Of a stretch of DNA of 64,000 nucleotides, positions 1 through 64,000 are shown piece after piece. How positions within the stretch are numbered: the stretch's first letter is position 1; each line of letters begins with the position of its first letter. The position numbers were made by a program, and so were the translations under genes. The notes below the pieces were generated by a model. It saw only the letters and a list, made by a program, of their open reading frames with translations, was not told the DNA's origin and did no database searches. The DNA lies in the NCBI RefSeq assembly GCF_900104685.1, contig NZ_LT629755.1, positions 3,410,001-3,474,000 on the forward strand, written 5' to 3'. Source of the DNA: Agromyces flavus (GTDB taxonomy: Bacteria > Actinomycetota > Actinomycetes > Actinomycetales > Microbacteriaceae).

Positions 1-901
1 TGACGACGTCGATGTCGCCCTTGTCCATGTGCGTGGTGATCGTGCTCGCGAGACGGTCGCCCATGCGCAGTCGCGCCTCGTACACCGAGATGCCGTTCAT
101 CACGGAGTCGGGTCGCGCGAGGTAGACGTACTCGAACGAGCACGGCACGAGGCGCGGGTTGGTCGCGCACTGGCGCGAGATCATCTCTCCGTCGAGCGTG
201 ATGAAGATCGCCTCGCCCGGCTCGACGTCGCGGACGACCTCGTAGTCGCCGTTCTCGAGCACGAGCGACTCGGATGCGACGATCCACTCGGTCTTCCCGC
301 CATCCGTCGTGCGCTTGCCGAGGATGAGGGGGCGGATGCCGAACGGGTCGCGGAACGCGAGCAGGCCGTACCCGGCGATCATGGCGATGACCGCGTACGA
401 GCCCTCGACGCGCTCGTGCACGTGCGAGACGGCCTGGAAGACCTGATCGGGGTCGAGCTCGAGGCCGGTGATCTGGCCCTGCAGTTCGGTCGCGAGGACG
501 TTCAGCAGCATCTCGGTGTCGCTCGTGGAGTTCACGTGCCGGCGGTCGATGCGGAACAGGTCCTGCGAGAGCTCGCGCGTGTTCGTGAGATTGCCGTTGT
601 GGACGAGGATGATGCCGTACGGCGCGTTCACGTAGAACGGCTGCGCCTCCTCCTCGCGCTCGGCGGCGCCCTTGGTGGTGTACCGCACGTGGCCGAGGCC
701 CATGGTGCCGAGCAGCGACCGCATGTCGCGCGTGCGGAAGGCCTCGCGCACCTGGCCGCGCGCCTTCGTCATGTGGAAGACGGGACCGTCGGCGGTCGCG
801 ATGCCCGTCGAGTCCTGGCCTCGGTGCTGCAGCAGGAGCAGGCTGTCGTAGATCTGCTGGTTGACGGGCTCGGTGGAGACGATGCCGACGATGCCGCACA
901 T
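1..901 (-). CDS. purF: Amidophosphoribosyltransferase, C-terminus cut by window edge
   Basis: First committed step of purine synthesis: transfers the amide nitrogen of glutamine to PRPP to give phosphoribosylamine. The reverse strand starts MCGIVGIVS, so Cys2 becomes the N-terminal nucleophile of the class II glutaminase after Met removal; LLLQHRGQDSTGIA and GLGHVRYTTKG follow as in all PurF glutaminase domains. About 300 residues are present; the phosphoribosyltransferase half lies beyond position 1. No propeptide is seen, so this is the form without N-terminal processing (apart from Met removal). It is divergent from the secreted protease. purM, commonly a close neighbour of purF, lies 4 kb away on the other strand. 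Identification is secure. Confidence 0.97.
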   Translation of the reverse strand, partial: MCGIVGIVSTEPVNQQIYDSLLLLQHRGQDSTGIATADGPVFHMTKARGQVREAFRTRDMRSLLGTMGLGHVRYTTKGAAEREEEAQPFYVNAPYGIILVHNGNLTNTRELSQDLFRIDRRHVNSTSDTEMLLNVLATELQGQITGLELDPDQVFQAVSHVHERVEGSYAVIAMIAGYGLLAFRDPFGIRPLILGKRTTDGGKTEWIVASESLVLENGDYEVVRDVEPGEAIFITLDGEMISRQCATNPRLVPCSFEYVYLARPDSVMNGISVYEARLRMGDRLASTITTHMDKGDIDVV

Positions 902-1272
902 GCGAGCGATGGCTCCTCGTGGGGTGGGGAAGCGTCCGAGCTGGACGGTCCATCATCCCATATGCGCGCGTGTGAGCCGGCTGGGCGGATGCTGCTGCTC
1001 AACTGAGCGGCGGTGGCTTCGACCGCGCACCGACCGTTCGGCTGCATGCGCGATCCCGCACGTCAGCGCAGAACTCGGCAGCCTAATCCGGGAGATCGGA
1101 ATGTGGCAGGAAGTCTGCGATTCCGTGCGGATGTTCGTCGGTTCCCACAAATCCGCGATCCGGCACTCCCCCCGTACGAGGGTCAGCTGTCAGGCTCTCC
1201 CGCATTCCGTTGACGCGGCGCAGGGACCGACTTGGGGGGACCGGCCGCCGGTTGAGAAAGGACCCATCGTCC
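902..1272. other. Gene-free divergent interval between purF and the protease gene
   Basis: About 370 bases separate the purF start from the protease start. Open frames here are short and lack family resemblance, so I see no gene. It must hold the promoters of both flanking genes. TTGACG at 1210-1215 could be a -35 element for the protease, but I see no convincing -10 partner. No riboswitch fold was recognised. Confidence 0.5.
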
Positions 1273-2223
1273 ATGAAGTTCACCTCGCTCCGCGCCGCCC
1301 TCACCGGCGCGGCCCTCGTCGCGTGTGGCCTGCTGGCCGTCCCGGCGGCGGCGAACGCCGCACCGCCGTCCGTCCCGCCGGGCGTCGACCAGCACGCCGT
1401 CCCCGCCGCCGAGGCCGCGGCCGCCGCCGGCTACTGGACGCCCGCGCGGATGCGGGCCGCGATCCCGGCCGACTCCCTCCTGGCCGGCAAGTCGGCGTCG
1501 ACGCCGGCGTCGGATGTCGCGGCCGGCGCGCCGGTCACGTACGGCAAGCCCGCCCCCGCGGGCGACATCCAGCCGATGGCCACGGCCGAGACCCCGGTGC
1601 CCAACATCGGCAAGGTGTTCTTCACCCTCAACGGCCGCAACTACGTGTGCTCAGGCAACTCGGTGAGCGCGTCGAACGCGAGCCTCGTCGCCACGGCGGC
1701 GCACTGCGTGCACTCGGGCAAGGGCAAGTACGCCACGAACTGGGTGTTCGTGCCGGCGTACCAGAACGGCGCCGCCCCCTACGGGCAGTGGACCGCGACC
1801 AAGCTCACGGCGCCCACGCAGTGGACCAAGGGCGGCGACATCACGTACGACACCGCGTTCGCGAAGGTCGGACTGCTGAACGGCCGCACCCTGTCAGCGA
1901 CGGTCGGCGGCACGGCGATCGCCTTCAACCAGGCGCGGGGGCTCGCCTACGAGGCGTTCGGCTATCCGGCCGCGGCGCCGTTCAACGGCCAGACGCTGCA
2001 GTCGTGCGCCGGAACGGCGAGCCCCGACCCGTACGGCCAGACGCAGTCGCAGGGCATCGCGTGCGACATGACCGGCGGCTCCTCGGGCGGCCCCTGGTTC
2101 CTGGGAACGGGGGCGCAGAACTCGGTGAACAGCTTCGGCTACAACAACATCCCCAACGTGATGTTCGGGCCGTACTACGGCTCGGTCGCCCAGGCGACGT
2201 ACACCACCGCGGCCACGTCCTGA
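1273..2223 (+). CDS. Secreted trypsin-like (S1/V8-type) serine peptidase
   Basis: Predicted extracellular serine endopeptidase of 316 residues. A signal peptide occupies about residues 1-29 (positive start, hydrophobic stretch, AAANA cleavage region), followed by an Ala/Pro-rich region to about 105 that could be a propeptide. Catalytic triad: His144 in TAAHCV, Asp193 in ITYDTAFAK, Ser271 in GGSSGGPW. Cys126/Cys145 and Cys245/Cys264 could form disulfides. The start is chosen because AGAAAGGA lies 11 bases upstream and the signal peptide begins there; an upstream in-frame start would spoil the signal peptide. It stands alone and ends in a strong hairpin. Substrate is unknown; the family includes glutamyl endopeptidases. 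Confidence 0.88.
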   Translation: MKFTSLRAALTGAALVACGLLAVPAAANAAPPSVPPGVDQHAVPAAEAAAAAGYWTPARMRAAIPADSLLAGKSASTPASDVAAGAPVTYGKPAPAGDIQPMATAETPVPNIGKVFFTLNGRNYVCSGNSVSASNASLVATAAHCVHSGKGKYATNWVFVPAYQNGAAPYGQWTATKLTAPTQWTKGGDITYDTAFAKVGLLNGRTLSATVGGTAIAFNQARGLAYEAFGYPAAAPFNGQTLQSCAGTASPDPYGQTQSQGIACDMTGGSSGGPWFLGTGAQNSVNSFGYNNIPNVMFGPYYGSVAQATYTTAATS

Positions 2224-2236
2224 CGCGCTGACCCGG

Positions 2237-2270
2237 AGCGCCCCGCACCGAGGGACCGGTGCGGGGCGCT
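2237..2270. terminator. Bidirectional hairpin between convergent genes
   Basis: A perfect 14-bp stem, AGCGCCCCGCACCG paired with CGGTGCGGGGCGCT, closes a 6-base loop and is followed on the + strand by TCGTCGT. It lies between the protease stop and the convergent amidotransferase stop, so it can end both transcripts. The T-run is weak, as is usual in such GC-rich genomes. Confidence 0.75.
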
Positions 2271-2283
2271 TCGTCGTGCGTGG

Positions 2284-3015
2284 TCAGCGTGCGTGCAGCT
2301 CGACGAAGTTCCGGAGCATGCGGCTCGGTTCCGACACGGGCTCGCGCCGCACGGTGTCGATCACCTGCTCGACCTCGTCGGGGGAGAAGTATCCGTAGGT
2401 CGCGTACGCATGGATGCGGAGGATGATGCCGTCGAGGTCCAGCTCGGGATGGAACTGGGTCGCGTAGACGTTGGAGCGGACCCGGAACGCCTGGACGGGG
2501 GACCCGGGTGACGACGCCAGCAGGACCGCCGTCGAAGGAAGGGAGCGGATCGCCTCCTTGTGACCGACGAAGGCGTGGAAGGTGTCGGGCATCCCGGCCA
2601 TGAGGGGGTCGTATGCCCCGTCCTGCGTCAGCGTGACGGGAACGACGCTGACCGGCTCGGCGTAGGTGCGGTCGATCGTGGCGCCGACGTGCACGCCGAG
2701 CGTGCCGACGCCGTAGCAGGCGCCGAGGAAGGGGAAGTCCCGGGCGACGACCTCGTCGAGGAGCGCCGCGAACTCCTCCTCGACCCGGCGCTGCACGGCA
2801 GACTTCTCTTCGGGAGGATCCGCCGCGTTGAACGGGCCGCCGCCCACGAAGATGCCCGACAGCTCATCCAGATCGAGCCGCGGCATCGGCTCCGCCTCGA
2901 GCCGCACACGGATCAGCTCGCGCTCCTCCAGCCCGGCGCCCCGAAGGAAGAGCGCGTACTCGCCGTCCGCGGGCTCGTCCTCGGCCCGCGTCGCCAGCAG
3001 CACGAACGGCTTCAC
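2284..3015 (-). CDS. Class I glutamine amidotransferase-like protein
   Basis: A stand-alone GATase1-fold protein of 243 residues resembling the GMP-synthase-like amidotransferases. The nucleophile elbow is FLGACYGVG with Cys100, and the His-Glu pair is in ATQFHPELD near residue 207; VGGGPF near 58 is the oxyanion-region motif. The acceptor is unknown; relatives remove or transfer glutamine or gamma-glutamyl amide nitrogen. GTG at 3015 is preferred because the family begins about here and a TATCGT hexamer ends seven bases before it; in-frame ATG at 3147 with a purine-rich site upstream is an alternative giving 44 extra residues. It is transcribed divergently from the ribbon-helix-helix gene. 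Confidence 0.8.
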   Translation of the reverse strand: MKPFVLLATRAEDEPADGEYALFLRGAGLEERELIRVRLEAEPMPRLDLDELSGIFVGGGPFNAADPPEEKSAVQRRVEEEFAALLDEVVARDFPFLGACYGVGTLGVHVGATIDRTYAEPVSVVPVTLTQDGAYDPLMAGMPDTFHAFVGHKEAIRSLPSTAVLLASSPGSPVQAFRVRSNVYATQFHPELDLDGIILRIHAYATYGYFSPDEVEQVIDTVRREPVSEPSRMLRNFVELHAR

Positions 3016-3336
3016 GCGCGCCACGATACGGCGCCGCCCGGCGCTGCGGCGGGCCGAACGTCCGTCGCCCTGCGAGCCGTCGGCGACGCACGGTATCCCA
3101 TCGCTGCTCGGGCGCCAGCGTGCCATGTTGGGGTGGCGCAGGGACATGAGCCCGCGCCGACCTTTCCTCCACCGCCCACCCGTAACTGGTCGCACAGCAT
3201 GTTTCCGTTCGGAGAATCGGTGGAGAAGTATCCGCCGGATACCTTTCCACCGTGTCTTCATTAGGAATCCCATGTCCGGCCGGGCATGGCCCGAGCATGC
3301 CGAGCGCGGTCGCCGTGCAGAGCGGAGGTGAGGGCG
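3016..3336. other. Divergent intergenic region with long inverted repeat
   Basis: About 320 bases between the divergent amidotransferase and ribbon-helix-helix genes. It may code for an extension of the amidotransferase up to 3147. The part from 3190 to 3275 is the least GC-rich stretch nearby and contains a 16-bp inverted repeat (3218-3252). No other gene is evident. Confidence 0.5.
3218..3252. promoter_or_regulatory. 16-bp inverted repeat, candidate operator
   Basis: CGGTGGAGAAGTATCC at 3218-3233 pairs with GGATACCTTTCCACCG at 3237-3252 across three bases, with 14 of 16 positions complementary. It lies about 85 bp upstream of the ribbon-helix-helix start, within a locally AT-richer stretch that ends in CATTAGGAAT. 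Autoregulation by the downstream DNA-binding protein is inferred, not shown. Confidence 0.55.
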
Positions 3337-3885
3337 ATGGATGAGTGGGTCACCACCGTCAAGGTGGATCGCGAGACGCATCGGCTCATCGGCGACCTGG
3401 CGCATCTGCTGGGACGGAGTCGCAAGGACGTCGTGCGAGATGCGGTGCTGGCATTCGCCGCATGGCGCGAACGAATGCTCGATGACGGGCTCGACGCAGC
3501 CGTGCACCGCATCGCCGCTGCAAGCCAGAAGCACGAGATGCGTGCCGCAGCGGGTGGACTGGACGTTACCTCGGCCGAGCGAGTCGAACGCTCGCGGATC
3601 GGCGCGGCACGCATGTCACCACGCGTCGAGGCGGCGCTGTCGCCCGCTGAGCTGCTGGAGCATCATCGCCCCGAGATCGAGGCGGCGTTCGAGCGGTTGG
3701 GCGCGAGCGAGCCACGGTTCGCGATCGATCCTCGGCGCTACGGCCACTTGGCGGAGCATCGCGTGATCGTCGTCGATCTCGTCGATCCCGCGCGATTCGA
3801 GAAGACACGGCTTCAGGCCGCGGCGTTCGACATCATGGCGATGCACTGGTTCGTGGTCCCAGCTGAGTGGGCGACGCCGGGCTGA
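3337..3885 (+). CDS. Ribbon-helix-helix N-terminal protein with unknown C-terminal domain
   Basis: 182 residues. Residues 1-45 (TTVKVDRETHRLIGDLAHLL then GRSRKDVVRDAVLAF) match the beta-strand/two-helix pattern of ribbon-helix-helix DNA-binding domains such as antitoxins and CopG-type repressors. The rest is not recognised. Residues about 110-133 (SPAELLEHHRPEIEAAFERL, then GAS) recall the first helix of minimal nucleotidyltransferases, but the GS and DxD signatures expected next are absent. No separate toxin-sized partner follows; the thioesterase is convergent seven bases on. GGAGG eight bases before ATG fixes the start. Function unknown; a repressor or a fused, degenerate toxin-antitoxin remnant are both possible. 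Confidence 0.6.
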   Translation: MDEWVTTVKVDRETHRLIGDLAHLLGRSRKDVVRDAVLAFAAWRERMLDDGLDAAVHRIAAASQKHEMRAAAGGLDVTSAERVERSRIGAARMSPRVEAALSPAELLEHHRPEIEAAFERLGASEPRFAIDPRRYGHLAEHRVIVVDLVDPARFEKTRLQAAAFDIMAMHWFVVPAEWATPG

Positions 3886-3891
3886 GGCCGG

Positions 3892-4326
3892 TCAGTACTG
3901 CGACGGCGTGGCGAGCACCGCCATGGTGCATCGCGAGACGCACACGAGGCGCCCCTGCTCGTCGGTGATGCGGATGTCCCACACCTGGGTCGTGCGGCCG
4001 CGCGTGATCGGACGCGCCTCGCCGTACACCCAGCCGTCGGCGACCGGGCGCACGTGGTTCGCGTTGATCTCCATGCCGACGCAGTAGAACTGCTCGGGGT
4101 CGACCGTGAACGAGGCGCCCCAGCTCGCGAGCGTCTCGGCGAGGGCGACCGACGCTCCCCCGTGGAGGACGCCGGCCGGCTGGCGGGTGCGATGATCGAC
4201 CGGCATCCGGCCCTTCAGCGAATCCGACGTCAGCTCGGTCATCTCGATGCCGAGCGCACGGATCATCGCCTGCTCGCTGCGCGAGTTCGCCCACTCCACC
4301 GAGGGCTCGCCGAACCAGATGCTCAT
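3892..4326 (-). CDS. Hotdog-fold PaaI/YdiI-type acyl-CoA thioesterase
   Basis: 144-residue hotdog thioesterase, predicted to hydrolyse an aromatic or short-chain acyl-CoA in the cytoplasm. The motif PAGVLHGGASVALAETLAS (His55, catalytic Glu64) is nearly the same as in the YdiI/MenI group that releases 1,4-dihydroxy-2-naphthoate from its CoA ester, so a role in menaquinone synthesis is possible. No men genes are nearby, so the substrate stays open. The start is the ATG giving MSIWFGEPSVEWAN; a longer frame upstream would run into the next gene's C-terminus. Ends seven bases from the convergent ribbon-helix-helix gene. Confidence 0.85.
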   Translation of the reverse strand: MSIWFGEPSVEWANSRSEQAMIRALGIEMTELTSDSLKGRMPVDHRTRQPAGVLHGGASVALAETLASWGASFTVDPEQFYCVGMEINANHVRPVADGWVYGEARPITRGRTTQVWDIRITDEQGRLVCVSRCTMAVLATPSQY

Positions 4327-4349
4327 GCGGTCGAGTCTTCCACGCGGAC

Positions 4350-4967
4350 TCAGGCGAGCTCGGCGATGATCGGGTGGATCGCCTCGTCGAAGGCCGCGGC
4401 ATCGGCTCGCAGCGAATCGGTGACCGCGACGGTCTTGCGCCCGATCCACCAGACGCCGGATGCGGCCAGCGGCAGCACCTCGACGTTCAGCTCGAACGAG
4501 TGCGCCCGCCGACCCACCTCGCGCTCATGCTCGGCGATGCTGCCCGCGTAGGCTCGATACGAGTCGCCAGAGCGGACCGCCGACGCCGTCCGATACCGCT
4601 CGTGCGCCCAGTCGGCCCACGCGAGCGCGGCCTCGGCATGCGGGCGGATGGCGCCGACCAGCGCCTCGGCGCCCGACACGGGAAGCGCGACGGCCGTACC
4701 GAAGGCATCCACGAGTTCGAGCGGTACGGGCGACGGGTGCTCCTCGGGCTCGACCGTCATGGTCCACCACTCGCGCCACTGCTTCTCGAGCGCATCGTGC
4801 GCGTCGACGTCGGGCCGACCCTCGGGCCCGATCCGGCCGACGTCGCGCAGGCGCGGCAGTTCGGCCGGGGAGGCGATGCCGAGCACCTCGCGCAGATAGA
4901 GGGCGAGCAGCACCGCGGTGCTCGCATTCTCGCGAATCACCCACGACGGCGTCGACCCCGCGTGCAT
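4350..4967 (-). CDS. Conserved hypothetical protein, 205 aa
   Basis: Not recognised. 205 residues, soluble, rich in Ala, Glu and Trp (WREWWTM, WADWAHERY), without signal peptide or transmembrane segment. The start is supported by a perfect TACAAT hexamer exactly six bases upstream, typical of a leaderless transcript. It is divergent from purM, with under 70 bases shared between the two promoters, and is followed 23 bases later by the thioesterase gene, with which it may be co-transcribed. Confidence 0.7.
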   Translation of the reverse strand: MHAGSTPSWVIRENASTAVLLALYLREVLGIASPAELPRLRDVGRIGPEGRPDVDAHDALEKQWREWWTMTVEPEEHPSPVPLELVDAFGTAVALPVSGAEALVGAIRPHAEAALAWADWAHERYRTASAVRSGDSYRAYAGSIAEHEREVGRRAHSFELNVEVLPLAASGVWWIGRKTVAVTDSLRADAAAFDEAIHPIIAELA

Positions 4968-4973
4968 GCCCGG

Positions 4974-4979
4974 ATTGTA
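4974..4979 (-). promoter_or_regulatory. Leaderless -10 element (TACAAT)
   Basis: TACAAT on the minus strand, then six bases CCGGGC, then the ATG of the 205-aa gene. The spacing implies transcription starts at or next to the start codon. Confidence 0.7.
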
Positions 4980-5024
4980 TCGCCGGCCTCCGTCACCGGG
5001 CCGTGAGGCGCGCGCCCGGGTGGG

Positions 5025-5030
5025 TACCCT
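5025..5030 (+). promoter_or_regulatory. Leaderless -10 element of purM (TACCCT)
   Basis: TACCCT, six bases TGACGA, then the GTG of purM. No Shine-Dalgarno sequence is present, supporting the chosen GTG start and a leaderless mRNA. Confidence 0.65.
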
Positions 5031-5036
5031 TGACGA

Positions 5037-6143
5037 GTGAGCGCGAACTCGTCCTACGCCGCAGCCGGAGTCGACACCGCCGCCGGCGACCTCGCCGTCG
5101 AACTCATGAAGGAGTCGGTCGCGAAGACGCACGGCCCGAACGTGCTCGGCGGCGTCGGCGGCTTCGCCGGACTCTACGACCTCTCCTTCGCGAAGGACTA
5201 CCGACGCCCGCTACTCGCGACCTCGACCGACGGCGTCGGCACCAAGATCGCGATCGCGCAGGCGCTCGACGTCCATGACACCATCGGCCAGGATCTCGTC
5301 GGCATGGTCGTCGACGACATCGTCGTGGTCGGTGCCACGCCGCTCTTCATGACCGACTACATCGCGTGCGGCAAGGTCGTGCCCGAGCGCATCGCGGCGA
5401 TCGTCACGGGCATCGCGCGCGCCTGCGCCGAGACGGGCACGGCGCTCGTCGGCGGAGAGACCGCCGAGCACCCGGGCCTCATGGGCGTCGACGACTACGA
5501 CGTCGCGGGCGCGGCGGTGGGCGTCGTCGAGGCCGACCGAGCACTCGGTGCCGAGCGGGTCGTCGACGGCGACGTGGTCGTCGCGATCGAGTCGAGCGGC
5601 CTGCACTCCAACGGCTACTCGCTGGTCCGCCACATCCTCGCCGAGGCGAACCTGAGGATCACGGATGCCGCCGCCGACCTCGGCACGACGTGGGGCGAGG
5701 CGCTCCTCGAGCCGACCCGGCTCTACTCCGGCCCACTCGTGCAGCTGCTCGCGCACGATACGCTCGGCGGCGCCGTCCACTCGCTCTCGCACGTCACGGG
5801 CGGCGGCATCGCCGCGAACCTCGCGCGCGTACTGCCGCGTGGCTCGTGGGTCGAGGTCGACCGCTCCACGTGGTCACCGCAGCCCGTCTTCCGCGTGCTC
5901 AACGACGTCGCCGGCACCACGCTCGAGTCGACCGAGGGCACGTGGAACCTCGGCATCGGGTTCTTCGCGGTCGTGGCATCGGATGCCGCGGCATCCGTCA
6001 TCGCCGAGCTCGCCACGCTCGGGCTCCCCGCATGGCAGGTCGGCACCGTCGCCGTGGGCGAGCGCGACCTCGCCGGCTTCGAGCAGGGTGCGAAGGGCGT
6101 CGACGGGGGCGCCGTGCGCCTCGTCGGCACGTACGCGAGCTGA
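5037..6143 (+). CDS. purM: Phosphoribosylformylglycinamidine cyclo-ligase (AIR synthetase)
   Basis: Closes the imidazole ring of purines: FGAM + ATP to aminoimidazole ribotide. 368 residues, normal length. Family motifs are complete: LLATSTDGVGTK near residue 60, MVVDDIVVVGATPLF, the GGETAEHPG loop, SGLHSNGYSLVR and LSHVTGGGIAANLAR. The GTG start is fixed by a TACCCT hexamer six bases upstream. The oxidoreductase gene begins two bases after the stop, so the two are probably co-transcribed. purF is on the other strand about 4 kb away. Confidence 0.97.
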   Translation: MSANSSYAAAGVDTAAGDLAVELMKESVAKTHGPNVLGGVGGFAGLYDLSFAKDYRRPLLATSTDGVGTKIAIAQALDVHDTIGQDLVGMVVDDIVVVGATPLFMTDYIACGKVVPERIAAIVTGIARACAETGTALVGGETAEHPGLMGVDDYDVAGAAVGVVEADRALGAERVVDGDVVVAIESSGLHSNGYSLVRHILAEANLRITDAAADLGTTWGEALLEPTRLYSGPLVQLLAHDTLGGAVHSLSHVTGGGIAANLARVLPRGSWVEVDRSTWSPQPVFRVLNDVAGTTLESTEGTWNLGIGFFAVVASDAAASVIAELATLGLPAWQVGTVAVGERDLAGFEQGAKGVDGGAVRLVGTYAS

Positions 6144-6145
6144 TC

Positions 6146-6907
6146 GTGCGCGCGGCGCTCTCGCTCGGACTGCCCGGCACCACGGATGCCGCGATCCTGC
6201 GGGCGCTCGCCCCACGACTCGAACGACTCGGATTCGACTCGCTCTGGCTCAACGACGTGCCGGGCGGCGACTCGCTCGCGGGCCTGCGCGCGGTCGCCGA
6301 CGTCACGGACCGGCTCGGGCTCGCGACAGGCGTGATCCCGCTCGACCGCCGTCCGGTCGAGAAGCTCGACGTCGCCGGGCTGCCCGCCGACCGCGTGACG
6401 ATCGGGATCGGGTCGGGCGGCGCGCGTCGACCGCTCGCGCTCGTGGCCCACGGCATCGCCGACCTGCGGGCCCGCACCGACGCGGCGATCGCCGTCGGGG
6501 CGCTGGGACCCCACATGCGTCGTCTCGCCGCCGAGCAGGCCGACGCCGTCGTGCTCAACTGGCTCACCCCGACCGCGGCACGCCACGCGATGGACGACTT
6601 GCGGCGGGATGCCGGCGAGCGGGCCGGCGCCGTGCGCGGCGTCCTCTACGTCCGCACGATCGTCGACGGCGCGGCGCGAGCGGCGCTCCAGCGCGAAGCC
6701 GACCGGTACGGGTCGTTCGGGTCGTACGCCGCCAACTTCGCGCGACTCGGCGTGAGCCCGATCGAGGCGACCATCGATCGCGGCGCGCTGCTCGCGTCGT
6801 ACGACGTGGTCGACGAGGTCGTGCTGCGCGCGATCACGGTCGGCGGCACGCTGGCCGAGCTCGAGCACTTCGCCGACGAGGCGGCACGCTGGCGGGAGAC
6901 CGCCTGA
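6146..6907 (+). CDS. LLM-class (luciferase-like) flavin oxidoreductase
   Basis: 253 residues, TIM-barrel luciferase-like family, expected to use F420 or FMN as hydride carrier. The N-terminus (SLGLPGTTDAAILRALAPRL, then ERLGFDSLWLND) and the segment GPHMRRLAAEQADAVVLNWL are typical; the protein is shorter than usual members (about 300), lacking part of the middle. GTG two bases after the purM stop is taken as start, giving translational coupling to purM. Substrate unknown, and no link to purine synthesis is implied beyond co-transcription. Confidence 0.7.
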   Translation: MRAALSLGLPGTTDAAILRALAPRLERLGFDSLWLNDVPGGDSLAGLRAVADVTDRLGLATGVIPLDRRPVEKLDVAGLPADRVTIGIGSGGARRPLALVAHGIADLRARTDAAIAVGALGPHMRRLAAEQADAVVLNWLTPTAARHAMDDLRRDAGERAGAVRGVLYVRTIVDGAARAALQREADRYGSFGSYAANFARLGVSPIEATIDRGALLASYDVVDEVVLRAITVGGTLAELEHFADEAARWRETA

Positions 6908-6953
6908 CGCTCCCGACGGGACCATCGGCCGTCCGCCGCCGGGTCGGCCGACC

Positions 6954-6959
6954 TACGCT
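6954..6959 (+). promoter_or_regulatory. Leaderless -10 element (TACGCT)
   Basis: TACGCT, six bases CCTCGC, then the ATG of the 226-aa membrane protein gene. Confidence 0.65.
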
Positions 6960-6965
6960 CCTCGC

Positions 6966-7646
6966 ATGAGCGCACCGGAACATCGCGACGCCGCCGTTGC
7001 CGCAGCACCGCGGCGATCGGGCGGAACCGCGCCATTCCGGCTCGGCCGGTGGGTGGGCTTCACCGTGCTCGGCGAGAGCCTCGGCTTCCTGATTCCGGTG
7101 AGCGGATTCGCCCTCGCAGCGACCCTCGGCCTCGACGCCTGGAGCAGGTGGCTCCTGCTCGTCGTCTTCGGCGCGGGGGAGGGCGCACTGCTCGGACTCG
7201 GCCAGTCGACCGGCCTGCGCGGGTCGAGCGCGGAGGTGCCCGCCGGCAGGTGGATCGCGGCGACGGCGGTCGCGGCATCCGTCGCCTGGTCGATCGGGAT
7301 GCTGCCGTCGACGCTCTCGGACGTGGGCCTCGCGATCGACTGGGCCTCACCCGCGACCTGGGCCGTCGCCGGCGTCGCGGGTCTCGTGCTGCTCGCGACG
7401 ATCCCCACCGCGCAGTTGCCCGTGCTCGCGCGTGCCGGCGTTCCCGGTGCATGGCGGTGGGTGCCGCTCAACATGGGCGCCTGGCTCGTCGGCCTCGTGT
7501 TCACGTTCCTGCCGTCGCCGTTCGTCGACGAGTCGACGCCCGCGCCCATGATGTTCGCCGGGTTCGGGATCGCGGGCGTCCTCATGGCGAGCACGGTCGC
7601 CCTGCTCACCGGGCTCGGGCTCAGGCGGATGCTGCGGCGCGCGTGA
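6966..7646 (+). CDS. Multi-pass membrane protein, unknown function
   Basis: 226 residues with about six hydrophobic segments: near 31-55 (VGFTVLGESLGFLIPVSGFA), 57-75, 92-108, 125-140, 158-180 and 192-215. The short N-terminus is polar with Arg residues before the first segment. No enzyme or transporter motif is visible. It has its own leaderless promoter (TACGCT six bases before ATG), so it need not be co-transcribed with the gene before it. Integral cytoplasmic-membrane location is the only firm inference. Confidence 0.65.
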   Translation: MSAPEHRDAAVAAAPRRSGGTAPFRLGRWVGFTVLGESLGFLIPVSGFALAATLGLDAWSRWLLLVVFGAGEGALLGLGQSTGLRGSSAEVPAGRWIAATAVAASVAWSIGMLPSTLSDVGLAIDWASPATWAVAGVAGLVLLATIPTAQLPVLARAGVPGAWRWVPLNMGAWLVGLVFTFLPSPFVDESTPAPMMFAGFGIAGVLMASTVALLTGLGLRRMLRRA

Positions 7647-7697
7647 GGCCGCCCGTGCCGTCGCGGTGATGCGACAGCCGGACGGGAAGGCTGGGAC

Positions 7698-7895
7698 TCA
7701 GGAGCGGTGGGTGCCGTCGTCGGGCACGTAGGAGTCGTCGTCGGCGTACTCGGCCCACTTCGACACCTCGTCGTCGTGGTCGTGATGTGAAGCCGTGAGC
7801 TCGCGCTCGAGCGCGCTGTAGTCGGTCGCAGGGCTGAAGTACTTCAGCTCCCGCGCGACCTTGGTGTGCTTGGCTTTCTGACGGCCGCGCCCCAT
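7698..7895 (-). CDS. DUF3073 family protein
   Basis: 65-residue protein starting MGRGRQKAKHTKVARELKYF, the almost invariant N-terminus of DUF3073, a family confined to Actinobacteria and often found near purF/purM. Very basic N-terminus (about residues 1-18) and acidic C-terminal half (HDHDDE, DDDSYVPDDG). Function unknown; the charge pattern suggests nucleic-acid or ribosome contact. It is a single gene read toward the membrane-protein gene. Confidence 0.93.
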   Translation of the reverse strand: MGRGRQKAKHTKVARELKYFSPATDYSALERELTASHHDHDDEVSKWAEYADDDSYVPDDGTHRS

Positions 7896-8061
7896 GCGTG
7901 ACCCCCTTACGACGTCTGGCCGGGTGGGATGGTCGTCACCCGGCTCTTTCTGATATGAACAATCCCGGCTGGTAGTTTACCACCGCCGCAGCCCCGACTC
8001 GGTTGCCGCGGGGGCCTGTGGAGGCCTCGGCGGCGTGGCATCCGGACCCCTTCGGACATGG

Positions 8062-8067
8062 TGGGAT
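8062..8067 (+). promoter_or_regulatory. Probable leaderless -10 element (TGGGAT)
   Basis: TGGGAT, six bases AGACGG, then GTG at 8074. The same hexamer precedes hutU with the same spacing. It decides the start of the flavoprotein gene in favour of 8074 over the in-frame GTG at 8035. Confidence 0.5.
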
Positions 8068-8073
8068 AGACGG

Positions 8074-9243
8074 GTGGATGCGATCCCCGACCGCGTGAAG
8101 GTCGCGGTGATCGGCGCCGGACAGGCGGGGCTGTCGGTCGCCTATTACCTGCGGCGCTTCGAACTCGTCGCCGACGAGGACTTCGTCATGCTCGACCGCG
8201 CTCCCGGACCGGGTGGCGCGTGGCAGCATCGCTGGTCGTCCCTGCGCCTCGGCACGGCGCACCGGGTCAACGACCTGCCGGGCATGGGGGAGCTCGGCCT
8301 CAGCTTCGAGACCGCCGACCGGACGCTGCCGGCCAAGGAGGTCGTCGCCGACTACTACGGCCGGTTCGAGGAGCACTTCGAGCTCCGGGTGCATCGGCCG
8401 GTGAACGTGCGGCGCGTCTCGAACGACGGCGCCGACCTGCGCATCGAGTACGAGGACCTGAGCCCGCAGCCCGAGGAGGAGCTGAAGACCCGCGGCTTCT
8501 TCGGCCGCCGGCGCCGGACGTTCCAGGAGCCCGAGACGGGGGTCGTGCCGCGCGGCGAGGTGCGCACGCAGTTCCTCGTCAACGCAACGGGGACGTGGGG
8601 GTCGCCGTTCGTGCCGTTCTACCCCGGCATGGCCGAGTACACGGGCCGGCACGTGCACACGTCCGACTACGTCTCGGCCGAGGACTTCCGCGACCAGCAC
8701 GTCGTGGTGGTCGGCGGGGGCACCTCGGCGATCGGATTCATGCTCGAGCTCGAGCCCGTGGCAGCCGGCCTGACCTGGGTCTCGCGCCGTCCCATCGACT
8801 GGCTCGACCGCCAGGAGCTCGACCTCGAGGGAGCGTCGGCCGCGGTCTCCCGTCAGGACGAGGCCGCGCGGGCCGGCCGCGCACTCCCGTCGATCGTCAG
8901 CGGCACGGGCGTGCCCAAGAACCGGCGCATCGCCGCCGGCATCGAGCGGGGGCTCCTCAGGGCACGTCCGATGTTCGACCGCATCGAGGGCGACCGGGTC
9001 GTCTGGGATGACGGCTCCTCGGCGCGCGCCGATGCCATCATCTGGGCCACGGGGTTCCGCCCCGAACTGCGTCACCTGGCACCGCTCAAGCTCCGCGAGA
9101 AGGCGGGCGGCGTGACCGTGGGCCAGGGTGCCGCGTGGCAGGATCCGCGGATCTTCCTCGCCGGCTACGGACCGCAGGCCTCGACGATCGGCGCGAACCG
9201 TGCCGGGCGCATGATCGCCCGGCAGATCATGGCGATCCTGTAA
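8074..9243 (+). CDS. FAD-dependent NAD(P)-binding oxidoreductase (flavin monooxygenase-like)
   Basis: 389 residues. The FAD Rossmann motif VIGAGQAGLSVAYYL sits near residue 10, and the second dinucleotide motif VVVGGGTSAIGF near 210; the ATGFRPELRHL motif near 325 is the C-terminal signature of flavoprotein monooxygenases and thioredoxin-reductase-like enzymes. It may oxidise small amines, ketones or sulfides with NADPH. GTG at 8074 is chosen since it places the FAD loop at the usual distance and has a hexamer six bases upstream; GTG at 8035 would add 13 residues. Convergent with the crcB pair. Substrate unknown. Confidence 0.8.
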   Translation: MDAIPDRVKVAVIGAGQAGLSVAYYLRRFELVADEDFVMLDRAPGPGGAWQHRWSSLRLGTAHRVNDLPGMGELGLSFETADRTLPAKEVVADYYGRFEEHFELRVHRPVNVRRVSNDGADLRIEYEDLSPQPEEELKTRGFFGRRRRTFQEPETGVVPRGEVRTQFLVNATGTWGSPFVPFYPGMAEYTGRHVHTSDYVSAEDFRDQHVVVVGGGTSAIGFMLELEPVAAGLTWVSRRPIDWLDRQELDLEGASAAVSRQDEAARAGRALPSIVSGTGVPKNRRIAAGIERGLLRARPMFDRIEGDRVVWDDGSSARADAIIWATGFRPELRHLAPLKLREKAGGVTVGQGAAWQDPRIFLAGYGPQASTIGANRAGRMIARQIMAIL

Positions 9244-9266
9244 CCGGCGCGCCGATCGGCGGCCGC

Positions 9267-9635
9267 TCAGCGGGCGATCAGGTAGCCCGCGACGGCCGCG
9301 CCGAGGCCGACCACGAGGGTCACGACGACGTTGAGGATGGCGGCCCGCCACCTCCCGCCGTCGACGAGCTCGATCGTCTCGACCGACCAGGTGCTGAAGG
9401 TCGTGAGCCCGCCGCAGAACCCCGTCAGGAGCACGAGTCGCACGTCGTCGGAGATGGCCGCGCGCTCGGCGAGTCCGATGACGACGCCGGCGACGAGCGA
9501 GCCGACGACGTTGACGATGAGGATGCCGCCGGGCAGGTGACCCGGCCGCACGGGGTATGCGCGCGACAGCGCGTAGCGGATGACGGCGCCGACGGCACCC
9601 GCGACGAGCAGCGCGCCCACCGCAAGCGGGCTCAC
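9267..9635 (-). CDS. crcB: CrcB/Fluc fluoride ion channel subunit
   Basis: 122-residue, four-helix fluoride channel that exports toxic fluoride. Motifs: GAVGAVIRYALS near residue 14, IVNVVGSLVAG, and GFCGGLTTFSTWS with the Thr/Ser and Phe residues of the pore. It overlaps the upstream crcB by four bases (GTGA), so the two are translationally coupled; in Gram-positive bacteria paired genes of this kind make a heterodimer instead of a dual-topology homodimer. No fluoride riboswitch was recognised upstream. Confidence 0.93.
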   Translation of the reverse strand: MSPLAVGALLVAGAVGAVIRYALSRAYPVRPGHLPGGILIVNVVGSLVAGVVIGLAERAAISDDVRLVLLTGFCGGLTTFSTWSVETIELVDGGRWRAAILNVVVTLVVGLGAAVAGYLIAR

Positions 9636-10051
9636 AGCGTCGCCCCGTCGTCGGTGACCTCGGTGGGCATCGGACGATGGGCGAACGAGGATCCGAGCTT
9701 CAGCCCGCCCGCGGCGAGTGCGAGTCCGGCGACGACCGAGACGGCGAGGTACACGGCCGCCAGGGCGACCTCGCTCTCGCGTCCGAGGATCGTGAGCGAG
9801 CCCATCACCGCCGAGAGCGTCGTGAACGACCCGATGACCCCCGAGCCCAGGCCGGCCTTGAGCCAGGCCGGCGTGGACGGACGCGTCCACAGCCCGCCGG
9901 CGAGCCAGCCCAGCGCGAAGGCACCCACGAGGTTGACGATCAACGTGGACCAGGGGAACCCGTCGTCGGGATGCGGCAGCGCGACGTCGAGGGCGAAACG
10001 GAGCCCGGTGCCGACGAGGCCGCCGGCGAACACCGCGAGGTAGGGGAGCAC
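9632..10051 (-). CDS. crcB: CrcB/Fluc fluoride ion channel subunit (first of pair)
   Basis: 139-residue member of the same family: GGLVGTGLRFALD near residue 10, STLIVNLVGAFALGW, and GVIGSFTTLSAVMGS, a divergent form of the pore motif. It carries a longer C-terminal tail (HRPMPTEVTDDGATL) than its partner. The GTG start has TAGCCT exactly six bases upstream, indicating a leaderless dicistronic message with the second crcB. The two subunits probably insert in opposite orientations. Confidence 0.9.
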   Translation of the reverse strand: MLPYLAVFAGGLVGTGLRFALDVALPHPDDGFPWSTLIVNLVGAFALGWLAGGLWTRPSTPAWLKAGLGSGVIGSFTTLSAVMGSLTILGRESEVALAAVYLAVSVVAGLALAAGGLKLGSSFAHRPMPTEVTDDGATL

Positions 10052-10057
10052 GCGTCG

Positions 10058-10063
10058 AGGCTA
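10058..10063 (-). promoter_or_regulatory. Leaderless -10 element of the crcB pair (TAGCCT)
   Basis: TAGCCT on the minus strand, six bases CGACGC, then the GTG of the first crcB. Confidence 0.65.
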
Positions 10064-10084
10064 CGCGTTCGGGGCGGATACGCG

Positions 10085-10115
10085 GATGCCGCCGACCTCG
10101 GGGGCCGGCGGCATC
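10085..10115. terminator. Hairpin after the PadR operon
   Basis: GATGCCGCCG at 10085-10094 pairs perfectly with CGGCGGCATC at 10106-10115. It lies just past the stop of the PadR gene and before the crcB promoter, so it can end the PadR transcript; no T-run is seen. Confidence 0.5.
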
Positions 10116-10135
10116 CTGGTTCGAAGCGACCGAGG

Positions 10136-10747
10136 TCAGCTGCGGGCGAGCTCCTGCAGGACCTCGGTGCGGACATCGGCGAGCCGCGTGCGCAAGAGCG
10201 TCACGGTGTCGCCGTTGACCCGGCCGCGGTTGGCCTGGTTGCGCAACTCGAGCCGCAGCTGCTGGCGGAACTCGGTGATGGCGAGGTCGGCCTCGTGCAT
10301 CGCGCGCGTCGACTCGGCGGTCGGCTGCGGCGTGGCGGGCTCGGTGCTCGCCGCCTTGCGCGCCTCGCGGGCGGCGTTCGCGAGCTCGGCCCGCAGCGTC
10401 CGCATCGCGGAGTCGACCTCGGCCCGCACGCCCTCGGCGAGCCGGCGCACCGAGTCGGTCACGTCGTCCTCGATGGCGTCGAGTTCGTGCCGGCGCGACT
10501 CGAGTTCGGCACGACCGGCGTCGGTGATCTCGTACACCGACTTGCGGCCGTCGGTGCGCTTGGTCACGAGCCCCTCCTCCTCGAGCTTGGCCAGGCGCGG
10601 GTAGATCGTGCCGGCGCTCGGCGAGTAGGTGCCGCCGAACCGGTCGGACAGGGCCTGGATGAGTTCGTACCCGTGGCGAGGCTGCTCCTCGAGGAGGGCG
10701 AGCAGGTAGAGGCGCAGGTTGCCGTGGGCGAAGACGGGCGGGGTCAT
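10136..10747 (-). CDS. PadR-family transcriptional regulator
   Basis: 203 residues. The winged-helix domain occupies about residues 10-85: NLRLYLLALLEEQPRHGYEL and GTIYPRLAKLEEEGLV are the typical PadR sequences, and TDGRKSVYEITDAGR is the wing. The C-terminal half is charged and probably helical (dimerisation). Its ATG overlaps the DUF4097 stop (ATGA), so it is the second gene of a two-gene operon. Palindromic CGATATATCG sites upstream of the operon are likely its operators, giving autoregulation. PadR proteins of this type usually respond to envelope-active or phenolic compounds; the ligand is unknown. Confidence 0.9.
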   Translation of the reverse strand: MTPPVFAHGNLRLYLLALLEEQPRHGYELIQALSDRFGGTYSPSAGTIYPRLAKLEEEGLVTKRTDGRKSVYEITDAGRAELESRRHELDAIEDDVTDSVRRLAEGVRAEVDSAMRTLRAELANAAREARKAASTEPATPQPTAESTRAMHEADLAITEFRQQLRLELRNQANRGRVNGDTVTLLRTRLADVRTEVLQELARS

Positions 10748-11586
10748 GCCGTCGCCTCGCTGGAGTCGGCGGGCGCGGTCGCCGCCTGGCGGCGGATGAC
10801 GGAGATGTTGCCCGAGACGCTGTTGGCGCCGAGGTCCATCCAGGTGCCCACGAGCTCGCCCGTGACCCGTTCGAACCCCTTGCCGAGGGTGCCCTTGATC
10901 TGGGTGTCGTCGAGCAGCAACCGGCCGGTGACGGTGTTCACGCGGTAGCGCGCACCGCTGCCGGTGTCGAACCGCAGCGTCAGGTCGCCCGAGACGGTGT
11001 TGGTGTCGACGCGGCTGGGCGTCCCCCTGACGTCGAGGATCATGTCGCCCGAGACGGTGTCGGCCTTGAACGAGCCGACCTCGCCGGTGACGGTCACGTC
11101 GCCCGACACGGTGTGCGCCGTGACCCGGCCGGTGTGGTCGCCGACCGATACCTCGCCCGAGACGCTCGTGCACTCGATGTCGCCGGCGTGGTTGTCGATG
11201 ACGAGGTCGCCGGAGACCGAGCTGAACTTGCCGTCGTTGTCGAAGCCCGACACGAGCGCGTCGCCCGACACCACGCCGAGCTTCATGACGATGTGCCGCG
11301 GCGCGAGGATCGACACCTCGGCCCTCGCGCTGCCGGTGAAGCCCTTGAAGACCTCGACGAAGTTGTCCCAGCGCAGCTGCGGGTGGTCGATCTCGAGCGA
11401 GTCGCCGTCGATCTGGATCATGAGGTCCTTGCCCGTGACGCTGGACACCTCGACGCGCGCTCCGGGCTCGTCGTGCGCGATGACGTCGACCTTGCCGCCG
11501 ATGAGGCTGACCTTGAGCTTGCGGACGAGTTCGAGGTCGATGACCCTGGTCTCTCCGGGGTTCACGACCCACTTCTCGATGGCCAT
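10744..11586 (-). CDS. DUF4097-type beta-strand repeat protein
   Basis: 280 residues built of short repeated beta-strands of the pattern TVSGDVTVTGEVG, SVSGEVSVGDHTG and TVSGDLTLRFDTG, diagnostic of the DUF4097/DUF4098 adhesin-like beta-solenoid. There is no signal peptide or transmembrane segment, so it is cytoplasmic unless exported by an unknown route. GGAG precedes the ATG. It is first in an operon with the PadR regulator, a common actinobacterial pairing, suggesting a stress-linked role, but the biochemical function is unknown. Confidence 0.85.
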   Translation of the reverse strand: MAIEKWVVNPGETRVIDLELVRKLKVSLIGGKVDVIAHDEPGARVEVSSVTGKDLMIQIDGDSLEIDHPQLRWDNFVEVFKGFTGSARAEVSILAPRHIVMKLGVVSGDALVSGFDNDGKFSSVSGDLVIDNHAGDIECTSVSGEVSVGDHTGRVTAHTVSGDVTVTGEVGSFKADTVSGDMILDVRGTPSRVDTNTVSGDLTLRFDTGSGARYRVNTVTGRLLLDDTQIKGTLGKGFERVTGELVGTWMDLGANSVSGNISVIRRQAATAPADSSEATA

Positions 11587-11647
11587 TCGGTTCTCCTTCG
11601 TTCTGCGGCGGGCGGATGGCGCGCCGTGCGCCGATTCGGGCGCCCAT

Positions 11648-11661
11648 CGCGATATATCGCG
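11648..11661. promoter_or_regulatory. PadR operator candidate, site 1
   Basis: Perfect 14-bp palindrome CGCGATATATCGCG, about 62 bp upstream of the DUF4097 start. The ATAT-centred dyad resembles PadR-family binding sites. Confidence 0.6.
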
Positions 11662-11675
11662 TCTTCGGATACTCA

Positions 11676-11685
11676 CGATATATCG
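11676..11685. promoter_or_regulatory. PadR operator candidate, site 2
   Basis: Palindrome CGATATATCG, centre 26 bp from site 1. A third degenerate copy (AGATAGATCGCG, 11703-11714) follows 27 bp further on. Confidence 0.55.
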
Positions 11686-11745
11686 CGTGTCGGACGGCGT
11701 CAAGATAGATCGCGTTCGGGCCTCGACCTGGTCGTGACATCTGGC

Positions 11746-11776
11746 TTGACCTTGACGTTGCGTCAACTTCTACGGT
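11746..11776 (+). promoter_or_regulatory. MerR-type promoter and operator
   Basis: TTGACC at 11746-11751 and TACGGT at 11771-11776 are separated by 19 bp, the stretched spacing typical of MerR-activated promoters. The spacer contains the dyad TTGACG-TTG-CGTCAA (11752-11766). It lies directly upstream of the TipA-like gene, indicating autoactivation on ligand binding. Confidence 0.75.
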
Positions 11777-11812
11777 GTTATTCGACCGAGGCGAACGAGG
11801 AGGGAGAGGTCG

Positions 11813-12571
11813 GTGGATTGGTCAATTCAGGAGATCGCGAAGCTGGCCGGCACGACGAGCCGCACGCTGCGTCATTACGACGACATCGGCCTGCTCGAGC
11901 CGACTCGCGTCGGCGCCAACGGGTACCGGTACTACGACCGGGGCGCGCTCGTGAAGCTGCAGCGCGTACTGCTGCTGCGCGAGCTCGGACTCGGGCTGCC
12001 GGCGATCGCCGAGGTGCTCGACGGGCAGCGCGACGAATCGCGCGCGCTCGCCGGCCATCTCGCGTGGCTCCGGCAGGAGCAGGACCGGCTCGCCCGCCAG
12101 GTCGCATCGGTCGAACGCACCATCGACGCATTGGAGGGAGGTGAGGAGATCATGGCGAAGGAGATGTTCGACGGCTTCGACCACACGCAGTACCGCGAGG
12201 AGGTCGAGCAACGCTGGGGCCGCGAGGCGTACGCGAAGAGCGACGCGTGGTGGCGCGGCATGGGCGACGACGAGCGCGCCGCATGGAAGGAGCGCGCGGC
12301 GTCCCTGGGACGCGACTGGATCGCGGCCGCCGAGCGGGGGATCGACCCCGCAGGCGACGAGGCCCAGGCGCTCGCGCAGCGGCAGTTCGACTGGCTGCGC
12401 GGCATTCCGGGCACGCCCGGCGGCGGCGCCAGCGGTCCGACGAAGGAGTACTTCGTCGGGCTGGCCGACATGTACGTGGCCGATGAGCGGTTCGCGGCCA
12501 ACTACGGCGGCACCGGCGGCGCCGAGTTCGTGCGCGACGCGATGACCGCGTACGCCGAGCGCAACCTGTAG
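11813..12571 (+). CDS. MerR-family TipAL-like drug-responsive regulator
   Basis: 252 residues, the size of TipAL (253 in Streptomyces lividans). Residues 1-70 form the MerR winged helix (SIQEIAKLAGTTSRTLRHYD, then GYRYYDRGALVKLQRVLLL), 75-112 the dimerisation helix, and about 114-252 the TipAS antibiotic-binding domain (FDGFDHTQYREEVEQRWG, WWRGMGDDERA). It probably binds thiopeptide-like or other cyclic compounds and activates its own promoter, which has the 19-bp MerR spacer. GTG start with GGGAGAGG upstream. Effector not known. Confidence 0.88.
   Translation: MDWSIQEIAKLAGTTSRTLRHYDDIGLLEPTRVGANGYRYYDRGALVKLQRVLLLRELGLGLPAIAEVLDGQRDESRALAGHLAWLRQEQDRLARQVASVERTIDALEGGEEIMAKEMFDGFDHTQYREEVEQRWGREAYAKSDAWWRGMGDDERAAWKERAASLGRDWIAAAERGIDPAGDEAQALAQRQFDWLRGIPGTPGGGASGPTKEYFVGLADMYVADERFAANYGGTGGAEFVRDAMTAYAERNL
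12152..12571 (+). CDS. Internal-start TipAS-like ligand-binding domain
   Basis: In-frame ATG at residue 114 of the MerR gene is preceded by a purine run (GGAGGGAGGTGAGGAG, 12133-12148), a much stronger ribosome site than most in the window. Translation from it would give a 139-residue free ligand-binding domain beginning MAKEMFDGFD. In Streptomyces, tipA makes a 144-residue TipAS from the same kind of internal start, as a drug-sequestering protein made in excess. Seen: the site and frame; inferred: its use here. Confidence 0.6.
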   Translation: MAKEMFDGFDHTQYREEVEQRWGREAYAKSDAWWRGMGDDERAAWKERAASLGRDWIAAAERGIDPAGDEAQALAQRQFDWLRGIPGTPGGGASGPTKEYFVGLADMYVADERFAANYGGTGGAEFVRDAMTAYAERNL

Positions 12572-12602
12572 CAGGCCGGCCAGCTCGCGGCGCGAGCGCA
12601 GC

Positions 12603-12657
12603 GAGTTGCCGGTTCCGCCGGGGCATCCGTCGCGGAACCCGGCGGAACCGGCAACTC
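12603..12657. repeat. Perfect 20-bp inverted repeat (hairpin)
   Basis: GAGTTGCCGGTTCCGCCGGG at 12603-12622 is fully complementary to 12638-12657, with a 15-base loop. It follows the TipA-like gene and could end its transcript, but it has no T-run. Two shorter hairpins follow at once: AGCCTC/GAGGCT (12662-12676) and CTTCCGCCGGG with CCCGGTGGAAG (about 12678-12714), the latter sharing the TTCCGCCGGG core. Confidence 0.6.
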
Positions 12658-12732
12658 ACCGAGCCTCGCAGAGGCTGCTTCCGCCGGGACCGCGTTCGCG
12701 GAACCCGGTGGAAGGGGCATGTCGACGCCCGG

Positions 12733-12990
12733 TCAGTCGCCCGAGCAGTCCTCCCAGCGGGCGAAGTCGCCGATGACCGCGCCGAAGCTCACCGGGATGA
12801 AGCTCTTGATCTCCGCGATGCGCGCGGCGATCGCACCTGGCTCGCCCACAGCCTGCGGGACGAACGTCTGGCCGACGCACGAGGCATGCGGGCTCACCGG
12901 GTTCGGCGCAGCGGTGGCGGGGGTCGCCAGCCCGAGCGTGCCCGCCAGGGCCAGGCCGGCGGCGGAGAGGGCGATGGTGCGAGCGTGCAT
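12733..12990 (-). CDS. Small secreted protein, unknown function
   Basis: 85 residues. A signal peptide covers about residues 1-28 (MHARTIALSAAGLALAGTLG, ending ATPATAA), leaving a mature part of about 57 residues with two cysteines (HASCVGQTF and WEDCSGD) that could form one disulfide. Such two-Cys small exported proteins are frequent in Actinobacteria without assigned roles. GGGGACC-type purines precede the ATG. It stands alone between hairpins and the YczE-like gene. Confidence 0.7.
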   Translation of the reverse strand: MHARTIALSAAGLALAGTLGLATPATAAPNPVSPHASCVGQTFVPQAVGEPGAIAARIAEIKSFIPVSFGAVIGDFARWEDCSGD

Positions 12991-13121
12991 GTGGGTCCCC
13001 TTCCCTCGTCGCGAAGAGCAGCACGGGGTCACGGTGTCCCCGCCGCGCGACACGTGCCGGTCACGGTAGCAGCGCGGTTCCACGACGCGAGACCCTCGAA
13101 CTGGGGCGAGTCCGGCAGTGG

Positions 13122-13838
13122 TCAGGCCGGGGTGGGCTCGGTGGCGGGGTGCGGGACGTCGCGGCTTCCGACGCTGCGCTGCGCCGCGCCATCCGCCGGC
13201 CGCTTCACCGCGAAGAGCGGGATCGCCCACCCGCAGAGCGGGCCGATGAGCAGTGCGAAGGCGAGCGTGCCGACGCCGACGTTGCCGCCGAGGAGGAAGC
13301 CGGTGCCCAGCACGGCGAGCTCGATGCCGGTGCGGACGATCCAGATGCGCCATCCGGTGCGACGGTGCAGGCCGGTCATGAGGCCGTCGCGGGGCCCGGG
13401 GCCGAAGTGCGCCCCGATGTAGAGGCCCGTGGCGACCGCGAGCACGACGATGCCGCCGAAGAGCAGGAGGATGCGCGCCCAGAGGTCCAGTCCGGCGGGG
13501 ATCAACCAGAGCGAGAGGTCGGCGAACGGGCCGACGAGCAGTGCGTTCATCACCGTACCGAATCCGAGCCGCTGCCGAAGTGGGATCCACAGCAGCAGTA
13601 CGACGCCGCTCGTGAGCACGGTGATCAGGCCGAAGCCCAGGCCGGTCTGCTTCGCGATGCCCTGGGTCAGCACGTCCCACGGCGCCACGCCGAGCTCGCC
13701 GCGCACGATCATCGCGATGCCGAGCCCGTACAGGAAGAGGCCCACCACGAGCTGCACGAGCCGTCGGGCGAACACCGGGGCCGGGTCGCTCGTGCGGGTC
13801 CGTGCGGCGATCGAGCGAAGACGGGAGACGCGTGGCAT
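13122..13838 (-). CDS. YczE/YitT-like integral membrane protein
   Basis: 238 residues with five or six hydrophobic segments, starting RRLVQLVVGLFLYGLGIAMI near residue 25, with GLGFGLITVLTSGVVLLLWI, RILLLFGGIVVLAVATGLYI and the GPGPRDGLMTGL loop typical of the YczE/YyaS family. The function is unknown; in Bacillus the family is controlled by the MocR-type regulator YczR. Exactly that pairing is present here: the divergent neighbour is a MocR protein and the intergenic region holds dyads. Confidence 0.85.
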   Translation of the reverse strand: MPRVSRLRSIAARTRTSDPAPVFARRLVQLVVGLFLYGLGIAMIVRGELGVAPWDVLTQGIAKQTGLGFGLITVLTSGVVLLLWIPLRQRLGFGTVMNALLVGPFADLSLWLIPAGLDLWARILLLFGGIVVLAVATGLYIGAHFGPGPRDGLMTGLHRRTGWRIWIVRTGIELAVLGTGFLLGGNVGVGTLAFALLIGPLCGWAIPLFAVKRPADGAAQRSVGSRDVPHPATEPTPA

Positions 13839-13847
13839 GCAAGCAAT

Positions 13848-13882
13848 CCAATCCCGTGATTGGCCTTTTCGCAAAGAGCCAA
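13848..13882. promoter_or_regulatory. MocR/YczR operator candidate
   Basis: Overlapping dyads in the 66-bp divergent region: CCAATC-CCGT-GATTGG (13848-13863) and TTGGC/GCCAA (13860-13864, 13878-13882). In addition TGCAAGC near 13838 and GCTTGCA near 13896 are inverted. Shared ATTGG half-sites suit a MocR-type regulator controlling both genes. Confidence 0.5.
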
Positions 13883-13904
13883 CCGGGCTACAGTGGCTTG
13901 CATC

Positions 13905-15347
13905 ATGGATGCCACGATGAGCGCCCGGGCCCTGCAGACGCTGCTCGGCGAGTGGCGGGGCGACGACGGCAGCGCCTACCGGGCGCTCGCAGATCGCATC
14001 AGGCTGCTCGTGCTCGACGGCCGGATCCCCGTCGACACCCGCCTGCCGGCCGAGCGCGAACTCGCCGAGCGCCTCGGCCTCAGCCGCACGACCGTCACCG
14101 CCGCGTACCGCGAGCTGCGCGACCAGGACCTGCTCCGCAGCGTCCGCGGCTCCGGCAGCGTGGCTCGCCTGCCGGGGGCGCCCGCGTTCCTGCCCGCGCC
14201 GCCGGCCGCCGACTACATCGACTTCTCGAAGGCTGCGCTGCCCGCGCTGCCGTGGCTGCCGGATGTCGCGCGCGCCGCCGTCGACGACCTGCCGGCGCAC
14301 CTCGGCGACCCGGGCTTCGACCCCATCGGCATCCCCGAACTGCGCGCGGCCATCGCGGACCGATACACGGCGCGCGGCCTGCCCACCGGTCCCGAGCAGA
14401 TCATGGTCACGATCGGCGCCCAGCATGCCATCGCCCTGCTCTCCCGTGCGCTCGTGGGGCGTGGCGACCGCGCGCTCATCGAAGCGCCGACCTACCCCCA
14501 CGCGTACGAGGCCCTGCGCAACGCCGGCGCCCGACTGGTGACCGTCGCGACCGCACCGCACGACGCCGGTCCCGAGGGATTCGGCGCGACCGACGAGGCG
14601 GCCGACCTCGTGCGCGCGATCGGGCACGCCAACCCGGTCGCCGCCTACCTGATGCCCGACTTCCACAACCCCACGGGTCGCTCGCTCGATGCGTCGGCGC
14701 GAGAGCGCGTGCTCGACGCCGCCGCACGCCAGGGCACGGTCGTCATCGCCGACGAGACGACCGCCGAACTCGACATCGATCGCGGACTCGACCTGAAGCC
14801 GCTCGCCGCGTACGGACCCGCCGTGATGGTCGGCTCGGTCGGGAAGACCGTGTGGGGCGGCGTGCGCGTCGGGTGGATCCGCGCCGACCGTCCGCTGATC
14901 CGGAAGCTCCTCGCGGTGCGCTCGCCGGGCGACCTCGGCACGCCGATCCTCGAGCAGCTCGTCGTCGCGCGCCTGTTCAGCCGCATGGACGACATCCTCG
15001 ACCTGCGACGCGAACAGTTGCGCGCCGGTCGCGACCACCTCGAACGTCTGCTGGCCGACGCCTTCCCCGAGTGGCATGTGCCCCACGTCGACGGCGGCAT
15101 CGTCACGTGGGTCGGTCTCGGTGCGCCGGTGAGCTCGCAGCTCGCGCTCGCGGCACGTACGCACGGCCTGATCGTCGCGGCCGGCCCGCGCTTCGGCATC
15201 GACGGGGCCTTCGAGCGCTTCCTCCGGCTGCCCATCTGCTACCCGGCCGAGGCGACGGATGCCGCCGTGCAGGCGTTGCGTCGAGCGTGGGGCTCGCTCG
15301 CCCGGACGCCGGTGCCCGACCAGAACGTGCTCGCCGCGGTCGTCTGA
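13905..15347 (+). CDS. MocR-family (GntR HTH + aminotransferase-like) regulator, YczR-like
   Basis: 480 residues. A GntR winged helix occupies about 20-90 (RIPVDTRLPAERELAERLGL, SRTTVTAAYRELRDQDLL), followed by a fold-type I aminotransferase-like domain: NPTGRSL, DETTAEL, and SVGKTVWGGVRVGWIR, where the Lys would bind pyridoxal phosphate. Acts as a PLP-dependent transcription factor. ATG at 13905 is used; ATG at 13917 is possible. It is divergent from the YczE-like gene, its most probable target. Confidence 0.9.
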   Translation: MDATMSARALQTLLGEWRGDDGSAYRALADRIRLLVLDGRIPVDTRLPAERELAERLGLSRTTVTAAYRELRDQDLLRSVRGSGSVARLPGAPAFLPAPPAADYIDFSKAALPALPWLPDVARAAVDDLPAHLGDPGFDPIGIPELRAAIADRYTARGLPTGPEQIMVTIGAQHAIALLSRALVGRGDRALIEAPTYPHAYEALRNAGARLVTVATAPHDAGPEGFGATDEAADLVRAIGHANPVAAYLMPDFHNPTGRSLDASARERVLDAAARQGTVVIADETTAELDIDRGLDLKPLAAYGPAVMVGSVGKTVWGGVRVGWIRADRPLIRKLLAVRSPGDLGTPILEQLVVARLFSRMDDILDLRREQLRAGRDHLERLLADAFPEWHVPHVDGGIVTWVGLGAPVSSQLALAARTHGLIVAAGPRFGIDGAFERFLRLPICYPAEATDAAVQALRRAWGSLARTPVPDQNVLAAVV

Positions 15348-15398
15348 GCGTCGGGCCGCACGCCAGCACCCGCAGGTGGGCATCACTCGCCCGTCTCG

Positions 15399-15438
15399 CT
15401 CACGCGAATCGGCCTACCGTGGGGCCGATTCGCGTGAG
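15399..15438. terminator. Perfect 16-bp hairpin after the MocR gene
   Basis: CTCACGCGAATCGGCC (15399-15414) pairs fully with GGCCGATTCGCGTGAG (15423-15438) around an 8-base loop. Probably ends the MocR transcript; T-run absent. Confidence 0.6.
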
Positions 15439-15521
15439 TCGGTGGAATCGAGGAGAGGACGGGCGGTGGACCCGACACCACCGCCCCGTCGGGCCGCGCA
15501 CCAGAAACGGCGCGGCCGGCC

Positions 15522-15545
15522 GTGCCGCGACCCGATACGCGGCAC
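15522..15545. repeat. 8-bp inverted repeat
   Basis: GTGCCGCG (15522-15529) pairs with CGCGGCAC (15538-15545) across eight bases. It lies in the 270-base gene-free gap between convergent genes. Confidence 0.4.
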
Positions 15546-15582
15546 GGGGATCATGGGGCAACCCGAGGCTGCCGCGGGGCGA

Positions 15583-15608
15583 CCCGGCGCCGGTAGGGCG
15601 GCGCCGGG
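15583..15608 (-). terminator. Hairpin after the chaplin-like gene
   Basis: CCCGGCGCC (15583-15591) pairs with GGCGCCGGG (15600-15608); it lies 12 bases past the chaplin-like stop and probably ends that transcript. Confidence 0.5.
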
Positions 15609-15619
15609 CCGTCACCCGG

Positions 15620-16822
15620 TCAGCGACGCAGGGCGAACCGCCGGACGCCGAGGAGCACGAGGCCCGTCAGCAGCAGGAGCAGCGCCAGCCGCTCCCAGAA
15701 TCCCGAGTCGAGCCCGGTCGAGGCGAGCGAAGCCGACGAGTCCGCGACCGTCGACCAGGCCGCCGCCGTGACCGCCGAGCCGGGGCCCGCGGTGTCCGAG
15801 CCGCCATCCGGCGTGCCGGGCGTGCCCGGATCGACCGGATCGACCGGGTCGACCGGATCCACCGGGTCGACCGGGTCGGTCGGGTCGGTGGGGTCGACCG
15901 GGTCGGTCGGATCCGTCGGATCCACCGGGTTCACGACCGTGGTCGAGCCATCCGTCGTGGAGTCGCCGATCACCGAGACGGCGTTGCCGCCGACGGAGAT
16001 CGGTGCGGTGACGCCCAGGATCGCCTGGGTGCCGCCGAGGATCGAGTCCTCGCCGGAGGTCCAGGCGTCCGTGCCGGAGCCGTTGCCGGATCCGCTGTCG
16101 ACGACGGTGGTGGCGTGCTTCGACGTGGAGTCGCCGATCACCGAGACGGCGTTGCCGCCGACGGTGATGGGGGCGACGAGGTCGACGATCGCCTGGGTGC
16201 CGCCGAGGATCGAGTCCTCGCCGGAGGTCCAGGCGTCCGTGCCGGAGCCGTTGCCGGATCCGCTGTCGACGACGGTGGTGGCGTGCTTCGACGTGGAGTC
16301 GCCGATCACCGAGACGGCGTTGCCGCTGACGGTGATGGGGGCGACGAGGTCGACGATCGCCTGGGTGCCGCCGAGGATCGAGTCCTCGCCGGACGTGGTT
16401 GCGTCCGTTCCGACGGTGCCGCTGCCGCTCGTCACCTCGGTGGTGGCGTGCTTCGACGTGGAGTCGCCGATCACCGAGACGGCGTTGCCGCCGACGGTGA
16501 CCGGCGCCGAGACGTCGAGGATGGCCTGGCTGCCCGACCCGATCCCGTCCTCACCCGAGGTGACGGCGACGGGCGACGAGGCCGGTGCGGCGTCACCGTT
16601 CGCGACCTCGGTCCACGAATCCGACGACTCCGAGTCGCCGATGACCGAGACGGCGTTGCCGCTGATCGTGACGGGCAGCTCGATCGCGACGCCGAGCTGC
16701 GTGCCCGACAGGATGCCGTCGTCGCCGCTCGTCTCCGAGGCGTGGGCGACGCCGGCGCCGAGGAGCATGAGCCCCCCGGTGAAGAGGGTCGCGTACAGCG
16801 CCCTCGTGGCGAATCGCTTCAT
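15620..16822 (-). CDS. Sortase-anchored chaplin-like repeat protein
   Basis: 400-residue surface protein. Signal peptide about 1-29; five chaplin-type repeats at about 32-64, 89-121, 144-176, 199-231 and 254-286, the last four with a 55-residue period and the core SGEDSILGGTQAIVDLVAPI then TVGGNAVSVIGDSTS. A (V/T)DP-rich stalk follows at 298-333. The C-terminus has LASTG (366-370), a hydrophobic helix and a tail ending RRFALRR, the sortase sorting signal. Streptomyces chaplins are amyloid surfactants that coat aerial hyphae; here each repeat lacks cysteine. A purine-rich ribosome site precedes the ATG. Amyloid assembly and surface hydrophobicity are inferred. Confidence 0.85.
   Translation of the reverse strand: MKRFATRALYATLFTGGLMLLGAGVAHASETSGDDGILSGTQLGVAIELPVTISGNAVSVIGDSESSDSWTEVANGDAAPASSPVAVTSGEDGIGSGSQAILDVSAPVTVGGNAVSVIGDSTSKHATTEVTSGSGTVGTDATTSGEDSILGGTQAIVDLVAPITVSGNAVSVIGDSTSKHATTVVDSGSGNGSGTDAWTSGEDSILGGTQAIVDLVAPITVGGNAVSVIGDSTSKHATTVVDSGSGNGSGTDAWTSGEDSILGGTQAILGVTAPISVGGNAVSVIGDSTTDGSTTVVNPVDPTDPTDPVDPTDPTDPVDPVDPVDPVDPVDPGTPGTPDGGSDTAGPGSAVTAAAWSTVADSSASLASTGLDSGFWERLALLLLLTGLVLLGVRRFALRR
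15960..16700 (-). repeat. 165-bp tandem repeats inside the chaplin-like gene
   Basis: The DNA encoding chaplin repeats 3 and 4 is almost identical over about 165 bp, and repeats 2 and 5 share long identical blocks (for example around GTGGAGTCGCCGATCACCGA). Recent duplication or gene conversion is indicated; copy number may vary between strains and collapse in assemblies. Confidence 0.8.
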
Positions 16823-16833
16823 GATTCCTACTC

Positions 16834-16917
16834 CTGACTGTTGGGTACCGGCGCTCCCAGGCAGGGAGCGCGAGCGTGTTCCGCCTGCGGGCAGGCGGAG
16901 CGGTACCCGTCAGTCAG
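16834..16917 (-). ncRNA. Three-way-junction RNA/DNA structure before the chaplin-like gene
   Basis: Outer arms 16834-16850 and 16901-16917 pair as CTGACTG/CAGTCAG plus GGGTACCG/CGGTACCC, with one 2x2 internal loop. They enclose two hairpins: GCGCTCCC/GGGAGCGC (16851-16871, loop AGGCA) and CCGCCTGC/GCAGGCGG (16881-16898). The whole lies 12 bases before the chaplin-like start and covers the stop of the upstream gene. It could be a terminator, an RNA leader element or a processing site. No known riboswitch was matched. Confidence 0.5.
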
Positions 16918-17917
16918 GGGTGGTGTCGGTCTCGAAGACCGGTGACGACGGCAGCGCGTCGTCGACCGAGCCGAGCACGAGCGACGCGCGGGCGTCGAGC
17001 GCGTGCGCGGCGAGGGTCGCGTCGGCTCCGGACCCGAGCCCGGAGCCGGAACCCGCCGAAGCGGAGCCGCCCGGAGGCGTGCCCGAGCCGAGCGGCGAGC
17101 CGTGGGCAGGCGAGGATGACGTGGGCGCGATCGCCCCGAGCGGAGCGGGAGCGCCGGGAGGCGCTGGATCGTGCGCCTGTAACGTCCACGCGTCGACCGG
17201 CGCGACCACGATGGCGGAGGGGGTGTCGTCGGCGACCGCCGAGACCGCCCCGTCGCCCGGCAGCGGGGCAGATGCCTCGGGGCCGATGCCCGGCTCGGGC
17301 AGGGACGGCAGCACACCGTCGGCGGGCAAGGTCGGCAACTCACCGACCACGACATCGAGCGTGTCGTCGGCGAGGTCGGCTACCGGGCCGAGCAGGCCGC
17401 CCAGCGTGTCGTCGCCGAGCACCGGACCGACGACGGGCGCCGAGCCCACCACACGGTCGACCGCGTGCACGATGCCGCCCACGGGGGCGCTTCCCGCCAG
17501 GTCGCCGACCGTCGAACCCACCCCGGAGACCGCGTCGGCCACGACGACATCGACGACGTCGATCGTGCCGTTCGCAGCATCCGTCGTCTCGTCGACCATG
17601 ACCGGAACGGCATCGACGATCGGCCGTGCGGGTTCGGGCGCGAACACTTCGACCGCCTCGACCGCTGACGGACTGACGGCGCCGACCACCGGTTCGACGA
17701 CCTCGTCGACGACCTCGTCGACGACCGCGTCGAGCGTGCCGTCGACGACGCCGACCACCGAGCCGACCGTGCCGAGCAGCCCGTCGGGCCGTTCCTCGGC
17801 TGACGCGCTCGCCGGAGACCCGACGAGACTCACGACGACCCACGCGGCGGCGAGTCCGGAGCCGACCAGGGCGGCGCGCAGCAGTGGCCTCGGGCGCACC
17901 GCCACGGCCACTCGCAT
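16910..17917 (-). CDS. Secreted low-complexity Val/Asp-rich protein
   Basis: 335 residues, not assigned to a family. Signal peptide about 1-40 (AALVGSGLAAAWVVVSLVGS, then PASASA). The mature part has repeating Val/Asp/Gly segments such as VVDGTLDAVVDEVVDEVVEP and SVVGVVDG, then a Pro/Gly/Ser-rich C-terminal third; cysteine and lysine appear to be absent. No sorting signal or transmembrane anchor is seen at the C-terminus. GGGGGTGAG precedes the ATG. It is directly upstream of, and on the same strand as, the chaplin-like gene, so a joint role at the cell surface is likely. Alternating valines would favour beta-sheet. Confidence 0.6.
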   Translation of the reverse strand: MRVAVAVRPRPLLRAALVGSGLAAAWVVVSLVGSPASASAEERPDGLLGTVGSVVGVVDGTLDAVVDEVVDEVVEPVVGAVSPSAVEAVEVFAPEPARPIVDAVPVMVDETTDAANGTIDVVDVVVADAVSGVGSTVGDLAGSAPVGGIVHAVDRVVGSAPVVGPVLGDDTLGGLLGPVADLADDTLDVVVGELPTLPADGVLPSLPEPGIGPEASAPLPGDGAVSAVADDTPSAIVVAPVDAWTLQAHDPAPPGAPAPLGAIAPTSSSPAHGSPLGSGTPPGGSASAGSGSGLGSGADATLAAHALDARASLVLGSVDDALPSSPVFETDTTPD

Positions 17918-18044
17918 CCGCTCACCCCCCACGACGTGATGGTTCGGAACATACCCCGAACGGGGGTCGCGGGTCCATACCCTTGACGGCACGTCCTCCG
18001 TTCGGATGATGGTCGACGGCCGTCGCGCTGAGAGAATCGACTCC

Positions 18045-21000
18045 ATGTCCGTGCTCGCCAAGCTCAGCATGCGGAACCGCGCCCTCATCGCCCTGGTCAC
18101 CGTGGTCGTCGCCATCTTCGGCGGGATCGCGCTGAACGGACTGAAGCAGGAACTCGCACCGTCCATCCAGCTGCCGCAGCTGACGATCATCACGGCCTAC
18201 CCCGGGGCCTCGCCCGACGTCGTCGACGCCGACGTCTCGACTCCGGTCGAGACCGCGATCCAGGGGATCACCGGCCTCGAGTCGACGTCGACCACGAGCT
18301 CCACTGGCATTTCGCGCGTGACCGCCAGCTTCACGTTCGGCACCGATCTGGCGTTCGCCGAGCAGAAGCTGCTCTCGGCCGTCAATCGCGTCGCGCCCGA
18401 CCTGCCCGAGGACGTCGAGCCGCAGGTCGTCGCATTCAGCTTCGACGACCTGCCCGTGCTCGCCGTCGCGGTCACGGGGGCCGAGGATCCCGCCACGCTC
18501 TCCGACGAGCTCACCCGCACGACGCTGCCCGAGATCCGCGACATCGACGGCGTGCGCGACGCCGCGCTCGTGGGAGACCAGGGGCGTCGCGTGGTCATCA
18601 CGCCCGACCCGGCGCAGCTCGCGGCGTACGGACTCACGCCCCAGACGATCCGCGACTCGCTGCAGCAGAGCGGGGTGCTGCTGCCCGCCGGCGAGATCAC
18701 CGAGGGCGATTCGACGTTCGCGGTGCAGGCCGGCACGCGTCTCGGCAGCGTCGACGACATCGCAGCGCTGCCCATCCTCGGCGGAACGCAACCTGCGCCG
18801 GTCGAGGGCGTCGACGGCGAGCTGCCCGGCGCGACCGATGGCGAGACGGGCCAGCTCCCGGGTGGCGACGCGGGGACCGATGGCGGCACCGGAACCGACA
18901 CCGACTCGGAGTTCGGCGCCGAGGCGCCCACCGTCGTGCCCGTCGCACTCAGCATCGGCGACGTGGCGACCGTCGCGCTGACCGAGAACCCGCAGACCAG
19001 CATCTCGCGCGTGAACGGCGAGCCCGCGCTGGCGATCTCGGTGACCAAGCTGCCCGCCGCGAACACCGTCGAGGTCTCGAACGCGGTGCGCGACGCGCTC
19101 CCCGACCTGCAGTCGGCGCTCGACACCACCAATCCCGGCGCCGAGTTCACGGTCGTCTTCGACCAGGCGCCGTACATCGAGCGGTCGATCGAGTCGCTCG
19201 CGGTCGAGGGACTGCTCGGCCTGCTGTTCGCCGTACTCGTGATCCTGGTGTTCCTGATGTCGGTGCGCGCCACCCTGGTGACCGCGATCTCGATCCCCAC
19301 CTCGGTGCTCATCACGTTCATCGGGCTGCAGGCGGCCGACTACACGCTGAACATCCTCACGCTCGGCGCCTTGACGATCTCGATCGGTCGCGTGGTCGAC
19401 GACTCGATCGTCGTCATCGAGAACATCAAGCGCCACCTCGTCGCGGGCGTCGAGAAGGCCCCGACGATCGTGCACGCGGTCCGCGAGGTGGCCGGCGCCA
19501 TCACCGCGTCGACGATCACGACCGTCGCCGTGTTCCTGCCGATCGCGCTCGTCGAGGGCGTCACGGGCGAGCTGTTCCGGCCGTTCTCGCTGACGGTCAC
19601 GATCGCGCTGCTCGCGTCGCTGCTCGTCTCGCTGACCATCGTGCCGGTGCTCGCGTACTGGTTCCTGAAGCCTGCGAAGCCCCGCGCGGGCCAGACCGAG
19701 GCGGATGCCGCGGCCGAGGCCGCCTTCGTCGACGAGGTGTGGCTCGCGCCCGAGCTCCGCGACGCCGACGGCGGCACGGGGTTGCGTCCGAAGCCGGTGC
19801 CGGATGCCGCGCCTCGGCCGGCCGCGGTCGCCACCGTCGCGCCGGTCGACGAGCTCGAGCACCCCTCGCGCCTGCAGAAGGGCTTCCTGCCGATCCTCGG
19901 CTGGACCCTGCGGCACTCGGCCGTGACGATCATCGTCGCCGTGCTCGTGCTCGCCGGAACCGTGGCGCTCGCGCCGCTCATGAAGACCAACTTCCTGGGC
20001 TCCAGCGGCCAGAACACGTTCCGCGTGGTGCAGGAACTCCCGGTCGGATCGAGCCTCGAGTACATGGCGACGGCCTCGGTCCCGGTGGAGGACGCCATCC
20101 GCGGCGTCGACGGCGTGGAGGTCGTCCAGACGTCCATCGGATCCACCGCCCGCGGCGTGCTGGCGGCCTTCAGCGCCGGCGGGTCGTCGGTCACGTACAA
20201 CGTGACGACCGATGAGGACGCCGACCAGGACGCGCTGCAGGCCGAGGTCCGCGCCGAGCTCGAGGACCTCGAGGACGTCGGCGACGTCACCGTCTCGGCG
20301 CAGAGCGGATTCGGGGCCTCGAACGACATCGAGGTCGACATCACGGCGTCGAACGCCGAGGACCTCGCCGCGGCGACGGATGCCGTCGTCGCCGAGCTCG
20401 GCGATCTCGACTCGCTCAGCCAGGTCACGTCGAACCTCGACGAGTCGCGTCCGTACATCGCCGTCGAGGTCGATCGAGCGAAGGCCGCGGCGGTCGGGTA
20501 CTCCGAGGTGGCGCTCGGCGGGATCGTGTCCGGGGCCATGCAGCCCCAGGCGGCCGGGTCCATCGTGATCGAGGAGCAGACGCTCACGATCTACCTCGCC
20601 GGTGAGACGCCGCCCGTGTCGGTCGCCGAGCTTCAGGCGCTCCCGGTGCCCACGCCGACCGGGCCGGTGCGGCTCGACTCGCTCGCCACGGTCGCGCAGG
20701 TCGACGGCCCGGCATCCGTCACCACCGTCAAGGGCCTGCGCAGCGCGACCGTCGCCGCGACGCCCGCCGGAGACGACCTGGGCGCTGCCAGCGGCCAGGT
20801 GCAGCAGGCCGTGTCCGCCGTCGACCTGCCGGCCGGCACCACGGCGTCGCTCGGCGGCGTCACGGCCGACCAGCAGGAGTCGTTCTCGCAGCTCGGGCTC
20901 GCGCTGCTCGCCGCGATCCTCATCGTGTACGTCGTGATGGTCGCGACGTTCCGCTCACTGCTGCAGCCGCTGCTGCTGCTCGTGTCGGTGCCGTTCGCCG

Positions 21001-21473
21001 CGACGGGCGCCATCCTGCTGCAGATCATCACCGGCATCCCCCTCGGCGTCGCCTCGCTCGTCGGCGTGCTCATGCTCGTCGGCATCGTCGTGACCAACGC
21101 CATCGTGCTCATCGACCTCGTGAACCAGTACCGCGAGCGAGGGATGACGGTGCGCGACGCGCTCATGCACGGCGCGTCACGGCGACTCCGCCCCATCCTG
21201 ATGACGGCGCTCGCGACGATCTTCGCGCTGCTGCCGCTGGCGCTCGGGATCACGGGCAGCGGCGGGTTCATCTCGCAGCCGCTCGCGCTCGTCGTGATCG
21301 GCGGTCTGTTCTCGTCGACGCTGCTGACCCTGCTGGTGCTGCCCTCGTTGTACGACCTCGTCGAGGGGTCCCGCGAGCGGCGGCGGGCCAAGCGCGCGAC
21401 GAAGCGGGCCGAGCGCGAGGGCGCCGAGGCCGAGGTTGCGCGTGCCGCGCCATCCGGGAGCTCGACGACCTGA
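18045..21473 (+). CDS. RND-superfamily efflux transporter (AcrB/SwrC-like)
   Basis: 1142-residue proton-driven exporter of the hydrophobe/amphiphile efflux family in the cytoplasmic membrane. N-terminal helix near 12-30, then the porter domain, helices 2-6 from about 390, second porter domain and helices 8-12 ending near 1105. Typical segments: AYPGASPDVVDADVSTPVE, SIGRVVDDSIVVIENIKRHL and VGIVVTNAIVLIDLVNQYRE. Gly/Asp-rich loops near 245-310 and a long cytoplasmic loop near 545-610 make it longer than usual (about 1050). No membrane-fusion partner adjoins, as for SwrC of Bacillus. Likely exports lipopeptides, surfactants or drugs; substrate unknown. Confidence 0.9.
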   Translation: MSVLAKLSMRNRALIALVTVVVAIFGGIALNGLKQELAPSIQLPQLTIITAYPGASPDVVDADVSTPVETAIQGITGLESTSTTSSTGISRVTASFTFGTDLAFAEQKLLSAVNRVAPDLPEDVEPQVVAFSFDDLPVLAVAVTGAEDPATLSDELTRTTLPEIRDIDGVRDAALVGDQGRRVVITPDPAQLAAYGLTPQTIRDSLQQSGVLLPAGEITEGDSTFAVQAGTRLGSVDDIAALPILGGTQPAPVEGVDGELPGATDGETGQLPGGDAGTDGGTGTDTDSEFGAEAPTVVPVALSIGDVATVALTENPQTSISRVNGEPALAISVTKLPAANTVEVSNAVRDALPDLQSALDTTNPGAEFTVVFDQAPYIERSIESLAVEGLLGLLFAVLVILVFLMSVRATLVTAISIPTSVLITFIGLQAADYTLNILTLGALTISIGRVVDDSIVVIENIKRHLVAGVEKAPTIVHAVREVAGAITASTITTVAVFLPIALVEGVTGELFRPFSLTVTIALLASLLVSLTIVPVLAYWFLKPAKPRAGQTEADAAAEAAFVDEVWLAPELRDADGGTGLRPKPVPDAAPRPAAVATVAPVDELEHPSRLQKGFLPILGWTLRHSAVTIIVAVLVLAGTVALAPLMKTNFLGSSGQNTFRVVQELPVGSSLEYMATASVPVEDAIRGVDGVEVVQTSIGSTARGVLAAFSAGGSSVTYNVTTDEDADQDALQAEVRAELEDLEDVGDVTVSAQSGFGASNDIEVDITASNAEDLAAATDAVVAELGDLDSLSQVTSNLDESRPYIAVEVDRAKAAAVGYSEVALGGIVSGAMQPQAAGSIVIEEQTLTIYLAGETPPVSVAELQALPVPTPTGPVRLDSLATVAQVDGPASVTTVKGLRSATVAATPAGDDLGAASGQVQQAVSAVDLPAGTTASLGGVTADQQESFSQLGLALLAAILIVYVVMVATFRSLLQPLLLLVSVPFAATGAILLQIITGIPLGVASLVGVLMLVGIVVTNAIVLIDLVNQYRERGMTVRDALMHGASRRLRPILMTALATIFALLPLALGITGSGGFISQPLALVVIGGLFSSTLLTLLVLPSLYDLVEGSRERRRAKRATKRAEREGAEAEVARAAPSGSSTT

Positions 21474-21513
21474 CAGACGCGTGACGCGAGGGACCATCGG
21501 CCCGATCGGACGG

Positions 21514-21528
21514 TACCCAGCGGGGGTA
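21514..21528. promoter_or_regulatory. CsoR-type copper box upstream of the DUF305 gene
   Basis: TACCCAGCGGGGGTA, same flanks as the copper-ATPase box at 25860-25874 (TACCC-N3-GGGGGTA). It overlaps the likely -10 element TATCCT (21527-21532), the position for a repressor that leaves DNA on binding Cu(I). Confidence 0.65.
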
Positions 21529-21556
21529 TCCTGACGGTGTCGTCGAAGGAGTCGTC

Positions 21557-22216
21557 ATGTTCCGCCGGTCCGCACATCCCGCCGTACGTCTCTCCGCGAT
21601 CGCGGCGGGCGGCGCGCTCGTCCTCGCCCTGAGCGGGTGCATCGTCGTGAACCCGGGCGGTGGCGACGGAGACCGCGACGACATGCACGACGGCATGGGC
21701 GACGGCATGCACGATCAGTCCTCGGAATGGGAGGACGTGTCACGAGCCGACGTGATGTTCGCGCAGATGATGATTCCGCACCACGAGCAGGCCATCGAGA
21801 TGAGCCAGTTCATCCTCGCCGACGACGGCGTGCGCCCCGAGGTCTTGCAGCTCGCGCTCGACATCGAGGCGGCCCAGGCGCCGGAGATCGAGCTGATGGA
21901 GTCCTGGCTCGACGAGTGGGGCGTGCCGTCGATGGGCGGCGACGGGCGCGGCGCGGCGGGCGGCATGGGCGGCAGCGGCATGGGCGGCATGCTGAGCGAC
22001 GCCGAGATGGACGAGCTGGAGTCGGCCGACGGTGCCGAGGCCGAACGGCTCTACCTCGAGGGCATGATCGAGCACCACGAGGGCGCCATCGCGATGGCCG
22101 AGCGTCATCAGGACCGCGGCGAGGACGACGACGTGCTCGAGCTCTCGGCCTCGATCATCGTCTCGCAGGCCGCCGAGATCGAGCGGATGGAAGGACTCCT
22201 CGCCGACCTCGACTGA
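21557..22216 (+). CDS. DUF305 lipoprotein, probably copper-binding
   Basis: 219 residues. Lipobox LALSGC near residue 28 marks a lipoprotein; a His/Met/Asp-rich linker (MHDGMGDGMH) follows. The DUF305 four-helix domain has MFAQMMIPHHEQAIEMSQFI near 73 and LEGMIEHHEGAIAMAERH near 172, the two HH(E) motifs that suit metal binding, with a Gly/Met-rich insert (GGMGGSGMGGM) between. DUF305 proteins are often copper-induced (CopM-type periplasmic copper binders). A copper box overlaps its promoter. It follows the RND gene by 80 bases but has its own promoter. Confidence 0.85.
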   Translation: MFRRSAHPAVRLSAIAAGGALVLALSGCIVVNPGGGDGDRDDMHDGMGDGMHDQSSEWEDVSRADVMFAQMMIPHHEQAIEMSQFILADDGVRPEVLQLALDIEAAQAPEIELMESWLDEWGVPSMGGDGRGAAGGMGGSGMGGMLSDAEMDELESADGAEAERLYLEGMIEHHEGAIAMAERHQDRGEDDDVLELSASIIVSQAAEIERMEGLLADLD

Positions 22217-22304
22217 CGCCGTCGCCCGTGGTTCACCGAACCTTCACCTGAGCGACGCGTTCCGCCCACCGCCGGGGCGCGTCGGACTCCGTACGGTCGG
22301 AGGC

Positions 22305-23075
22305 ATGTCCAGCGAGGTGCTGCTCCACGAGCGGGTGACGAACGTGCTCCGCGAGCGTATCGGGCGCGGCCACTGGCCGGCCGGGATGCGCCTGCCCAGC
22401 GAGGCGGCACTCTGCCGCGAGTTCGGAACGTCGAGGGGCCCGGTGCGTCGCGCGCTCGCCGTGCTCCGCGAGGAGGGGTACGTCGTCGGCGGGCGCGGAC
22501 GTGCGCCCATGGTCGGCCGCGTCGTTCCCACCCAGCCGTTCTCGACGTTCTCGTCGTTCACCGTGTGGGCCCGGGCGATCGGCAAGACGCCGGGGCAGCG
22601 CACGATCGAGGCCGCGAGCCGCAACGCCCCGTCGACGGTCGCCGGCTTCCTCGGCCTCGACGAAGGCGCCTCGGTCGTGCAGGTCGTGCGGGTGCGGATG
22701 CTCGACGACGTGCCGACCATGGTCGAACGCACGTCCTTCGCGCCCGCGATCGGAGTGCTGCTCGAGGACATGGACCCCGACCGGGGCTCGCTGCACGAGC
22801 ACCTGATCGGCAAAGGCGTGGACCTGCGCCGCGCCCGTCACACGATCGACGCCGTCGCAGCCAATCCGCTCGACGCCGAGGCGCTCGGGGTCGGGCATGG
22901 CAGCCCGCTGCTGCGCGAACGGCGCATCACCTTCGACTCCGCCCGGCGTCCGCTGTCGTATGCCGACGACCGCTATCGGCCCGAGCTGGCCACCTTCACG
23001 ATCGAGAACGAGGTCGACCGGCGGACACCGTTGACACGATCCGATCCCACCGCCGATGCGAGCCGACGCCGCTGA
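22305..23075 (+). CDS. GntR/HutC-family transcriptional regulator
   Basis: 256 residues: GntR winged helix at about 5-75 (WPAGMRLPSEAALCREFGTS, then RGPVRRALAVLREEGYVVGG) and a UTRA ligand-binding domain at about 95-235 (VVQVVRVRMLDDVPTMVERT, then LLRERRITFDSARRPLSYAD). TACGGT ends seven bases before the ATG. Its ligand and targets are unknown; in spite of the HutC subfamily name there is no reason to link it to the histidine genes, which have an IclR regulator. Confidence 0.87.
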   Translation: MSSEVLLHERVTNVLRERIGRGHWPAGMRLPSEAALCREFGTSRGPVRRALAVLREEGYVVGGRGRAPMVGRVVPTQPFSTFSSFTVWARAIGKTPGQRTIEAASRNAPSTVAGFLGLDEGASVVQVVRVRMLDDVPTMVERTSFAPAIGVLLEDMDPDRGSLHEHLIGKGVDLRRARHTIDAVAANPLDAEALGVGHGSPLLRERRITFDSARRPLSYADDRYRPELATFTIENEVDRRTPLTRSDPTADASRRR

Positions 23076-23095
23076 TCGCGCTCGCCCCGCTTGGC

Positions 23096-23467
23096 TCAGC
23101 CGACGTGCGGACCGAGCGGCGTGCCCTGGTGGAACAGCATGCGGGGACGGCCGTCGCCGATCCGCCAGAGGGAGCTGCGTCGGCTGCGCATGCCGTCGGC
23201 ATCGAGCGTGTACGTGAGGAGCGCCAGATCCGGTGCGACGAGTTCGACGCGTTCGCCCGTGACGACGGCCGACTGCACGTCGACGGCATCGGGGCCCGTC
23301 ATGACGTCGATGAGCTCGTCGCGCGTCCACATGCGGCCGCTGCGACCGATCTCGCGGAACGACTCGTGGAGCAGGTCCTCGAGGGCCGACGGATCACGCC
23401 GGACCTCGGGCTCCAATAGGCGGCGTTCCGCTCCGGTCACGAGCACGGCGATCGACTCGGCATCCAT
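23096..23467 (-). CDS. SnoaL-like/DUF4440 (NTF2-fold) protein
   Basis: 123 residues, one NTF2-like domain: helix LLEPEVRRDPSALEDLLHES, then FREIGRSGRMWTRDELI and a strand YTLDADGMRSRRSSLWRIGD. Members are small enzymes or ligand-binding proteins, and function cannot be told from sequence. Convergent with the GntR gene, 20 bases between stops. The ATG has TAGGGT exactly six bases upstream, so the message is probably leaderless. Confidence 0.75.
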   Translation of the reverse strand: MDAESIAVLVTGAERRLLEPEVRRDPSALEDLLHESFREIGRSGRMWTRDELIDVMTGPDAVDVQSAVVTGERVELVAPDLALLTYTLDADGMRSRRSSLWRIGDGRPRMLFHQGTPLGPHVG

Positions 23468-23473
23468 GGATCG

Positions 23474-23479
23474 ACCCTA
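23474..23479 (-). promoter_or_regulatory. Leaderless -10 element (TAGGGT)
   Basis: TAGGGT on the minus strand, six bases CGATCC, then the ATG of the DUF4440 gene. Confidence 0.65.
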
Positions 23480-23544
23480 CGCCGTGGGACGCGTGGCGCG
23501 GAGGCGGACCGGACGCGTGCCCGCCCGGTCCGCATCGCCCGGGC

Positions 23545-25830
23545 TCAGCGTGCGCGCTCGAGTGCCGCCCGGGCCGACGCCTCGGGTCGCAGGTCGAGGC
23601 GTCGCAGCAGCTGCGCGTTGGCCGCCACGATGATCGTCGAGAGCGACATCAGGATGGCGCCCACGGACATCGGCAGGACGAACCCGATCGGCGCGAGCAC
23701 GCCGGCCGCCAGCGGAACCGAGACCAGGTTGTAGCCGGCCGCCCACCAGAGGTTCTGCTTCATCTTGCGGTAGCTCGCGCGCGACAGCTCGATCACCGAG
23801 AGCACCGAGCGCGGGTCGCTCGAGGCGAGGATGACGCCGGCCGAGGCGATCGCGACATCCGTGCCGGCACCGATGGCGATGCCGACGTCGGCCTGCGCGA
23901 GCGCCGGCGCGTCGTTCACTCCGTCGCCGACCATCGCGACCGAGAGGCCCTCGCGCTGGAGCTCCTGGACCTTCGCGGCCTTGTCCTCGGGCCGCACGCC
24001 GGCGAAGACCCGGTCGATGCCGAGCTGCTCGGCGACCGTGCGGGCCACCGGCTCGGCGTCGCCCGTGATCATCACGACCTGGACGCCGACGGCGTGCAGC
24101 GCGTCGACGGCCTCGAGCGACTCGGGACGGACCTCGTCGGCGAGCGCGATCGCGCCCGCGACCTCGCCGTCGACCACGATGTGCAGCACCGTCGAGCCGC
24201 GCTCGGCCCACGCCGCCGACTCGGGCAGCGGCGCGAGCCCCTCGCGGGCGAGGAGTCCGGGGCCGCCGACGTGCACGGCGCGGCCGACCACGTCGGCGGT
24301 GACGCCGACCGCCGCCGACGCCTCGAAGCCGGATGCCGCCTGCAGAACGAGCTCGCGGCGCCCGGCCTCGACGACGATGGCCTTCGCGAGCGGGTGCTCG
24401 GAGTCGTGCTCGGCGGCCGCGGCGAGCGCGAGCACCTCGGACACGTCGTGGCCCGGCGCGGCCGCGGCATCCGTCACCGCGGGCTCGCCCCTGGTGAGCG
24501 TGCCCGTCTTGTCGAACAGCACCGCCTGGACCGTGCGCATGGTCTCGAGCGCGAGCCGGTCGGTCACGAGCACGCCACCGCGCGCCGCACGCTCGGTCGC
24601 GATCTGCACCACGAGCGGGATGGCGAGGCCGAGCGCGTGGGGGCACGCGATCACGAGCACCGTCACAGTGTGGATGACGCCCTCGTCGGGCAGGCCCACG
24701 AGCGCCCAGGCGACCGCGGTGATCGCGGCGGCGCCGAGCGCGAACCAGAACAACCAGCCGGCCGCGCGGTCGGCCAGGCGCTGCGCACGCGAGCTCGACG
24801 CCTGGGCCTGCGCGACGAGGCGCTGGATACCGGCGAGCGCGGTGTCGTCGCCGATCGCGCCGACCCGGACCCGGATAGCGGTGTCGGTGGCGACCGTGCC
24901 CGCGACGACGTGGTCGCCGGGGCCGCGGCTCACGGTGCGGGACTCGCCCGTGATCATCGACTCGTCCATCGCGGCGGTCCCGTCGATCACGTCGCCGTCG
25001 GCGGGCACGCGCCCGCCGGGACGGACGATCACGACGTCGCCGAGCGCGAGGTCGGACGGCGAGACGGTCTCGACCCCGGCATCCGTCACGCGTTCGGCCT
25101 CGTCGGGCAGGAGGGCCGCGAGCGCGTCGAGCGCCGAGGATGTCGCCGCGAGCGAGCGCATCTCGAGCCAGTGGCCGAGCAGCATGATCACGATGAGGAG
25201 GGAGAGCTCCCACCAGAAGTCGAGGTCGTGGGGGAAGAACCCGAGGCTCGAGCCGAGCGATGAGATGTACGCGACGGTGATCGCCATGCCGATGAGGAGC
25301 ATCATGCCGGGCTTGCGCGCCCGCAGCTCCGACACGGCGCCCGTGAGGAACGGCGAGCCGCCCCAGAAGTAGATGACCGAGCCGAGCACGGGCGGGATCC
25401 ACTGCACGATCGGGTTGTCTGGCAACTGGTAGCCGAAGAGGTCGGCGAACATCGCGCTGAACCCGATCGTCGGGATCGCGAGGCCGAGCATGATCCAGAA
25501 CAGGCGGCGGAACTGGCCGACGTGGTCTCCGTGGCCCGCGTGACCGGCGTGCATGTCATGTCCCGCGTGCACGTCATGTCCCGCGTGCACGTCGTGCGTC
25601 TCATGTCCCGCGTGCACGTCATGTCCCGCGTGCACGTCGTACGTCTCATGTCCCGCGTGCGTGTCGTGCCCGGCGTGCATCTCGTGTCCCGCGTGCATGT
25701 CGTGCCGCGCGTGCACGTCGTGGCCCGCGTGCACGTCGTGTCCCGCGTGCATATCGTGCCTGGCGTGCGTGTCGTGCTCCGCGTGGCCGGCCGCGGCCGT
25801 GCCGGCGTCGTGGGGGCGCTGCGTGTCCAT
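23545..25830 (-). CDS. CopB-type copper-translocating P1B-ATPase with His-rich N-terminus
   Basis: 761 residues. ATP-driven export of copper or silver across the membrane. Residues 16-103 form a His ladder with His at every third position. Then transmembrane helices, the actuator loop with MITGES (292-297), the metal-site motif CPH (396-398) that defines the CopB subgroup (P1B-3), the phosphorylation motif DKTGT (440-444), HP (SEHPLAKA) and GDGVNDAPAL. No CxxC metal-binding domain. CGGAGGT precedes the ATG, and a CsoR-type box with a TATATT hexamer lies upstream, so copper induction is likely. It is divergent from the calcium-type ATPase. Confidence 0.93.
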   Translation of the reverse strand: MDTQRPHDAGTAAAGHAEHDTHARHDMHAGHDVHAGHDVHARHDMHAGHEMHAGHDTHAGHETYDVHAGHDVHAGHETHDVHAGHDVHAGHDMHAGHAGHGDHVGQFRRLFWIMLGLAIPTIGFSAMFADLFGYQLPDNPIVQWIPPVLGSVIYFWGGSPFLTGAVSELRARKPGMMLLIGMAITVAYISSLGSSLGFFPHDLDFWWELSLLIVIMLLGHWLEMRSLAATSSALDALAALLPDEAERVTDAGVETVSPSDLALGDVVIVRPGGRVPADGDVIDGTAAMDESMITGESRTVSRGPGDHVVAGTVATDTAIRVRVGAIGDDTALAGIQRLVAQAQASSSRAQRLADRAAGWLFWFALGAAAITAVAWALVGLPDEGVIHTVTVLVIACPHALGLAIPLVVQIATERAARGGVLVTDRLALETMRTVQAVLFDKTGTLTRGEPAVTDAAAAPGHDVSEVLALAAAAEHDSEHPLAKAIVVEAGRRELVLQAASGFEASAAVGVTADVVGRAVHVGGPGLLAREGLAPLPESAAWAERGSTVLHIVVDGEVAGAIALADEVRPESLEAVDALHAVGVQVVMITGDAEPVARTVAEQLGIDRVFAGVRPEDKAAKVQELQREGLSVAMVGDGVNDAPALAQADVGIAIGAGTDVAIASAGVILASSDPRSVLSVIELSRASYRKMKQNLWWAAGYNLVSVPLAAGVLAPIGFVLPMSVGAILMSLSTIIVAANAQLLRRLDLRPEASARAALERAR
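25522..25785 (-). repeat. HAGHDV/HAGHDM coding repeat array
   Basis: Degenerate tandem repeats encoding HAGHDV, HAGHDM and HAGHET units, CAC/CAT at every third codon from residue 16 to 103 except one TAC (Tyr64). The repeated DNA (for example CGTGCACGTCATGTCCCGCG on the + strand) suggests growth by slippage. Confidence 0.85.
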
Positions 25831-25859
25831 GGTGACCTCCGAGCCTGTGCCGTCGAATA

Positions 25860-25874
25860 TACCCCTAGGGGGTA
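25860..25874. promoter_or_regulatory. CsoR-type copper operator
   Basis: TACCCCTAGGGGGTA within AATATACCCCTAGGGGGTAT, a textbook CsoR/copper-box dyad, 30 bp from the copper-ATPase start. TATATT on the minus strand (25856-25861) overlaps it as a -10 element. The csoR gene itself is not in the window. Confidence 0.85.
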
Positions 25875-25987
25875 TTTCTCCACAACCATGAGGACAACGT
25901 CATCATTCCCGCATCACGGCATCGCCGCACCCACCGGGGTGGACCGATCGTTTGCAGGCCGGTGGTGCGGGCCCGGAGGATGGAATC

Positions 25988-28849
25988 ATGCCCGCGATCC
26001 CGGGAGCGACGCCCGACGCACTCGACGCCGCGCTCGCCGATCCGATCGAGGTCGCGCGGCGGCTCGACGTCGATCCCGAACGAGGCCTCACCGCCGCCGA
26101 CGCCGCCACCCGCCTGGCCGCCCACGGACCGAACGAGCTCCGCAGTGCCGGGGGTACCCCGTTCTGGCGACGTGTCGTCGCCCAGGTCGCCGACCCGCTG
26201 ATCCTGCTGCTCATCGCGGCGATCGCCGTCTCCCTGATCGCCTGGCTGGTGGAGGGCGCGGAGGGCTGGCCGATCGACGCCATCGTCATCTTCGGCATCA
26301 TCGTCCTCAACGCGGTGCTCGGCCTCGTGCAGGAGTCCCGCGCGGAGCGCGCGGTCGCGGCGCTCGCCGTGATGACCCGCGCTCGCTCCACCGTGCTGCG
26401 CGACGGCACCCTCCGCACGGTCCCGAGCGCCGAGCTGGTACCGGGCGACCTCCTCGTGCTCGCCGAGGGCGACCAGGTCGGCGCCGACGCGCGCGTCGTC
26501 CGCGCGACCTCGCTGCAGGTGGCGGAGGCGGCGCTCACGGGCGAGAGCACGACGGTCGAGAAGCATCCCGAGACCCTCACCGAGCGCGTTCCGCTCGGCG
26601 ACCGTCACGACATGGTGTTCAAGGGCACCGCGGTGAGCCGCGGCACCGGACGCGCGATCGTGACCGCGACGGGCATGTCGACCGAGATGGGCGCGATCGC
26701 GACCCTGCTCGACGAGACCGTGGCCGAGCCCACGCCCCTCCAGGTCGAGGTCGGACACCTCGGTCGCACGCTCGGCCGCATCGTGATCGGCATCGCCATC
26801 GTCGTGATGCTCACGGTCGCGCTCGTACAGGGCGTGCGCACCCCGTCCGAGTGGGTCACGGTGCTGCTGCTCGGCGTGTCGCTCGCCGTCGCGGCCGTGC
26901 CGGAGGGCCTGCCCGCCATCCTGTCGCTGGTGCTCGCGCTGGGGGTGCAGCGGATGGCGCGGCGCAACGCCGTCGTGAAGACGCTTTCGAGCGTCGAGAC
27001 GCTCGGTTCCGCCTCGGTGATCTGCACCGACAAGACCGGCACGCTCACGACGAACCAGATGACGATCCAGCGGATCGTCACGGCGTCCGGCACGGTCGAC
27101 CTCGGGGGCGTGGGCTACGCGCCCGTCGGCCGGGCGACCGTGAAGGGGCGTCCGCTCGAGGATGGGCCGCTGCGGACCGAGGTCGGGATCGTGCTCGGCG
27201 CGGGCTCGCTCGCGAACGACGCGCAGCTCGCCGAGCGCGAGGGCGAGTGGAGGATCGAGGGCGATCCGACCGAAGCGGCGTTCCTCGTCGCGGCGCGCAA
27301 GCTCGAGGGCACCACGGTCGAGGCGGCGCGCTACGACCGGGTGGGCGAGGTGCCGTTCAGCTCCGAACGGAAGATGATGTCGACGGCGCACCGGCACGAG
27401 CGCGGCGACCTCGTGGTGCTGAGCAAGGGCGCGCCCGACGTCCTGCTCGAGCACTGCACGCGCATCCGCATCGGGCCCGACATCGTCCCGCTCGACGCCG
27501 TGCGACGCGCGCGGGCGCTCGCCGACGCCGAGGCGCTGTCCGAGGAGGCGTTCCGCACGATCGGCGTGGCCTACCGACCGGCGCCGGAACTCGGGGGCGG
27601 CGACGGCGGGCCGGATGTCACGGGGTTCGACGAGTCCGCGGAGCACGACCTCGTCTACGCGGGGGTCGTGGGCATCATCGACCCGCCGCGTCCCGAGGTG
27701 CGGCCGGCCATCGCCGAGGCGCGCGCCGCCGGCATCCGCGTCGTCATGATCACCGGCGACCATCCGGCGACCGCGGCGCGCATCGCCCGCGACCTCGGAA
27801 TCATCGACGAGGACGGCATCGCGCTGCCCGGCGCGCGCCTCGACGGCATGGACGACCGCCAGCTGCGCGACGCCGTGCGCACGGTCTCGGTGTTCGCGCG
27901 CGTCGCCCCGCAGCACAAGCTCCGCATCGTCGACGCACTGCAGGCCGAGGGGCTGATCGTCGCGATGACCGGGGACGGCGTCAACGACGCGCCCGCCCTG
28001 AAGTCGGCGGACATCGGCATCGCGATGGGCATCACGGGCACCGAGGTCACGAAGGAGGCGGCGAACATGGTGCTCGCCGACGACGATTTCGCCACCATCG
28101 TGCACGCGGTCCGCGAGGGCCGTGGCATCTTCGACGACATCCGGAAGTTCCTGCGCTACCTGCTCTACTCGAACATGGGCGAGGTGCTCACGGTGTTCCT
28201 GGGCGTGGTCTTCGCGGGCGCGCTCGGCTTCACGGCGGCGAGCGAGGGGGGTCTCGTGCTCCCGCTGGTCGCCACGCAGATCCTGTGGATCAACCTCGTC
28301 ACCGACTCCGGGCCTGCCCTCGCGATGGGCGTCGACCCCGAGATCGACGACGTCATGGCCCGCCCGCCGCGCGGCCTCCACGATCGCGCCATCGACCTCG
28401 GCATGTGGATCGGCATCGGCGTGACGGGCCTCGTCATCGCGGTCATCACGCTCCTGACGATGGACATGTTCCTGCCGGGTGGAATCGTCCCCGGCGGGAC
28501 CGACACGTTCGACGTCGCGCGCACGGCCGGATTCACGACGCTCGTGTTCGCGGGGCTGTTCACGGCCTTCAACGCGCGCTCGGCGACCTCGAGCGCGTTC
28601 CGCGGCCTGTTCACCAACCGCTGGCTGTGGGGCGCGGTCGCGCTCGCCGTCGTGCTCCAGGTCGCCGTCGTCTCGCTGCCGCCGCTGCAGGTCGCGTTCG
28701 GCACCGCTCCGCTCGACGGCGTGCACTGGCTGGTGTGCGCGGGCATGGCCTCGGTCGTGCTGTGGGTCGAGGAGCTGCGCAAGCTCGGCATCCTCCTGGC
28801 GACGCGGCGACGTGCGGATGGCGCCGGCGCGCGGTTTCGCGCTGCGTGA
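25988..28849 (+). CDS. P2-type (calcium-like) cation-transporting ATPase
   Basis: 953 residues with the whole P-type core: cation ATPase N-terminal domain (about 15-85), VAEAALTGESTTVEKHP, VAAVPEGLPAILS (the PEGLP of Ca2+ and related P2A pumps), CTDKTGTLTTNQM, MITGDHPATAARIARDLG, MTGDGVNDAPALK and a C-terminal transmembrane domain. Probably exports Ca2+ or Mn2+; the exact ion cannot be told. GGAGGATGG before the ATG at 25988 fixes the start. It faces the copper ATPase across a 157-bp region with the copper box, but that box is near the other gene. Confidence 0.9.
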   Translation: MPAIPGATPDALDAALADPIEVARRLDVDPERGLTAADAATRLAAHGPNELRSAGGTPFWRRVVAQVADPLILLLIAAIAVSLIAWLVEGAEGWPIDAIVIFGIIVLNAVLGLVQESRAERAVAALAVMTRARSTVLRDGTLRTVPSAELVPGDLLVLAEGDQVGADARVVRATSLQVAEAALTGESTTVEKHPETLTERVPLGDRHDMVFKGTAVSRGTGRAIVTATGMSTEMGAIATLLDETVAEPTPLQVEVGHLGRTLGRIVIGIAIVVMLTVALVQGVRTPSEWVTVLLLGVSLAVAAVPEGLPAILSLVLALGVQRMARRNAVVKTLSSVETLGSASVICTDKTGTLTTNQMTIQRIVTASGTVDLGGVGYAPVGRATVKGRPLEDGPLRTEVGIVLGAGSLANDAQLAEREGEWRIEGDPTEAAFLVAARKLEGTTVEAARYDRVGEVPFSSERKMMSTAHRHERGDLVVLSKGAPDVLLEHCTRIRIGPDIVPLDAVRRARALADAEALSEEAFRTIGVAYRPAPELGGGDGGPDVTGFDESAEHDLVYAGVVGIIDPPRPEVRPAIAEARAAGIRVVMITGDHPATAARIARDLGIIDEDGIALPGARLDGMDDRQLRDAVRTVSVFARVAPQHKLRIVDALQAEGLIVAMTGDGVNDAPALKSADIGIAMGITGTEVTKEAANMVLADDDFATIVHAVREGRGIFDDIRKFLRYLLYSNMGEVLTVFLGVVFAGALGFTAASEGGLVLPLVATQILWINLVTDSGPALAMGVDPEIDDVMARPPRGLHDRAIDLGMWIGIGVTGLVIAVITLLTMDMFLPGGIVPGGTDTFDVARTAGFTTLVFAGLFTAFNARSATSSAFRGLFTNRWLWGAVALAVVLQVAVVSLPPLQVAFGTAPLDGVHWLVCAGMASVVLWVEELRKLGILLATRRRADGAGARFRAA

Positions 28850-28891
28850 ACATGCGCGCGCTCGGGTCCGGCGGCATGCTGGGATGACGCC

Positions 28892-29884
28892 ATGGACCTG
28901 CTCATCCTCGGTGGAACCCAGTGGCTCGGACGTGCGCTCGCCGGGGAGGCGGTGCGTCGCGGACATCGCGTGACGTGCCTCGCACGCGGCGAGGCGGGTG
29001 CGGTCGCGCCCGGGGCCGAGCTCGTCGTCGCCGACCGCGACGCGGCGGGGACCGCTGCCTACTCCTCCGTGGTCGGTCGGCACTGGGACGCGGTCGTCGA
29101 CCTGACCCGCCAGCCGGGGCACGCCCGCCGCGCTGCGGCCGCACTGGCCGAGCAGGTCGACCACGTGACCTTCATCTCCTCGTGCAGCGTGTACGCGCGA
29201 CACGACGAGCCCGGTGCCGACGAGTCGGCCGAGCTGCTGCCGCCGCTCGACGCCGACGACTCCGCACCCGAGACCTACGGCGAGGCGAAGGTCGCCTGCG
29301 AGGCGGCGTGGCGCGACGCCGCGGCGGAGCGCCTGCTCGTCGTGCGACCCGGCCTCATCGGCGGTCCCGGCGACCCGTCCGACCGGGCGGGCTATTGGGT
29401 CGCGCGTGCGGCTCGCGACGACGCGCCCATGCTCGTGCCCGACATCCCGGACAGCGCCGTGCAGGTCATCGACGTGCGCGACCTCGTCCGCTTCGTGCTC
29501 GACGCGATCGAGCGCGGGCTCGTCGGGACGTTCAATGCGGTGGGGCCGCGCACCACCTTCGCCGACTGGCTCGCCGCCTCTCGGGAGGTCGGCGGACACG
29601 ATGGCGAGCTCGTCACGGCCTCCCCCGGCCGACTCGTCGAGCTGGAGATGGCCGAGTGGGCGGGTCCCGACTCGCTGCCGCTCTGGATCGCCGATCCGAC
29701 CTGGGACGCGTTCCTCGACCGCTCGAACGCGGCCGCGGTGCGCACGGGCCTCGAGCTGCGCCCGATGCGCGAGCATCTCGTCGACGCGCTCGCTTGGGAG
29801 CGAGAGGCGGGGCTCGATCGCTCACGCCGCGCGGGACTCGGCCCGGATCGGGAACGCGAGCTGATCGACGCCCTCCGGCGCTGA
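28892..29884 (+). CDS. NAD-dependent epimerase/dehydratase-like protein
   Basis: 330 residues, extended short-chain dehydrogenase fold. The N-terminus MDLLILGGTQWLGRALA is an atypical dinucleotide loop (GGTxxLG); ISSCSVYARHD replaces the usual SSxxVY and YGEAKVACE gives the YxxxK pair (Tyr near 129). Such atypical members may bind NAD(P) as reductases or as RNA-binding (CSP41-like) proteins. It begins 42 bases after the ATPase stop and could be co-transcribed. The reaction is unknown. Confidence 0.75.
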   Translation: MDLLILGGTQWLGRALAGEAVRRGHRVTCLARGEAGAVAPGAELVVADRDAAGTAAYSSVVGRHWDAVVDLTRQPGHARRAAAALAEQVDHVTFISSCSVYARHDEPGADESAELLPPLDADDSAPETYGEAKVACEAAWRDAAAERLLVVRPGLIGGPGDPSDRAGYWVARAARDDAPMLVPDIPDSAVQVIDVRDLVRFVLDAIERGLVGTFNAVGPRTTFADWLAASREVGGHDGELVTASPGRLVELEMAEWAGPDSLPLWIADPTWDAFLDRSNAAAVRTGLELRPMREHLVDALAWEREAGLDRSRRAGLGPDRERELIDALRR

Positions 29885-29896
29885 TCGACGCGCGCC

Positions 29897-29912
29897 GTCC
29901 GGGATCGCGGAC
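29897..29912. promoter_or_regulatory. Hut operator copy 3, upstream of the arginase-family gene
   Basis: GTCCGGGATCGCGGAC matches the hutU/hutH palindrome at 14 of 16 positions. Its centre is 62.5 bp before the ATG, exactly as in the other two sites. Confidence 0.75.
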
Positions 29913-29954
29913 GGTGCGCGGGGGACGACCCGAGCGGCGCGGCATCCGCGTCGC

Positions 29955-29960
29955 TAGCCT
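29955..29960 (+). promoter_or_regulatory. Leaderless -10 element of hutG (TAGCCT)
   Basis: TAGCCT, six bases CGGAAG, then ATG. The same layout (hexamer, CGGA, two bases, ATG) is found at hutU and hutH. Confidence 0.7.
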
Positions 29961-29966
29961 CGGAAG

Positions 29967-30965
29967 ATGACCGGCCCCGTCCTCTCGCACGACCCGCTCT
30001 GGCCACGCGCGGGCGACTGGCCCGCGATCGAGGCGCTCGCCGACGGGGCCCGCGCCGACCTCACGATCCTCGGCGTGCCGGCGTCGCGCTCGTCGCTCTC
30101 GCCCACGAACGCGCACACCACGCCGGCAGCGATCCGGGAGGCGCTGCGGCGGTACAGCCCAGCGCTCGTGCCCGACCGGTCGCGCGACGTGTTCGGCCCG
30201 CCCGACGCGCGCCCGCCCGGCGTGGTCGACCTCGCGGAGCTCGGGTACGCCGACGCGGGCGACATCGACGAGCCCGACGGCGAGGCCGGTGAGGCGCGCA
30301 CGCGCGCCCGCGTCGCCGAGGTGCTCGACCGTTCCGACGCGATCATCGCGCTCGGCGGCGACAACTCGGTGACCGTCGCGACCGCGCTGGGCGCGTGGGG
30401 CGACGACCTCGCCCGCGCCGGACTGGTGACGATCGACGCCCACCACGACCTGCGGGAGGGGGTATCGAACGGCTCGCCGGTGCGTCGGCTCATCGAGGCC
30501 GGCCTCGATCCGCGCCGCATCGTGCAGATCGGCATCGCCGACTTCGCGAACTCGGCCGCGTATGCGCGCCGGGCCGAGGAACTGGGCATCACCGTGGTCC
30601 ACCGCGACGAGCTGCACCATCGGCAGCTCGGCGCGCTCATGGCCGAGGCGCTCCTGATCGCGGGCGCGGCAGGCGGCCCGGTCCACCTCGACGTGGACGT
30701 CGACGCGTGCGACCGCTCGGTCGCGCCCGCCTGCCCCGCGTCGGTCCCCGGGGGCCTGACGGCGTGGGAGCTTCGCGCGCTCGTCCGCGCCGCGGCATCC
30801 GACCCGCGCGTTCGAAGCGCCGACCTCGTCGAGATCGACGCGACCACCGATGCGCCCGACGGTCGCACGGTTCGCCTCGCGGCGCTCTGCGTGCTCGAGT
30901 TCGCGGCGGGAATCGCGATTCGGAAGGTGCCGCCGCCCGAGGAGGGTGGCAGACTCGGCGCATGA
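29967..30965 (+). CDS. hutG: Arginase-family hydrolase, probable formimidoylglutamase
   Basis: 332 residues, ureohydrolase fold with two-metal motifs: GGDNSVT (130-136), DAHHDLR (157-163) and DVDACD (244-249). Predicted to split N-formimino-L-glutamate to glutamate and formamide, the last step of histidine breakdown. Sequence alone only gives the arginase superfamily; the assignment rests on the hut operator and matching leaderless promoter upstream. Asn133 stands where arginases and agmatinases have a metal-binding His (GGDH). The stop overlaps the next start (ATGA). Agmatinase or guanidino-hydrolase are alternatives. Confidence 0.75.
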   Translation: MTGPVLSHDPLWPRAGDWPAIEALADGARADLTILGVPASRSSLSPTNAHTTPAAIREALRRYSPALVPDRSRDVFGPPDARPPGVVDLAELGYADAGDIDEPDGEAGEARTRARVAEVLDRSDAIIALGGDNSVTVATALGAWGDDLARAGLVTIDAHHDLREGVSNGSPVRRLIEAGLDPRRIVQIGIADFANSAAYARRAEELGITVVHRDELHHRQLGALMAEALLIAGAAGGPVHLDVDVDACDRSVAPACPASVPGGLTAWELRALVRAAASDPRVRSADLVEIDATTDAPDGRTVRLAALCVLEFAAGIAIRKVPPPEEGGRLGA

Positions 30966-31444
30966 AGACGCTCGTGCTCGTCCGCCACGCGAAGTCGGCG
31001 TGGGGCGACCCGACGCTCGCCGACCACGACCGCCCGCTCAACGATCGCGGCCGACGCGATGCGCCCGAGATGGGCCGGCGCCTCCGCGAGCGCGGCGTCG
31101 CACCCGACGCGATCCTGTCGAGCACCGCGGTGCGCGCTCGCAGCACGGCCGAGGCGATCGCCGACGAGCTCGGCGCGGCGCGCGGCGTGCTCGCGTTCGA
31201 CGAGCGGCTCTACGGCTCGTCGCCCGAGACGATCCTCGAGGTCGTCGGCGAGGTCGACGACGAGATGACGACCGTCCTCGTCGTCGCGCACGATCCGGGC
31301 ATGTCCGATCTCGCGAACCAGCTGTCGGGCGAGATCGAGCACATGCCCACGTGCGGCGTGGCCGAGTTCCGCTTCGCCGCGTGGTCGTGGTCCGAGATCG
31401 GCGAGGCCGAACCGCTCGAGGTGCACCTCGACACCCCGCACTGA
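30962..31444 (+). CDS. SixA-type histidine phosphatase
   Basis: 160 residues, histidine phosphatase superfamily. LVRHAKSAWGDP near residue 6 has the catalytic RHA(K) motif; ILSSTAVRARSTAE and VVAHDPGMSDLANQL carry the second Arg and His. In Escherichia coli SixA removes phosphate from the nitrogen phosphotransferase protein; in Actinobacteria the partner is not defined. Translationally coupled to the hutG candidate by an ATGA overlap. Confidence 0.87.
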   Translation: MKTLVLVRHAKSAWGDPTLADHDRPLNDRGRRDAPEMGRRLRERGVAPDAILSSTAVRARSTAEAIADELGAARGVLAFDERLYGSSPETILEVVGEVDDEMTTVLVVAHDPGMSDLANQLSGEIEHMPTCGVAEFRFAAWSWSEIGEAEPLEVHLDTPH

Positions 31445-31478
31445 CGGGGCGTCCCGACAGCGAGTCCGAGGGCGACGT

Positions 31479-32219
31479 TCAGTCGCCGGATGCGGCGAGC
31501 ATGCGCCGCACGTACGGCGTCGCCGGGTCGGCGGCGAGCTCATCCAACGTGCCGCGCTGCGTGACGCGGCCGTCCTCGAGTACGAGCACGGCGTCGGCGA
31601 GCGCCGCGGCGTCGGCGCGGCTGTGGGTCACGAAAACCGTCGCGCCGCCGAACTCGCGAACGTGCGCGGCGAGCTCGGCGCGCATGTCGTCGCGCACCTC
31701 GACGTCGAGCGCCGACATCGGCTCGTCGAGCAGCAGCACATCGGGCTCGGCGGCGAGCGCTCGCGCGAGCGCCACCCGTTGCGCCTGGCCGCCCGACAGC
31801 TCGCCCGGCAGCCGGTCGGCGAGGGCGGCCAGGCCGTAGCGCTCGAGCCACGGCTCGGCGACGGCGCGGGCGGCGACGCGCGAGACGCCGCGCATCCGTG
31901 CGGCGAAGCCCACGTTGTCGCGCACGGTGAGATGGGGGAACAGCACGTGGTCCTGGAACACGACGCCGACGCGACGACGTTCGGGCGGCAGCTCGTCGAC
32001 CGTCCGGTCGCCGATCCGCACCCCACCCGCGTCGAGCGGCACGAGTCCCGCGATCGCGGCGAGCAGGGTCGACTTGCCGGCTCCGTTCGGGCCGATGACG
32101 GCGAGCGGATGTCCCGGCGCGACGTCGAACGCGGCGGCGACCCGGTGCCCGCCGCGCGTGACCGTCACATCGGCCCGGAGGATCGGATGCGCCGACGTCG
32201 ACGCCTGGCCGGGCGTCAT
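31479..32219 (-). CDS. modC: Molybdate ABC transporter ATP-binding protein
   Basis: 246-residue ABC ATPase energising molybdate import: Walker A GPNGAGKST near 43, Q-loop VFQDHVLF, signature LSGGQAQRVALARA, Walker B LLLDEPMSALD, switch His in THSRADA. It is shorter than ModC proteins with a C-terminal TOBE domain; here the TOBE domain is on the separate regulator gene at the start of the operon. ATGA overlap with modB. Last gene of the operon. Confidence 0.93.
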   Translation of the reverse strand: MTPGQASTSAHPILRADVTVTRGGHRVAAAFDVAPGHPLAVIGPNGAGKSTLLAAIAGLVPLDAGGVRIGDRTVDELPPERRRVGVVFQDHVLFPHLTVRDNVGFAARMRGVSRVAARAVAEPWLERYGLAALADRLPGELSGGQAQRVALARALAAEPDVLLLDEPMSALDVEVRDDMRAELAAHVREFGGATVFVTHSRADAAALADAVLVLEDGRVTQRGTLDELAADPATPYVRRMLAASGD

Positions 32220-33022
32220 CCGCGCACCCCCGGAAGCCAGCGGTCGCGCAGCCCGAGCAGCACCCCGACGGACACCGCGAGGAGTAGCAGCGCGAGCGCC
32301 ACGGCCTCGTCGGGATCGGTCTGCATCGCGAGGTAGCTCGCGATCGGCAGGGTGCGGGTGACGCCCGGCAGCGAGCCCGCGAAGGTGATGGTCGCGCCGA
32401 ACTCGCCCATCGCGCGCGTGAAGCACAGCACGGCCCCGGCCGCGACACCGGGAGCGACGAGCGGGAGCGTCACGTGCCGGAACACCTGCCAGCGGGACGC
32501 GCCGAGCGTGGCGGCCGCGAGCTCGGTGCGGCGGTCCGTCGAGCGCAGGGCGCCCTCGACGGCGAAGACGAGGAACGGCAGCGAGACGAACAGCTGCGCC
32601 AGGACGACCGCGCCCGACGTGAACGGGATGGTCACGCCGAGCGCGTCGGCCAGCGGACCGCCGAGCAGTCCGCGTCGTCCGAGGAGCAGGAGGAGGGCGA
32701 TGCCGCCGATCACGGGTGGCAGCACGAGCGGCACCGTGACGGCGGCGCGCAGCAGGCGTCGCGGCAGCGTCGGCCACGTCGCCGCCCTCGCCAGCACGGC
32801 CGCGAGCGGCACGCCCAGTACGAGGCTGAGCGCCGTGGCGAGACCGGCCGTCACGACCGACAGCACGAGCGCCTCACGCACGGACTCGCGAGCGATGAGC
32901 TCGGGAAGCTGCGCCCAGGGCGCGCGCACGACCAGGGCGACGAGCGGGAGCACGAGCACCCCGAGGCCCACGACCCCCAGCGTCGCGACCGGCCACGCGA
33001 GCCGATCGGAAGAGCGGTTCAC
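32216..33022 (-). CDS. modB: Molybdate ABC transporter permease
   Basis: 268 residues, six membrane helices, and the EAA loop (ELAAATLGASRWQVFRHVTL, PLVAPGV) that contacts ModC; FTRAMGEFGATITFAG is highly typical of ModB. Start is the GTG overlapping the modA stop (GTGA), its own stop overlaps modC. Belongs to the operon regulator-modA-modB-modC. Confidence 0.95.
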   Translation of the reverse strand: MNRSSDRLAWPVATLGVVGLGVLVLPLVALVVRAPWAQLPELIARESVREALVLSVVTAGLATALSLVLGVPLAAVLARAATWPTLPRRLLRAAVTVPLVLPPVIGGIALLLLLGRRGLLGGPLADALGVTIPFTSGAVVLAQLFVSLPFLVFAVEGALRSTDRRTELAAATLGASRWQVFRHVTLPLVAPGVAAGAVLCFTRAMGEFGATITFAGSLPGVTRTLPIASYLAMQTDPDEAVALALLLLAVSVGVLLGLRDRWLPGVRG

Positions 33023-33822
33023 GGCGCGCCGAATCCCAGGCGCTCGAGCACCGCCCGGCCGTCCGCACCGGTGACGAGTGCGACGAACGCCTCGGCGGCG
33101 TCGAGTTGCGGCGCGGTCGCGAGCGCGGCGACGGGGTAGCGATTGACGACGGATGCCGCAGCCGGGACCTCGATGCCCTCGACCGCGTCGCCCGCCGCGA
33201 GCACGTCGGTGCGGTACACGAGCGCCGCGTCGACCTCGCCGAGCGACACCTTGGTCAGCACGGCCCTCACGTCGGACTCGAGCGTGTCGGGCGTCGCCAC
33301 GACGCCCTCGGCGTCGAGCAGCGTCGCCGATGCGCCGCCGCACGGGACGGACGGGTCGCACAGCGCGACCCTGAGATCGGCGCGGGCCAGGTCGTCGAGC
33401 CCCGACACCGCCGCCGGGTTCCCGGCGGGCACCACCAGCTCGAGCGTGTTGGTCGCGAACACGGTGGAGCCATCGACGAGGGCGGCGTCGACGAGCGCCT
33501 GCATGGGCGGCTCGGCCGCGGCGGCGAACACGTCGGCGGGCGCGCCCTCGACGACCTGCTGCGCGAGCGCCGCACTGCCGCCGAAGTTCAGCACGACCTC
33601 CACCGACGGGTTGCGCTCCTCGAAGCGGTCGGCGAGCGCCTCGAAGGCGTCCGTCAGGGATGCCGCGGCGAAGACGGTGAGCGTCGCGGGTGCGAGCCCG
33701 TCGGAATCCGGCGCCGCCGGCGTGGAGGGGCCACCGTCGCCGGCGGAGGGCGCGCAGCCGGCCAGCGCGAGTCCAGCGGCGGCGACGGCCGCTGCCACAG
33801 CGAGGCGCGACATCCGCCTCAC
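33019..33822 (-). CDS. modA: Molybdate-binding lipoprotein
   Basis: 267 residues, substrate-binding component of the molybdate importer. Signal with lipobox LALAGC near residue 23; mature domain TLTVFAAASLTDAFEALADR, GGSAALAQQVVEGAPADVFA and TNTLELVVPAGNP, all ModA signatures. The Ala-Ala-Ser in the first and Ser in the second are oxyanion contacts. GTG start at 33822 overlaps the upstream stop; ATG three codons later is possible. Confidence 0.95.
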   Translation of the reverse strand: MRRMSRLAVAAAVAAAGLALAGCAPSAGDGGPSTPAAPDSDGLAPATLTVFAAASLTDAFEALADRFEERNPSVEVVLNFGGSAALAQQVVEGAPADVFAAAAEPPMQALVDAALVDGSTVFATNTLELVVPAGNPAAVSGLDDLARADLRVALCDPSVPCGGASATLLDAEGVVATPDTLESDVRAVLTKVSLGEVDAALVYRTDVLAAGDAVEGIEVPAAASVVNRYPVAALATAPQLDAAEAFVALVTGADGRAVLERLGFGAP

Positions 33823-34235
33823 GGGTCGGCCCGTTGCGGCAGCTCGATCGACACGACGGTCGCCTTCGCGCTCGCGGCCGCGAGCATGCCGGGTTCGAGG
33901 CCGAGCTCGTCGGCGGCTTCGCGGCTCATGAGCGAGACGATGCGGAACGGGCCGGCACGCAGTTCGACCTGCGCCATCACCCCGTCGCGGCGGACCGCGG
34001 TGACGAGGCCGACGAAGCGGTTGCGCACCGACGCGCGGGCGAGGGGGAACGCGTCGGCGAGGGCGCCGCCCTCGGGCTGCTCGGCGAGGAGGCGTGCGAG
34101 TTCCGCGCCGTCGACGACCTGCATGCCGTTGGCTCCACGGCCGAGCTCGAGGCGGCCCTGGTCGGCCCAGCGGCGCACCGTGTCATCGCTCACGCCGAGC
34201 AGCGCGGCCGCCTCGCTGATACGGAACCGAGTCAT
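33819..34235 (-). CDS. HTH-TOBE molybdate-responsive regulator
   Basis: 138 residues: a MerR/excisionase-type helix-turn-helix at about 4-50 (FRISEAAALLGVSDDTVRRW) joined to a Mop/TOBE domain at about 70-136 (SVRNRFVGLVTAVRRDGVMA, QVEL, and SLMSREAADELGL). The TOBE domain binds molybdate or tungstate, so the protein is a ModE-like sensor, first in the mod operon and likely to autoregulate it. Its stop overlaps the modA start. Confidence 0.88.
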   Translation of the reverse strand: MTRFRISEAAALLGVSDDTVRRWADQGRLELGRGANGMQVVDGAELARLLAEQPEGGALADAFPLARASVRNRFVGLVTAVRRDGVMAQVELRAGPFRIVSLMSREAADELGLEPGMLAAASAKATVVSIELPQRADP

Positions 34236-34288
34236 GCCGCGTACCGCGACTGCGTCTCCATGACGTCATCGTAGCCGCGGATGCGGAT

Positions 34289-34972
34289 TCAGTGGGAAAC
34301 CGTCGAGGTGTCTCCATCGCGTCCGCGCAGCGCGCTCCATCGGTCGGCGGTCAGCACCATGACACGCTCATCGCCGTCGGCCGGGACCTCCTCGAAGCCG
34401 AGCCGTTCGGCGAGCACCTTCGAGGCCGAGTTGCCCCACGTCATGTGCGCCTCGCAGCGCACTGCGCCCAGCTGCTCGAAGGCGAGCTCGAGCATCGCCT
34501 CGGCCGCCTCGCGCGCGTACCCACGACCCTGCCAGTCGGGGCCGATCACCCAGCCGACGTCCACCCGGCGGTCGGCGCGTTCGAGCGAGCGCAGGTGCAG
34601 CGACGCGTCGCCGATCAGCCGGTCGTCGAGCAGCACGGCGAGTGCGAGGAAGTCGTCGAGCTGTTCCAGCCGCGTATGCCGCGTGCGATGGGCGAGGTGC
34701 ACGAACGATTCGGCGCGCGTGCGCAACGGCCACGACAGGTGCTCGACCACGCGAGGATCGGACTGGAGCGCGTACCACGCGTCGGCATCGGCCAGTCGGT
34801 GCGGCCGGAGCACGAGCCGCTCGGTGCGGATCACCGGCGAGCGGACGCCGTCGTGGATCCGCGGGCCGCGCATGAACCGCGGCCGCTGCGGAATCATCGA
34901 CCGCAGCAGGCTCGCGAAGGAGTGGCCGTCGTGATCGTCCAATTCGGGCGGTCCTTCGGTCGTGCGGCTCAT
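34289..34972 (-). CDS. GNAT-family N-acetyltransferase (RimJ/RimL-like)
   Basis: 227 residues. The RimJ/RimL-type domain spans about 45-200: VIRTERLVLRPHRLADADAW, then DVGWVIGPDWQGRGYAREAA with the Q/RxxGxG/A acetyl-CoA loop. An extra 40-residue N-terminus (DDHDGHSFASLLRSMIPQRP) is unlike the family. The acceptor may be a protein N-terminus or small amine. Divergent from moeB and likely not part of the molybdenum pathway. Confidence 0.82.
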   Translation of the reverse strand: MSRTTEGPPELDDHDGHSFASLLRSMIPQRPRFMRGPRIHDGVRSPVIRTERLVLRPHRLADADAWYALQSDPRVVEHLSWPLRTRAESFVHLAHRTRHTRLEQLDDFLALAVLLDDRLIGDASLHLRSLERADRRVDVGWVIGPDWQGRGYAREAAEAMLELAFEQLGAVRCEAHMTWGNSASKVLAERLGFEEVPADGDERVMVLTADRWSALRGRDGDTSTVSH

Positions 34973-35184
34973 GTCGACCCCTTGTGACGCTGGCGCAGTG
35001 CAGGTCGCTCGTCGGCGACCCCGTTCGGTCAGGCGCCCGGGTCCGGCTCCGCCTCGGCGATGCCGGCCCGGTGGGCCATGGAACAACGCTACGCCGGAAT
35101 GCTGAGAAAGGGTCAGGCATTGCGCAGGTATCATCGCGCACGATATGCGGCCGACGGCGGGCCGGGTGCTGCGAGAATCGAGGA

Positions 35185-36306
35185 ATGGCGGCCATCGACC
35201 CCGGCGCGCGCCGGTACGCGCGGCAGCGGGTGCTGCCCGGCTTCGGCACGGCGGGCCAGGAGCGCCTCGCGGCCGCGCACGTCGTCGTGCTGGGCGCCGG
35301 CGGGCTCGGGTCGGCCGTGATCCCTCCCCTCGCGGCATCGGGCATCGGCCGCATCACGATCGTCGACGACGACCGCGTCGAGGTGACCAACCTGCACCGC
35401 CAGACGCTGCACGCCGATGCCGACGTCGGCCGTCCGAAGGTCGATTCGGCGACGGATGCCGCGGCGCTCCTCGCTCCCGATGCCGCGCTGCTCGGACTCA
35501 TGGTCCGATTCGACGAGGGCAACGCCGACGAACTGCTCGCCGACGCCGACGTCGTGGTCGACGGCACCGACGACCTGCCCACCCTGTACGTCGCGGACGC
35601 GGCCGCGGCGCGCGCCGGCATCCCGCTGGTGTGGGGCTCTGCGGCACGATTCTTCGGCCAGGTCGGCGTCTCGTGGGAGGCGCGCGGCGTCTCGTACCGC
35701 GACCTGTTCCCCGAACCACCGGCCGACGCGGGCCTCAGCTGCGAGGTCGACGGCATCCTGCCCACGGTGTGCACGGTGACCGGGGGGCTCATGGCCGGCG
35801 AGGTGCTCAAGCTCCTCACGGGCATCGGCGAACCGCTCGTCGGCCGTGTCGCGGTGTACGACGCGCTCACAGGTCGGACGCGCGAGATCGCCTATGCCCG
35901 CGACCCCGCCCGTGCCGACGCCGGTGGTCACGGGGGAGTCGGCGCCGACGAATCCAGAACCCCGAGCCCCGAGCCGATTCACGCGCCGATCCCCGAGATC
36001 GAGGCTCCGGCGCTCGCCGTGGAACTCGCATCCGGCACGCGCCCCGTCCTCCTCGACGTTCGGGAGCCGTGGGAGGCCGACCTCGCCGCGATCCCCGGCT
36101 CGACGCTGATCCCCCTGCACGAGCTCGGGGGCCGCGCGGGCGAGCTCGACCCCGCGGCATCCGTCGTCGTGTACTGCCATCTCGGCGTGCGCTCGCGCCT
36201 GGCGGCCGAGCACCTCGCGTCGATCGGCTTCGCCCGCGTGCGCAACCTGGCGGGCGGCATCGACGCGTGGTCCCGCGACGTCGACGCGAGCGTGGAGCGC
36301 TACTGA
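35185..36306 (+). CDS. moeB: MoeB/MoeZ-like sulfur-carrier adenylyltransferase with rhodanese domain
   Basis: 373 residues. E1-like domain 1-250: VVVLGAGGLGSAVIPPLAAS for nucleotide, NLHRQTLH, DGTDDLPT and LSCEVDGILPTVCTVTGGLM; rhodanese domain about 275-370 with VYCHLGVRSRLA, whose Cys carries sulfur. It activates the C-terminal GlyGly of MoaD and then sulfurates it. Zinc CxxC pairs seen in Escherichia coli MoeB are absent, as in actinobacterial MoeZ. Start is ATG with GAGGA upstream. Stop overlaps moeA (TGATG). Confidence 0.92.
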   Translation: MAAIDPGARRYARQRVLPGFGTAGQERLAAAHVVVLGAGGLGSAVIPPLAASGIGRITIVDDDRVEVTNLHRQTLHADADVGRPKVDSATDAAALLAPDAALLGLMVRFDEGNADELLADADVVVDGTDDLPTLYVADAAAARAGIPLVWGSAARFFGQVGVSWEARGVSYRDLFPEPPADAGLSCEVDGILPTVCTVTGGLMAGEVLKLLTGIGEPLVGRVAVYDALTGRTREIAYARDPARADAGGHGGVGADESRTPSPEPIHAPIPEIEAPALAVELASGTRPVLLDVREPWEADLAAIPGSTLIPLHELGGRAGELDPAASVVVYCHLGVRSRLAAEHLASIGFARVRNLAGGIDAWSRDVDASVERY

Positions 36307-37517
36307 TGGGCGAGCGCGTCGCCGTCGACGAGCACGCGCGGTTCGTGCGGTCGCTGCTCGCGTCGCTCGGGGCACGGCCCACCGAGCGGGTGCCGCTCGA
36401 CGACGCGCTCGGGCGCATCACGGCGTCGCCGGTCGAGTCGCCCATTCCCCTGCCGCCGTTCCGCAACGCGCAGATGGACGGGTTCGCGGTGCGCGCCGCC
36501 GACGTGGCGGGCGCGTCGGCCGAGTCATCCGTCGCCCTGCCCGTCGTCGGCGAGCTCGCCGCCGCGCCGGGCACGCCCGAGCCGCTCATCGCGGGGACCG
36601 CGGTGCGGATCATGACGGGCGCGCCGGTGCCCGACGGCGCCGACGCGGTCGTCCCCGTCGAGGACACGGAGTCCGCACGGGATGGCGCGACGGTCCGGAT
36701 CCGCCGATCGCGCGCTGCCGGCGAGTACGTTCGCGAGGCCGGATCCGATCTGGCTGCCGGGGCCGACGTGCTCCCGGCGGGGATCCGGCTGGAGCCGCGG
36801 CACCTCGCGGCCGCCGCGGCATCCGGTCTCGCCGAGCTCCTCGTGCGCGAGCGTGTGCGGGTCGCGGTCGTCAGCACGGGCAGCGAACTCGTGGCGCCGG
36901 GTGAGCGGCTCGCCCCGGGCGAGATCCCCGACGCGAACGGCGTCGCGCTCGTCGCAGCGGTCCGAGCCGCCGGTGCGGTCGTGCGGCACACGGCGCGCGT
37001 GCGCGACGACGTCGAACGGCTCCGCGTCGAGCTCGATGCGGCCGTCGACGCCGGCGCCGAGCTCATCCTGACGAGCGGCGGCATCTCGCAGGGCGCCTAC
37101 GAGGTCGTCCGCGAGCTCATCGAACCGCTCGGCGCGTGGGTCGGCTCGGTCGCGATGCAGCCCGGCGGGCCGCAGGCGACCGGCGTGTACCGCGGCGTTC
37201 CGCTCATCGGCTTCCCGGGCAACCCCGTGAGCACCCAGCTGTCATTCGCGCTGTTCGTCGCCCCCTCGCTGCGGGCCATCGCGGGGCTTCCGCCCCCCCG
37301 GTCCGAGCGGCTGCCGCTCGCCGAGGCGATCACCTCCATCCCCGGACGCCGGCAGATCCTGCGCGGCCGGCGCACCCCCGACGGCACCGCCGCGCCCGTC
37401 GGCGGACCGGGATCCCACCTCGTCGCCGCGCTCGCGGCATCCGACCTGCTCATCGTCGTGCCCGAGTACGTCACGTCGCTCGACGCCGGCGATCTCGTCG
37501 ATACCGTGGACCTATGA
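36306..37517 (+). CDS. moeA: Molybdopterin molybdenumtransferase (first MoeA)
   Basis: 403 residues. Inserts molybdate into adenylylated molybdopterin. Signatures: PPFRNAQMDGFAVRAADVAG near residue 50, TGAPVPDGADAVVPVEDTE, VSTGSELVAPGE and TSGGISQGAYEVV, then GFPGNPVSTQLSF. Coupled to moeB upstream (TGATG) and to moaC-mog downstream (ATGA). A second, diverged moeA lies at 41369. Confidence 0.95.
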   Translation: MGERVAVDEHARFVRSLLASLGARPTERVPLDDALGRITASPVESPIPLPPFRNAQMDGFAVRAADVAGASAESSVALPVVGELAAAPGTPEPLIAGTAVRIMTGAPVPDGADAVVPVEDTESARDGATVRIRRSRAAGEYVREAGSDLAAGADVLPAGIRLEPRHLAAAAASGLAELLVRERVRVAVVSTGSELVAPGERLAPGEIPDANGVALVAAVRAAGAVVRHTARVRDDVERLRVELDAAVDAGAELILTSGGISQGAYEVVRELIEPLGAWVGSVAMQPGGPQATGVYRGVPLIGFPGNPVSTQLSFALFVAPSLRAIAGLPPPRSERLPLAEAITSIPGRRQILRGRRTPDGTAAPVGGPGSHLVAALAASDLLIVVPEYVTSLDAGDLVDTVDL

Positions 37518-38659
37518 GCTCGCTCACGCACCTCGACGACGACGGCCGCGCTCGCATGGTCGACGTCGGCGGCAAGCCCGTCACCCACCGCGTCGCGATC
37601 GCCGAGGGTCGACTCGACACGACGCCCGAGGTCGTCGAGCTCGTGCGCAGCGACCGGCTGAAGAAGGCCGACGTGCTGCCCACCGCCCGCATCGCCGGCA
37701 TCGCGGGCGCCAAGCGGACCAGCGAGCTCATCCCGCTCGCGCACATCGTGCCGCTCGATGCGGTGTCGATCGACTTCGGCTTCGAGGACGCGGCGGTCAC
37801 GATCCGCGCGACGGCGTCGACCACCGCGAAGACCGGCATCGAGATGGAGGCGCTCACGGCCGTCGCGATCGCCGGACTCACCCTGCACGACATGGTCAAG
37901 GCCGTCGACCCGGCGGCTCGGCTCGGGGGGATCCGCCTCGTCGAGAAGCGCGGCGGCAAGCGCGGCGTGTGGCGGGCCGATGACGCGGCGCCGGGTGCGG
38001 CCGAGAACGAGTCCGACGAAGCGCCGACCGATGCCGCGCCGTCGCGCCGCGCCATCGTGCTCGTCGCCTCCACTCGCGCCGCCGCGGGCACCGCGGCCGA
38101 CGAGACCGGTCCCGTGATCGCCCGCTGGCTCGCCGGGCACGGCCTCGACGTCGACGCGCCCCGCGTGGTCGCCGACGCCGAGATCGCCGAGGCGCTGCGC
38201 ACCGCGGTCGCCGAGCGGCCCGCCGTGATCCTCACCACGGGTGGCACGGGCGTGAACCCCCACGACCGCACGCCCGAGGCCACGCGCGCCGTGCTCGACC
38301 AGGAGCTTCCCGGGGTCGCCGAGGCGATCCGCGCCGACGGTCGCGCCGCGACGCCGACCGCGGCGGTGAGCCGCGCGCTCGCCGGGCTCGCGGGTCGCAC
38401 GATCATCGTCAACCTGCCGGGTTCGCGCGGCGGCGTCGCCGACGGGCTCGCGGTGCTCGACGGGCTGCTCCCGCACCTGCTCGACCAGGTCGCGGGCGGC
38501 GACCACGCCCCGCGCGGCGGGAGGCACCCGCGAGCGGATGCCGCGGTCGAGCCCGGGCATGAGGCGCACGGCGCGTCCAGGCCGGGACCGGCCGCCGAGC
38601 GCGAGACGGGGCACGGCGAGGCGGACCGGCTCGAGCACGGGGGTGCCCCGCATGCCTGA
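37514..38659 (+). CDS. moaC-mog: MoaC-Mog fusion (cyclic pyranopterin monophosphate synthase + molybdopterin adenylyltransferase)
   Basis: 381 residues combining two steps. Residues 1-158 are MoaC (ARMVDVGGKPVTHRVAIAEG, GIAGAKRTSELIPLAHI, KTGIEMEALTAVA), making cPMP with MoaA. Residues about 175-335 are the MoaB/Mog domain (VLVASTRAAAGTAADETGPV, ILTTGGTGVNPHDRTPEAT, NLPGSRGG), adenylylating molybdopterin. A His/Gly-rich tail of about 45 residues has no assignment. This fusion is known in Actinobacteria. It overlaps moeA by four bases and moaE by eight. Confidence 0.93.
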   Translation: MSSLTHLDDDGRARMVDVGGKPVTHRVAIAEGRLDTTPEVVELVRSDRLKKADVLPTARIAGIAGAKRTSELIPLAHIVPLDAVSIDFGFEDAAVTIRATASTTAKTGIEMEALTAVAIAGLTLHDMVKAVDPAARLGGIRLVEKRGGKRGVWRADDAAPGAAENESDEAPTDAAPSRRAIVLVASTRAAAGTAADETGPVIARWLAGHGLDVDAPRVVADAEIAEALRTAVAERPAVILTTGGTGVNPHDRTPEATRAVLDQELPGVAEAIRADGRAATPTAAVSRALAGLAGRTIIVNLPGSRGGVADGLAVLDGLLPHLLDQVAGGDHAPRGGRHPRADAAVEPGHEAHGASRPGPAAERETGHGEADRLEHGGAPHA

Positions 38660-39071
38660 GCCCGAGGTCCTCGCCGTCGTCACGAACGAGGTGCTCGACC
38701 GCGCGGCCATCGAAGCGTTCGTCCGGTCGCCACAGGATGGCGCGCTCGTCACGTTCGAGGGCGTGATCCGCGACCACGATCACGGCGAGGCCGTCACGGC
38801 GCTCGACTACGAGGCCCACCCCGACGCCGAGCGGTTCCTGCGCGAGACCTGTGCCGAGGTCGCCCGCGAGACCGGGCTGCGGGTGGCGGCCGCGCACCGC
38901 GTCGGCGCGCTGACCATCGGGGATGTCGCGCTCGTGGCATCCGTCGCCGCCCCGCACCGGGCCGAGGCGTTCGCGGCGTGCGCGCTGCTCGTCGATCGCA
39001 TCAAGGAGCGCACGCCGATCTGGAAGCGGCAGCACCTCGCCGGCGGCACCACGGAGTGGGTCAACCTCTGA
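38652..39071 (+). CDS. moaE: Molybdopterin synthase large subunit
   Basis: 139 residues. With MoaD it makes the dithiolene of molybdopterin. Motifs: ALVTFEGVIRDHDHG, LDYEAHPDAERF, AAHRVGALTIGDVALVASVA, and the catalytic KERTPIWKRQ near the end. Start ATG lies within the last eight bases of moaC-mog. Last gene of the + strand operon; convergent with moaD. Confidence 0.95.
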   Translation: MPEPEVLAVVTNEVLDRAAIEAFVRSPQDGALVTFEGVIRDHDHGEAVTALDYEAHPDAERFLRETCAEVARETGLRVAAAHRVGALTIGDVALVASVAAPHRAEAFAACALLVDRIKERTPIWKRQHLAGGTTEWVNL

Positions 39072-39096
39072 TCCCGGGTCGACCGCCCGCTCCCGG

Positions 39097-39375
39097 TCAG
39101 CCGCCGGCGAAGGGCGGCAGCACGTCGACCTGCGCACCGAGCGGCGCGGCCGGATCGCGACGCACGACGCCGTCGACCAGGAACGACCCGTTCGCGACGA
39201 CGCGCGACATCGCCGGCCCGTAGCGCGCGACGAGCAGGTCGCGCAGCGCGCCGACGGTCGCGGCATCCGGGTCGGCCACAACGATCCGTTCCTCCTCGAC
39301 GCCCGCGGCCTCCGCCGCCGCGGCGAAGTACCGCACGAGCACCGTCGTGGTCGTCGTCGTCGCGGTGTCAGCCAC
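39097..39375 (-). CDS. moaD: Molybdopterin synthase sulfur carrier subunit
   Basis: 92 residues, ubiquitin-like, ending in PPFAGG; the GlyGly terminus is thiocarboxylated by Moe[21 protein letters not shown] is the typical first half. GTG start overlaps the moaA stop by eight bases, so moaA-moaD are coupled. A run of Thr codons (TATTTTTTV) at the N-terminus is a minor oddity. Confidence 0.92.
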
Positions 39376-40435
39376 CGATGCCTCCCATGGTCCGGACCGG
39401 TCGCACGAAGTCGAGGTCGTCGATGCCGTGCCCGGCCTTCTTGCCCCACATCGCCGCGCGCCACCGGTCGGCGAGCTCGGCATCCGACGCGCCCGAGCGG
39501 AGCATCGCACGCAGGTCGGTCTCGTCGTCGCCGAACAGGCACGAGCGCACCGAACCCTCGGCCGTGAGGCGGGTGCGATCGCACGCGCCGCAGAACGGGC
39601 GCGTGACCGATGCGATGATGCCGACCGTGTCGGGTCCGCCGTCGACGAGCCACTCCTCGGCGGGAGCCGCCGGATCCTCGCGGCCGACCGGTTCGAGTGC
39701 GAATCGTGCGCCGAGCTCGGCGAGCAGTTCGGCTGCATCGACCATGTTGTCGCGCCGCCAGGCTTCGTCTGCGTCGAGCGGCATCTGCTCGATGAAGCGA
39801 AGCCGGCAGCCGTGCTCGATCGCCCACGCGAGGAGCGCCGGTGCGTCGTGGAGCGTCTCGCGCATGAGCACGGCGTTGATCTTGACGGGGCCGAGGCCGG
39901 CGCGGAGCGCACCTGCGATGCCGGCGAGCACCGCGGGAAGGCGGTCGCGACGAGTGAGGCGGGTGAAGTGCTCGCGGTCGAGCGTGTCGAGCGAGACGTT
40001 CACGCGAGTGAGCCCGGCCTCGCGCAGCCCCTCAGCCCGGCGGTCGAGGCCGATGCCGTTCGTCGTCACCGACAGCTGCGTACCGGGTGCCGCACGCGCG
40101 GACTGCCGCACGATCTCGACGAGGTCGGGACGCGTCAGCGGCTCGCCGCCCGTGAAGCGGACCTCGCGGATCCCGAGGTCGCGGACCCCGATGCCCACGA
40201 GCCGGGCGATCTCGCCCGGCGAGAGCAATTCGTCGCGCGGGATGACGGGCAGGCCCTCGGCCGGCATGCAATAGGTGCAGCGCAGCGAGCAGGCCGACGT
40301 GATCGAGATGCGCAGGTCGTGCGCGACGCGACCGAAGCGGTCGACGAGCCCGGGCACGTCGGGACGTCCGTCGACCGACGGCGCCTCGGAGGGCGACCGC
40401 CGCACGGACGGCATCCCGAGCGCGAGCGTGCTCAT
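39368..40435 (-). CDS. moaA: GTP 3',8-cyclase (radical SAM)
   Basis: 355 residues. First step of molybdenum cofactor synthesis from GTP. N-terminal radical SAM cluster CSLRCTYC (Cys49, 53, 56), [11 protein letters not shown], and the second cluster motif CGACDRTRL with a later Cys in SVRSCLFG; ends GGIGG, the double-glycine tail needed for activity. Start ATG has TAGGGT exactly six bases upstream, so leaderless. Product goes to the MoaC half of the fusion. Confidence 0.97.
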
Positions 40436-40441
40436 GTCCCC

Positions 40442-40447
40442 ACCCTA
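40442..40447 (-). promoter_or_regulatory. Leaderless -10 element of moaA-moaD (TAGGGT)
   Basis: TAGGGT on the minus strand, six bases GGGGAC, then ATG. Confidence 0.7.
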
Positions 40448-40484
40448 AGCGCCCGCGCCGTGCTCGCGACCCCCGTCGCACGTG

Positions 40485-40760
40485 TCACAGTGCCGTACCG
40501 CCGCCGCCCCCTCCGCGCTGTTCGGCGAGTGCGCCGAGCCGATCCGCGAGCGACTCCACGTCGTCGGGCCGGCCCGACCCGACCGCGAGTCCGAGCAGGA
40601 ACGTCGTGACGGGCGCCGCGGGGCGTGCCACGCCGTGTGCGGCGCGACGCGCGAGCTCGAGCAGCGTCCCGATCGGCACGTCGGCCGGGTCGAGGCCCAG
40701 GAGCGGAGCGGCCTCGGCGACCCACTCATCGAGCACCTCGGGGTGCTGGGATTCGTTCAT
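40485..40760 (-). CDS. Internal-start DUF6457 product
   Basis: In-frame ATG inside mobA, with AGGAGG (40768-40773) seven bases upstream, gives a 91-residue stand-alone DUF6457 protein starting MNESQHPEV. A perfect Shine-Dalgarno at this spacing is rare in the window. Probably both the fusion and the free domain are made; this is inference. Confidence 0.5.
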   Translation of the reverse strand: MNESQHPEVLDEWVAEAAPLLGLDPADVPIGTLLELARRAAHGVARPAAPVTTFLLGLAVGSGRPDDVESLADRLGALAEQRGGGGGGTAL

Positions 40761-41372
40761 CGTGGTTCCTCCTGTCGTGTGGCGAGCCTCGGCGAGGTCG
40801 CTCCACGTGTCGATATCGCGGGTCGTCCCGTCGTCGGTGACGAGGGTCAGGTGCACGGATGCCGCGAGCCGCCGCATCGCCGTGCCATGCAGCCTCGCGG
40901 GGTCTCCGTCGGGTTCCGTCAGCTCATCGAACGCACGCGCGAGCGCCGCACGCGCGTACACCGCGGTCAGCCACTGGGACCGTCCCGACCGGTCGATGAG
41001 GCACACGCCGTCGGCCGCGGGCGCGTCGGCCCGCCCGGCGAGGAGCAGCGCGACCGCCGCCTCGGCGTCCGGGAGGTCCGACGCGAGGACGACGACGTCG
41101 GCTCTGTGGTCGGCGCCGTCGAGGGCCGCGATGCCCGCGGCCAGGCCCGCCACGGGGCCGCCGAACGGCGGCTCCTCACGCACCACGAGGCATCCGGGCG
41201 CCTCGAGCTCGGGCGGGCCGACGACGACGATGCGCTCGCATCCCGCCCTGCGCGCGGCCGCGATCGCGGTGTCGAGCAGGCGCCGGCCGCCGACGACGAG
41301 GTCGGGCTTGCTCGCACCGCCGAGCCGCTCGGCGCGCCCGCCGGCGAGGATCACGGCGTTCAGCCGCGTCAT
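40485..41372 (-). CDS. mobA: MobA-like nucleotidyltransferase fused to DUF6457
   Basis: 295 residues. Residues 1-200 are a MobA-type NTP transferase (AVILAGGRAERLGGASKPDL, VVVLASDLPDAEAAV) that attaches GMP or CMP to molybdenum cofactor; residues about 205-295 are DUF6457 (HPEVLDEWVAEAAPLLGL, DPADVPIGTLLELAR). DUF6457 proteins are frequent next to Moco genes, so a helper role is likely. Stop codon is absent between the parts, but a strong internal ribosome site is present. Its ATG overlaps the second moeA stop (ATGA). Confidence 0.85.
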   Translation of the reverse strand: MTRLNAVILAGGRAERLGGASKPDLVVGGRRLLDTAIAAARRAGCERIVVVGPPELEAPGCLVVREEPPFGGPVAGLAAGIAALDGADHRADVVVLASDLPDAEAAVALLLAGRADAPAADGVCLIDRSGRSQWLTAVYARAALARAFDELTEPDGDPARLHGTAMRRLAASVHLTLVTDDGTTRDIDTWSDLAEARHTTGGTTMNESQHPEVLDEWVAEAAPLLGLDPADVPIGTLLELARRAAHGVARPAAPVTTFLLGLAVGSGRPDDVESLADRLGALAEQRGGGGGGTAL

Positions 41373-42619
41373 CGCGTGACCGTCACCTCGACGAGGTCGC
41401 CCGCGGAGACGTCCACGACGAGCTCGGGCACGATCGCGAACCCATCGGCTGCCGCGAGCCCTGCCGCAAGGTGCGAGCCCGCGCCGCCGGGCGAGGCCGG
41501 TCGCGCCAGCACCCGGCCGTGACGCACCCTGAGGGCGACGGGCATGTACTGGCGACGACGGGCGGGGGAGGACCATCCGATCTCGGCGATGGCGGGCCAG
41601 GTGGGGCGCACCACGTCGTGGCGACCGAGCAGGCGCTGCAGTGCGGGCCTCACGAACGCCTCGAACGACACCGCGACGCTCACGGGGTTGCCGGGCAGGC
41701 CGAACACGGGCGTGCCGCCGGGCAGCGTGCCGAACGCCTGCGGCTTGCCGGGCTGCATGGCGACGCGTGCGAAGTCGACCGTGCCGAGGTCCGCGAGCAC
41801 GTGCCGCACCACGTCGTGCGCACCCACGCTCACGCCGCCGGCGAAGACCACGAGGTCGCACGGCTCACGACCCTCGATCCAGTCGCGCAGGAGCTCGGGA
41901 TCGTCGGGGAGCCGGAGCCGTTCGGAGACGAGGCCGCCCGCCTCGGCGACGAGCGCCGCGAGCAGGAGCGAGTTGGAGTCGTGGATGCGTCCGCGCCCGA
42001 GCGGGCCGCCGGGTTCGACCAGCTCGCTGCCCGTCGCCACCACCGCGACGCGCGGCAGCCCCGCGACCGGCAGCTCGGCCAGTCCGGCCGCGGCCGCCGC
42101 GGCGACCCGTCGCGCGTCGAGCACGACGCCCGCCTCGAGGACGCGGTCGCCGGCGCTGAGGTCCTCGGCACGGCGGCGGATGTGGTGACCGGCCTGCGGT
42201 GGGGCGCCGATCGAGACCCGCGCGGTTCCGCCATCCGTCAGCTCGATCGGCACGACGGCATCGGCGCCCTCGGGAATCGGCGCCCCGGTCATGATGTGCG
42301 CCGCCTGACCCGGGCCGACGACCGGATCCGCATCGGAGCCCGCAGGCAGGTCGGCCACGACGTCGAGCACGACCGGGTGGAGCGGCGTCGCCGTCGCGAC
42401 ATCCGCTCGTCGGACGGCGTAGCCGTCCATCGCCGAGTTGTCGAACCCCGGCAGGTCGACGCGGGAGTCGACGGATGACGCGAGCGTGCGTCCCGACCCA
42501 TCCGCGAGCGGCACCCGCTCGACCCGTGCGAGCGGCGCGACGCCGGCGAGGACGCGCTCGAGGTGCGCGTCCACCGACACGGAGGCCCCGGCACCCGACG
42601 CCGGCGAGAAGGACGGCAT
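41369..42619 (-). CDS. moeA: Molybdopterin molybdenumtransferase (second MoeA)
   Basis: 416 residues with all MoeA motifs: PGFDNSAMDGYAVRRADVAT, TGAPIPEGADAVVPIELTD, VATGSELVEPGG, FAGGVSVGAHDVV and GLPGNPVSVAVSF. It differs widely from the first MoeA, so it is an old paralogue. In some organisms one copy serves molybdenum and the other tungsten or a different enzyme; no data here. It is first in an operon with mobA. Confidence 0.93.
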   Translation of the reverse strand: MPSFSPASGAGASVSVDAHLERVLAGVAPLARVERVPLADGSGRTLASSVDSRVDLPGFDNSAMDGYAVRRADVATATPLHPVVLDVVADLPAGSDADPVVGPGQAAHIMTGAPIPEGADAVVPIELTDGGTARVSIGAPPQAGHHIRRRAEDLSAGDRVLEAGVVLDARRVAAAAAAGLAELPVAGLPRVAVVATGSELVEPGGPLGRGRIHDSNSLLLAALVAEAGGLVSERLRLPDDPELLRDWIEGREPCDLVVFAGGVSVGAHDVVRHVLADLGTVDFARVAMQPGKPQAFGTLPGGTPVFGLPGNPVSVAVSFEAFVRPALQRLLGRHDVVRPTWPAIAEIGWSSPARRRQYMPVALRVRHGRVLARPASPGGAGSHLAAGLAAADGFAIVPELVVDVSAGDLVEVTVTR

Positions 42620-42712
42620 GAGCCAACGGTATCCCCGCATGTGGTGACATGACGCGCCCATCTCGTTATCGTCGATTCCGACGGCGTCCGATCCGAGCGG
42701 GAGGAGACGGGC

Positions 42713-43306
42713 ATGTCGTTCATCACGAGGGGTTTCACCGGTCGCGGCCGCGAGCGCGATGACCGATTGCCGCCCGGGCAGACGCTCGTCGCGGACTTCC
42801 CAGTGCTCTCCGCCGGGCCGACGCCCGACATCGACACGGCGGATTGGGCGTTCACGATCCGCACCGAGTCGGGCACCGATCACACGTGGTCGTGGGATGA
42901 GCTCATGGCGTTGCCGATCGAGGACGTCACGACCGACATCCATTGCGTCACGCACTGGTCGAAGCTCGGCACCGGATGGCGCGGGGTCGCCCTCGACACG
43001 CTCTTCGACGGCGTCGAGACCGACTACGAGTACACGATGGCGCACAGCTACGGCGGGTACACGACGAACGTGCCGCTCGAGGACCTGCTCGACGGCAAGG
43101 CCTGGATCGCGTTCGAGTTCGACGGCGAACCGCTCGACCCCGAGCACGGCGGTCCCGCGCGGCTGCTCGTGCCGCACCTCTACTTCTGGAAGAGCGCGAA
43201 GTGGGTTCGCGGGCTCACGATGATGGAGGACGACGAGCCCGGGTTCTGGGAGCAGAACGGGTACCACCTGCGGGGCGACCCCTGGAAGGAGGAGCGGTAC
43301 TGGTGA
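42713..43306 (+). CDS. Sulfite-oxidase-fold molybdopterin oxidoreductase
   Basis: 197 residues, one molybdopterin-binding domain of the sulfite oxidase/YuiH type. TTDIHCVTHWSKLG holds Cys78, the Mo ligand; WRGVALDTLF, AHSYGGYTTNVPLEDLLDGK and GGPARLLVPHLYFWKSAKWV are typical. No twin-arginine signal, so cytoplasmic, unlike MsrP. Ribosome site GGGAGGAG. It is coupled to a flavin reductase (GTGA), the probable electron partner. Substrate unknown (sulfoxides, N-oxides or sulfite are options). Confidence 0.9.
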   Translation: MSFITRGFTGRGRERDDRLPPGQTLVADFPVLSAGPTPDIDTADWAFTIRTESGTDHTWSWDELMALPIEDVTTDIHCVTHWSKLGTGWRGVALDTLFDGVETDYEYTMAHSYGGYTTNVPLEDLLDGKAWIAFEFDGEPLDPEHGGPARLLVPHLYFWKSAKWVRGLTMMEDDEPGFWEQNGYHLRGDPWKEERYW

Positions 43307-44112
43307 GCGCCGACGGGACGGCACCTCCGGTCGCCACGACGGGCGTCCCGCCGAGTTCGGCCCTCCGTGCCGTGCCGCGCGCCGGATGGCACGTCGCCAC
43401 GGTCGCGGCCACGCGCCGCGAGACGCCGAACGCGGCCCGCATCGAGCTCGACGTCGACGGATGGCCCGGCAACGCGGCCGGACAGCACCTCGACGTCCGG
43501 CTGACCGCGCCCGACGGCTACACCGCGACGCGGTCGTACTCGATCGCGTCGTCGGGCCCCTCGACGCGCGTCGTGCTCGCCGTCGACAAGCTGCCCGACG
43601 GCGAGGTGTCGCCGTTCCTCGTCGACGCGCTGCAGGCGGGCGACCAACTCGAGGTGCACGGGCCGCTCGGCGCGTTCTTCGTGTGGCGCCCCGCCGCGGA
43701 GTCGGGAGAGGACCGACCCGTGCAGCTCATCGCGGGCGGCTCCGGGGTCGTGCCGCTCTACGCGATGGCGCAGGCGCACGCCGACCGCGGTGATCCGACG
43801 CCGTTCCGCCTGCTCTACTCGGTCCGCACGCCCGACGACGTCTACTTCGCCGACGAATGGCGCGCGCTCGCCGAGGCATCCGCGCCGCTCGAACTGGACT
43901 ACGTGTACACGCGGCGCGCGCCCGACGGCTGGTCGACGCCGCCCGCGCGCATCACGCGCGAGGCGCTCGAGTCGGCGGTCGTGCCGGCCTCCGAGCGGCC
44001 GCGCGTGTTCGTCTGCGGCTCGACCGGTTTCGTGGAGCGCGTCGCCGACTGGCTCGTCGAGCTCGGGCACGAGCCGCGATCCATCCGCACCGAACGCTAC
44101 GGAGGCACGTGA
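43303..44112 (+). CDS. Ferredoxin-reductase-type FAD/NAD(P) oxidoreductase
   Basis: 269 residues: FAD domain about 25-135 (RSYSIASS binds flavin) and NAD(P) domain about 140-265 (IAGGSGVVPLYAMAQAHADR, VFVCGSTGFVERVADWLV). No iron-sulfur domain, so electrons pass from NAD(P)H via FAD direct to a partner, likely the molybdoenzyme with which it is translationally coupled. Next gene overlaps its stop (TGATG). Confidence 0.87.
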   Translation: MSADGTAPPVATTGVPPSSALRAVPRAGWHVATVAATRRETPNAARIELDVDGWPGNAAGQHLDVRLTAPDGYTATRSYSIASSGPSTRVVLAVDKLPDGEVSPFLVDALQAGDQLEVHGPLGAFFVWRPAAESGEDRPVQLIAGGSGVVPLYAMAQAHADRGDPTPFRLLYSVRTPDDVYFADEWRALAEASAPLELDYVYTRRAPDGWSTPPARITREALESAVVPASERPRVFVCGSTGFVERVADWLVELGHEPRSIRTERYGGT

Positions 44113-44369
44113 TGACCGGCCACCTCGACGGCAACGCGCTCGCCGGACCGCTCGCCGACTTCTTCTCGTTCGACGTCACGACCGCGACCGGGCGCTGCCG
44201 GGCCTGCGGCACGATCGCTGAGCTCGCGCGCGCAATGGTCTACGTCAGCGGCGCCGGCACGGTGGTGCGCTGCTCGACGTGCGACAACGTCCTCGCGGTG
44301 CTCGTCGACACCGGCGACCGCGCCTGGATCGACTTCGCGGGGGTCACCGCGATCGAGGTTCGCCGCTAG
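44112..44369 (+). CDS. DUF6510 zinc-ribbon protein
   Basis: 85 residues with two CxxC knuckles, RCRACGT and VRCSTCDNV, forming a zinc ribbon. DUF6510 members are found next to molybdoenzyme/flavin-reductase pairs in Actinobacteria. Role unknown; could be a maturation or electron-transfer scaffold. Third gene of the coupled operon (TGATG). Confidence 0.8.
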   Translation: MTGHLDGNALAGPLADFFSFDVTTATGRCRACGTIAELARAMVYVSGAGTVVRCSTCDNVLAVLVDTGDRAWIDFAGVTAIEVRR

Positions 44370-44484
44370 GGAGTCCGCTGCTCCTCGGGCGGCGGGAACC
44401 GCCACCTTCGTCGTTGCGGCCCGGTTCCGCAAGGCTACCCAACGGCCCGAGGGCTGGGTGGCGACCGGGGACGGTTTCCGGATC

Positions 44485-44512
44485 CCTCATGTGAGCGCGG
44501 CCTCACATGAGG
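44485..44512. terminator. 11-bp hairpin after the molybdoenzyme operon
   Basis: CCTCATGTGAG (44485-44495) pairs with CTCACATGAGG (44502-44512) over six bases. It lies in the 266-base gap before the reductase-like gene; terminator or operator are both possible. TAGTCT at 44579-44584 may be a -10 element for the next gene. Confidence 0.45.
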
Positions 44513-44635
44513 CGGGACGGACACGAGCCGAGCGGAAGCGATCGCCGGTCGAGGCCCCCATGGGACGCGGCCCGACCGTAGTCTGAGCAGGGTCTGCTGA
44601 AGTCGCGCAGCGCACACAACGGGGAGAGCGACGAG

Positions 44636-45208
44636 ATGAAACCACTTCGATACTCGATCAACGTCACGCTCGACGGCTGCGTCCATCACGAGGCAGGGCT
44701 CGCCCCTGATGAGGAGTCGATGCGCTACTGGACCGCTGAGATGGAACGAGCCGATGCCGTGCTGTTCGGCCGCACGACCTACGAGATGATGGAGTCGGCA
44801 TGGCGGCTGCCGGCCACGGGCACGTGGCCGGACTGGATGCGGGAGTGGGAGATCCCGTTCGCCGAGGCCATCGACCGGACGAAGAAGTACGTCGTGTCGA
44901 GCACGCTGAGCGCGGTCGATTGGAATGCCGAGCTGGTGGGAGACGATCTGGCGGCAACGGTCCGGCGGCTCAAGGAGGAGCCCGGCGAGGGCCTGTCCGT
45001 GGGTGGCGTGACGCTCCCTCGGGCGTTGGCGGATCTGGGACTGATCGACGAGTACGTGTTCGTGGTGCAGCCGCTCGTTGCGGGGCACGGCCCGACGTTG
45101 CTCGCCGGACTCCGCGAACGTCTCCAGCTCGAGCTCGTGGATCGCCACGAGTTCCGATCGGGAGTGGTGGCCCTGCACTACCGCCCCACGAGCAGCAGCT
45201 CGACGTAA
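44636..45208 (+). CDS. Dihydrofolate-reductase-family (RibD C-terminal-like) protein
   Basis: 190 residues with the RibD_C/DHFR fold: LRYSINVTLDGCVHHEAG at the N-terminus, ADAVLFGRTTYEMMESAW, KKYVVSSTLS, LSVGGVTLPRALADLGLIDE. Probably NADPH-binding reductase of unknown substrate; many such proteins exist per actinobacterial genome. ATG with GGGGAGAG upstream. Monocistronic. Confidence 0.82.
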   Translation: MKPLRYSINVTLDGCVHHEAGLAPDEESMRYWTAEMERADAVLFGRTTYEMMESAWRLPATGTWPDWMREWEIPFAEAIDRTKKYVVSSTLSAVDWNAELVGDDLAATVRRLKEEPGEGLSVGGVTLPRALADLGLIDEYVFVVQPLVAGHGPTLLAGLRERLQLELVDRHEFRSGVVALHYRPTSSSST

Positions 45209-45310
45209 CGACGTTCTCGCGCCACTCCGAGGGTCAGCCGGCATCGCGCAAACGGACACCGACCTGGCGTCTCGCGCGCCTTCCATCGCGCGACGTGGGA
45301 GGCTGACGCC

Positions 45311-45607
45311 GTGTGGATCGGGTGGATCGAGTTCGACCTGCTGCTCGGCGACGTGCACTCGCTGAAAGAGAAGCGCGGGGTGCTGCGACCACTGATCGCA
45401 GAGCTCCGGCGGGCCACCGAGGCATCCGTCGCCGAGGTCGGTGACCAGGACCTGCACCGCCGCGCTCGTCTCGGCGTGGCCGTGACGGCGGCCGGTGCCG
45501 ATCGCGTGACCGACGTGCTCGACCGGGCCGAGCGGCTCGTCGCGGCGCACCCCGAGTTCACGCTGCTGTCGGCGCGCCGGCGGCTCCATCGCAGCGACGA
45601 CGACTGA
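45311..45607 (+). CDS. DUF503 (YlxP-like) protein
   Basis: 98 residues: WIGWIEFDLLLGDVHSLKEK, RGVLRPLIAELRR and a GxAVTAAGADRVTDVLDRAE second half, typical of DUF503/YlxP. In many bacteria the gene lies in the nusA-infB-rbfA group and is linked to ribosome maturation; here it is alone, so its role is unclear. GTG start. Confidence 0.85.
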   Translation: MWIGWIEFDLLLGDVHSLKEKRGVLRPLIAELRRATEASVAEVGDQDLHRRARLGVAVTAAGADRVTDVLDRAERLVAAHPEFTLLSARRRLHRSDDD

Positions 45608-45632
45608 CGCGCGCGAGCGGGCACCGCCGGGC

Positions 45633-46871
45633 TCAGGCGACGCGCGCGCCGTCCTTCCACGTCTCCGCGATGAGCGGTACGCCAGGACGATAGGCGAGGT
45701 GCACGTGACTGGGCGCGTCGAGCAGCACGAGGTCGGCGCGCGAACCGGGCCGCAGTGTGCCGACATCCGTTCGCCGCAGCGCCGCGGCGCCGCCGGCCGT
45801 GGACGCCCACAGCGCTTCGGCCGGCGTCATTCCCATGTCGCGGACCGCGACCGCGATGCAGAAGGGCAGCGAACTCGTGAAGCTCGAGCCCGGATTGCAG
45901 TCGCTCGCGAGCGCAACGGTCACGCCGGCATCGATGAGCCGGCGCGCGTCGGGATACGGCTGCCGTGTCGAGAACTCGACACCGGGCAGGAGGGTCGCGA
46001 CGGTGCGCGAGCCCGCGAGGGCCGCGACGTCCTCGTCGGCCAGATAGGTGCAGTGGTCGACGGATGCCGCGTCGAGCTCGACCGCGAGGCGGACGCCGTC
46101 GCCCTCGCCGAGCTGGTTGCCGTGCACGCGCACGCCGAGGCCGGCGGCGGCGCCCGCCTCGAGCACGCGCCGGGACTGTGCGGCGAAGAACGCGCCGCGC
46201 TCGCAGAAGGCGTCGACCCAGCGCGCGTGCGGCGCGCACGCCGCGAGCATCTCGCCGACGACCACGTCGACGTACGCATCCGCGCCTGGACCGTCGGGCT
46301 CGCGGAACTCGAACGGCACGACGTGCGCACCCAGGAACGTGACCTCGTCGGTGACCTCGCGCGCGAGGCGGACGAGCCGCTCCTCGTCGCGCACCGACAG
46401 CCCGTACCCCGACTTGACCTCGAACGTCGTCGTGCCCTGCCGGTGCAGCTCGGCGACGAAGCCCGCGAGGCGTGCTCGCAGCTCGTCGTCGGATGCGGCC
46501 CGGGTCGCCGCGACGGTCGAGCGTATGCCGCCCGCCTCGTAGGCGCGACCCGCCATCCGCGCAGCGAACTCGTCGGCCCGGTCGCCGCCGAAGACGAGAT
46601 GCGTGTGCGAGTCCACGAACCCGGGGATGACCGCGCGGCCACCCGCGTCGAGCACCTCCACGTGGTGCGGATGCGGGGCGTCGCCCGCCAGCTCGACGTC
46701 GGGCGCCTCGGCGGAGGGGCCGATCCAGGTGATGACCCCGTCCTCGGCGAGCAGGGCCGCGTCGCGCACGATGCCCAGCGCGCCGCCCTCGCGACCCGGC
46801 TGCGGGTCGTTCGTGACGAGCTCGCCGATCCCCGTGACGAGCAGCCGCGACGACGCGGCGGGATGCGCCAT
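45633..46871 (-). CDS. hutI: Imidazolonepropionase
   Basis: 412 residues, third step of histidine breakdown: imidazolone propionate to N-formimino-L-glutamate. Amidohydrolase metal motif [10 protein letters not shown] near residue 88, EVKSGYGLS with substrate-contacting residues, and [16 protein letters not shown] with the last metal Asp. Starts three bases after hutU, in one operon under the hut operator at 48651. Confidence 0.96.
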
Positions 46872-46874
46872 CCG

Positions 46875-48596
<1,722 letters not shown>

Positions 48597-48602
48597 GTTC
48601 CG

Positions 48603-48608
48603 ATCCCA
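48603..48608 (-). promoter_or_regulatory. Leaderless -10 element of hutU-hutI (TGGGAT)
   Basis: TGGGAT on the minus strand, CGGAAC, then ATG; aligned with hutH (TGGAAT-CGGAGC-ATG) and hutG (TAGCCT-CGGAAG-ATG). Confidence 0.65.
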
Positions 48609-48650
48609 CACCGTCGACGTGCCGCGCTCAACGGATGTCGCGGGGGTGGC

Positions 48651-48666
48651 GTCCGGGATACCGGAC
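48651..48666. promoter_or_regulatory. Hut operator copy 1 (hutU-hutI)
   Basis: Palindrome GTCCGGGATACCGGAC, identical to the hutH copy and sharing flanking TGGC and G. Centre 62.5 bp from the hutU start. Probable IclR-family regulator site. Confidence 0.85.
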
Positions 48667-48679
48667 GAGGTGGGCCGGT

Positions 48680-50206
<1,527 letters not shown>

Positions 50207-50329
50207 AGGGCTTCCATCGCGTCCGGCTGCAGCGCCGGCACCACCCAAGTCTTACCGATCATCGGGGGAAGCCACAACCCGACCGTGCGAACACGGGATC
50301 CCCCATTCGGGGCGCAGCGCGATCCCGGG

Positions 50330-51901
50330 TCAGACGAGGGCGACGACGGATGCCGCGCGCCGGACGATCTCGCCGGTGGTCACCGCATCGACCAGCGCCT
50401 CGATCTCGGGCGACAGGAACCGGTCCTCACCGGGCACGGAGCCCGTCGCGGCGACCAGTCGCGCGACGGCGCCGGTGGCCGGTCCGGGCTCGAGCGGCGC
50501 CCGGAGGGCGAGGCCGCGCGAGGCCGTCATGACCTCGATCGCGAGCACGCGTGCGAGGCCGTCGACGGCGCGGCGCAGCTTGCGCGCGGCCGCCCAGCCC
50601 ATCGACACGTGGTCCTCCTGCATGGCCGACGAGGGGATGGAGTCGACCGACGCGGGAACCGCCAGGCGCTTGAGCTCCGACACGATGCCGGCCGCGGTGT
50701 ACTGCGCGATCATGAGTCCGGAGTCGACGCCGACCTCGTGCGCGAGGAACGGCGGGAGGCCCTGGTTGCGGGCCCGGTCGAGGAAGCGGTCGGTGCGCCG
50801 CTCGCTCATGGACGCGACATCCGCCACCGCGATGGCGAGGAAGTCGAGCACGTACGCGACCGGTGCGCCGTGGAAGTTGCCGTTCGACTCGACCCGGCCG
50901 TCGAGCGTGAGCACCGGATTGTCGACCGCGCTGGCGAGCTCGGCGTCGGCGACGGATGCCGCGTGCGCGAGGGTGTCGCGGGCGGCGCCGTGCACCTGCG
51001 GGGCGCAGCGCAGCGAGTAGGCGTCCTGGACGCGCGTGCACTCCGGGCCCTTGTGGCTCGCGACGATCGGCGAACCGGCGAGGAGATTCCGCAGGTTCGC
51101 CGCGGACGCCGCCTGGCCGCGCTGCGGGCGCAGCGCGTGGAGGTCCTCGGCGAACACCGCGTCGGTGCCCATCAGCCCCTCGACGCTCATCGCCGCGGCG
51201 ATGTCGGCCGTGGTGAGCAGGCGCCGCAGATCGTCGATCGCGAGTGCGAGCATGCCGAGCATGCCGTCGGTGCCGTTGATGAGGGCGAGGCCCTCCTTCT
51301 CGCCGAGGCGCAATGGCGTGATGCCGGCCGCGGCGAGAGCGGTCGCGGCATCCGTCGACTCACCGGACGCGTCCCGCACGTCGCCCTCGCCCATCGCCAC
51401 GAGTGCGCAGTGCGCGAGCGGGGCCAGGTCGCCCGAGCAGCCGAGCGAGCCGAACTCGCGCACGACGGGCGTGATCCCGGCATTGAGGATCGCGGCGTAC
51501 GTCTCGGCGGTCTCGCGGCGCACGCCCGTGCGGCCCGTCATGAGCGTCGAGAGCCGCAGCAGCATGAGTGCGCGCACGACCTCGCGCTCGACCTCGGCGC
51601 CCGATCCGGCGGCGTGCGAGCGGACGAGGCTCGCCTGCAGCTGCGCACGGCGGTCCTCGGCGATGAAGGTGGTCGCGAGCGCGCCGAACCCGGTCGAGAT
51701 GCCGTAGTGCGGCTGCGGGTCGGCCGCGAGGCCGTCGATGATCGCGCGGCTGCGCGCGACCTCGTCGAGCGCGGCCGGGTCGAGCACGACCGCGGCGTCG
51801 TACCGGGCGATCGCGACGACGTCATCGATGCCGAGCGGGCCGATGCCGACGGTGACGGATGCCGCGGCGGTCCGGGTGGGCGAGGGCGCGATGGTGCTCA
51901 T
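50330..51901 (-). CDS. hutH: Histidine ammonia-lyase
   Basis: 523 residues, first step of histidine breakdown: L-histidine to urocanate and ammonia. The MIO cofactor triad is Cys155-Ser156-Gly157 in GSLGCSGDLAPLAH, in place of the common Ala-Ser-Gly; YGISTGFG, NGTDGMLGML, VQDAYSLRCAPQVHGAARD and NGNFHGAP are conserved active-site segments. ATG at 51901 has TGGAAT six bases upstream; the hut palindrome is at -62.5. Divergent from the IclR regulator. Confidence 0.97.
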   Translation of the reverse strand: MSTIAPSPTRTAAASVTVGIGPLGIDDVVAIARYDAAVVLDPAALDEVARSRAIIDGLAADPQPHYGISTGFGALATTFIAEDRRAQLQASLVRSHAAGSGAEVEREVVRALMLLRLSTLMTGRTGVRRETAETYAAILNAGITPVVREFGSLGCSGDLAPLAHCALVAMGEGDVRDASGESTDAATALAAAGITPLRLGEKEGLALINGTDGMLGMLALAIDDLRRLLTTADIAAAMSVEGLMGTDAVFAEDLHALRPQRGQAASAANLRNLLAGSPIVASHKGPECTRVQDAYSLRCAPQVHGAARDTLAHAASVADAELASAVDNPVLTLDGRVESNGNFHGAPVAYVLDFLAIAVADVASMSERRTDRFLDRARNQGLPPFLAHEVGVDSGLMIAQYTAAGIVSELKRLAVPASVDSIPSSAMQEDHVSMGWAAARKLRRAVDGLARVLAIEVMTASRGLALRAPLEPGPATGAVARLVAATGSVPGEDRFLSPEIEALVDAVTTGEIVRRAASVVALV

Positions 51902-51907
51902 GCTCCG

Positions 51908-51913
51908 ATTCCA
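51908..51913 (-). promoter_or_regulatory. Leaderless -10 element of hutH (TGGAAT)
   Basis: TGGAAT on the minus strand, CGGAGC, then the hutH ATG. Confidence 0.65.
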
Positions 51914-51955
51914 CACCGAGCACGCGCGCGCGGGAACGTGCGCGACTACGCTGGC

Positions 51956-51971
51956 GTCCGGGATACCGGAC
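51956..51971. promoter_or_regulatory. Hut operator copy 2 (hutH/iclR)
   Basis: GTCCGGGATACCGGAC, identical to copy 1; centre 62.5 bp from the hutH start and about 42 bp from the regulator start, so it may both activate hutH and limit the regulator gene. Confidence 0.85.
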
Positions 51972-52005
51972 GTGCACCGAAGCGCGGACGAGGGACGGAG
52001 GCACG

Positions 52006-52788
52006 ATGCGCAGCGAGACGTCGAAGGTGCCTGCGGCCGACCAGGCGCTTCGGATCCTCGCCCACCTCGCCGCGCAGCGCGGGCCCGTACCGGCCGCGTC
52101 GATCGCCCAGGCGCTCGGGCTGCCGCGCTCGACGACCTACCAACTGCTCACCGTCATGCAGGATCGCGGGTTCGTCGTCCACCTGCCCGAGGAGCGCAGG
52201 TACGGCCTGGGCGTCGCCGCGTTCGAGCTCTCGAGCGGCTTCAGCCGGCAGCAGCCGCTCACGCGGCTGGGCCGCCCGCTCGTCGCGGGAATCGTCGACC
52301 GGCTCGCCGAGTCGGGTCACCTCGCGGTACTGCACGGACGTGACGTGCTCTACCTGGTCGAGGAGCGTGCGCCGCGACGCCCATCGCTGGTGTCCGACGT
52401 CGGCGTGCGCCTGCCCGCGCACCTCACCGCGTCCGGGCGGGCGATGCTCGCCGAGCTCCCACCCGCCCAGCTGCGTGCGCTCTACCCCGACCGCGACGCC
52501 TTCAGCGAGCGGCATCCGGCGGCCGTCGACGAGGCGCCATGGACGTACTCCCGCTTGAAGGCCGTGCTCGCCGAGACCCGCTCGGCGGGCGTCGCGACCG
52601 AGCACGGCGAGGTGACCGAGGGCCTCGCATCGGTCGGCGCCGCCGTGCTCGACCACCTGGGCTGGCCGGCTGCGGCCATCGCCGTCACGTTCGCCGAGGG
52701 CTCGCCGCCGGAACTCGTGGCGACCGCGAGCGATGCAGTGCGGGATGCGGCGACCACGCTCTCGCGACGGATCCGCGGCGCACGCTGA
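52006..52788 (+). CDS. IclR-family regulator of histidine utilisation
   Basis: 260 residues: winged helix about 8-70 (ADQALRILAHLAAQRGPVPA, SIAQALGLPRSTTYQLL) and IclR effector domain about 80-255 (HLTASGRAMLAEL, HGEVTEGLASVGAAV). Divergent from hutH with the palindrome between them, so it is the best candidate to bind the three hut sites; the effector is probably urocanate, histidine or a later intermediate. GGAGG five bases before ATG. Position of the sites suggests activation. Confidence 0.85.
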   Translation: MRSETSKVPAADQALRILAHLAAQRGPVPAASIAQALGLPRSTTYQLLTVMQDRGFVVHLPEERRYGLGVAAFELSSGFSRQQPLTRLGRPLVAGIVDRLAESGHLAVLHGRDVLYLVEERAPRRPSLVSDVGVRLPAHLTASGRAMLAELPPAQLRALYPDRDAFSERHPAAVDEAPWTYSRLKAVLAETRSAGVATEHGEVTEGLASVGAAVLDHLGWPAAAIAVTFAEGSPPELVATASDAVRDAATTLSRRIRGAR

Positions 52789-52803
52789 CCCATCGGGCAG
52801 GAC

Positions 52804-54597
52804 TCACGCCCGGTGCGGGCGGAGGCGCCCGGCGACGCGCTGCACGAGGGTCCGCGTGTCGGGGCGGATGTCGCCGGCATCCAGTGCCGCGTGCGCGCGG
52901 TCGGTCTCGACGAGGACCGTGAGGTGGATCGGCCCGCCCGCGGCCAGCAGATCGGTCTCGGCGTCCGACAGCCGGAACCCCACGCGCCCAGAGGAGACCC
53001 GCGCGGAACGGCGCAGCACGGCGTCGGTCCGCTGCGTGCGCAGGTCGACCGTGACGCGCGCACCGTTCGGCACGCCGCGGAGGCGCAGGCGGATGCCGAG
53101 GCGACGGCGAGGGCGACGCAGCCGCACGCGCTCGAACTCGGCGGCGAGCACCTCGCGCGCCGAGTCTCGGCGATGGCGCTCGGCCGCGGCCCGCTCGACC
53201 TCCCCCCATCGGGCCACGATGCTCGCCTCGTCGAACCGGGCGGCCGTCGCGCGCGCGGCCTCCCGGAGTGCGCCGCGCTCCTCCGAGGTCATCCGAGCCA
53301 CTCGCGCGATGGTGCCGGCCAGCGCCCACACCTGGCCGGCGGGCACGAGGAACCCGTTCCGCCCGTGCTCGATGACGTCGGCCGGACCGTACTCGATGTC
53401 GTACGCGATCGGGATGCAGCCGCGGCCCATCGCCTCGAGCAGCACGAGCGGGGCTCCCTCGGAGATGCTCGTCAGCAGGGCGACGGATGCCTCGGCGAAC
53501 GCCTCGGCGCCGTCGGGGCGGTGCCCGGCGAACTCCACGGCCTCCGCGATGCCCTCGTCGCGGGCGACCTCGTGCAGTTCGTCGGCCAGTGGTCCGTCGC
53601 CGACGATGCGGAGCCGCACCTGCGGACCGCGGTCGCGCGCGAGGGCCACGGCGCGGATCGCGTCGTCGATGCGCTTGCGCGCCGTGAGCCCCGCCACGAC
53701 GACGGCCGACGCCGGGTCGCGCGTCGCGTCGTCGGCGACCGGGTCGGTCACGCGCGCGTCGGGCAGCGCGGCCGTGTTGGGCACCACGGCGAAGTTCTCG
53801 GGAGCGCCGAGCAGTGTCGCGGCATCCGCCCGCTGTCGCTCGGTGAGGAACACGACCGCATCGAACCGCTCGGGATTCGAGAGCACCTCGGCCCGCGTCT
53901 CGCGAAGGTGGCCGATCGGCCCGCCGGGCGCGGCGAGGTGGGCATTGTGCACGACGTGCAGCGTCACCAGGCGAGGCAGGCGGACGTGCGCCATGAACGG
54001 CGCCGCGGTCTTGCTGTCCACGATCGCGAAGGCGTCGCCGTCACCGGCGACCTCGGCGATCCAGTCGGCGTAGCACGCGCGAACGGACCGCCACTGCCGC
54101 ACCGGGCGGCCGTCGGCGTCGAACGCGGTGAGCAGGCGTCGCGGCCGCTCGGATCGCCCGCGCTCGTCGAGCACGGCGAGTGAGCCGTCGGCCCGCAGGT
54201 GCGCGACGCGCACGCGTCCGTCGGGCGTCGACAGCTCGACCCGGGCAGCCCCGTCGGGGGCGGTCTCGCGCTCGGCCGATCCGTCGGCATCGTCGAGTCC
54301 CGCGACATCCGGTTCGATGGCGATCTCACCGGGAGCCACCGGCTCGGTGCGCAGCCGCTCGTACAGGTTCCGCACGCGCACCCCCGGGGCGGGCTGCCCT
54401 CGCTCGGCGAGACGTGCGCGGACCGCCGCGTAGTCGGGTCGCCCGTCGAAGGTCAGCACGTCGACCTCGACCCCAGCGAGCCGGGCGAACGCGGCCGAAC
54501 GCCGCAGCAGCGCCGCGGTCATCCCGCCGAACCCGTCGGGGATCGACCACGTGATCGCCAGCTGGCGACCGGGCGGCAGCAGACCTGGCCCGCTCAT
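52804..54597 (-). CDS. GT4-family glycosyltransferase (TarM/TagE-like)
   Basis: 597 residues, retaining glycosyltransferase of GT-B fold. C-terminal part has VVVAGLTARKRIDDAIRAVA, the sugar-nucleotide motif LTSISEGAPLVLLEAMGRG and AYDIEYGPADVIEHGRNGFL, characteristic of poly(glycerol/ribitol-phosphate) alpha-glucosyltransferases; FLTERQRAD occurs in the middle. It probably decorates a wall teichoic or similar polymer. A C-terminal domain of about 100 residues may bind the acceptor. Overlaps the next gene by four bases (ATGA). Confidence 0.82.
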   Translation of the reverse strand: MSGPGLLPPGRQLAITWSIPDGFGGMTAALLRRSAAFARLAGVEVDVLTFDGRPDYAAVRARLAERGQPAPGVRVRNLYERLRTEPVAPGEIAIEPDVAGLDDADGSAERETAPDGAARVELSTPDGRVRVAHLRADGSLAVLDERGRSERPRRLLTAFDADGRPVRQWRSVRACYADWIAEVAGDGDAFAIVDSKTAAPFMAHVRLPRLVTLHVVHNAHLAAPGGPIGHLRETRAEVLSNPERFDAVVFLTERQRADAATLLGAPENFAVVPNTAALPDARVTDPVADDATRDPASAVVVAGLTARKRIDDAIRAVALARDRGPQVRLRIVGDGPLADELHEVARDEGIAEAVEFAGHRPDGAEAFAEASVALLTSISEGAPLVLLEAMGRGCIPIAYDIEYGPADVIEHGRNGFLVPAGQVWALAGTIARVARMTSEERGALREAARATAARFDEASIVARWGEVERAAAERHRRDSAREVLAAEFERVRLRRPRRRLGIRLRLRGVPNGARVTVDLRTQRTDAVLRRSARVSSGRVGFRLSDAETDLLAAGGPIHLTVLVETDRAHAALDAGDIRPDTRTLVQRVAGRLRPHRA

Positions 54598-55187
54598 GCG
54601 GCCGGGACCAGCCAGCCGCGCAGCATCCGCGTCACCCATGGGAGGACCCAGTAGGTCATGATCGGCGTCAGCACGAGCGTCGTGATGAGCACTCGCAGGG
54701 CGAGCGGGACCGCCTCCCACCCCGGCACGAACGCCATGAGCAGCGCGAACGCGAGGTTCACCGGGAAGAAGCCCAGCCAGATGCTGACCGCCTGCTTCCA
54801 GCGCGGTGGCGCCGGCGGCAGCGCGACGGGCGTCGACCCCGTGTCATCCGTCACCGCCGGCACCGAGCCGGTGGCCGGATCGTCGAACCACCCCTCGATG
54901 CCGGTGCGGCGACGCGCCCGCTCGGCGCGCACGAACCCCTTGCCCATCTCGAGCCACCACGTGCGCTCGGGCGAGCGCTCCCACGCCTCGAGCGACGACT
55001 CGTCGGCGAAGCGGTACAGCATGTGCCACACGTCGGAGTCCTCGCCGGCTCGCACCCACCCCGACCCGAGGAAGCCGGGGTACCGGTTGGCGAGGTTCAC
55101 GCCCGTCTGCACCCAGACGGTCGCCTCGGCGATCCGGTCGGGGTCGACCTCGCGCCGGATCGACACGGTGATCGGTTCACTGCCCAT
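54594..55187 (-). CDS. ABM-domain protein with two membrane helices
   Basis: 197 residues. An antibiotic-biosynthesis-monooxygenase-like domain occupies about 5-95 (TVSIRREVDPDRIAEATVWV, NLANRYPGFLGSGWVRAGED, WHMLYRFADESSLEAWERS); two hydrophobic segments follow at about 133-152 and 158-180. This ABM-plus-membrane layout is common among actinobacterial proteins without assigned role. Coupled to the glycosyltransferase (ATGA). Confidence 0.78.
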   Translation of the reverse strand: MGSEPITVSIRREVDPDRIAEATVWVQTGVNLANRYPGFLGSGWVRAGEDSDVWHMLYRFADESSLEAWERSPERTWWLEMGKGFVRAERARRRTGIEGWFDDPATGSVPAVTDDTGSTPVALPPAPPRWKQAVSIWLGFFPVNLAFALLMAFVPGWEAVPLALRVLITTLVLTPIMTYWVLPWVTRMLRGWLVPAA

Positions 55188-55236
55188 GCCCCCATCGAAC
55201 CGCACCGGTGTTGCGCACCGGTAACGCTGCGCCGCG

Positions 55237-56271
55237 TCAACCGGCACCGTCGGGCTCCGCGCCGGGCAGCATGCGTGCCGAGGCCATGATGTCGTGCCGT
55301 CGCTGCCGCCGGTTGACCTCGACGAGCCGGTCGTCCCGCAACGGGAGCTTCAGTCGCTCCTGCGCCTCGATGCCCGCGCGGAGCTGGCGCGCCCGCTCGA
55401 CCTCGGTGTCGAGCACGGCGCCGGCCAGCACGGCCAGGTTCGAGAGCCACAGCCAGAGCAGGAACGCGACGATCCCGCCGAGCACGCCGTAGGTCCGGTC
55501 GTAGCTCGCGAAGTTCCAGACGTACGCGCCGAACGCGGCGGTGGTGAGCATCCACACGACGATCGCGACCGCGGCACCGACCGAGAGCCACCGGAGGCTG
55601 GGGCGCCGCACGTTCGGGGTCGCCCAGTAGAGGATGGCCAGGATGAGCGCGGCGAGCCCGGCGAGGACGGGCAGCTTGCCCAGGTCCCACGCGAGGGTGA
55701 GGTCGTCATCGATCCCCAGCGACCGGGCGACGGATGCCGCGACGGCGCCGCTCACCACGAGTGCGCCGATGATCACGGCGGCGAGCACCACGATGACCGC
55801 CGCTGCCGCGAGCATCACGGGGCGCGACTTCCAGAACGGGCGCCCCTCGGGAACGCCCAGGATCCGGTTCATGCCGCGGCCGAACGTGCCGAGGTAACCC
55901 GAGACCGTCCAGAGGGTGATCGCCGATCCCGTGATGAACGCGAGTCCGGCCCGCGAGGCGCTGAGCAGCTGCGAGATCGGTTCGGTCAGCGCGGCGACCG
56001 TGTCGTCGCCGCCGAGGTCGCCGACGACGCCGAGCGCGCCCTCGGCCACCGGTTCGGCGCTGCCGAACATGCCGATGAACGCGGCGGCGGTGAGCAGCGC
56101 CGGGCACACCGAGAGCACCGCATGGTAGGTCAGCGCCGCGGCGAGGTCCCAGCACTGGTGGATGCGGAACTCGTGCGCCGTGCGCGTGAGGACCACGCGC
56201 CACTCGGGCCGCGAGAGCTGTGCAGGCGAGTCGGGCCGTTCGCGGCGGACCGCTTCAGTCGTTTCCCCCAT
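55237..56271 (-). CDS. YihY/BrkB-family inner membrane protein
   Basis: 344 residues with about six helices: CWDLAAALTYHAVLSVCPAL near residue 40, WTVSGYLGTFGRGMNRILGV, AFGAYVWNFASYDRTYGVLG and FLLWLWLSNLAVLAGAVLD, all hallmarks of the family once called ribonuclease BN. Function unknown; a transport or envelope role is likely. ATG with TAGTCT six bases upstream. Confidence 0.9.
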   Translation of the reverse strand: MGETTEAVRRERPDSPAQLSRPEWRVVLTRTAHEFRIHQCWDLAAALTYHAVLSVCPALLTAAAFIGMFGSAEPVAEGALGVVGDLGGDDTVAALTEPISQLLSASRAGLAFITGSAITLWTVSGYLGTFGRGMNRILGVPEGRPFWKSRPVMLAAAAVIVVLAAVIIGALVVSGAVAASVARSLGIDDDLTLAWDLGKLPVLAGLAALILAILYWATPNVRRPSLRWLSVGAAVAIVVWMLTTAAFGAYVWNFASYDRTYGVLGGIVAFLLWLWLSNLAVLAGAVLDTEVERARQLRAGIEAQERLKLPLRDDRLVEVNRRQRRHDIMASARMLPGAEPDGAG

Positions 56272-56277
56272 GCGCCG

Positions 56278-56283
56278 AGACTA
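56278..56283 (-). promoter_or_regulatory. Leaderless -10 element (TAGTCT)
   Basis: TAGTCT on the minus strand, CGGCGC, then the ATG of the YihY-family gene. Confidence 0.65.
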
Positions 56284-56316
56284 GGCGCCCGCCGGCCGGA
56301 GCGGAGAGGCCTTGCC

Positions 56317-57333
56317 TCAGCCCAGCCGGGCGTGCAGGAAGGCGGCGACCCGCTCGCGCAGCGGGGCCTCGAGGATGCCGATCGAGTGCGCGTCGCCCGG
56401 CACGAGCGCGACCTCGACGGGCACGGCGGAGGCGCGAAGCGTCGCCGCCAGGCGCTCGGACTGGGCGAGCGGCACCACCTCGGCCGCGGCGTGTCCGATG
56501 AAGAACGGGGGGTCGCTCGGGTCGACATGCGCCGTCGCGGACGCTTCGATCGCCTGCGGGCAATCGACGTCGGCCGTACCGGGCACGCAGCCCAGGAACT
56601 CGCCGACGATCCCGCGCAGCCAGTCGGACGCGCCATCGGCGTCGAGCTCGGCCGCGCCGAGGCCGACCGGACCCGACAGCTCGACCACGGCGGCCACGCG
56701 CGAGCCGGCGTCGAGCGGGCCCTCGCCGACCGTGCCGAGCAGTGACGCGAGGTGTCCGCCCGCGGAGCCGCCGAACGCCGCGATCCGCGCCGGATCGATG
56801 CCGAACCGCTCGACCTGGTCGGGCTCGCGCAGCCACGCCACGGCCGCCGCGACGTCGTCGACCTGTGCGGGGAACCTCGCCTCGGGGACGAGGCGGTAGT
56901 TGACGGATGCCGCGACGAAGCCCTCGCTCGCGAGCCACAGGCACACGTTCCGCCAGTCCGAGTTCGCCTTGTCGCCGCGGGCCCAGCTGCCGCCGTGGAC
57001 GGACACGACGGTCGGCATCGCGACGTCCATCGCGTCGCCGACGGCCGGTCGGCAGACGTCGAGCGTGAGCAGCGTGCCGTCGTCGGCCACGCCGTACTCG
57101 AGGTCGGCGTGGATGCGCAGGCCCGCCGGGGCCTCGAACGTGCGGATGCCGATGACCTCGGTGCCGGCGACCTCGCTCGAGGCCTGCTCGGCCGTCGGGT
57201 CGAGCTCGCGCACCGGCTGGTGGAACGCCGAGACGGCGGCGACGACGCCGAGCGCCGCGAGGACGGCAAGGGCGATCCGGGCCGACCGGCGATGCCGGCC
57301 TCCGCGACCGCCGGAGAGTCGGGTGGGGGTCAC
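56317..57333 (-). CDS. Alpha/beta hydrolase (carboxylesterase-like), exported or anchored
   Basis: 338 residues. A hydrophobic segment at about 17-40 after an Arg-rich start (GGRGGRHRRSARIALAVLAA) suggests a signal anchor. The hydrolase domain has the oxyanion motif VVSVHGGSWARGD, nucleophile elbow FGGSAGGHLA (Ser near 190) and PGDAHSIG with the catalytic His, as in the hormone-sensitive-lipase/carboxylesterase group. Substrate unknown. GTG start. Confidence 0.83.
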   Translation of the reverse strand: MTPTRLSGGRGGRHRRSARIALAVLAALGVVAAVSAFHQPVRELDPTAEQASSEVAGTEVIGIRTFEAPAGLRIHADLEYGVADDGTLLTLDVCRPAVGDAMDVAMPTVVSVHGGSWARGDKANSDWRNVCLWLASEGFVAASVNYRLVPEARFPAQVDDVAAAVAWLREPDQVERFGIDPARIAAFGGSAGGHLASLLGTVGEGPLDAGSRVAAVVELSGPVGLGAAELDADGASDWLRGIVGEFLGCVPGTADVDCPQAIEASATAHVDPSDPPFFIGHAAAEVVPLAQSERLAATLRASAVPVEVALVPGDAHSIGILEAPLRERVAAFLHARLG

Positions 57334-57432
57334 GGGGGCTCCGGGTTCTGGGGTGGTGCGATGCTAACCCAGGTTCGGCCGGACGCAACCATCCGAGCCG
57401 GTTTCGCCCCCGACGACCCCGGGCTACCCCGT

Positions 57433-57501
57433 TTCAGGAGATCGGAGGCGGTTCAGGAGGCTTTCGCAGATCTCGTCCTGAGCAGCCTCCGATCTCCTGA
57501 A
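57433..57501. repeat. 17-bp inverted repeat with inner duplication
   Basis: TTCAGGAGATCGGAGGC (57433-57449) pairs fully with GCCTCCGATCTCCTGAA (57485-57501). The 35-base loop starts with a second TTCAGGAGGC and ends with CCTGAG, allowing an inner stem. It lies between two minus-strand genes and may end the transcript of the upstream one. Confidence 0.6.
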
Positions 57502-57530
57502 TCGACGAGGCGCGGCGCGCGCCGACAACG

Positions 57531-58673
57531 TCACCCGAGCACCTCGCCCGACGCCGCGTCGATCTGCACCGTGGCGTCCTCGTACGTCGAGTCGAGGATC
57601 ACGAGCACGCGCACGGGCCGCGCCCCCGACGCATCCGCGATGAGCGCGCGTTCGACCGACACGATCACCGACGTCGGATCGGTGATTCCCGAGTGCTCCT
57701 CGGCCGTGGCGATGTGCTCTGGGATCCTCGAGAAGTCCACCTCGCTCACGTCGAACAGCGCCGCGGCAGGGTCGTCGGGCTGGATGAGCTCAGGACCCTG
57801 GTGCTCGGTGCGGTCGTAACGGAACTGGTAGACGTCCATCGTGAGCGCTCCAGGGGCACTCGGCGCGGTCGCGAGCGCGTAGCTGTCGTAGAAGGCGACG
57901 CTCACGAACTGCGTACCGCCGGTCTCGGCCGCGAGCGCGTCGACGATCTCGGCATGCCGGTCGCCGAGCACGACGCTCGCGGCATCCGGATTCCCGGACG
58001 CGAACGCCTGCACGGTGCGCCCGATCGTGTCGTAGGCCGGGATGAGCACGATCGCAGCGGTCGCGACCGTCACACCCGCGAGCAGCACACGTCGCCACGG
58101 TCGCGCGGGCTTTCGAGGCCCGCCGAAGAGCGCCTGCGGCTCCGAGGCCCAGGCCGGCGCCTGCGACGCCACGGGCACGGTGCGGTCGGTGCCGGTGCGC
58201 AGCCGCTCGGCGTCGCGCAGGCGCGCCCAGTCGTCGGGCGGGTCCAGCACGAGGTCGACGTTCGCCTTCGCGTCATCCGGTCGTCGCACCACGATGATCG
58301 AGCCGGGCTGCACCTGCGGGAGCGCGACGATGTCGAGGATCTGCCGGTGCACGGTCGTGTACGCCTGGCGGAACCGCGGCGCGACGGTGAGCACGAGCTC
58401 GACCTGCGGCTGGTCGTTCACGCTGAGTCCCGTGCGGCCGATCCGCTCCACTCGGGCCAGGGTGAGCTCCCCGGCCGGAGGTGCCTGGCTCGCGTCGGAG
58501 CGTCCGCGCCCGAACAGGCCGACGGCGCCGAGCCCCGCGAACGTGCCCGCGAGGATGGCGACCGTGAGCGAGATGCTCCACAGGATCGCGTAGCGCGGGT
58601 CCCCGGTCGCGATGGCGCCGACGACGCCGCCGATCGTGACGCCGAACGCGATGGCCGAGATGATGGCGAGCAT
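57531..58673 (-). CDS. Membrane protein of unknown function
   Basis: 380 residues: two hydrophobic helices at about 1-22 and 29-53, a cytoplasmic domain about 70-190 (LTLARVERIGRTGLSVNDQP, VRRPDDAKANVDLVL), another helix about 194-215 and an outer domain 220-380 ending in a PepSY-like strand pattern (VILDSTYEDATVQIDAASGE). No enzyme motif. A purine-rich site (GGAGGATCCTCC) precedes the ATG. Three TTGCTCA repeats lie 73-120 bp upstream. Confidence 0.65.
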   Translation of the reverse strand: MLAIISAIAFGVTIGGVVGAIATGDPRYAILWSISLTVAILAGTFAGLGAVGLFGRGRSDASQAPPAGELTLARVERIGRTGLSVNDQPQVELVLTVAPRFRQAYTTVHRQILDIVALPQVQPGSIIVVRRPDDAKANVDLVLDPPDDWARLRDAERLRTGTDRTVPVASQAPAWASEPQALFGGPRKPARPWRRVLLAGVTVATAAIVLIPAYDTIGRTVQAFASGNPDAASVVLGDRHAEIVDALAAETGGTQFVSVAFYDSYALATAPSAPGALTMDVYQFRYDRTEHQGPELIQPDDPAAALFDVSEVDFSRIPEHIATAEEHSGITDPTSVIVSVERALIADASGARPVRVLVILDSTYEDATVQIDAASGEVLG

Positions 58674-58745
58674 GGAGGATCCTCCGAGATCGAATGGGAT
58701 GCTCCGAGGATGGCGCGGGCCGCACGCGCGGCGGATGGGTACGCG

Positions 58746-58793
58746 TTGCTCAATCCCGCGCGGGGTTGCTCACCCGTCGCGCCGCGTTGCTCA
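58746..58793. promoter_or_regulatory. Three TTGCTCA direct repeats with 20-21 bp spacing
   Basis: TTGCTCA at 58746, 58766 and 58787, each preceded by G and flanked by CG-rich sequence. Spacing of two helical turns suits a protein bound side by side on one face of DNA, upstream of the 57531-58673 gene. Confidence 0.5.
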
Positions 58794-58801
58794 GTCGCGT
58801 G

Positions 58802-59335
58802 CTACTCGCCGACCGCGAGCGGCAGGTCGAACGGGTCGTCGTCGATGACGCCGGTGAATCCTACGAGCGACTTCGCCATGCACACGCTCGTCGGCTCGTT
58901 CACGTACCGGCCGAACCGCTCCACCCGCCGGTAGCCGTGCTTGGCGTAGAGCGCCAGCGCCGGATGATGAAGACGACCCGCCTCGAGCACGATCTCGCGG
59001 AGTCCGCGAGCTGCGGCATCCGTCTCGATGCGCTCGATGAGCGCGCTCGCGATGCCCCGGCCGCGCGCGACCGGGTCGACGTACATGCGCCTGAGCTCGC
59101 CGCGGTCGGCATCGAGTCCGTCGCCGTCGACGATGGCCGCGACGCCGAGCGCCTCGCCGTCGTGATCGCGGGCGACGTAGACCAGCGTGCCGGGCGCCTC
59201 GAGCTGGGAGGCGTCGAGGAGCCCCACGGGATCCGCCGGGTAGAGCGAGCGCGCGTCGGCACTGCCGGCGTCGAGCAGGCGCTCGATGCCGGCCGCGCGA
59301 GGCGTCTCGACGGAGATCGACGGCGGTGTGGTCAC
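58802..59335 (-). CDS. GNAT-family N-acetyltransferase
   Basis: 177 residues with a complete GNAT core: LRRMYVDPVARGRGIASALI (acetyl-CoA loop R/QxxGxG/A), IVLEAGRLHHPALALYAKHG and YRRVERFGRYVNEPTSVCMA, similar to YsnE/PhnO-type enzymes. Acceptor unknown. GTG start has TACGCT six bases upstream. Confidence 0.87.
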   Translation of the reverse strand: MTTPPSISVETPRAAGIERLLDAGSADARSLYPADPVGLLDASQLEAPGTLVYVARDHDGEALGVAAIVDGDGLDADRGELRRMYVDPVARGRGIASALIERIETDAAARGLREIVLEAGRLHHPALALYAKHGYRRVERFGRYVNEPTSVCMAKSLVGFTGVIDDDPFDLPLAVGE

Positions 59336-59341
59336 GACGTG

Positions 59342-59347
59342 AGCGTA
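59342..59347 (-). promoter_or_regulatory. Leaderless -10 element (TACGCT)
   Basis: TACGCT on the minus strand, CACGTC, then the GTG of the GNAT gene. Confidence 0.65.
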
Positions 59348-59416
59348 CGCGAATCGGGTTACCGGGTCGTTACGTTCCGCCGGGAGCGGATGCCGCGCCG
59401 GGCGGATTCACAGGAG

Positions 59417-59453
59417 GGTGTCCGGTATCCTCGTGAGGTCGGTTCTGGACACC
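59417..59453 (+). promoter_or_regulatory. Candidate promoter and dyad of the helicase gene
   Basis: GGTGTCC (59417-59423) and GGACACC (59447-59453) are inverted and enclose TATCCT (59426-59431), a possible -10. If used, the helicase mRNA would have a leader of about 185 bases, in keeping with post-transcriptional or cold control seen for other DEAD-box genes. Confidence 0.35.
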
Positions 59454-59621
59454 GCGTTCGCGCGGATGGGTTTGTGAGTCCTGAGGGCCGAAGCCGCGCG
59501 CAATCCGCGAGCGGAGATTCACCGTATGTGAACGGCCCCGGTCGACGATGCACCCGGGTTCTCAGTCGTGCTGCGCTCGCGCAGCGGCTGCCATGTACAC
59601 GAGACAACCCGGAAAGCAGCC

Positions 59622-61499
59622 ATGCCCAAGAACAAGAAGCCCGCCGGCGGTCGACCCGCCCGCAACTTCGACCCGTCGTACGCCGGTGCCCGCAAGAAGC
59701 CGGGCTCGCGCAGCCCCGGCCACCGCGGCTACCGCCCCGAGGAGCCCGCGTCCGATCGCGCGCCCCGCTGGTCGCGCGAGGAGCGCGTGGCGTCGGGCCG
59801 CACGCCGCACCGCTCCGAGCGCCCGGGTCGCGACCGCGACCGCGACGAGCGCGCGCCGCGCCGCGATCGGGACGATCGCGCCCCCCGTCGCTTCGACCGC
59901 GACGACCGCGCGCCCCGTCGGTTCGACCGCGACGACCGCGCCCCCCGTCGCTTCGAGGACGACCGCGCGCCGCGTCGTGATCGTGACGACCGCGCCCCGC
60001 GTCGATTCGACCGTGACGACCGCGCCCCCCGCGGCGACCGCGACGACCGCGCGCCCCGTCGCTTCGACCGTGACGACCGCGCCCCGCGTCGCGACCGCGA
60101 CGACCGCGCCCCCCGTCGCTTCGACCGTGACGACCGCGCCCCCCGCGGCGACCGCGGCTTCGACCGCCCGGGCTTCCGCGACTCCGAGCGTCGCCCGACC
60201 TCCTTCTTCCCCGACCGCGACCGCACCGAGCGCTTCCAGCCGGCCGACGATGTCGTGCTGGAGCGGCTCGAGGCCGAGGCCATCCGTGCCGAGGAGGTCG
60301 ACGGCATCGGCTTCGCCGACCTCGGCCTCGGCGGCAACATCGTGCGCGCCCTGCAGGAGCTCGGCGCCGAGTCGCCGTTCCCGATCCAGGCCGCGACGAT
60401 CCCGGTCGTGCTCGAGGGCCGCGACGTCCTGGGCCGCGGCCGCACCGGATCCGGCAAGACCATCGCGTTCGGCGCCCCCACGGTGGAGCGCCTCATGCGC
60501 ATGTGGGCCGAGTCCGGCAAGTCGGGCGGCAAGCGGCAGTTCGGCCGCGCCCCTCGCGCACTCGTGCTCGCGCCGACCCGTGAGCTCGCCCTCCAGATCG
60601 ACCGCACGGTGCAGCCGATCGCGCGCAGCGTCGGCCTCTTCACGACCCAGGTCTACGGCGGCGTGCCCCAGGGCCGCCAGGTGGGCGCCCTCCAGCGCGG
60701 CGTCGACATCGTGATCGGCACCCCCGGGCGCGTCGAGGACCTCGTCGAGCAGGGTCACCTCGACCTCAGCGAGGTCGCGATCACGATCCTCGACGAGGCC
60801 GACCACATGTGCGACCTCGGCTTCCTCGAGCCGGTGCAGCGGATCCTCCGCCACACCGCCGACGGCGGCCAGAAGCTGCTCTTCTCCGCGACGCTCGACA
60901 CCGGCGTGGCCGCGCTCGTCGACGAGTTCCTCGTCGACCCGGCCGTGCACGAGGTCGCCGGCGAGGACCAGGCGTCGGGCACGATCGAGCACCGCGTCTT
61001 CGTCATCGACCACCGCGACAAGCGCGACATCGTCGCCCGGCTCGCCGACCGGGACGGTCGCACGCTCGTCTTCGCCCGCACGCGCGCCTTCGCCGAGGAT
61101 CTCACCGAGCACCTCGAGGACGCCGGCATCCTCGCGGTCGCGCTGCATGGCGACCTCAACCAGGCCAAGCGCACGCGCAACCTGCAGCAGCTCACGAGCG
61201 GCCGGGTCGACGTGCTGGTGGCGACGGATATCGCGGCGCGCGGCATCCACGTCGACGACATCGACCTCGTGATCCAGGCCGACGCGCCCGACGAGTACAA
61301 GACGTACCTGCACCGCTCGGGTCGCACCGGACGCGCCGGGCGCGCCGGCCGGGTCGTGACGCTCATCCCGCGCCACCGTCAGCGCCGGCTCGCCGAACTG
61401 CTCGGCCGCGCCGAGATCGAGGCCGCCTTCGAGGACGTGCGACTCGGCGACGAGCTGCTCGCCGACCTCGGCCCGGTCGCCGTCGACACGGTCTCCTGA
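59622..61499 (+). CDS. DEAD-box RNA helicase with RDDRAPRR-repeat N-terminus
   Basis: 625 residues. The helicase core spans about 225-610: Q-motif FADLGLGGNIVRALQELG, GRTGSGKT (273-280), APTRELALQ, TPGRVEDL, DEADHMCDLG, SAT, VATDIAARGIHVDDI and HRSGRTGRAGR. Before it, residues 1-205 are disordered and charged, with about eleven DDRAPRR-type repeats at 75-177, alternating with FDR or RDR. Family role: unwinding of structured RNA in ribosome assembly or decay; the tail likely binds RNA and may drive condensates. GGAAAG precedes the ATG. Confidence 0.93.
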   Translation: MPKNKKPAGGRPARNFDPSYAGARKKPGSRSPGHRGYRPEEPASDRAPRWSREERVASGRTPHRSERPGRDRDRDERAPRRDRDDRAPRRFDRDDRAPRRFDRDDRAPRRFEDDRAPRRDRDDRAPRRFDRDDRAPRGDRDDRAPRRFDRDDRAPRRDRDDRAPRRFDRDDRAPRGDRGFDRPGFRDSERRPTSFFPDRDRTERFQPADDVVLERLEAEAIRAEEVDGIGFADLGLGGNIVRALQELGAESPFPIQAATIPVVLEGRDVLGRGRTGSGKTIAFGAPTVERLMRMWAESGKSGGKRQFGRAPRALVLAPTRELALQIDRTVQPIARSVGLFTTQVYGGVPQGRQVGALQRGVDIVIGTPGRVEDLVEQGHLDLSEVAITILDEADHMCDLGFLEPVQRILRHTADGGQKLLFSATLDTGVAALVDEFLVDPAVHEVAGEDQASGTIEHRVFVIDHRDKRDIVARLADRDGRTLVFARTRAFAEDLTEHLEDAGILAVALHGDLNQAKRTRNLQQLTSGRVDVLVATDIAARGIHVDDIDLVIQADAPDEYKTYLHRSGRTGRAGRAGRVVTLIPRHRQRRLAELLGRAEIEAAFEDVRLGDELLADLGPVAVDTVS

Positions 61500-61505
61500 G
61501 TCGCA

Positions 61506-61539
61506 GCCGGGCCCGGCGGCATCGACCGCCGGGCCCGGC
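61506..61539 (+). terminator. 14-bp hairpin after the helicase gene
   Basis: GCCGGGCCCGGCGG (61506-61519) pairs fully with CCGCCGGGCCCGGC (61526-61539) around CATCGA, directly after the helicase stop. Confidence 0.7.
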
Positions 61540-61660
61540 CGGACTCGTGCGCGGACGGGACCAACGGCACACGCCGACCCTGCCGGCGCGCCGTAGCCTC
61601 TCGACGAAGCCGGGCGGCGGAGCGGATCCCGCTCGCGCGGTGCGAGCGGAGGGGACACGA

Positions 61661-62395
61661 ATGAGCGACCAGGAGCCGACGCCGAACGGGGCCACGTCGC
61701 CCGAGCCCGACGCGATGCAGCCCACGGATTCTGCAGCGGCTGCACCGCCCGCGCCCCTCACGCGTGGCTGGCTCATCGGCGTCGGCGCCGCTGTGGTGGT
61801 GCTGTCGTTCGTGGCCGCCTTCCTGGGCGGATGGCTGGCCCGCTCGAGCACCGCGGAGGACGCGGCCGCGACCCCGCAGCCGACGGCGTCCGCGGAGGAG
61901 ACGGTGGACTACGAGGAGGCGCTCGAGGAGATCCTGCCGGCCGGCTCGGCGGTGCGTGCCGGAACCGGAGTTCCGGAGTCGGGCAAGGGCTACGAGGGCG
62001 ATGTCTACATCGACATCTCGACCTCCGACGTGTACCTCTTCCAGGATGACTGGACGCTCGTGGGCAACATCCGCGAGTCGGCCGCCGAGAACCTGACCGG
62101 CGAGCAGGGGCCGCAGGGCGCACAAGGCGCTCAAGGCGCCCAGGGCGAGCAGGGGGCCCAGGGCGAGCAGGGCGCGGCGGGCACGCCCGGCACGCAGGTG
62201 TCCCTCGGCGTCGGCGCTCCCGATCGTGCGGAGTGCACGGCCGACGGCGACATCTACATCGACACCGAGACCGTCGAGTTCTACGAATGCCGGAGCGGCG
62301 ACTGGACGCTGTTCGGACCGACGGGCGGAACGCCGCCCACCGCGCCCGAGTCGCCCGAGCCGACGCCGGAACCGACGCCGGAGAGTGAGGGATAG
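61661..62395 (+). CDS. Membrane-anchored protein with collagen-like repeats
   Basis: 244 residues. Cytoplasmic Pro/Ala-rich N-terminus, one helix at about 34-58 (GWLIGVGAAVVVLSFVAAFL), then an outer part with two similar segments, GYEGDVYIDISTSDVYLFQD and ADGDIYIDTETVEFYECRSG, joined by ten GXX triplets (GEQGPQGAQGAQ onward) of collagen type. The C-terminus is Pro/Glu-rich. The trimer-forming GXX stalk displays the small beta domains at the surface. GGAGGGGA precedes the ATG. Function unknown. Confidence 0.8.
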   Translation: MSDQEPTPNGATSPEPDAMQPTDSAAAAPPAPLTRGWLIGVGAAVVVLSFVAAFLGGWLARSSTAEDAAATPQPTASAEETVDYEEALEEILPAGSAVRAGTGVPESGKGYEGDVYIDISTSDVYLFQDDWTLVGNIRESAAENLTGEQGPQGAQGAQGAQGEQGAQGEQGAAGTPGTQVSLGVGAPDRAECTADGDIYIDTETVEFYECRSGDWTLFGPTGGTPPTAPESPEPTPEPTPESEG

Positions 62396-62458
62396 CCCGA
62401 CCCGTCGGCCCGGCGACGGCCGCTCGACTGGCGATCGCGCCATCCGTTCGGCATACTT

Positions 62459-62476
62459 ACTGACTGAACGGTCGGT
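62459..62476. promoter_or_regulatory. TetR/PaaR-like operator upstream of the thiolase
   Basis: ACTGACTGAACGGTCGGT is an imperfect dyad of the kind bound by TetR-type regulators of aromatic acid or fatty acid catabolism (compare ACTNACCG...CGGTNAGT). It directly follows CATACT (62452-62457), a likely -10, in an AT-richer stretch. Regulator gene not in the window. Confidence 0.5.
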
Positions 62477-62559
62477 TTTGAAATCGACTCCGAGCGGATG
62501 CCGCGACCCGCCGATGCGCTGGCGGGCGAGGTTCCAGACGACGCAGTCAGGAGAGACCC

Positions 62560-63762
62560 ATGGCCGAGGCCTACCTCGTCGGCGGAGTGCGGACGCCAGT
62601 CGGACGATACGGCGGGGCGCTCGCGGGTGTCCGACCCGACGACCTCGCGAGCCTCGTGGTCGGCGAGGCGATCCGGCGCGCGCGCATCGACGAGGAGGCG
62701 ATCGAGGCCGGCGCGGTCGACGAGGTCATCCTCGGTGCCGCGAACCAGGCCGGCGAAGACAATCGGAACGTCGCGCGCATGTCGGTGCTGCTCGCCGGCC
62801 TGCCCGATTCGGTGCCGGGCATCACGGTCAACCGGCTGTGCGCCTCGGGCATGTCGGCGATCATCATGGCCGCCCAGGCGATCCGGGCCGGCGACGCCGA
62901 CCTCATCATCGCGGGCGGCGTCGAGTCGATGACGCGGGCGCCCTGGGTGCAGGCCAAGCCCGAGAAGCCGTGGGCCAAGCCCGGCGAGGCCTACGACACC
63001 TCGATCGGCTGGCGCTTCCCCAATCCCGAACTGCTCGCACGCGAGAAGGCCACGTTCTCGATGCCCGAGACCGCGGAGGAGGTCGCGCGCGTCGACGGCA
63101 TCTCGCGCGAGGACGCCGACGCATTCGCGCTGCGCTCGCAGCAGCGCGCGGCCGCGGCCATCGACGCCGGCCGCTTCGAGGCTGAGATCGTGGGCGTCCC
63201 GACGGCCAAGGGGAAGGTGCTGGTCGACGAAGGCCCGCGGCGGGACACGTCGCTCGAGGTGCTTTCGGGGCTCCGTCCGGTCGTGCGGGGCGGCTCGGTG
63301 GTGACCGCCGGCAACTCGAGCTCGCTCAACGACGGCGCGAGCGCGATCGTCGTCGCGAGCGCGTCGGCCGTCGAGCGCTACGGGCTCACGCCGCGCGCCC
63401 GCGTGGTGGTCGGCGCGTCGGCGGGTCTCGCGCCCGAGATCATGGGCCTCGGCCCGGTGCCCGCGACCGAGAAGGCGCTCGAGCGCTCGGGCATCGATCT
63501 CGACGACATCGGGTCGGTCGAGCTCAACGAGGCGTTCGCCACGCAGTCGCTCGCGAGCATGCGGCGGCTCGGCCTCGACCCCGAGCGCGTCAACGCCGAC
63601 GGCGGGGCGATCGCCCTGGGCCATCCGCTCGGCTCGTCGGGCTGCCGGCTCGTCGTGACGCTGCTCGGGCGCATGGAGCGCGAGGACTCGCGCTACGGCC
63701 TCGCGACCATGTGCGTCGGCGTCGGCCAGGGCACCGCGCTGATCGTCGAGGGCATGCGATGA
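62560..63762 (+). CDS. Acetyl-CoA acyltransferase (thiolase)
   Basis: 400 residues, degradative thiolase. Active Cys in NRLCASGMSAI near residue 90, GGVESMTRAP, NEAFATQ, GGAIALGHPLGSSGCR (His) and CVGVGQGTA (second Cys). The length and the RTPVGRYGG start fit beta-ketoadipyl-CoA/3-oxoacyl-CoA thiolases (PcaF/PaaJ) as well as acetyl-CoA acetyltransferase. Coupled to an enoyl-CoA hydratase gene (ATGA), with a TetR-type site upstream, so phenylacetate or fatty-acid catabolism is likely. Confidence 0.92.
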   Translation: MAEAYLVGGVRTPVGRYGGALAGVRPDDLASLVVGEAIRRARIDEEAIEAGAVDEVILGAANQAGEDNRNVARMSVLLAGLPDSVPGITVNRLCASGMSAIIMAAQAIRAGDADLIIAGGVESMTRAPWVQAKPEKPWAKPGEAYDTSIGWRFPNPELLAREKATFSMPETAEEVARVDGISREDADAFALRSQQRAAAAIDAGRFEAEIVGVPTAKGKVLVDEGPRRDTSLEVLSGLRPVVRGGSVVTAGNSSSLNDGASAIVVASASAVERYGLTPRARVVVGASAGLAPEIMGLGPVPATEKALERSGIDLDDIGSVELNEAFATQSLASMRRLGLDPERVNADGGAIALGHPLGSSGCRLVVTLLGRMEREDSRYGLATMCVGVGQGTALIVEGMR

Positions 63763-64000
63763 ACTCGCCGGATGTCGCGGTGTCACCGGATGTGCCCTCG
63801 CCGCTGCTCGTCGAACGCCGCGACGATCGGGTCGTCGCGACCCTGAACCGTCCCGACAAGCGCAACGCGATCGACCAGGCCACGATCGACGCGCTGCACG
63901 CGCTGTGCGCCGAGCTCGAGGCCGAGCCGCGCACCCTGGTCATCACCGGCGCGGGCGGGGTGTTCGCATCCGGCGCCGACATCGCGCAGCTCCGCGAGCG
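63759..64000 (+). CDS. Enoyl-CoA hydratase/isomerase family protein, cut by window edge
   Basis: First 80 residues only. LLVERRDDRVVATLNRPDKR then NAIDQATIDALHALC is the crotonase N-terminus and VITGAGGVFASGADIAQL holds the oxyanion-hole residues. Overlaps the thiolase stop (ATGA). Probably PaaF/PaaG- or FadB-like hydration of an enoyl-CoA; the rest lies to the right of the window. Confidence 0.9.
   Translation, partial: MNSPDVAVSPDVPSPLLVERRDDRVVATLNRPDKRNAIDQATIDALHALCAELEAEPRTLVITGAGGVFASGADIAQLRE

What the first reader, a model, noticed from the sequence alone, without database searches (positions are those of the whole stretch)
29897..51971. A three-site histidine-utilisation regulon joined by one palindrome at constant distance
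GTCCGGGATACCGGAC occurs at 48651-48666 (hutU-hutI) and 51956-51971 (hutH/IclR gene), identical with shared flanks, and as a 14/16 match at 29897-29912 before an arginase-family gene 18 kb away. In all three the palindrome centre is 62.5 bp before the start codon. Such constancy is very unlikely by chance and links the remote gene to hut as formimidoylglutamase, giving a full path from histidine to glutamate. The IclR protein encoded beside hutH is the obvious binder.
Basis: partly seen in the sequence, partly recalled or inferred. Interest (0 to 1): 0.82.

Follow-up and report, generated by a model that had tools for sequence, protein, structure and literature searches.

The report
Histidine-breakdown regulon with fixed operator spacing
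Three separate histidine-breakdown transcription units in this bacterium share one control sequence, always the same distance from the promoter; it resembles the control sequence of the known HutR system, and the constant distance is best explained by an activator docking at one fixed spot beside RNA polymerase.

Summary
The palindrome lies before hutH, hutUI and an arginase-family gene 18 kb away, each time centred 62.5 bp before the ATG. It is not chance: GTCYGNNATNNCRGAC occurs four times in the 3.69-Mb genome, three of them here, and 0 times read backwards. Of 36 near-matches only these three carry both the ATG spacing and a -10-like hexamer. The core resembles the published operator of HutR, the IclR-type hut regulator of Corynebacterium resistens, so this is a new member of a known kind. 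What I add: the spacing recurs across family and class; it is locked to the -10 hexamer rather than the start codon, the ATG following because these mRNAs look leaderless. In relatives with 5' leaders the ATG moves and the hexamer stays. hutU has its own site when separated from hutH (25 of 27) and not when it follows hutH directly (0 of 28). The remote gene is best read as formimidoylglutamase (HutG), although it misses the curated cut-off. Most likely HutR activates hutH, hutUI and hutG from a class I position and represses its own gene. Binding, activation, ligand and start sites are inferred, not shown.

The parts
29897..29912 (+). HutR operator before hutG, centre 62.5 bp from ATG
   Evidence: a matching site at 62.5-64.5 bp from the ATG in 46 of 53 genus loci, this one included
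29955..29960 (+). -10-like hexamer TAGCCT of hutG, 6 nt before ATG (leaderless type)
   Evidence: hexamer offset tallies
29967..30965 (+). hutG, formimidoylglutamase (arginase family)
   Evidence: hutG-like gene in the hut locus of 20 of 80 named relatives
30962..31444 (+). SixA-like phosphohistidine phosphatase gene, ATG overlapping the hutG stop; probable passenger in the hutG operon
   Evidence: position; the name SixA is recalled from sequence resemblance, no family search was made
45633..46871 (-). hutI, imidazolonepropionase
   Evidence: TIGR01224, 364 bits against cut-off 298
46875..48596 (-). hutU, urocanate hydratase; hutI starts 3 nt behind it
   Evidence: TIGR01228, 891 bits against cut-off 375
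48603..48608 (-). -10-like hexamer TGGGAT of hutU
48626..48631 (-). -35-like hexamer TTGAGC of hutU, 17-nt spacer
   Evidence: TTGTC is the commonest sequence at this offset in hutU of relatives
48651..48666 (-). HutR operator before hutU-hutI
48680..50248 (-). M23-type peptidase gene lying between hutH and hutU (start codon uncertain)
50330..51901 (-). hutH, histidine ammonia-lyase
   Evidence: TIGR01225, 630 bits against cut-off 539
51908..51913 (-). -10-like hexamer TGGAAT of hutH
51947..51952 (+). -10-like hexamer TACGCT of hutR, starting 9 bp before the operator
   Evidence: a TAnnnT starting 4-16 bp before the operator in 30 of 63 relatives
51956..51971 (.). HutR operator shared by divergent hutH and hutR; centre 62.5 bp from hutH ATG, 42.5 bp from hutR ATG
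52006..52788 (+). hutR, IclR-family regulator (HTH_IclR + IclR_C)

Best explanation
The three palindromes are operators of HutR, the IclR-family regulator encoded beside hutH, and join hutH, hutUI and a detached hutG into one regulon taking histidine to glutamate and formamide. A HutR dimer (or dimer pair) bound at the operator sits about 62.5 bp upstream of the transcription start, the operator ending 19 bp before the -35 position, and recruits RNA polymerase as a class I activator when histidine or a breakdown product (urocanate is the likeliest) is bound. The transcription start coincides with the ATG (leaderless mRNA), so the operator-to-ATG distance is constant. The same operator overlaps the predicted start point of hutR on the other strand, so bound HutR represses its own gene. 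Shown by comparison: one operator type restricted to hut genes, its lock to the -10, and its presence at hutU when hutU is outside the hutH operon. Inferred: physical binding by HutR, activation, the ligand, autorepression and the start sites.
For: A related HutR operator, GTCTGWWATWCCAGAC, is published (PMC8222616, passages). Genus, 53 hutG loci: 44 exact, 46 with at most 1 mismatch, all 46 with ATG at 62.5-64.5. Family, 68 hutH loci: 57 with at most 1 mismatch, 54 of them with a start at 61.5-64.5; 62 of 68 by a wider rule. 200 scrambled palindromes: mean 0.045 and 0.055 loci, maximum 2 and 3, against 47 and 44 for the real one, exact matches. Class: site + 54/55 nt + ATG in 43 of 394 genomes, site + 60/61 nt + ATG in 1 of 394; 25 of 30 fetched loci begin hutH or hutU at that ATG. 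A T....T hexamer stands at offset 42 or 43 in 118 of 136 promoters (62% at 42, 26% at 43, next highest offset 20%). Nine promoters with the ATG 87-130 bp away keep it at 42 or 43. hutU has its own site in 0 of 28 adjacent, 25 of 27 separated and 6 of 6 not downstream of hutH. All 67 hutH-bearing genomes of 120 are among the 70 with a HutR-like protein. TAnnnT on the hutR strand beside the site in 30 of 63.
Against: No expression, footprint or transcription-start data. The window's three sites differ from the published consensus string at 4, 4 and 6 of 16 positions; 29 of 57 family hutH sites are within 2. 7 of 53 genus hutG loci and 9 of 18 hutG loci of the named set have no site with at most 1 mismatch. 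16 of 73 named-set hutH loci have none, among them Nocardioides, Arthrobacter and some Microbacteriaceae. L083 and L085 have separated hutU without a site. Of the 25 separated hutU with a site, 21 are Agromyces, so they are not independent. L215 has a site without the -10 lock; five family loci (L193, L195, L223, L224, L226) and three hutG loci (L133, L164, L166) have the start spacing but no T....T at 42 or 43. The recognition-helix/operator co-change (R/K with GTCTC, 5 of 5 against 3 of 42) is one event on the tree and hardly counts. The -10 hexamers are weak, and hutG in the window has no good -35.
Confidence: 0.8

Rival explanations
1. HutR binds the same sites but is a repressor of the hut genes, relieved by histidine or urocanate, as HutC is in Pseudomonas.
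For: The IclR family includes repressors as well as activators (PMC8222616, passage); HutC is a repressor of hut genes (abstract start of PMC12977541).
Against: The operator ends 19 bp upstream of the -35 position and 42 bp upstream of the -10, where a simple repressor would not block polymerase, and this place is kept across the class. The -10 hexamers of hutH (TGGAAT, TTTCAT) are poor, as activator-dependent promoters tend to be (recalled).
Confidence: 0.15
2. The sites are bound by another IclR-family protein, and HutR beside hutH is not the main regulator.
For: Many IclR-family proteins share GTNCG-N5-6-CGNAC-type operators (PMC8222616, passage), so the motif alone does not name the binder; the window's sites are 4-6 positions from the published HutR string.
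Against: Only one HutR-like protein at E <= 1e-30 in this genome; all 67 hutH genomes of 120 have a HutR-like protein; a related operator is attributed to HutR in C. resistens.
Confidence: 0.04
3. The palindromes are RNA hairpins or terminators of the upstream genes rather than operators.
For: GTCCGG/CCGGAC can pair, and two copies lie 12-13 bp behind the stop of the gene upstream.
Against: No terminator-like site at the hutU copy (the other two copies were not scanned); the hutH copy lies between divergent genes; the site keeps its distance to the next gene's -10 and is absent when hutU follows hutH.
Confidence: 0.01
4. The 29967 gene is an agmatinase or other ureohydrolase, not HutG.
For: The hutG model TIGR01227 scores 143 bits, under its cut-off of 229, and a probable agmatinase elsewhere in the genome scores 155 against the same model. 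A second solved formiminoglutamase (4mxr) ranks below several arginases and agmatinases.
Against: Best solved relative is formimidoylglutamase 3m1r (E 2e-30, next 5e-18) with shared GGDNS and DAHHD..NG.P.RRL stretches; operator in 46 of 53 genus loci; hutG-like gene in the hut locus of 20 of 80 relatives; no formimidoylglutamate deiminase above cut-off in the genome.
Confidence: 0.07

Closest known systems
HutR regulon of Corynebacterium resistens DSM 45100 (Schroder et al. 2012, FEMS Microbiol Lett 331:136; not held, seen only as cited in PMC8222616; hut genes in PMC3350403, passages)
   Same: IclR-family regulator in the hut cluster; hutH, hutU, hutI and hutG path to glutamate and formamide; operator GTCTGWWATWCCAGAC, with the same GTCNG-N2-AT-N2-CNGAC frame.
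   Different: Here the regulon is in three separate units with hutG 18 kb away; the window's operators are the GTCCG..CGGAC variant, 4-6 positions from the published string; the lock of operator to -10 in leaderless-type promoters is described here. I could not read whether promoters were mapped in C. resistens.
HutC regulation of hut in Pseudomonas (abstract start of PMC12977541; rest recalled)
   Same: Local regulator of the same pathway.
   Different: HutC is a repressor of the GntR family (family recalled); this one is IclR-family and most likely an activator.
Class I activators such as CRP at -61.5 (recalled)
   Same: Site centre about 62 bp before the transcription start, upstream of -35, with tight spacing.
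   Different: Different protein family; contact with RNA polymerase is not shown here.

Membership tests
HutR regulon (IclR type) | Regulator with HTH_IclR and IclR_C domains | tested here: met
   PF09339 51.5 bits, PF01614 76.4 bits, both above cut-off
HutR regulon (IclR type) | Encoded beside hut genes | tested here: met
   divergent from hutH in the window and in 57 of 80 named relatives
HutR regulon (IclR type) | Operator of the published HutR type before hut genes | tested here: met
   met in the relaxed form GTCYGNNATNNCRGAC; the window's copies differ from the printed consensus at 4, 4 and 6 positions, 29 of 57 family sites at no more than 2
HutR regulon (IclR type) | Orthology of the regulator with C. 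resistens HutR | not tested
   the C. resistens protein was not fetched
HutR regulon (IclR type) | Physical binding and effect on hut transcription | not testable with these tools
   needs gel shift, deletion and RNA measurements
HutG formimidoylglutamase | Score above the curated TIGR01227 cut-off | tested here: not met
   143.3 bits against 229.15; the name is therefore a functional reading from operator, gene neighbourhood and motifs, not membership of that model
HutG formimidoylglutamase | Closer to a solved formimidoylglutamase than to arginases or agmatinases, with shared active-site stretches | tested here: met
   3m1r E 2.1e-30, next best 5.1e-18; but formiminoglutamase 4mxr only 6.4e-10
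Class I activator promoter | Activator site centred near -62, upstream of -35, with fixed spacing to the promoter | tested here: met
   by sequence only
Class I activator promoter | Activation through contact with the alpha subunit C-terminal domain | not testable with these tools
   needs in vitro transcription
Leaderless mRNA | -10 hexamer about 12 bp before the start codon | tested here: met
   criterion as in passages of PMC3160421

The most novel reading that the evidence does not exclude
An IclR-family activator uses one invariant class I geometry on mostly leaderless promoters across the actinobacterial class, and when a hut gene stands outside the operon it has its own operator at exactly that distance from the -10. 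Regulon membership and function (here, hutG) could then be read from site plus spacing alone, and the system would give a natural series for measuring how strictly promoter geometry is selected.
Probability: 0.6. Interest if true: 0.55.

Novelty: new member of a known kind. Interest (0 to 1): 0.42.

Why it matters
It gives a remote arginase-family gene a function where the curated hutG model falls short, supplies a strict sequence rule (operator + 42/43 nt + -10) for finding HutR targets in actinobacteria, and offers a case where operator spacing has been kept although operon structure changed, which can be tested directly at the bench.

Tried and rejected
Terminator or hairpin reading: rejected. 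Recognition-helix/operator co-change as proof that HutR is the binder: striking in a table (Fisher p 4e-5) but a single event on the tree, so given little weight. Q against H at the same residue with GTCCG: not significant (p 0.18). A control of hut genes in HutR-less relatives was sought, but every hutH genome in the sample had a HutR-like protein. Further regulon members in this genome, such as a histidine permease, were looked for with one mismatch allowed: none had both ATG spacing and hexamer. My first pass over minus-strand hutG loci read them in the wrong orientation and is superseded. One search missed L247 through a window limit and L226 because only ATG starts were counted; both have a start at 61.5-64.5.
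Full report
OBSERVATION. Centre to ATG is 62.5 bp in all three. The window lies at 3410001-3474000 of a 3.69-Mb single-contig genome; its nearest named relatives by the regulator are Agromyces. In that genome the form GTCYGNNATNNCRGAC has 4 exact sites, 0 for the reversed pattern. The fourth (contig 382681) sits over what I read as the start codon of another gene. With one mismatch allowed there are 36 sites, reversed control 3; I read flanks for 35 as loci and one in the window. Only the three hut sites have both an ATG at 61.5-64.5 bp and a T....T hexamer at offset 42 or 43 (bases between site end and hexamer); three others have the ATG alone and four the hexamer alone. In 60 genus genomes the strict form GTCYGGNATNCCRGAC occurs 0-3 times per genome, at least once in 53 of 60, and the reversed control is 0 in each.

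GENES. hutH, hutU and hutI pass their curated cut-offs; the regulator carries HTH_IclR and IclR_C. The remote gene is arginase family; TIGR01227 (hutG) is its best model but at 143 bits, under the cut-off of 229. Its best solved relative is formimidoylglutamase 3m1r (E 2e-30, next 5e-18), sharing GGDNS and DAHHD...NG.P.RRL; another solved formiminoglutamase, 4mxr, ranks below several arginases and agmatinases. Two other arginase-family genes exist in the genome: one passes the agmatinase cut-off and scores 155 bits against the hutG model, more than our gene; the other reaches no cut-off over the stretch scanned. The hutG model alone therefore does not decide. Formimidoylglutamate deiminase is not found above cut-off. 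A hutG-like gene lies in the same stored locus (at most about 20 kb) as hutR in 20 of 80 named relatives.

CONSERVATION. Genus: 55 of 60 genomes have the hutG gene. I examined 53 loci, this genome's included (30, 23; two fragments left out). 44 have an exact site and 46 one with at most 1 mismatch; all 46 have an ATG at 62.5 (14), 63.5 (27) or 64.5 (5); 7 have none. Family: 67 of 120 genomes have hutH. I took all 68 hutH loci outside this genome. 47 are exact, 57 have at most 1 mismatch, and 54 of the 57 have an in-frame start at 61.5-64.5. A wider rule, adding a GTCTC..GAGAC form and accepting either ATG spacing or hexamer, gives 62 of 68. In three of the misses (L243, L245, L246) hutH appears to follow hutI directly (my reading). 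200 scrambled palindromes give 0.045 and 0.055 loci on average, at most 2 and 3, against 47 and 44 for the real motif. In the named set, which is best-first and heavy in Agromyces, 57 of 73 hutH, 33 of 63 hutU, 9 of 18 hutG and 0 of 43 hutI loci have a site with at most 1 mismatch. Class: site + 54/55 nt + ATG occurs in 43 of 394 genomes (23 of 137 genera), and with 60/61 nt in 1 of 394; the reversed controls show 4 and 1 matches. I translated the 30 loci returned of 45 places: 23 begin hutH and 2 hutU at that ATG, 5 do not.

WHAT THE SPACING MEANS. Aligned on the site, 57 hutH promoters show T at offset 42 (91%), A at 45 (74%), A at 46 (77%), T at 47 (93%); hutG promoters show TAGCGT-like hexamers, mostly at 42 or 43; 33 hutU promoters show TTGTC at offsets 19-23 and AT at 46-47. 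T....T stands at 42 or 43 in 118 of 136 promoters; by offset it is 62% at 42, 26% at 43, and the next highest is 20%. The hexamer ends 6-7 nt before the ATG, the mark of leaderless genes, which PMC3160421 reports as common in Actinobacteria (passages). The critical cases are promoters whose ATG lies 87-130 bp away: six in the named set and three in the family set (L213, L221, L238) keep the hexamer at 42 or 43; L215 does not. Against this, five family loci and three hutG loci have the start spacing but no T....T at 42 or 43. On balance the site is locked to the -10, not to the start codon. A site centred about 62.5 bp before the start point and ending 19 bp before -35 is the place of a class I activator (recalled, as for CRP at -61.5).

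OPERON BREAK-UP. Among 61 named loci in which both genes could be scored, hutU has no own site in 28 of 28 cases where it follows hutH within 250 bp; it has one with ATG spacing or hexamer in 25 of 27 cases with a larger gap and in 6 of 6 cases not downstream of hutH. The rows are not independent: 21 of the 25 are Agromyces, the others one Glaciibacter and three Nocardioides (titles). In the window an M23-type peptidase gene separates the two, and hutU has its site. Whether the site was gained on break-up or kept from an older arrangement was not tested.

WHO BINDS. The published HutR motif is GTCTGWWATWCCAGAC. The window's copies differ from it at 4, 4 and 6 positions, while 29 of 57 family hutH sites are within 2, bridging the two. 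Every one of the 67 hutH genomes (E <= 1e-100) has a HutR-like protein (E <= 1e-30); three HutR-like genomes lack hutH (lists compared by eye). A clade with R or K at residue 46 of the recognition helix has GTCTC..GAGAC sites (5 of 5, against 3 of 42 others), but that residue change happened once on the tree while the site changed four times, so it is weak. On the hutR strand a TAnnnT hexamer starts 4-16 bp before the site in 30 of 63 loci, mostly at -13, -6 or -4, and at -9 in the window, so a bound protein would cover the predicted hutR start: autorepression is likely.

KNOWN OR NEW. HutR, its hut cluster and its operator are in print (PMC8222616 and PMC3350403, passages; Schroder et al. 2012 seen only as a citation). 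In searches I saw no listed paper describing the fixed spacing to the -10, the leaderless link or the hutU rule; I opened passages of six papers in all. Subscription papers and supplements were not readable, so this is not a claim of priority. I file the finding as a new member of a known kind with a sharper mechanism.

Noticed in passing
window 30962-31444 (+): A gene that looks like SixA phosphohistidine phosphatase (recalled resemblance) overlaps the hutG stop codon (ATGA) and probably rides in the hutG operon.
   Followed up: partly
L191, L192, L207, L208, L214: One clade of HutR proteins with R/K in the recognition helix has operators of the form GTCTC..GAGAC at the same 62.5 bp spacing.
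   Followed up: yes
L243, L245, L246: In these family members (1.4-1.7-Mb genomes) hutH appears to follow hutI directly and has no operator of its own.
   Followed up: no
L013 and L305 (own genome, 1212479 and 3050167): Two one-mismatch sites with the same 16-bp sequence have an ATG at 62.5 bp but no -10 hexamer; possibly a repeated element.
   Followed up: no
L251, L274, L275: Class-wide pattern hits with good operator and hexamer but a very short reading frame at the ATG; the true hut start may lie nearby.
   Followed up: no
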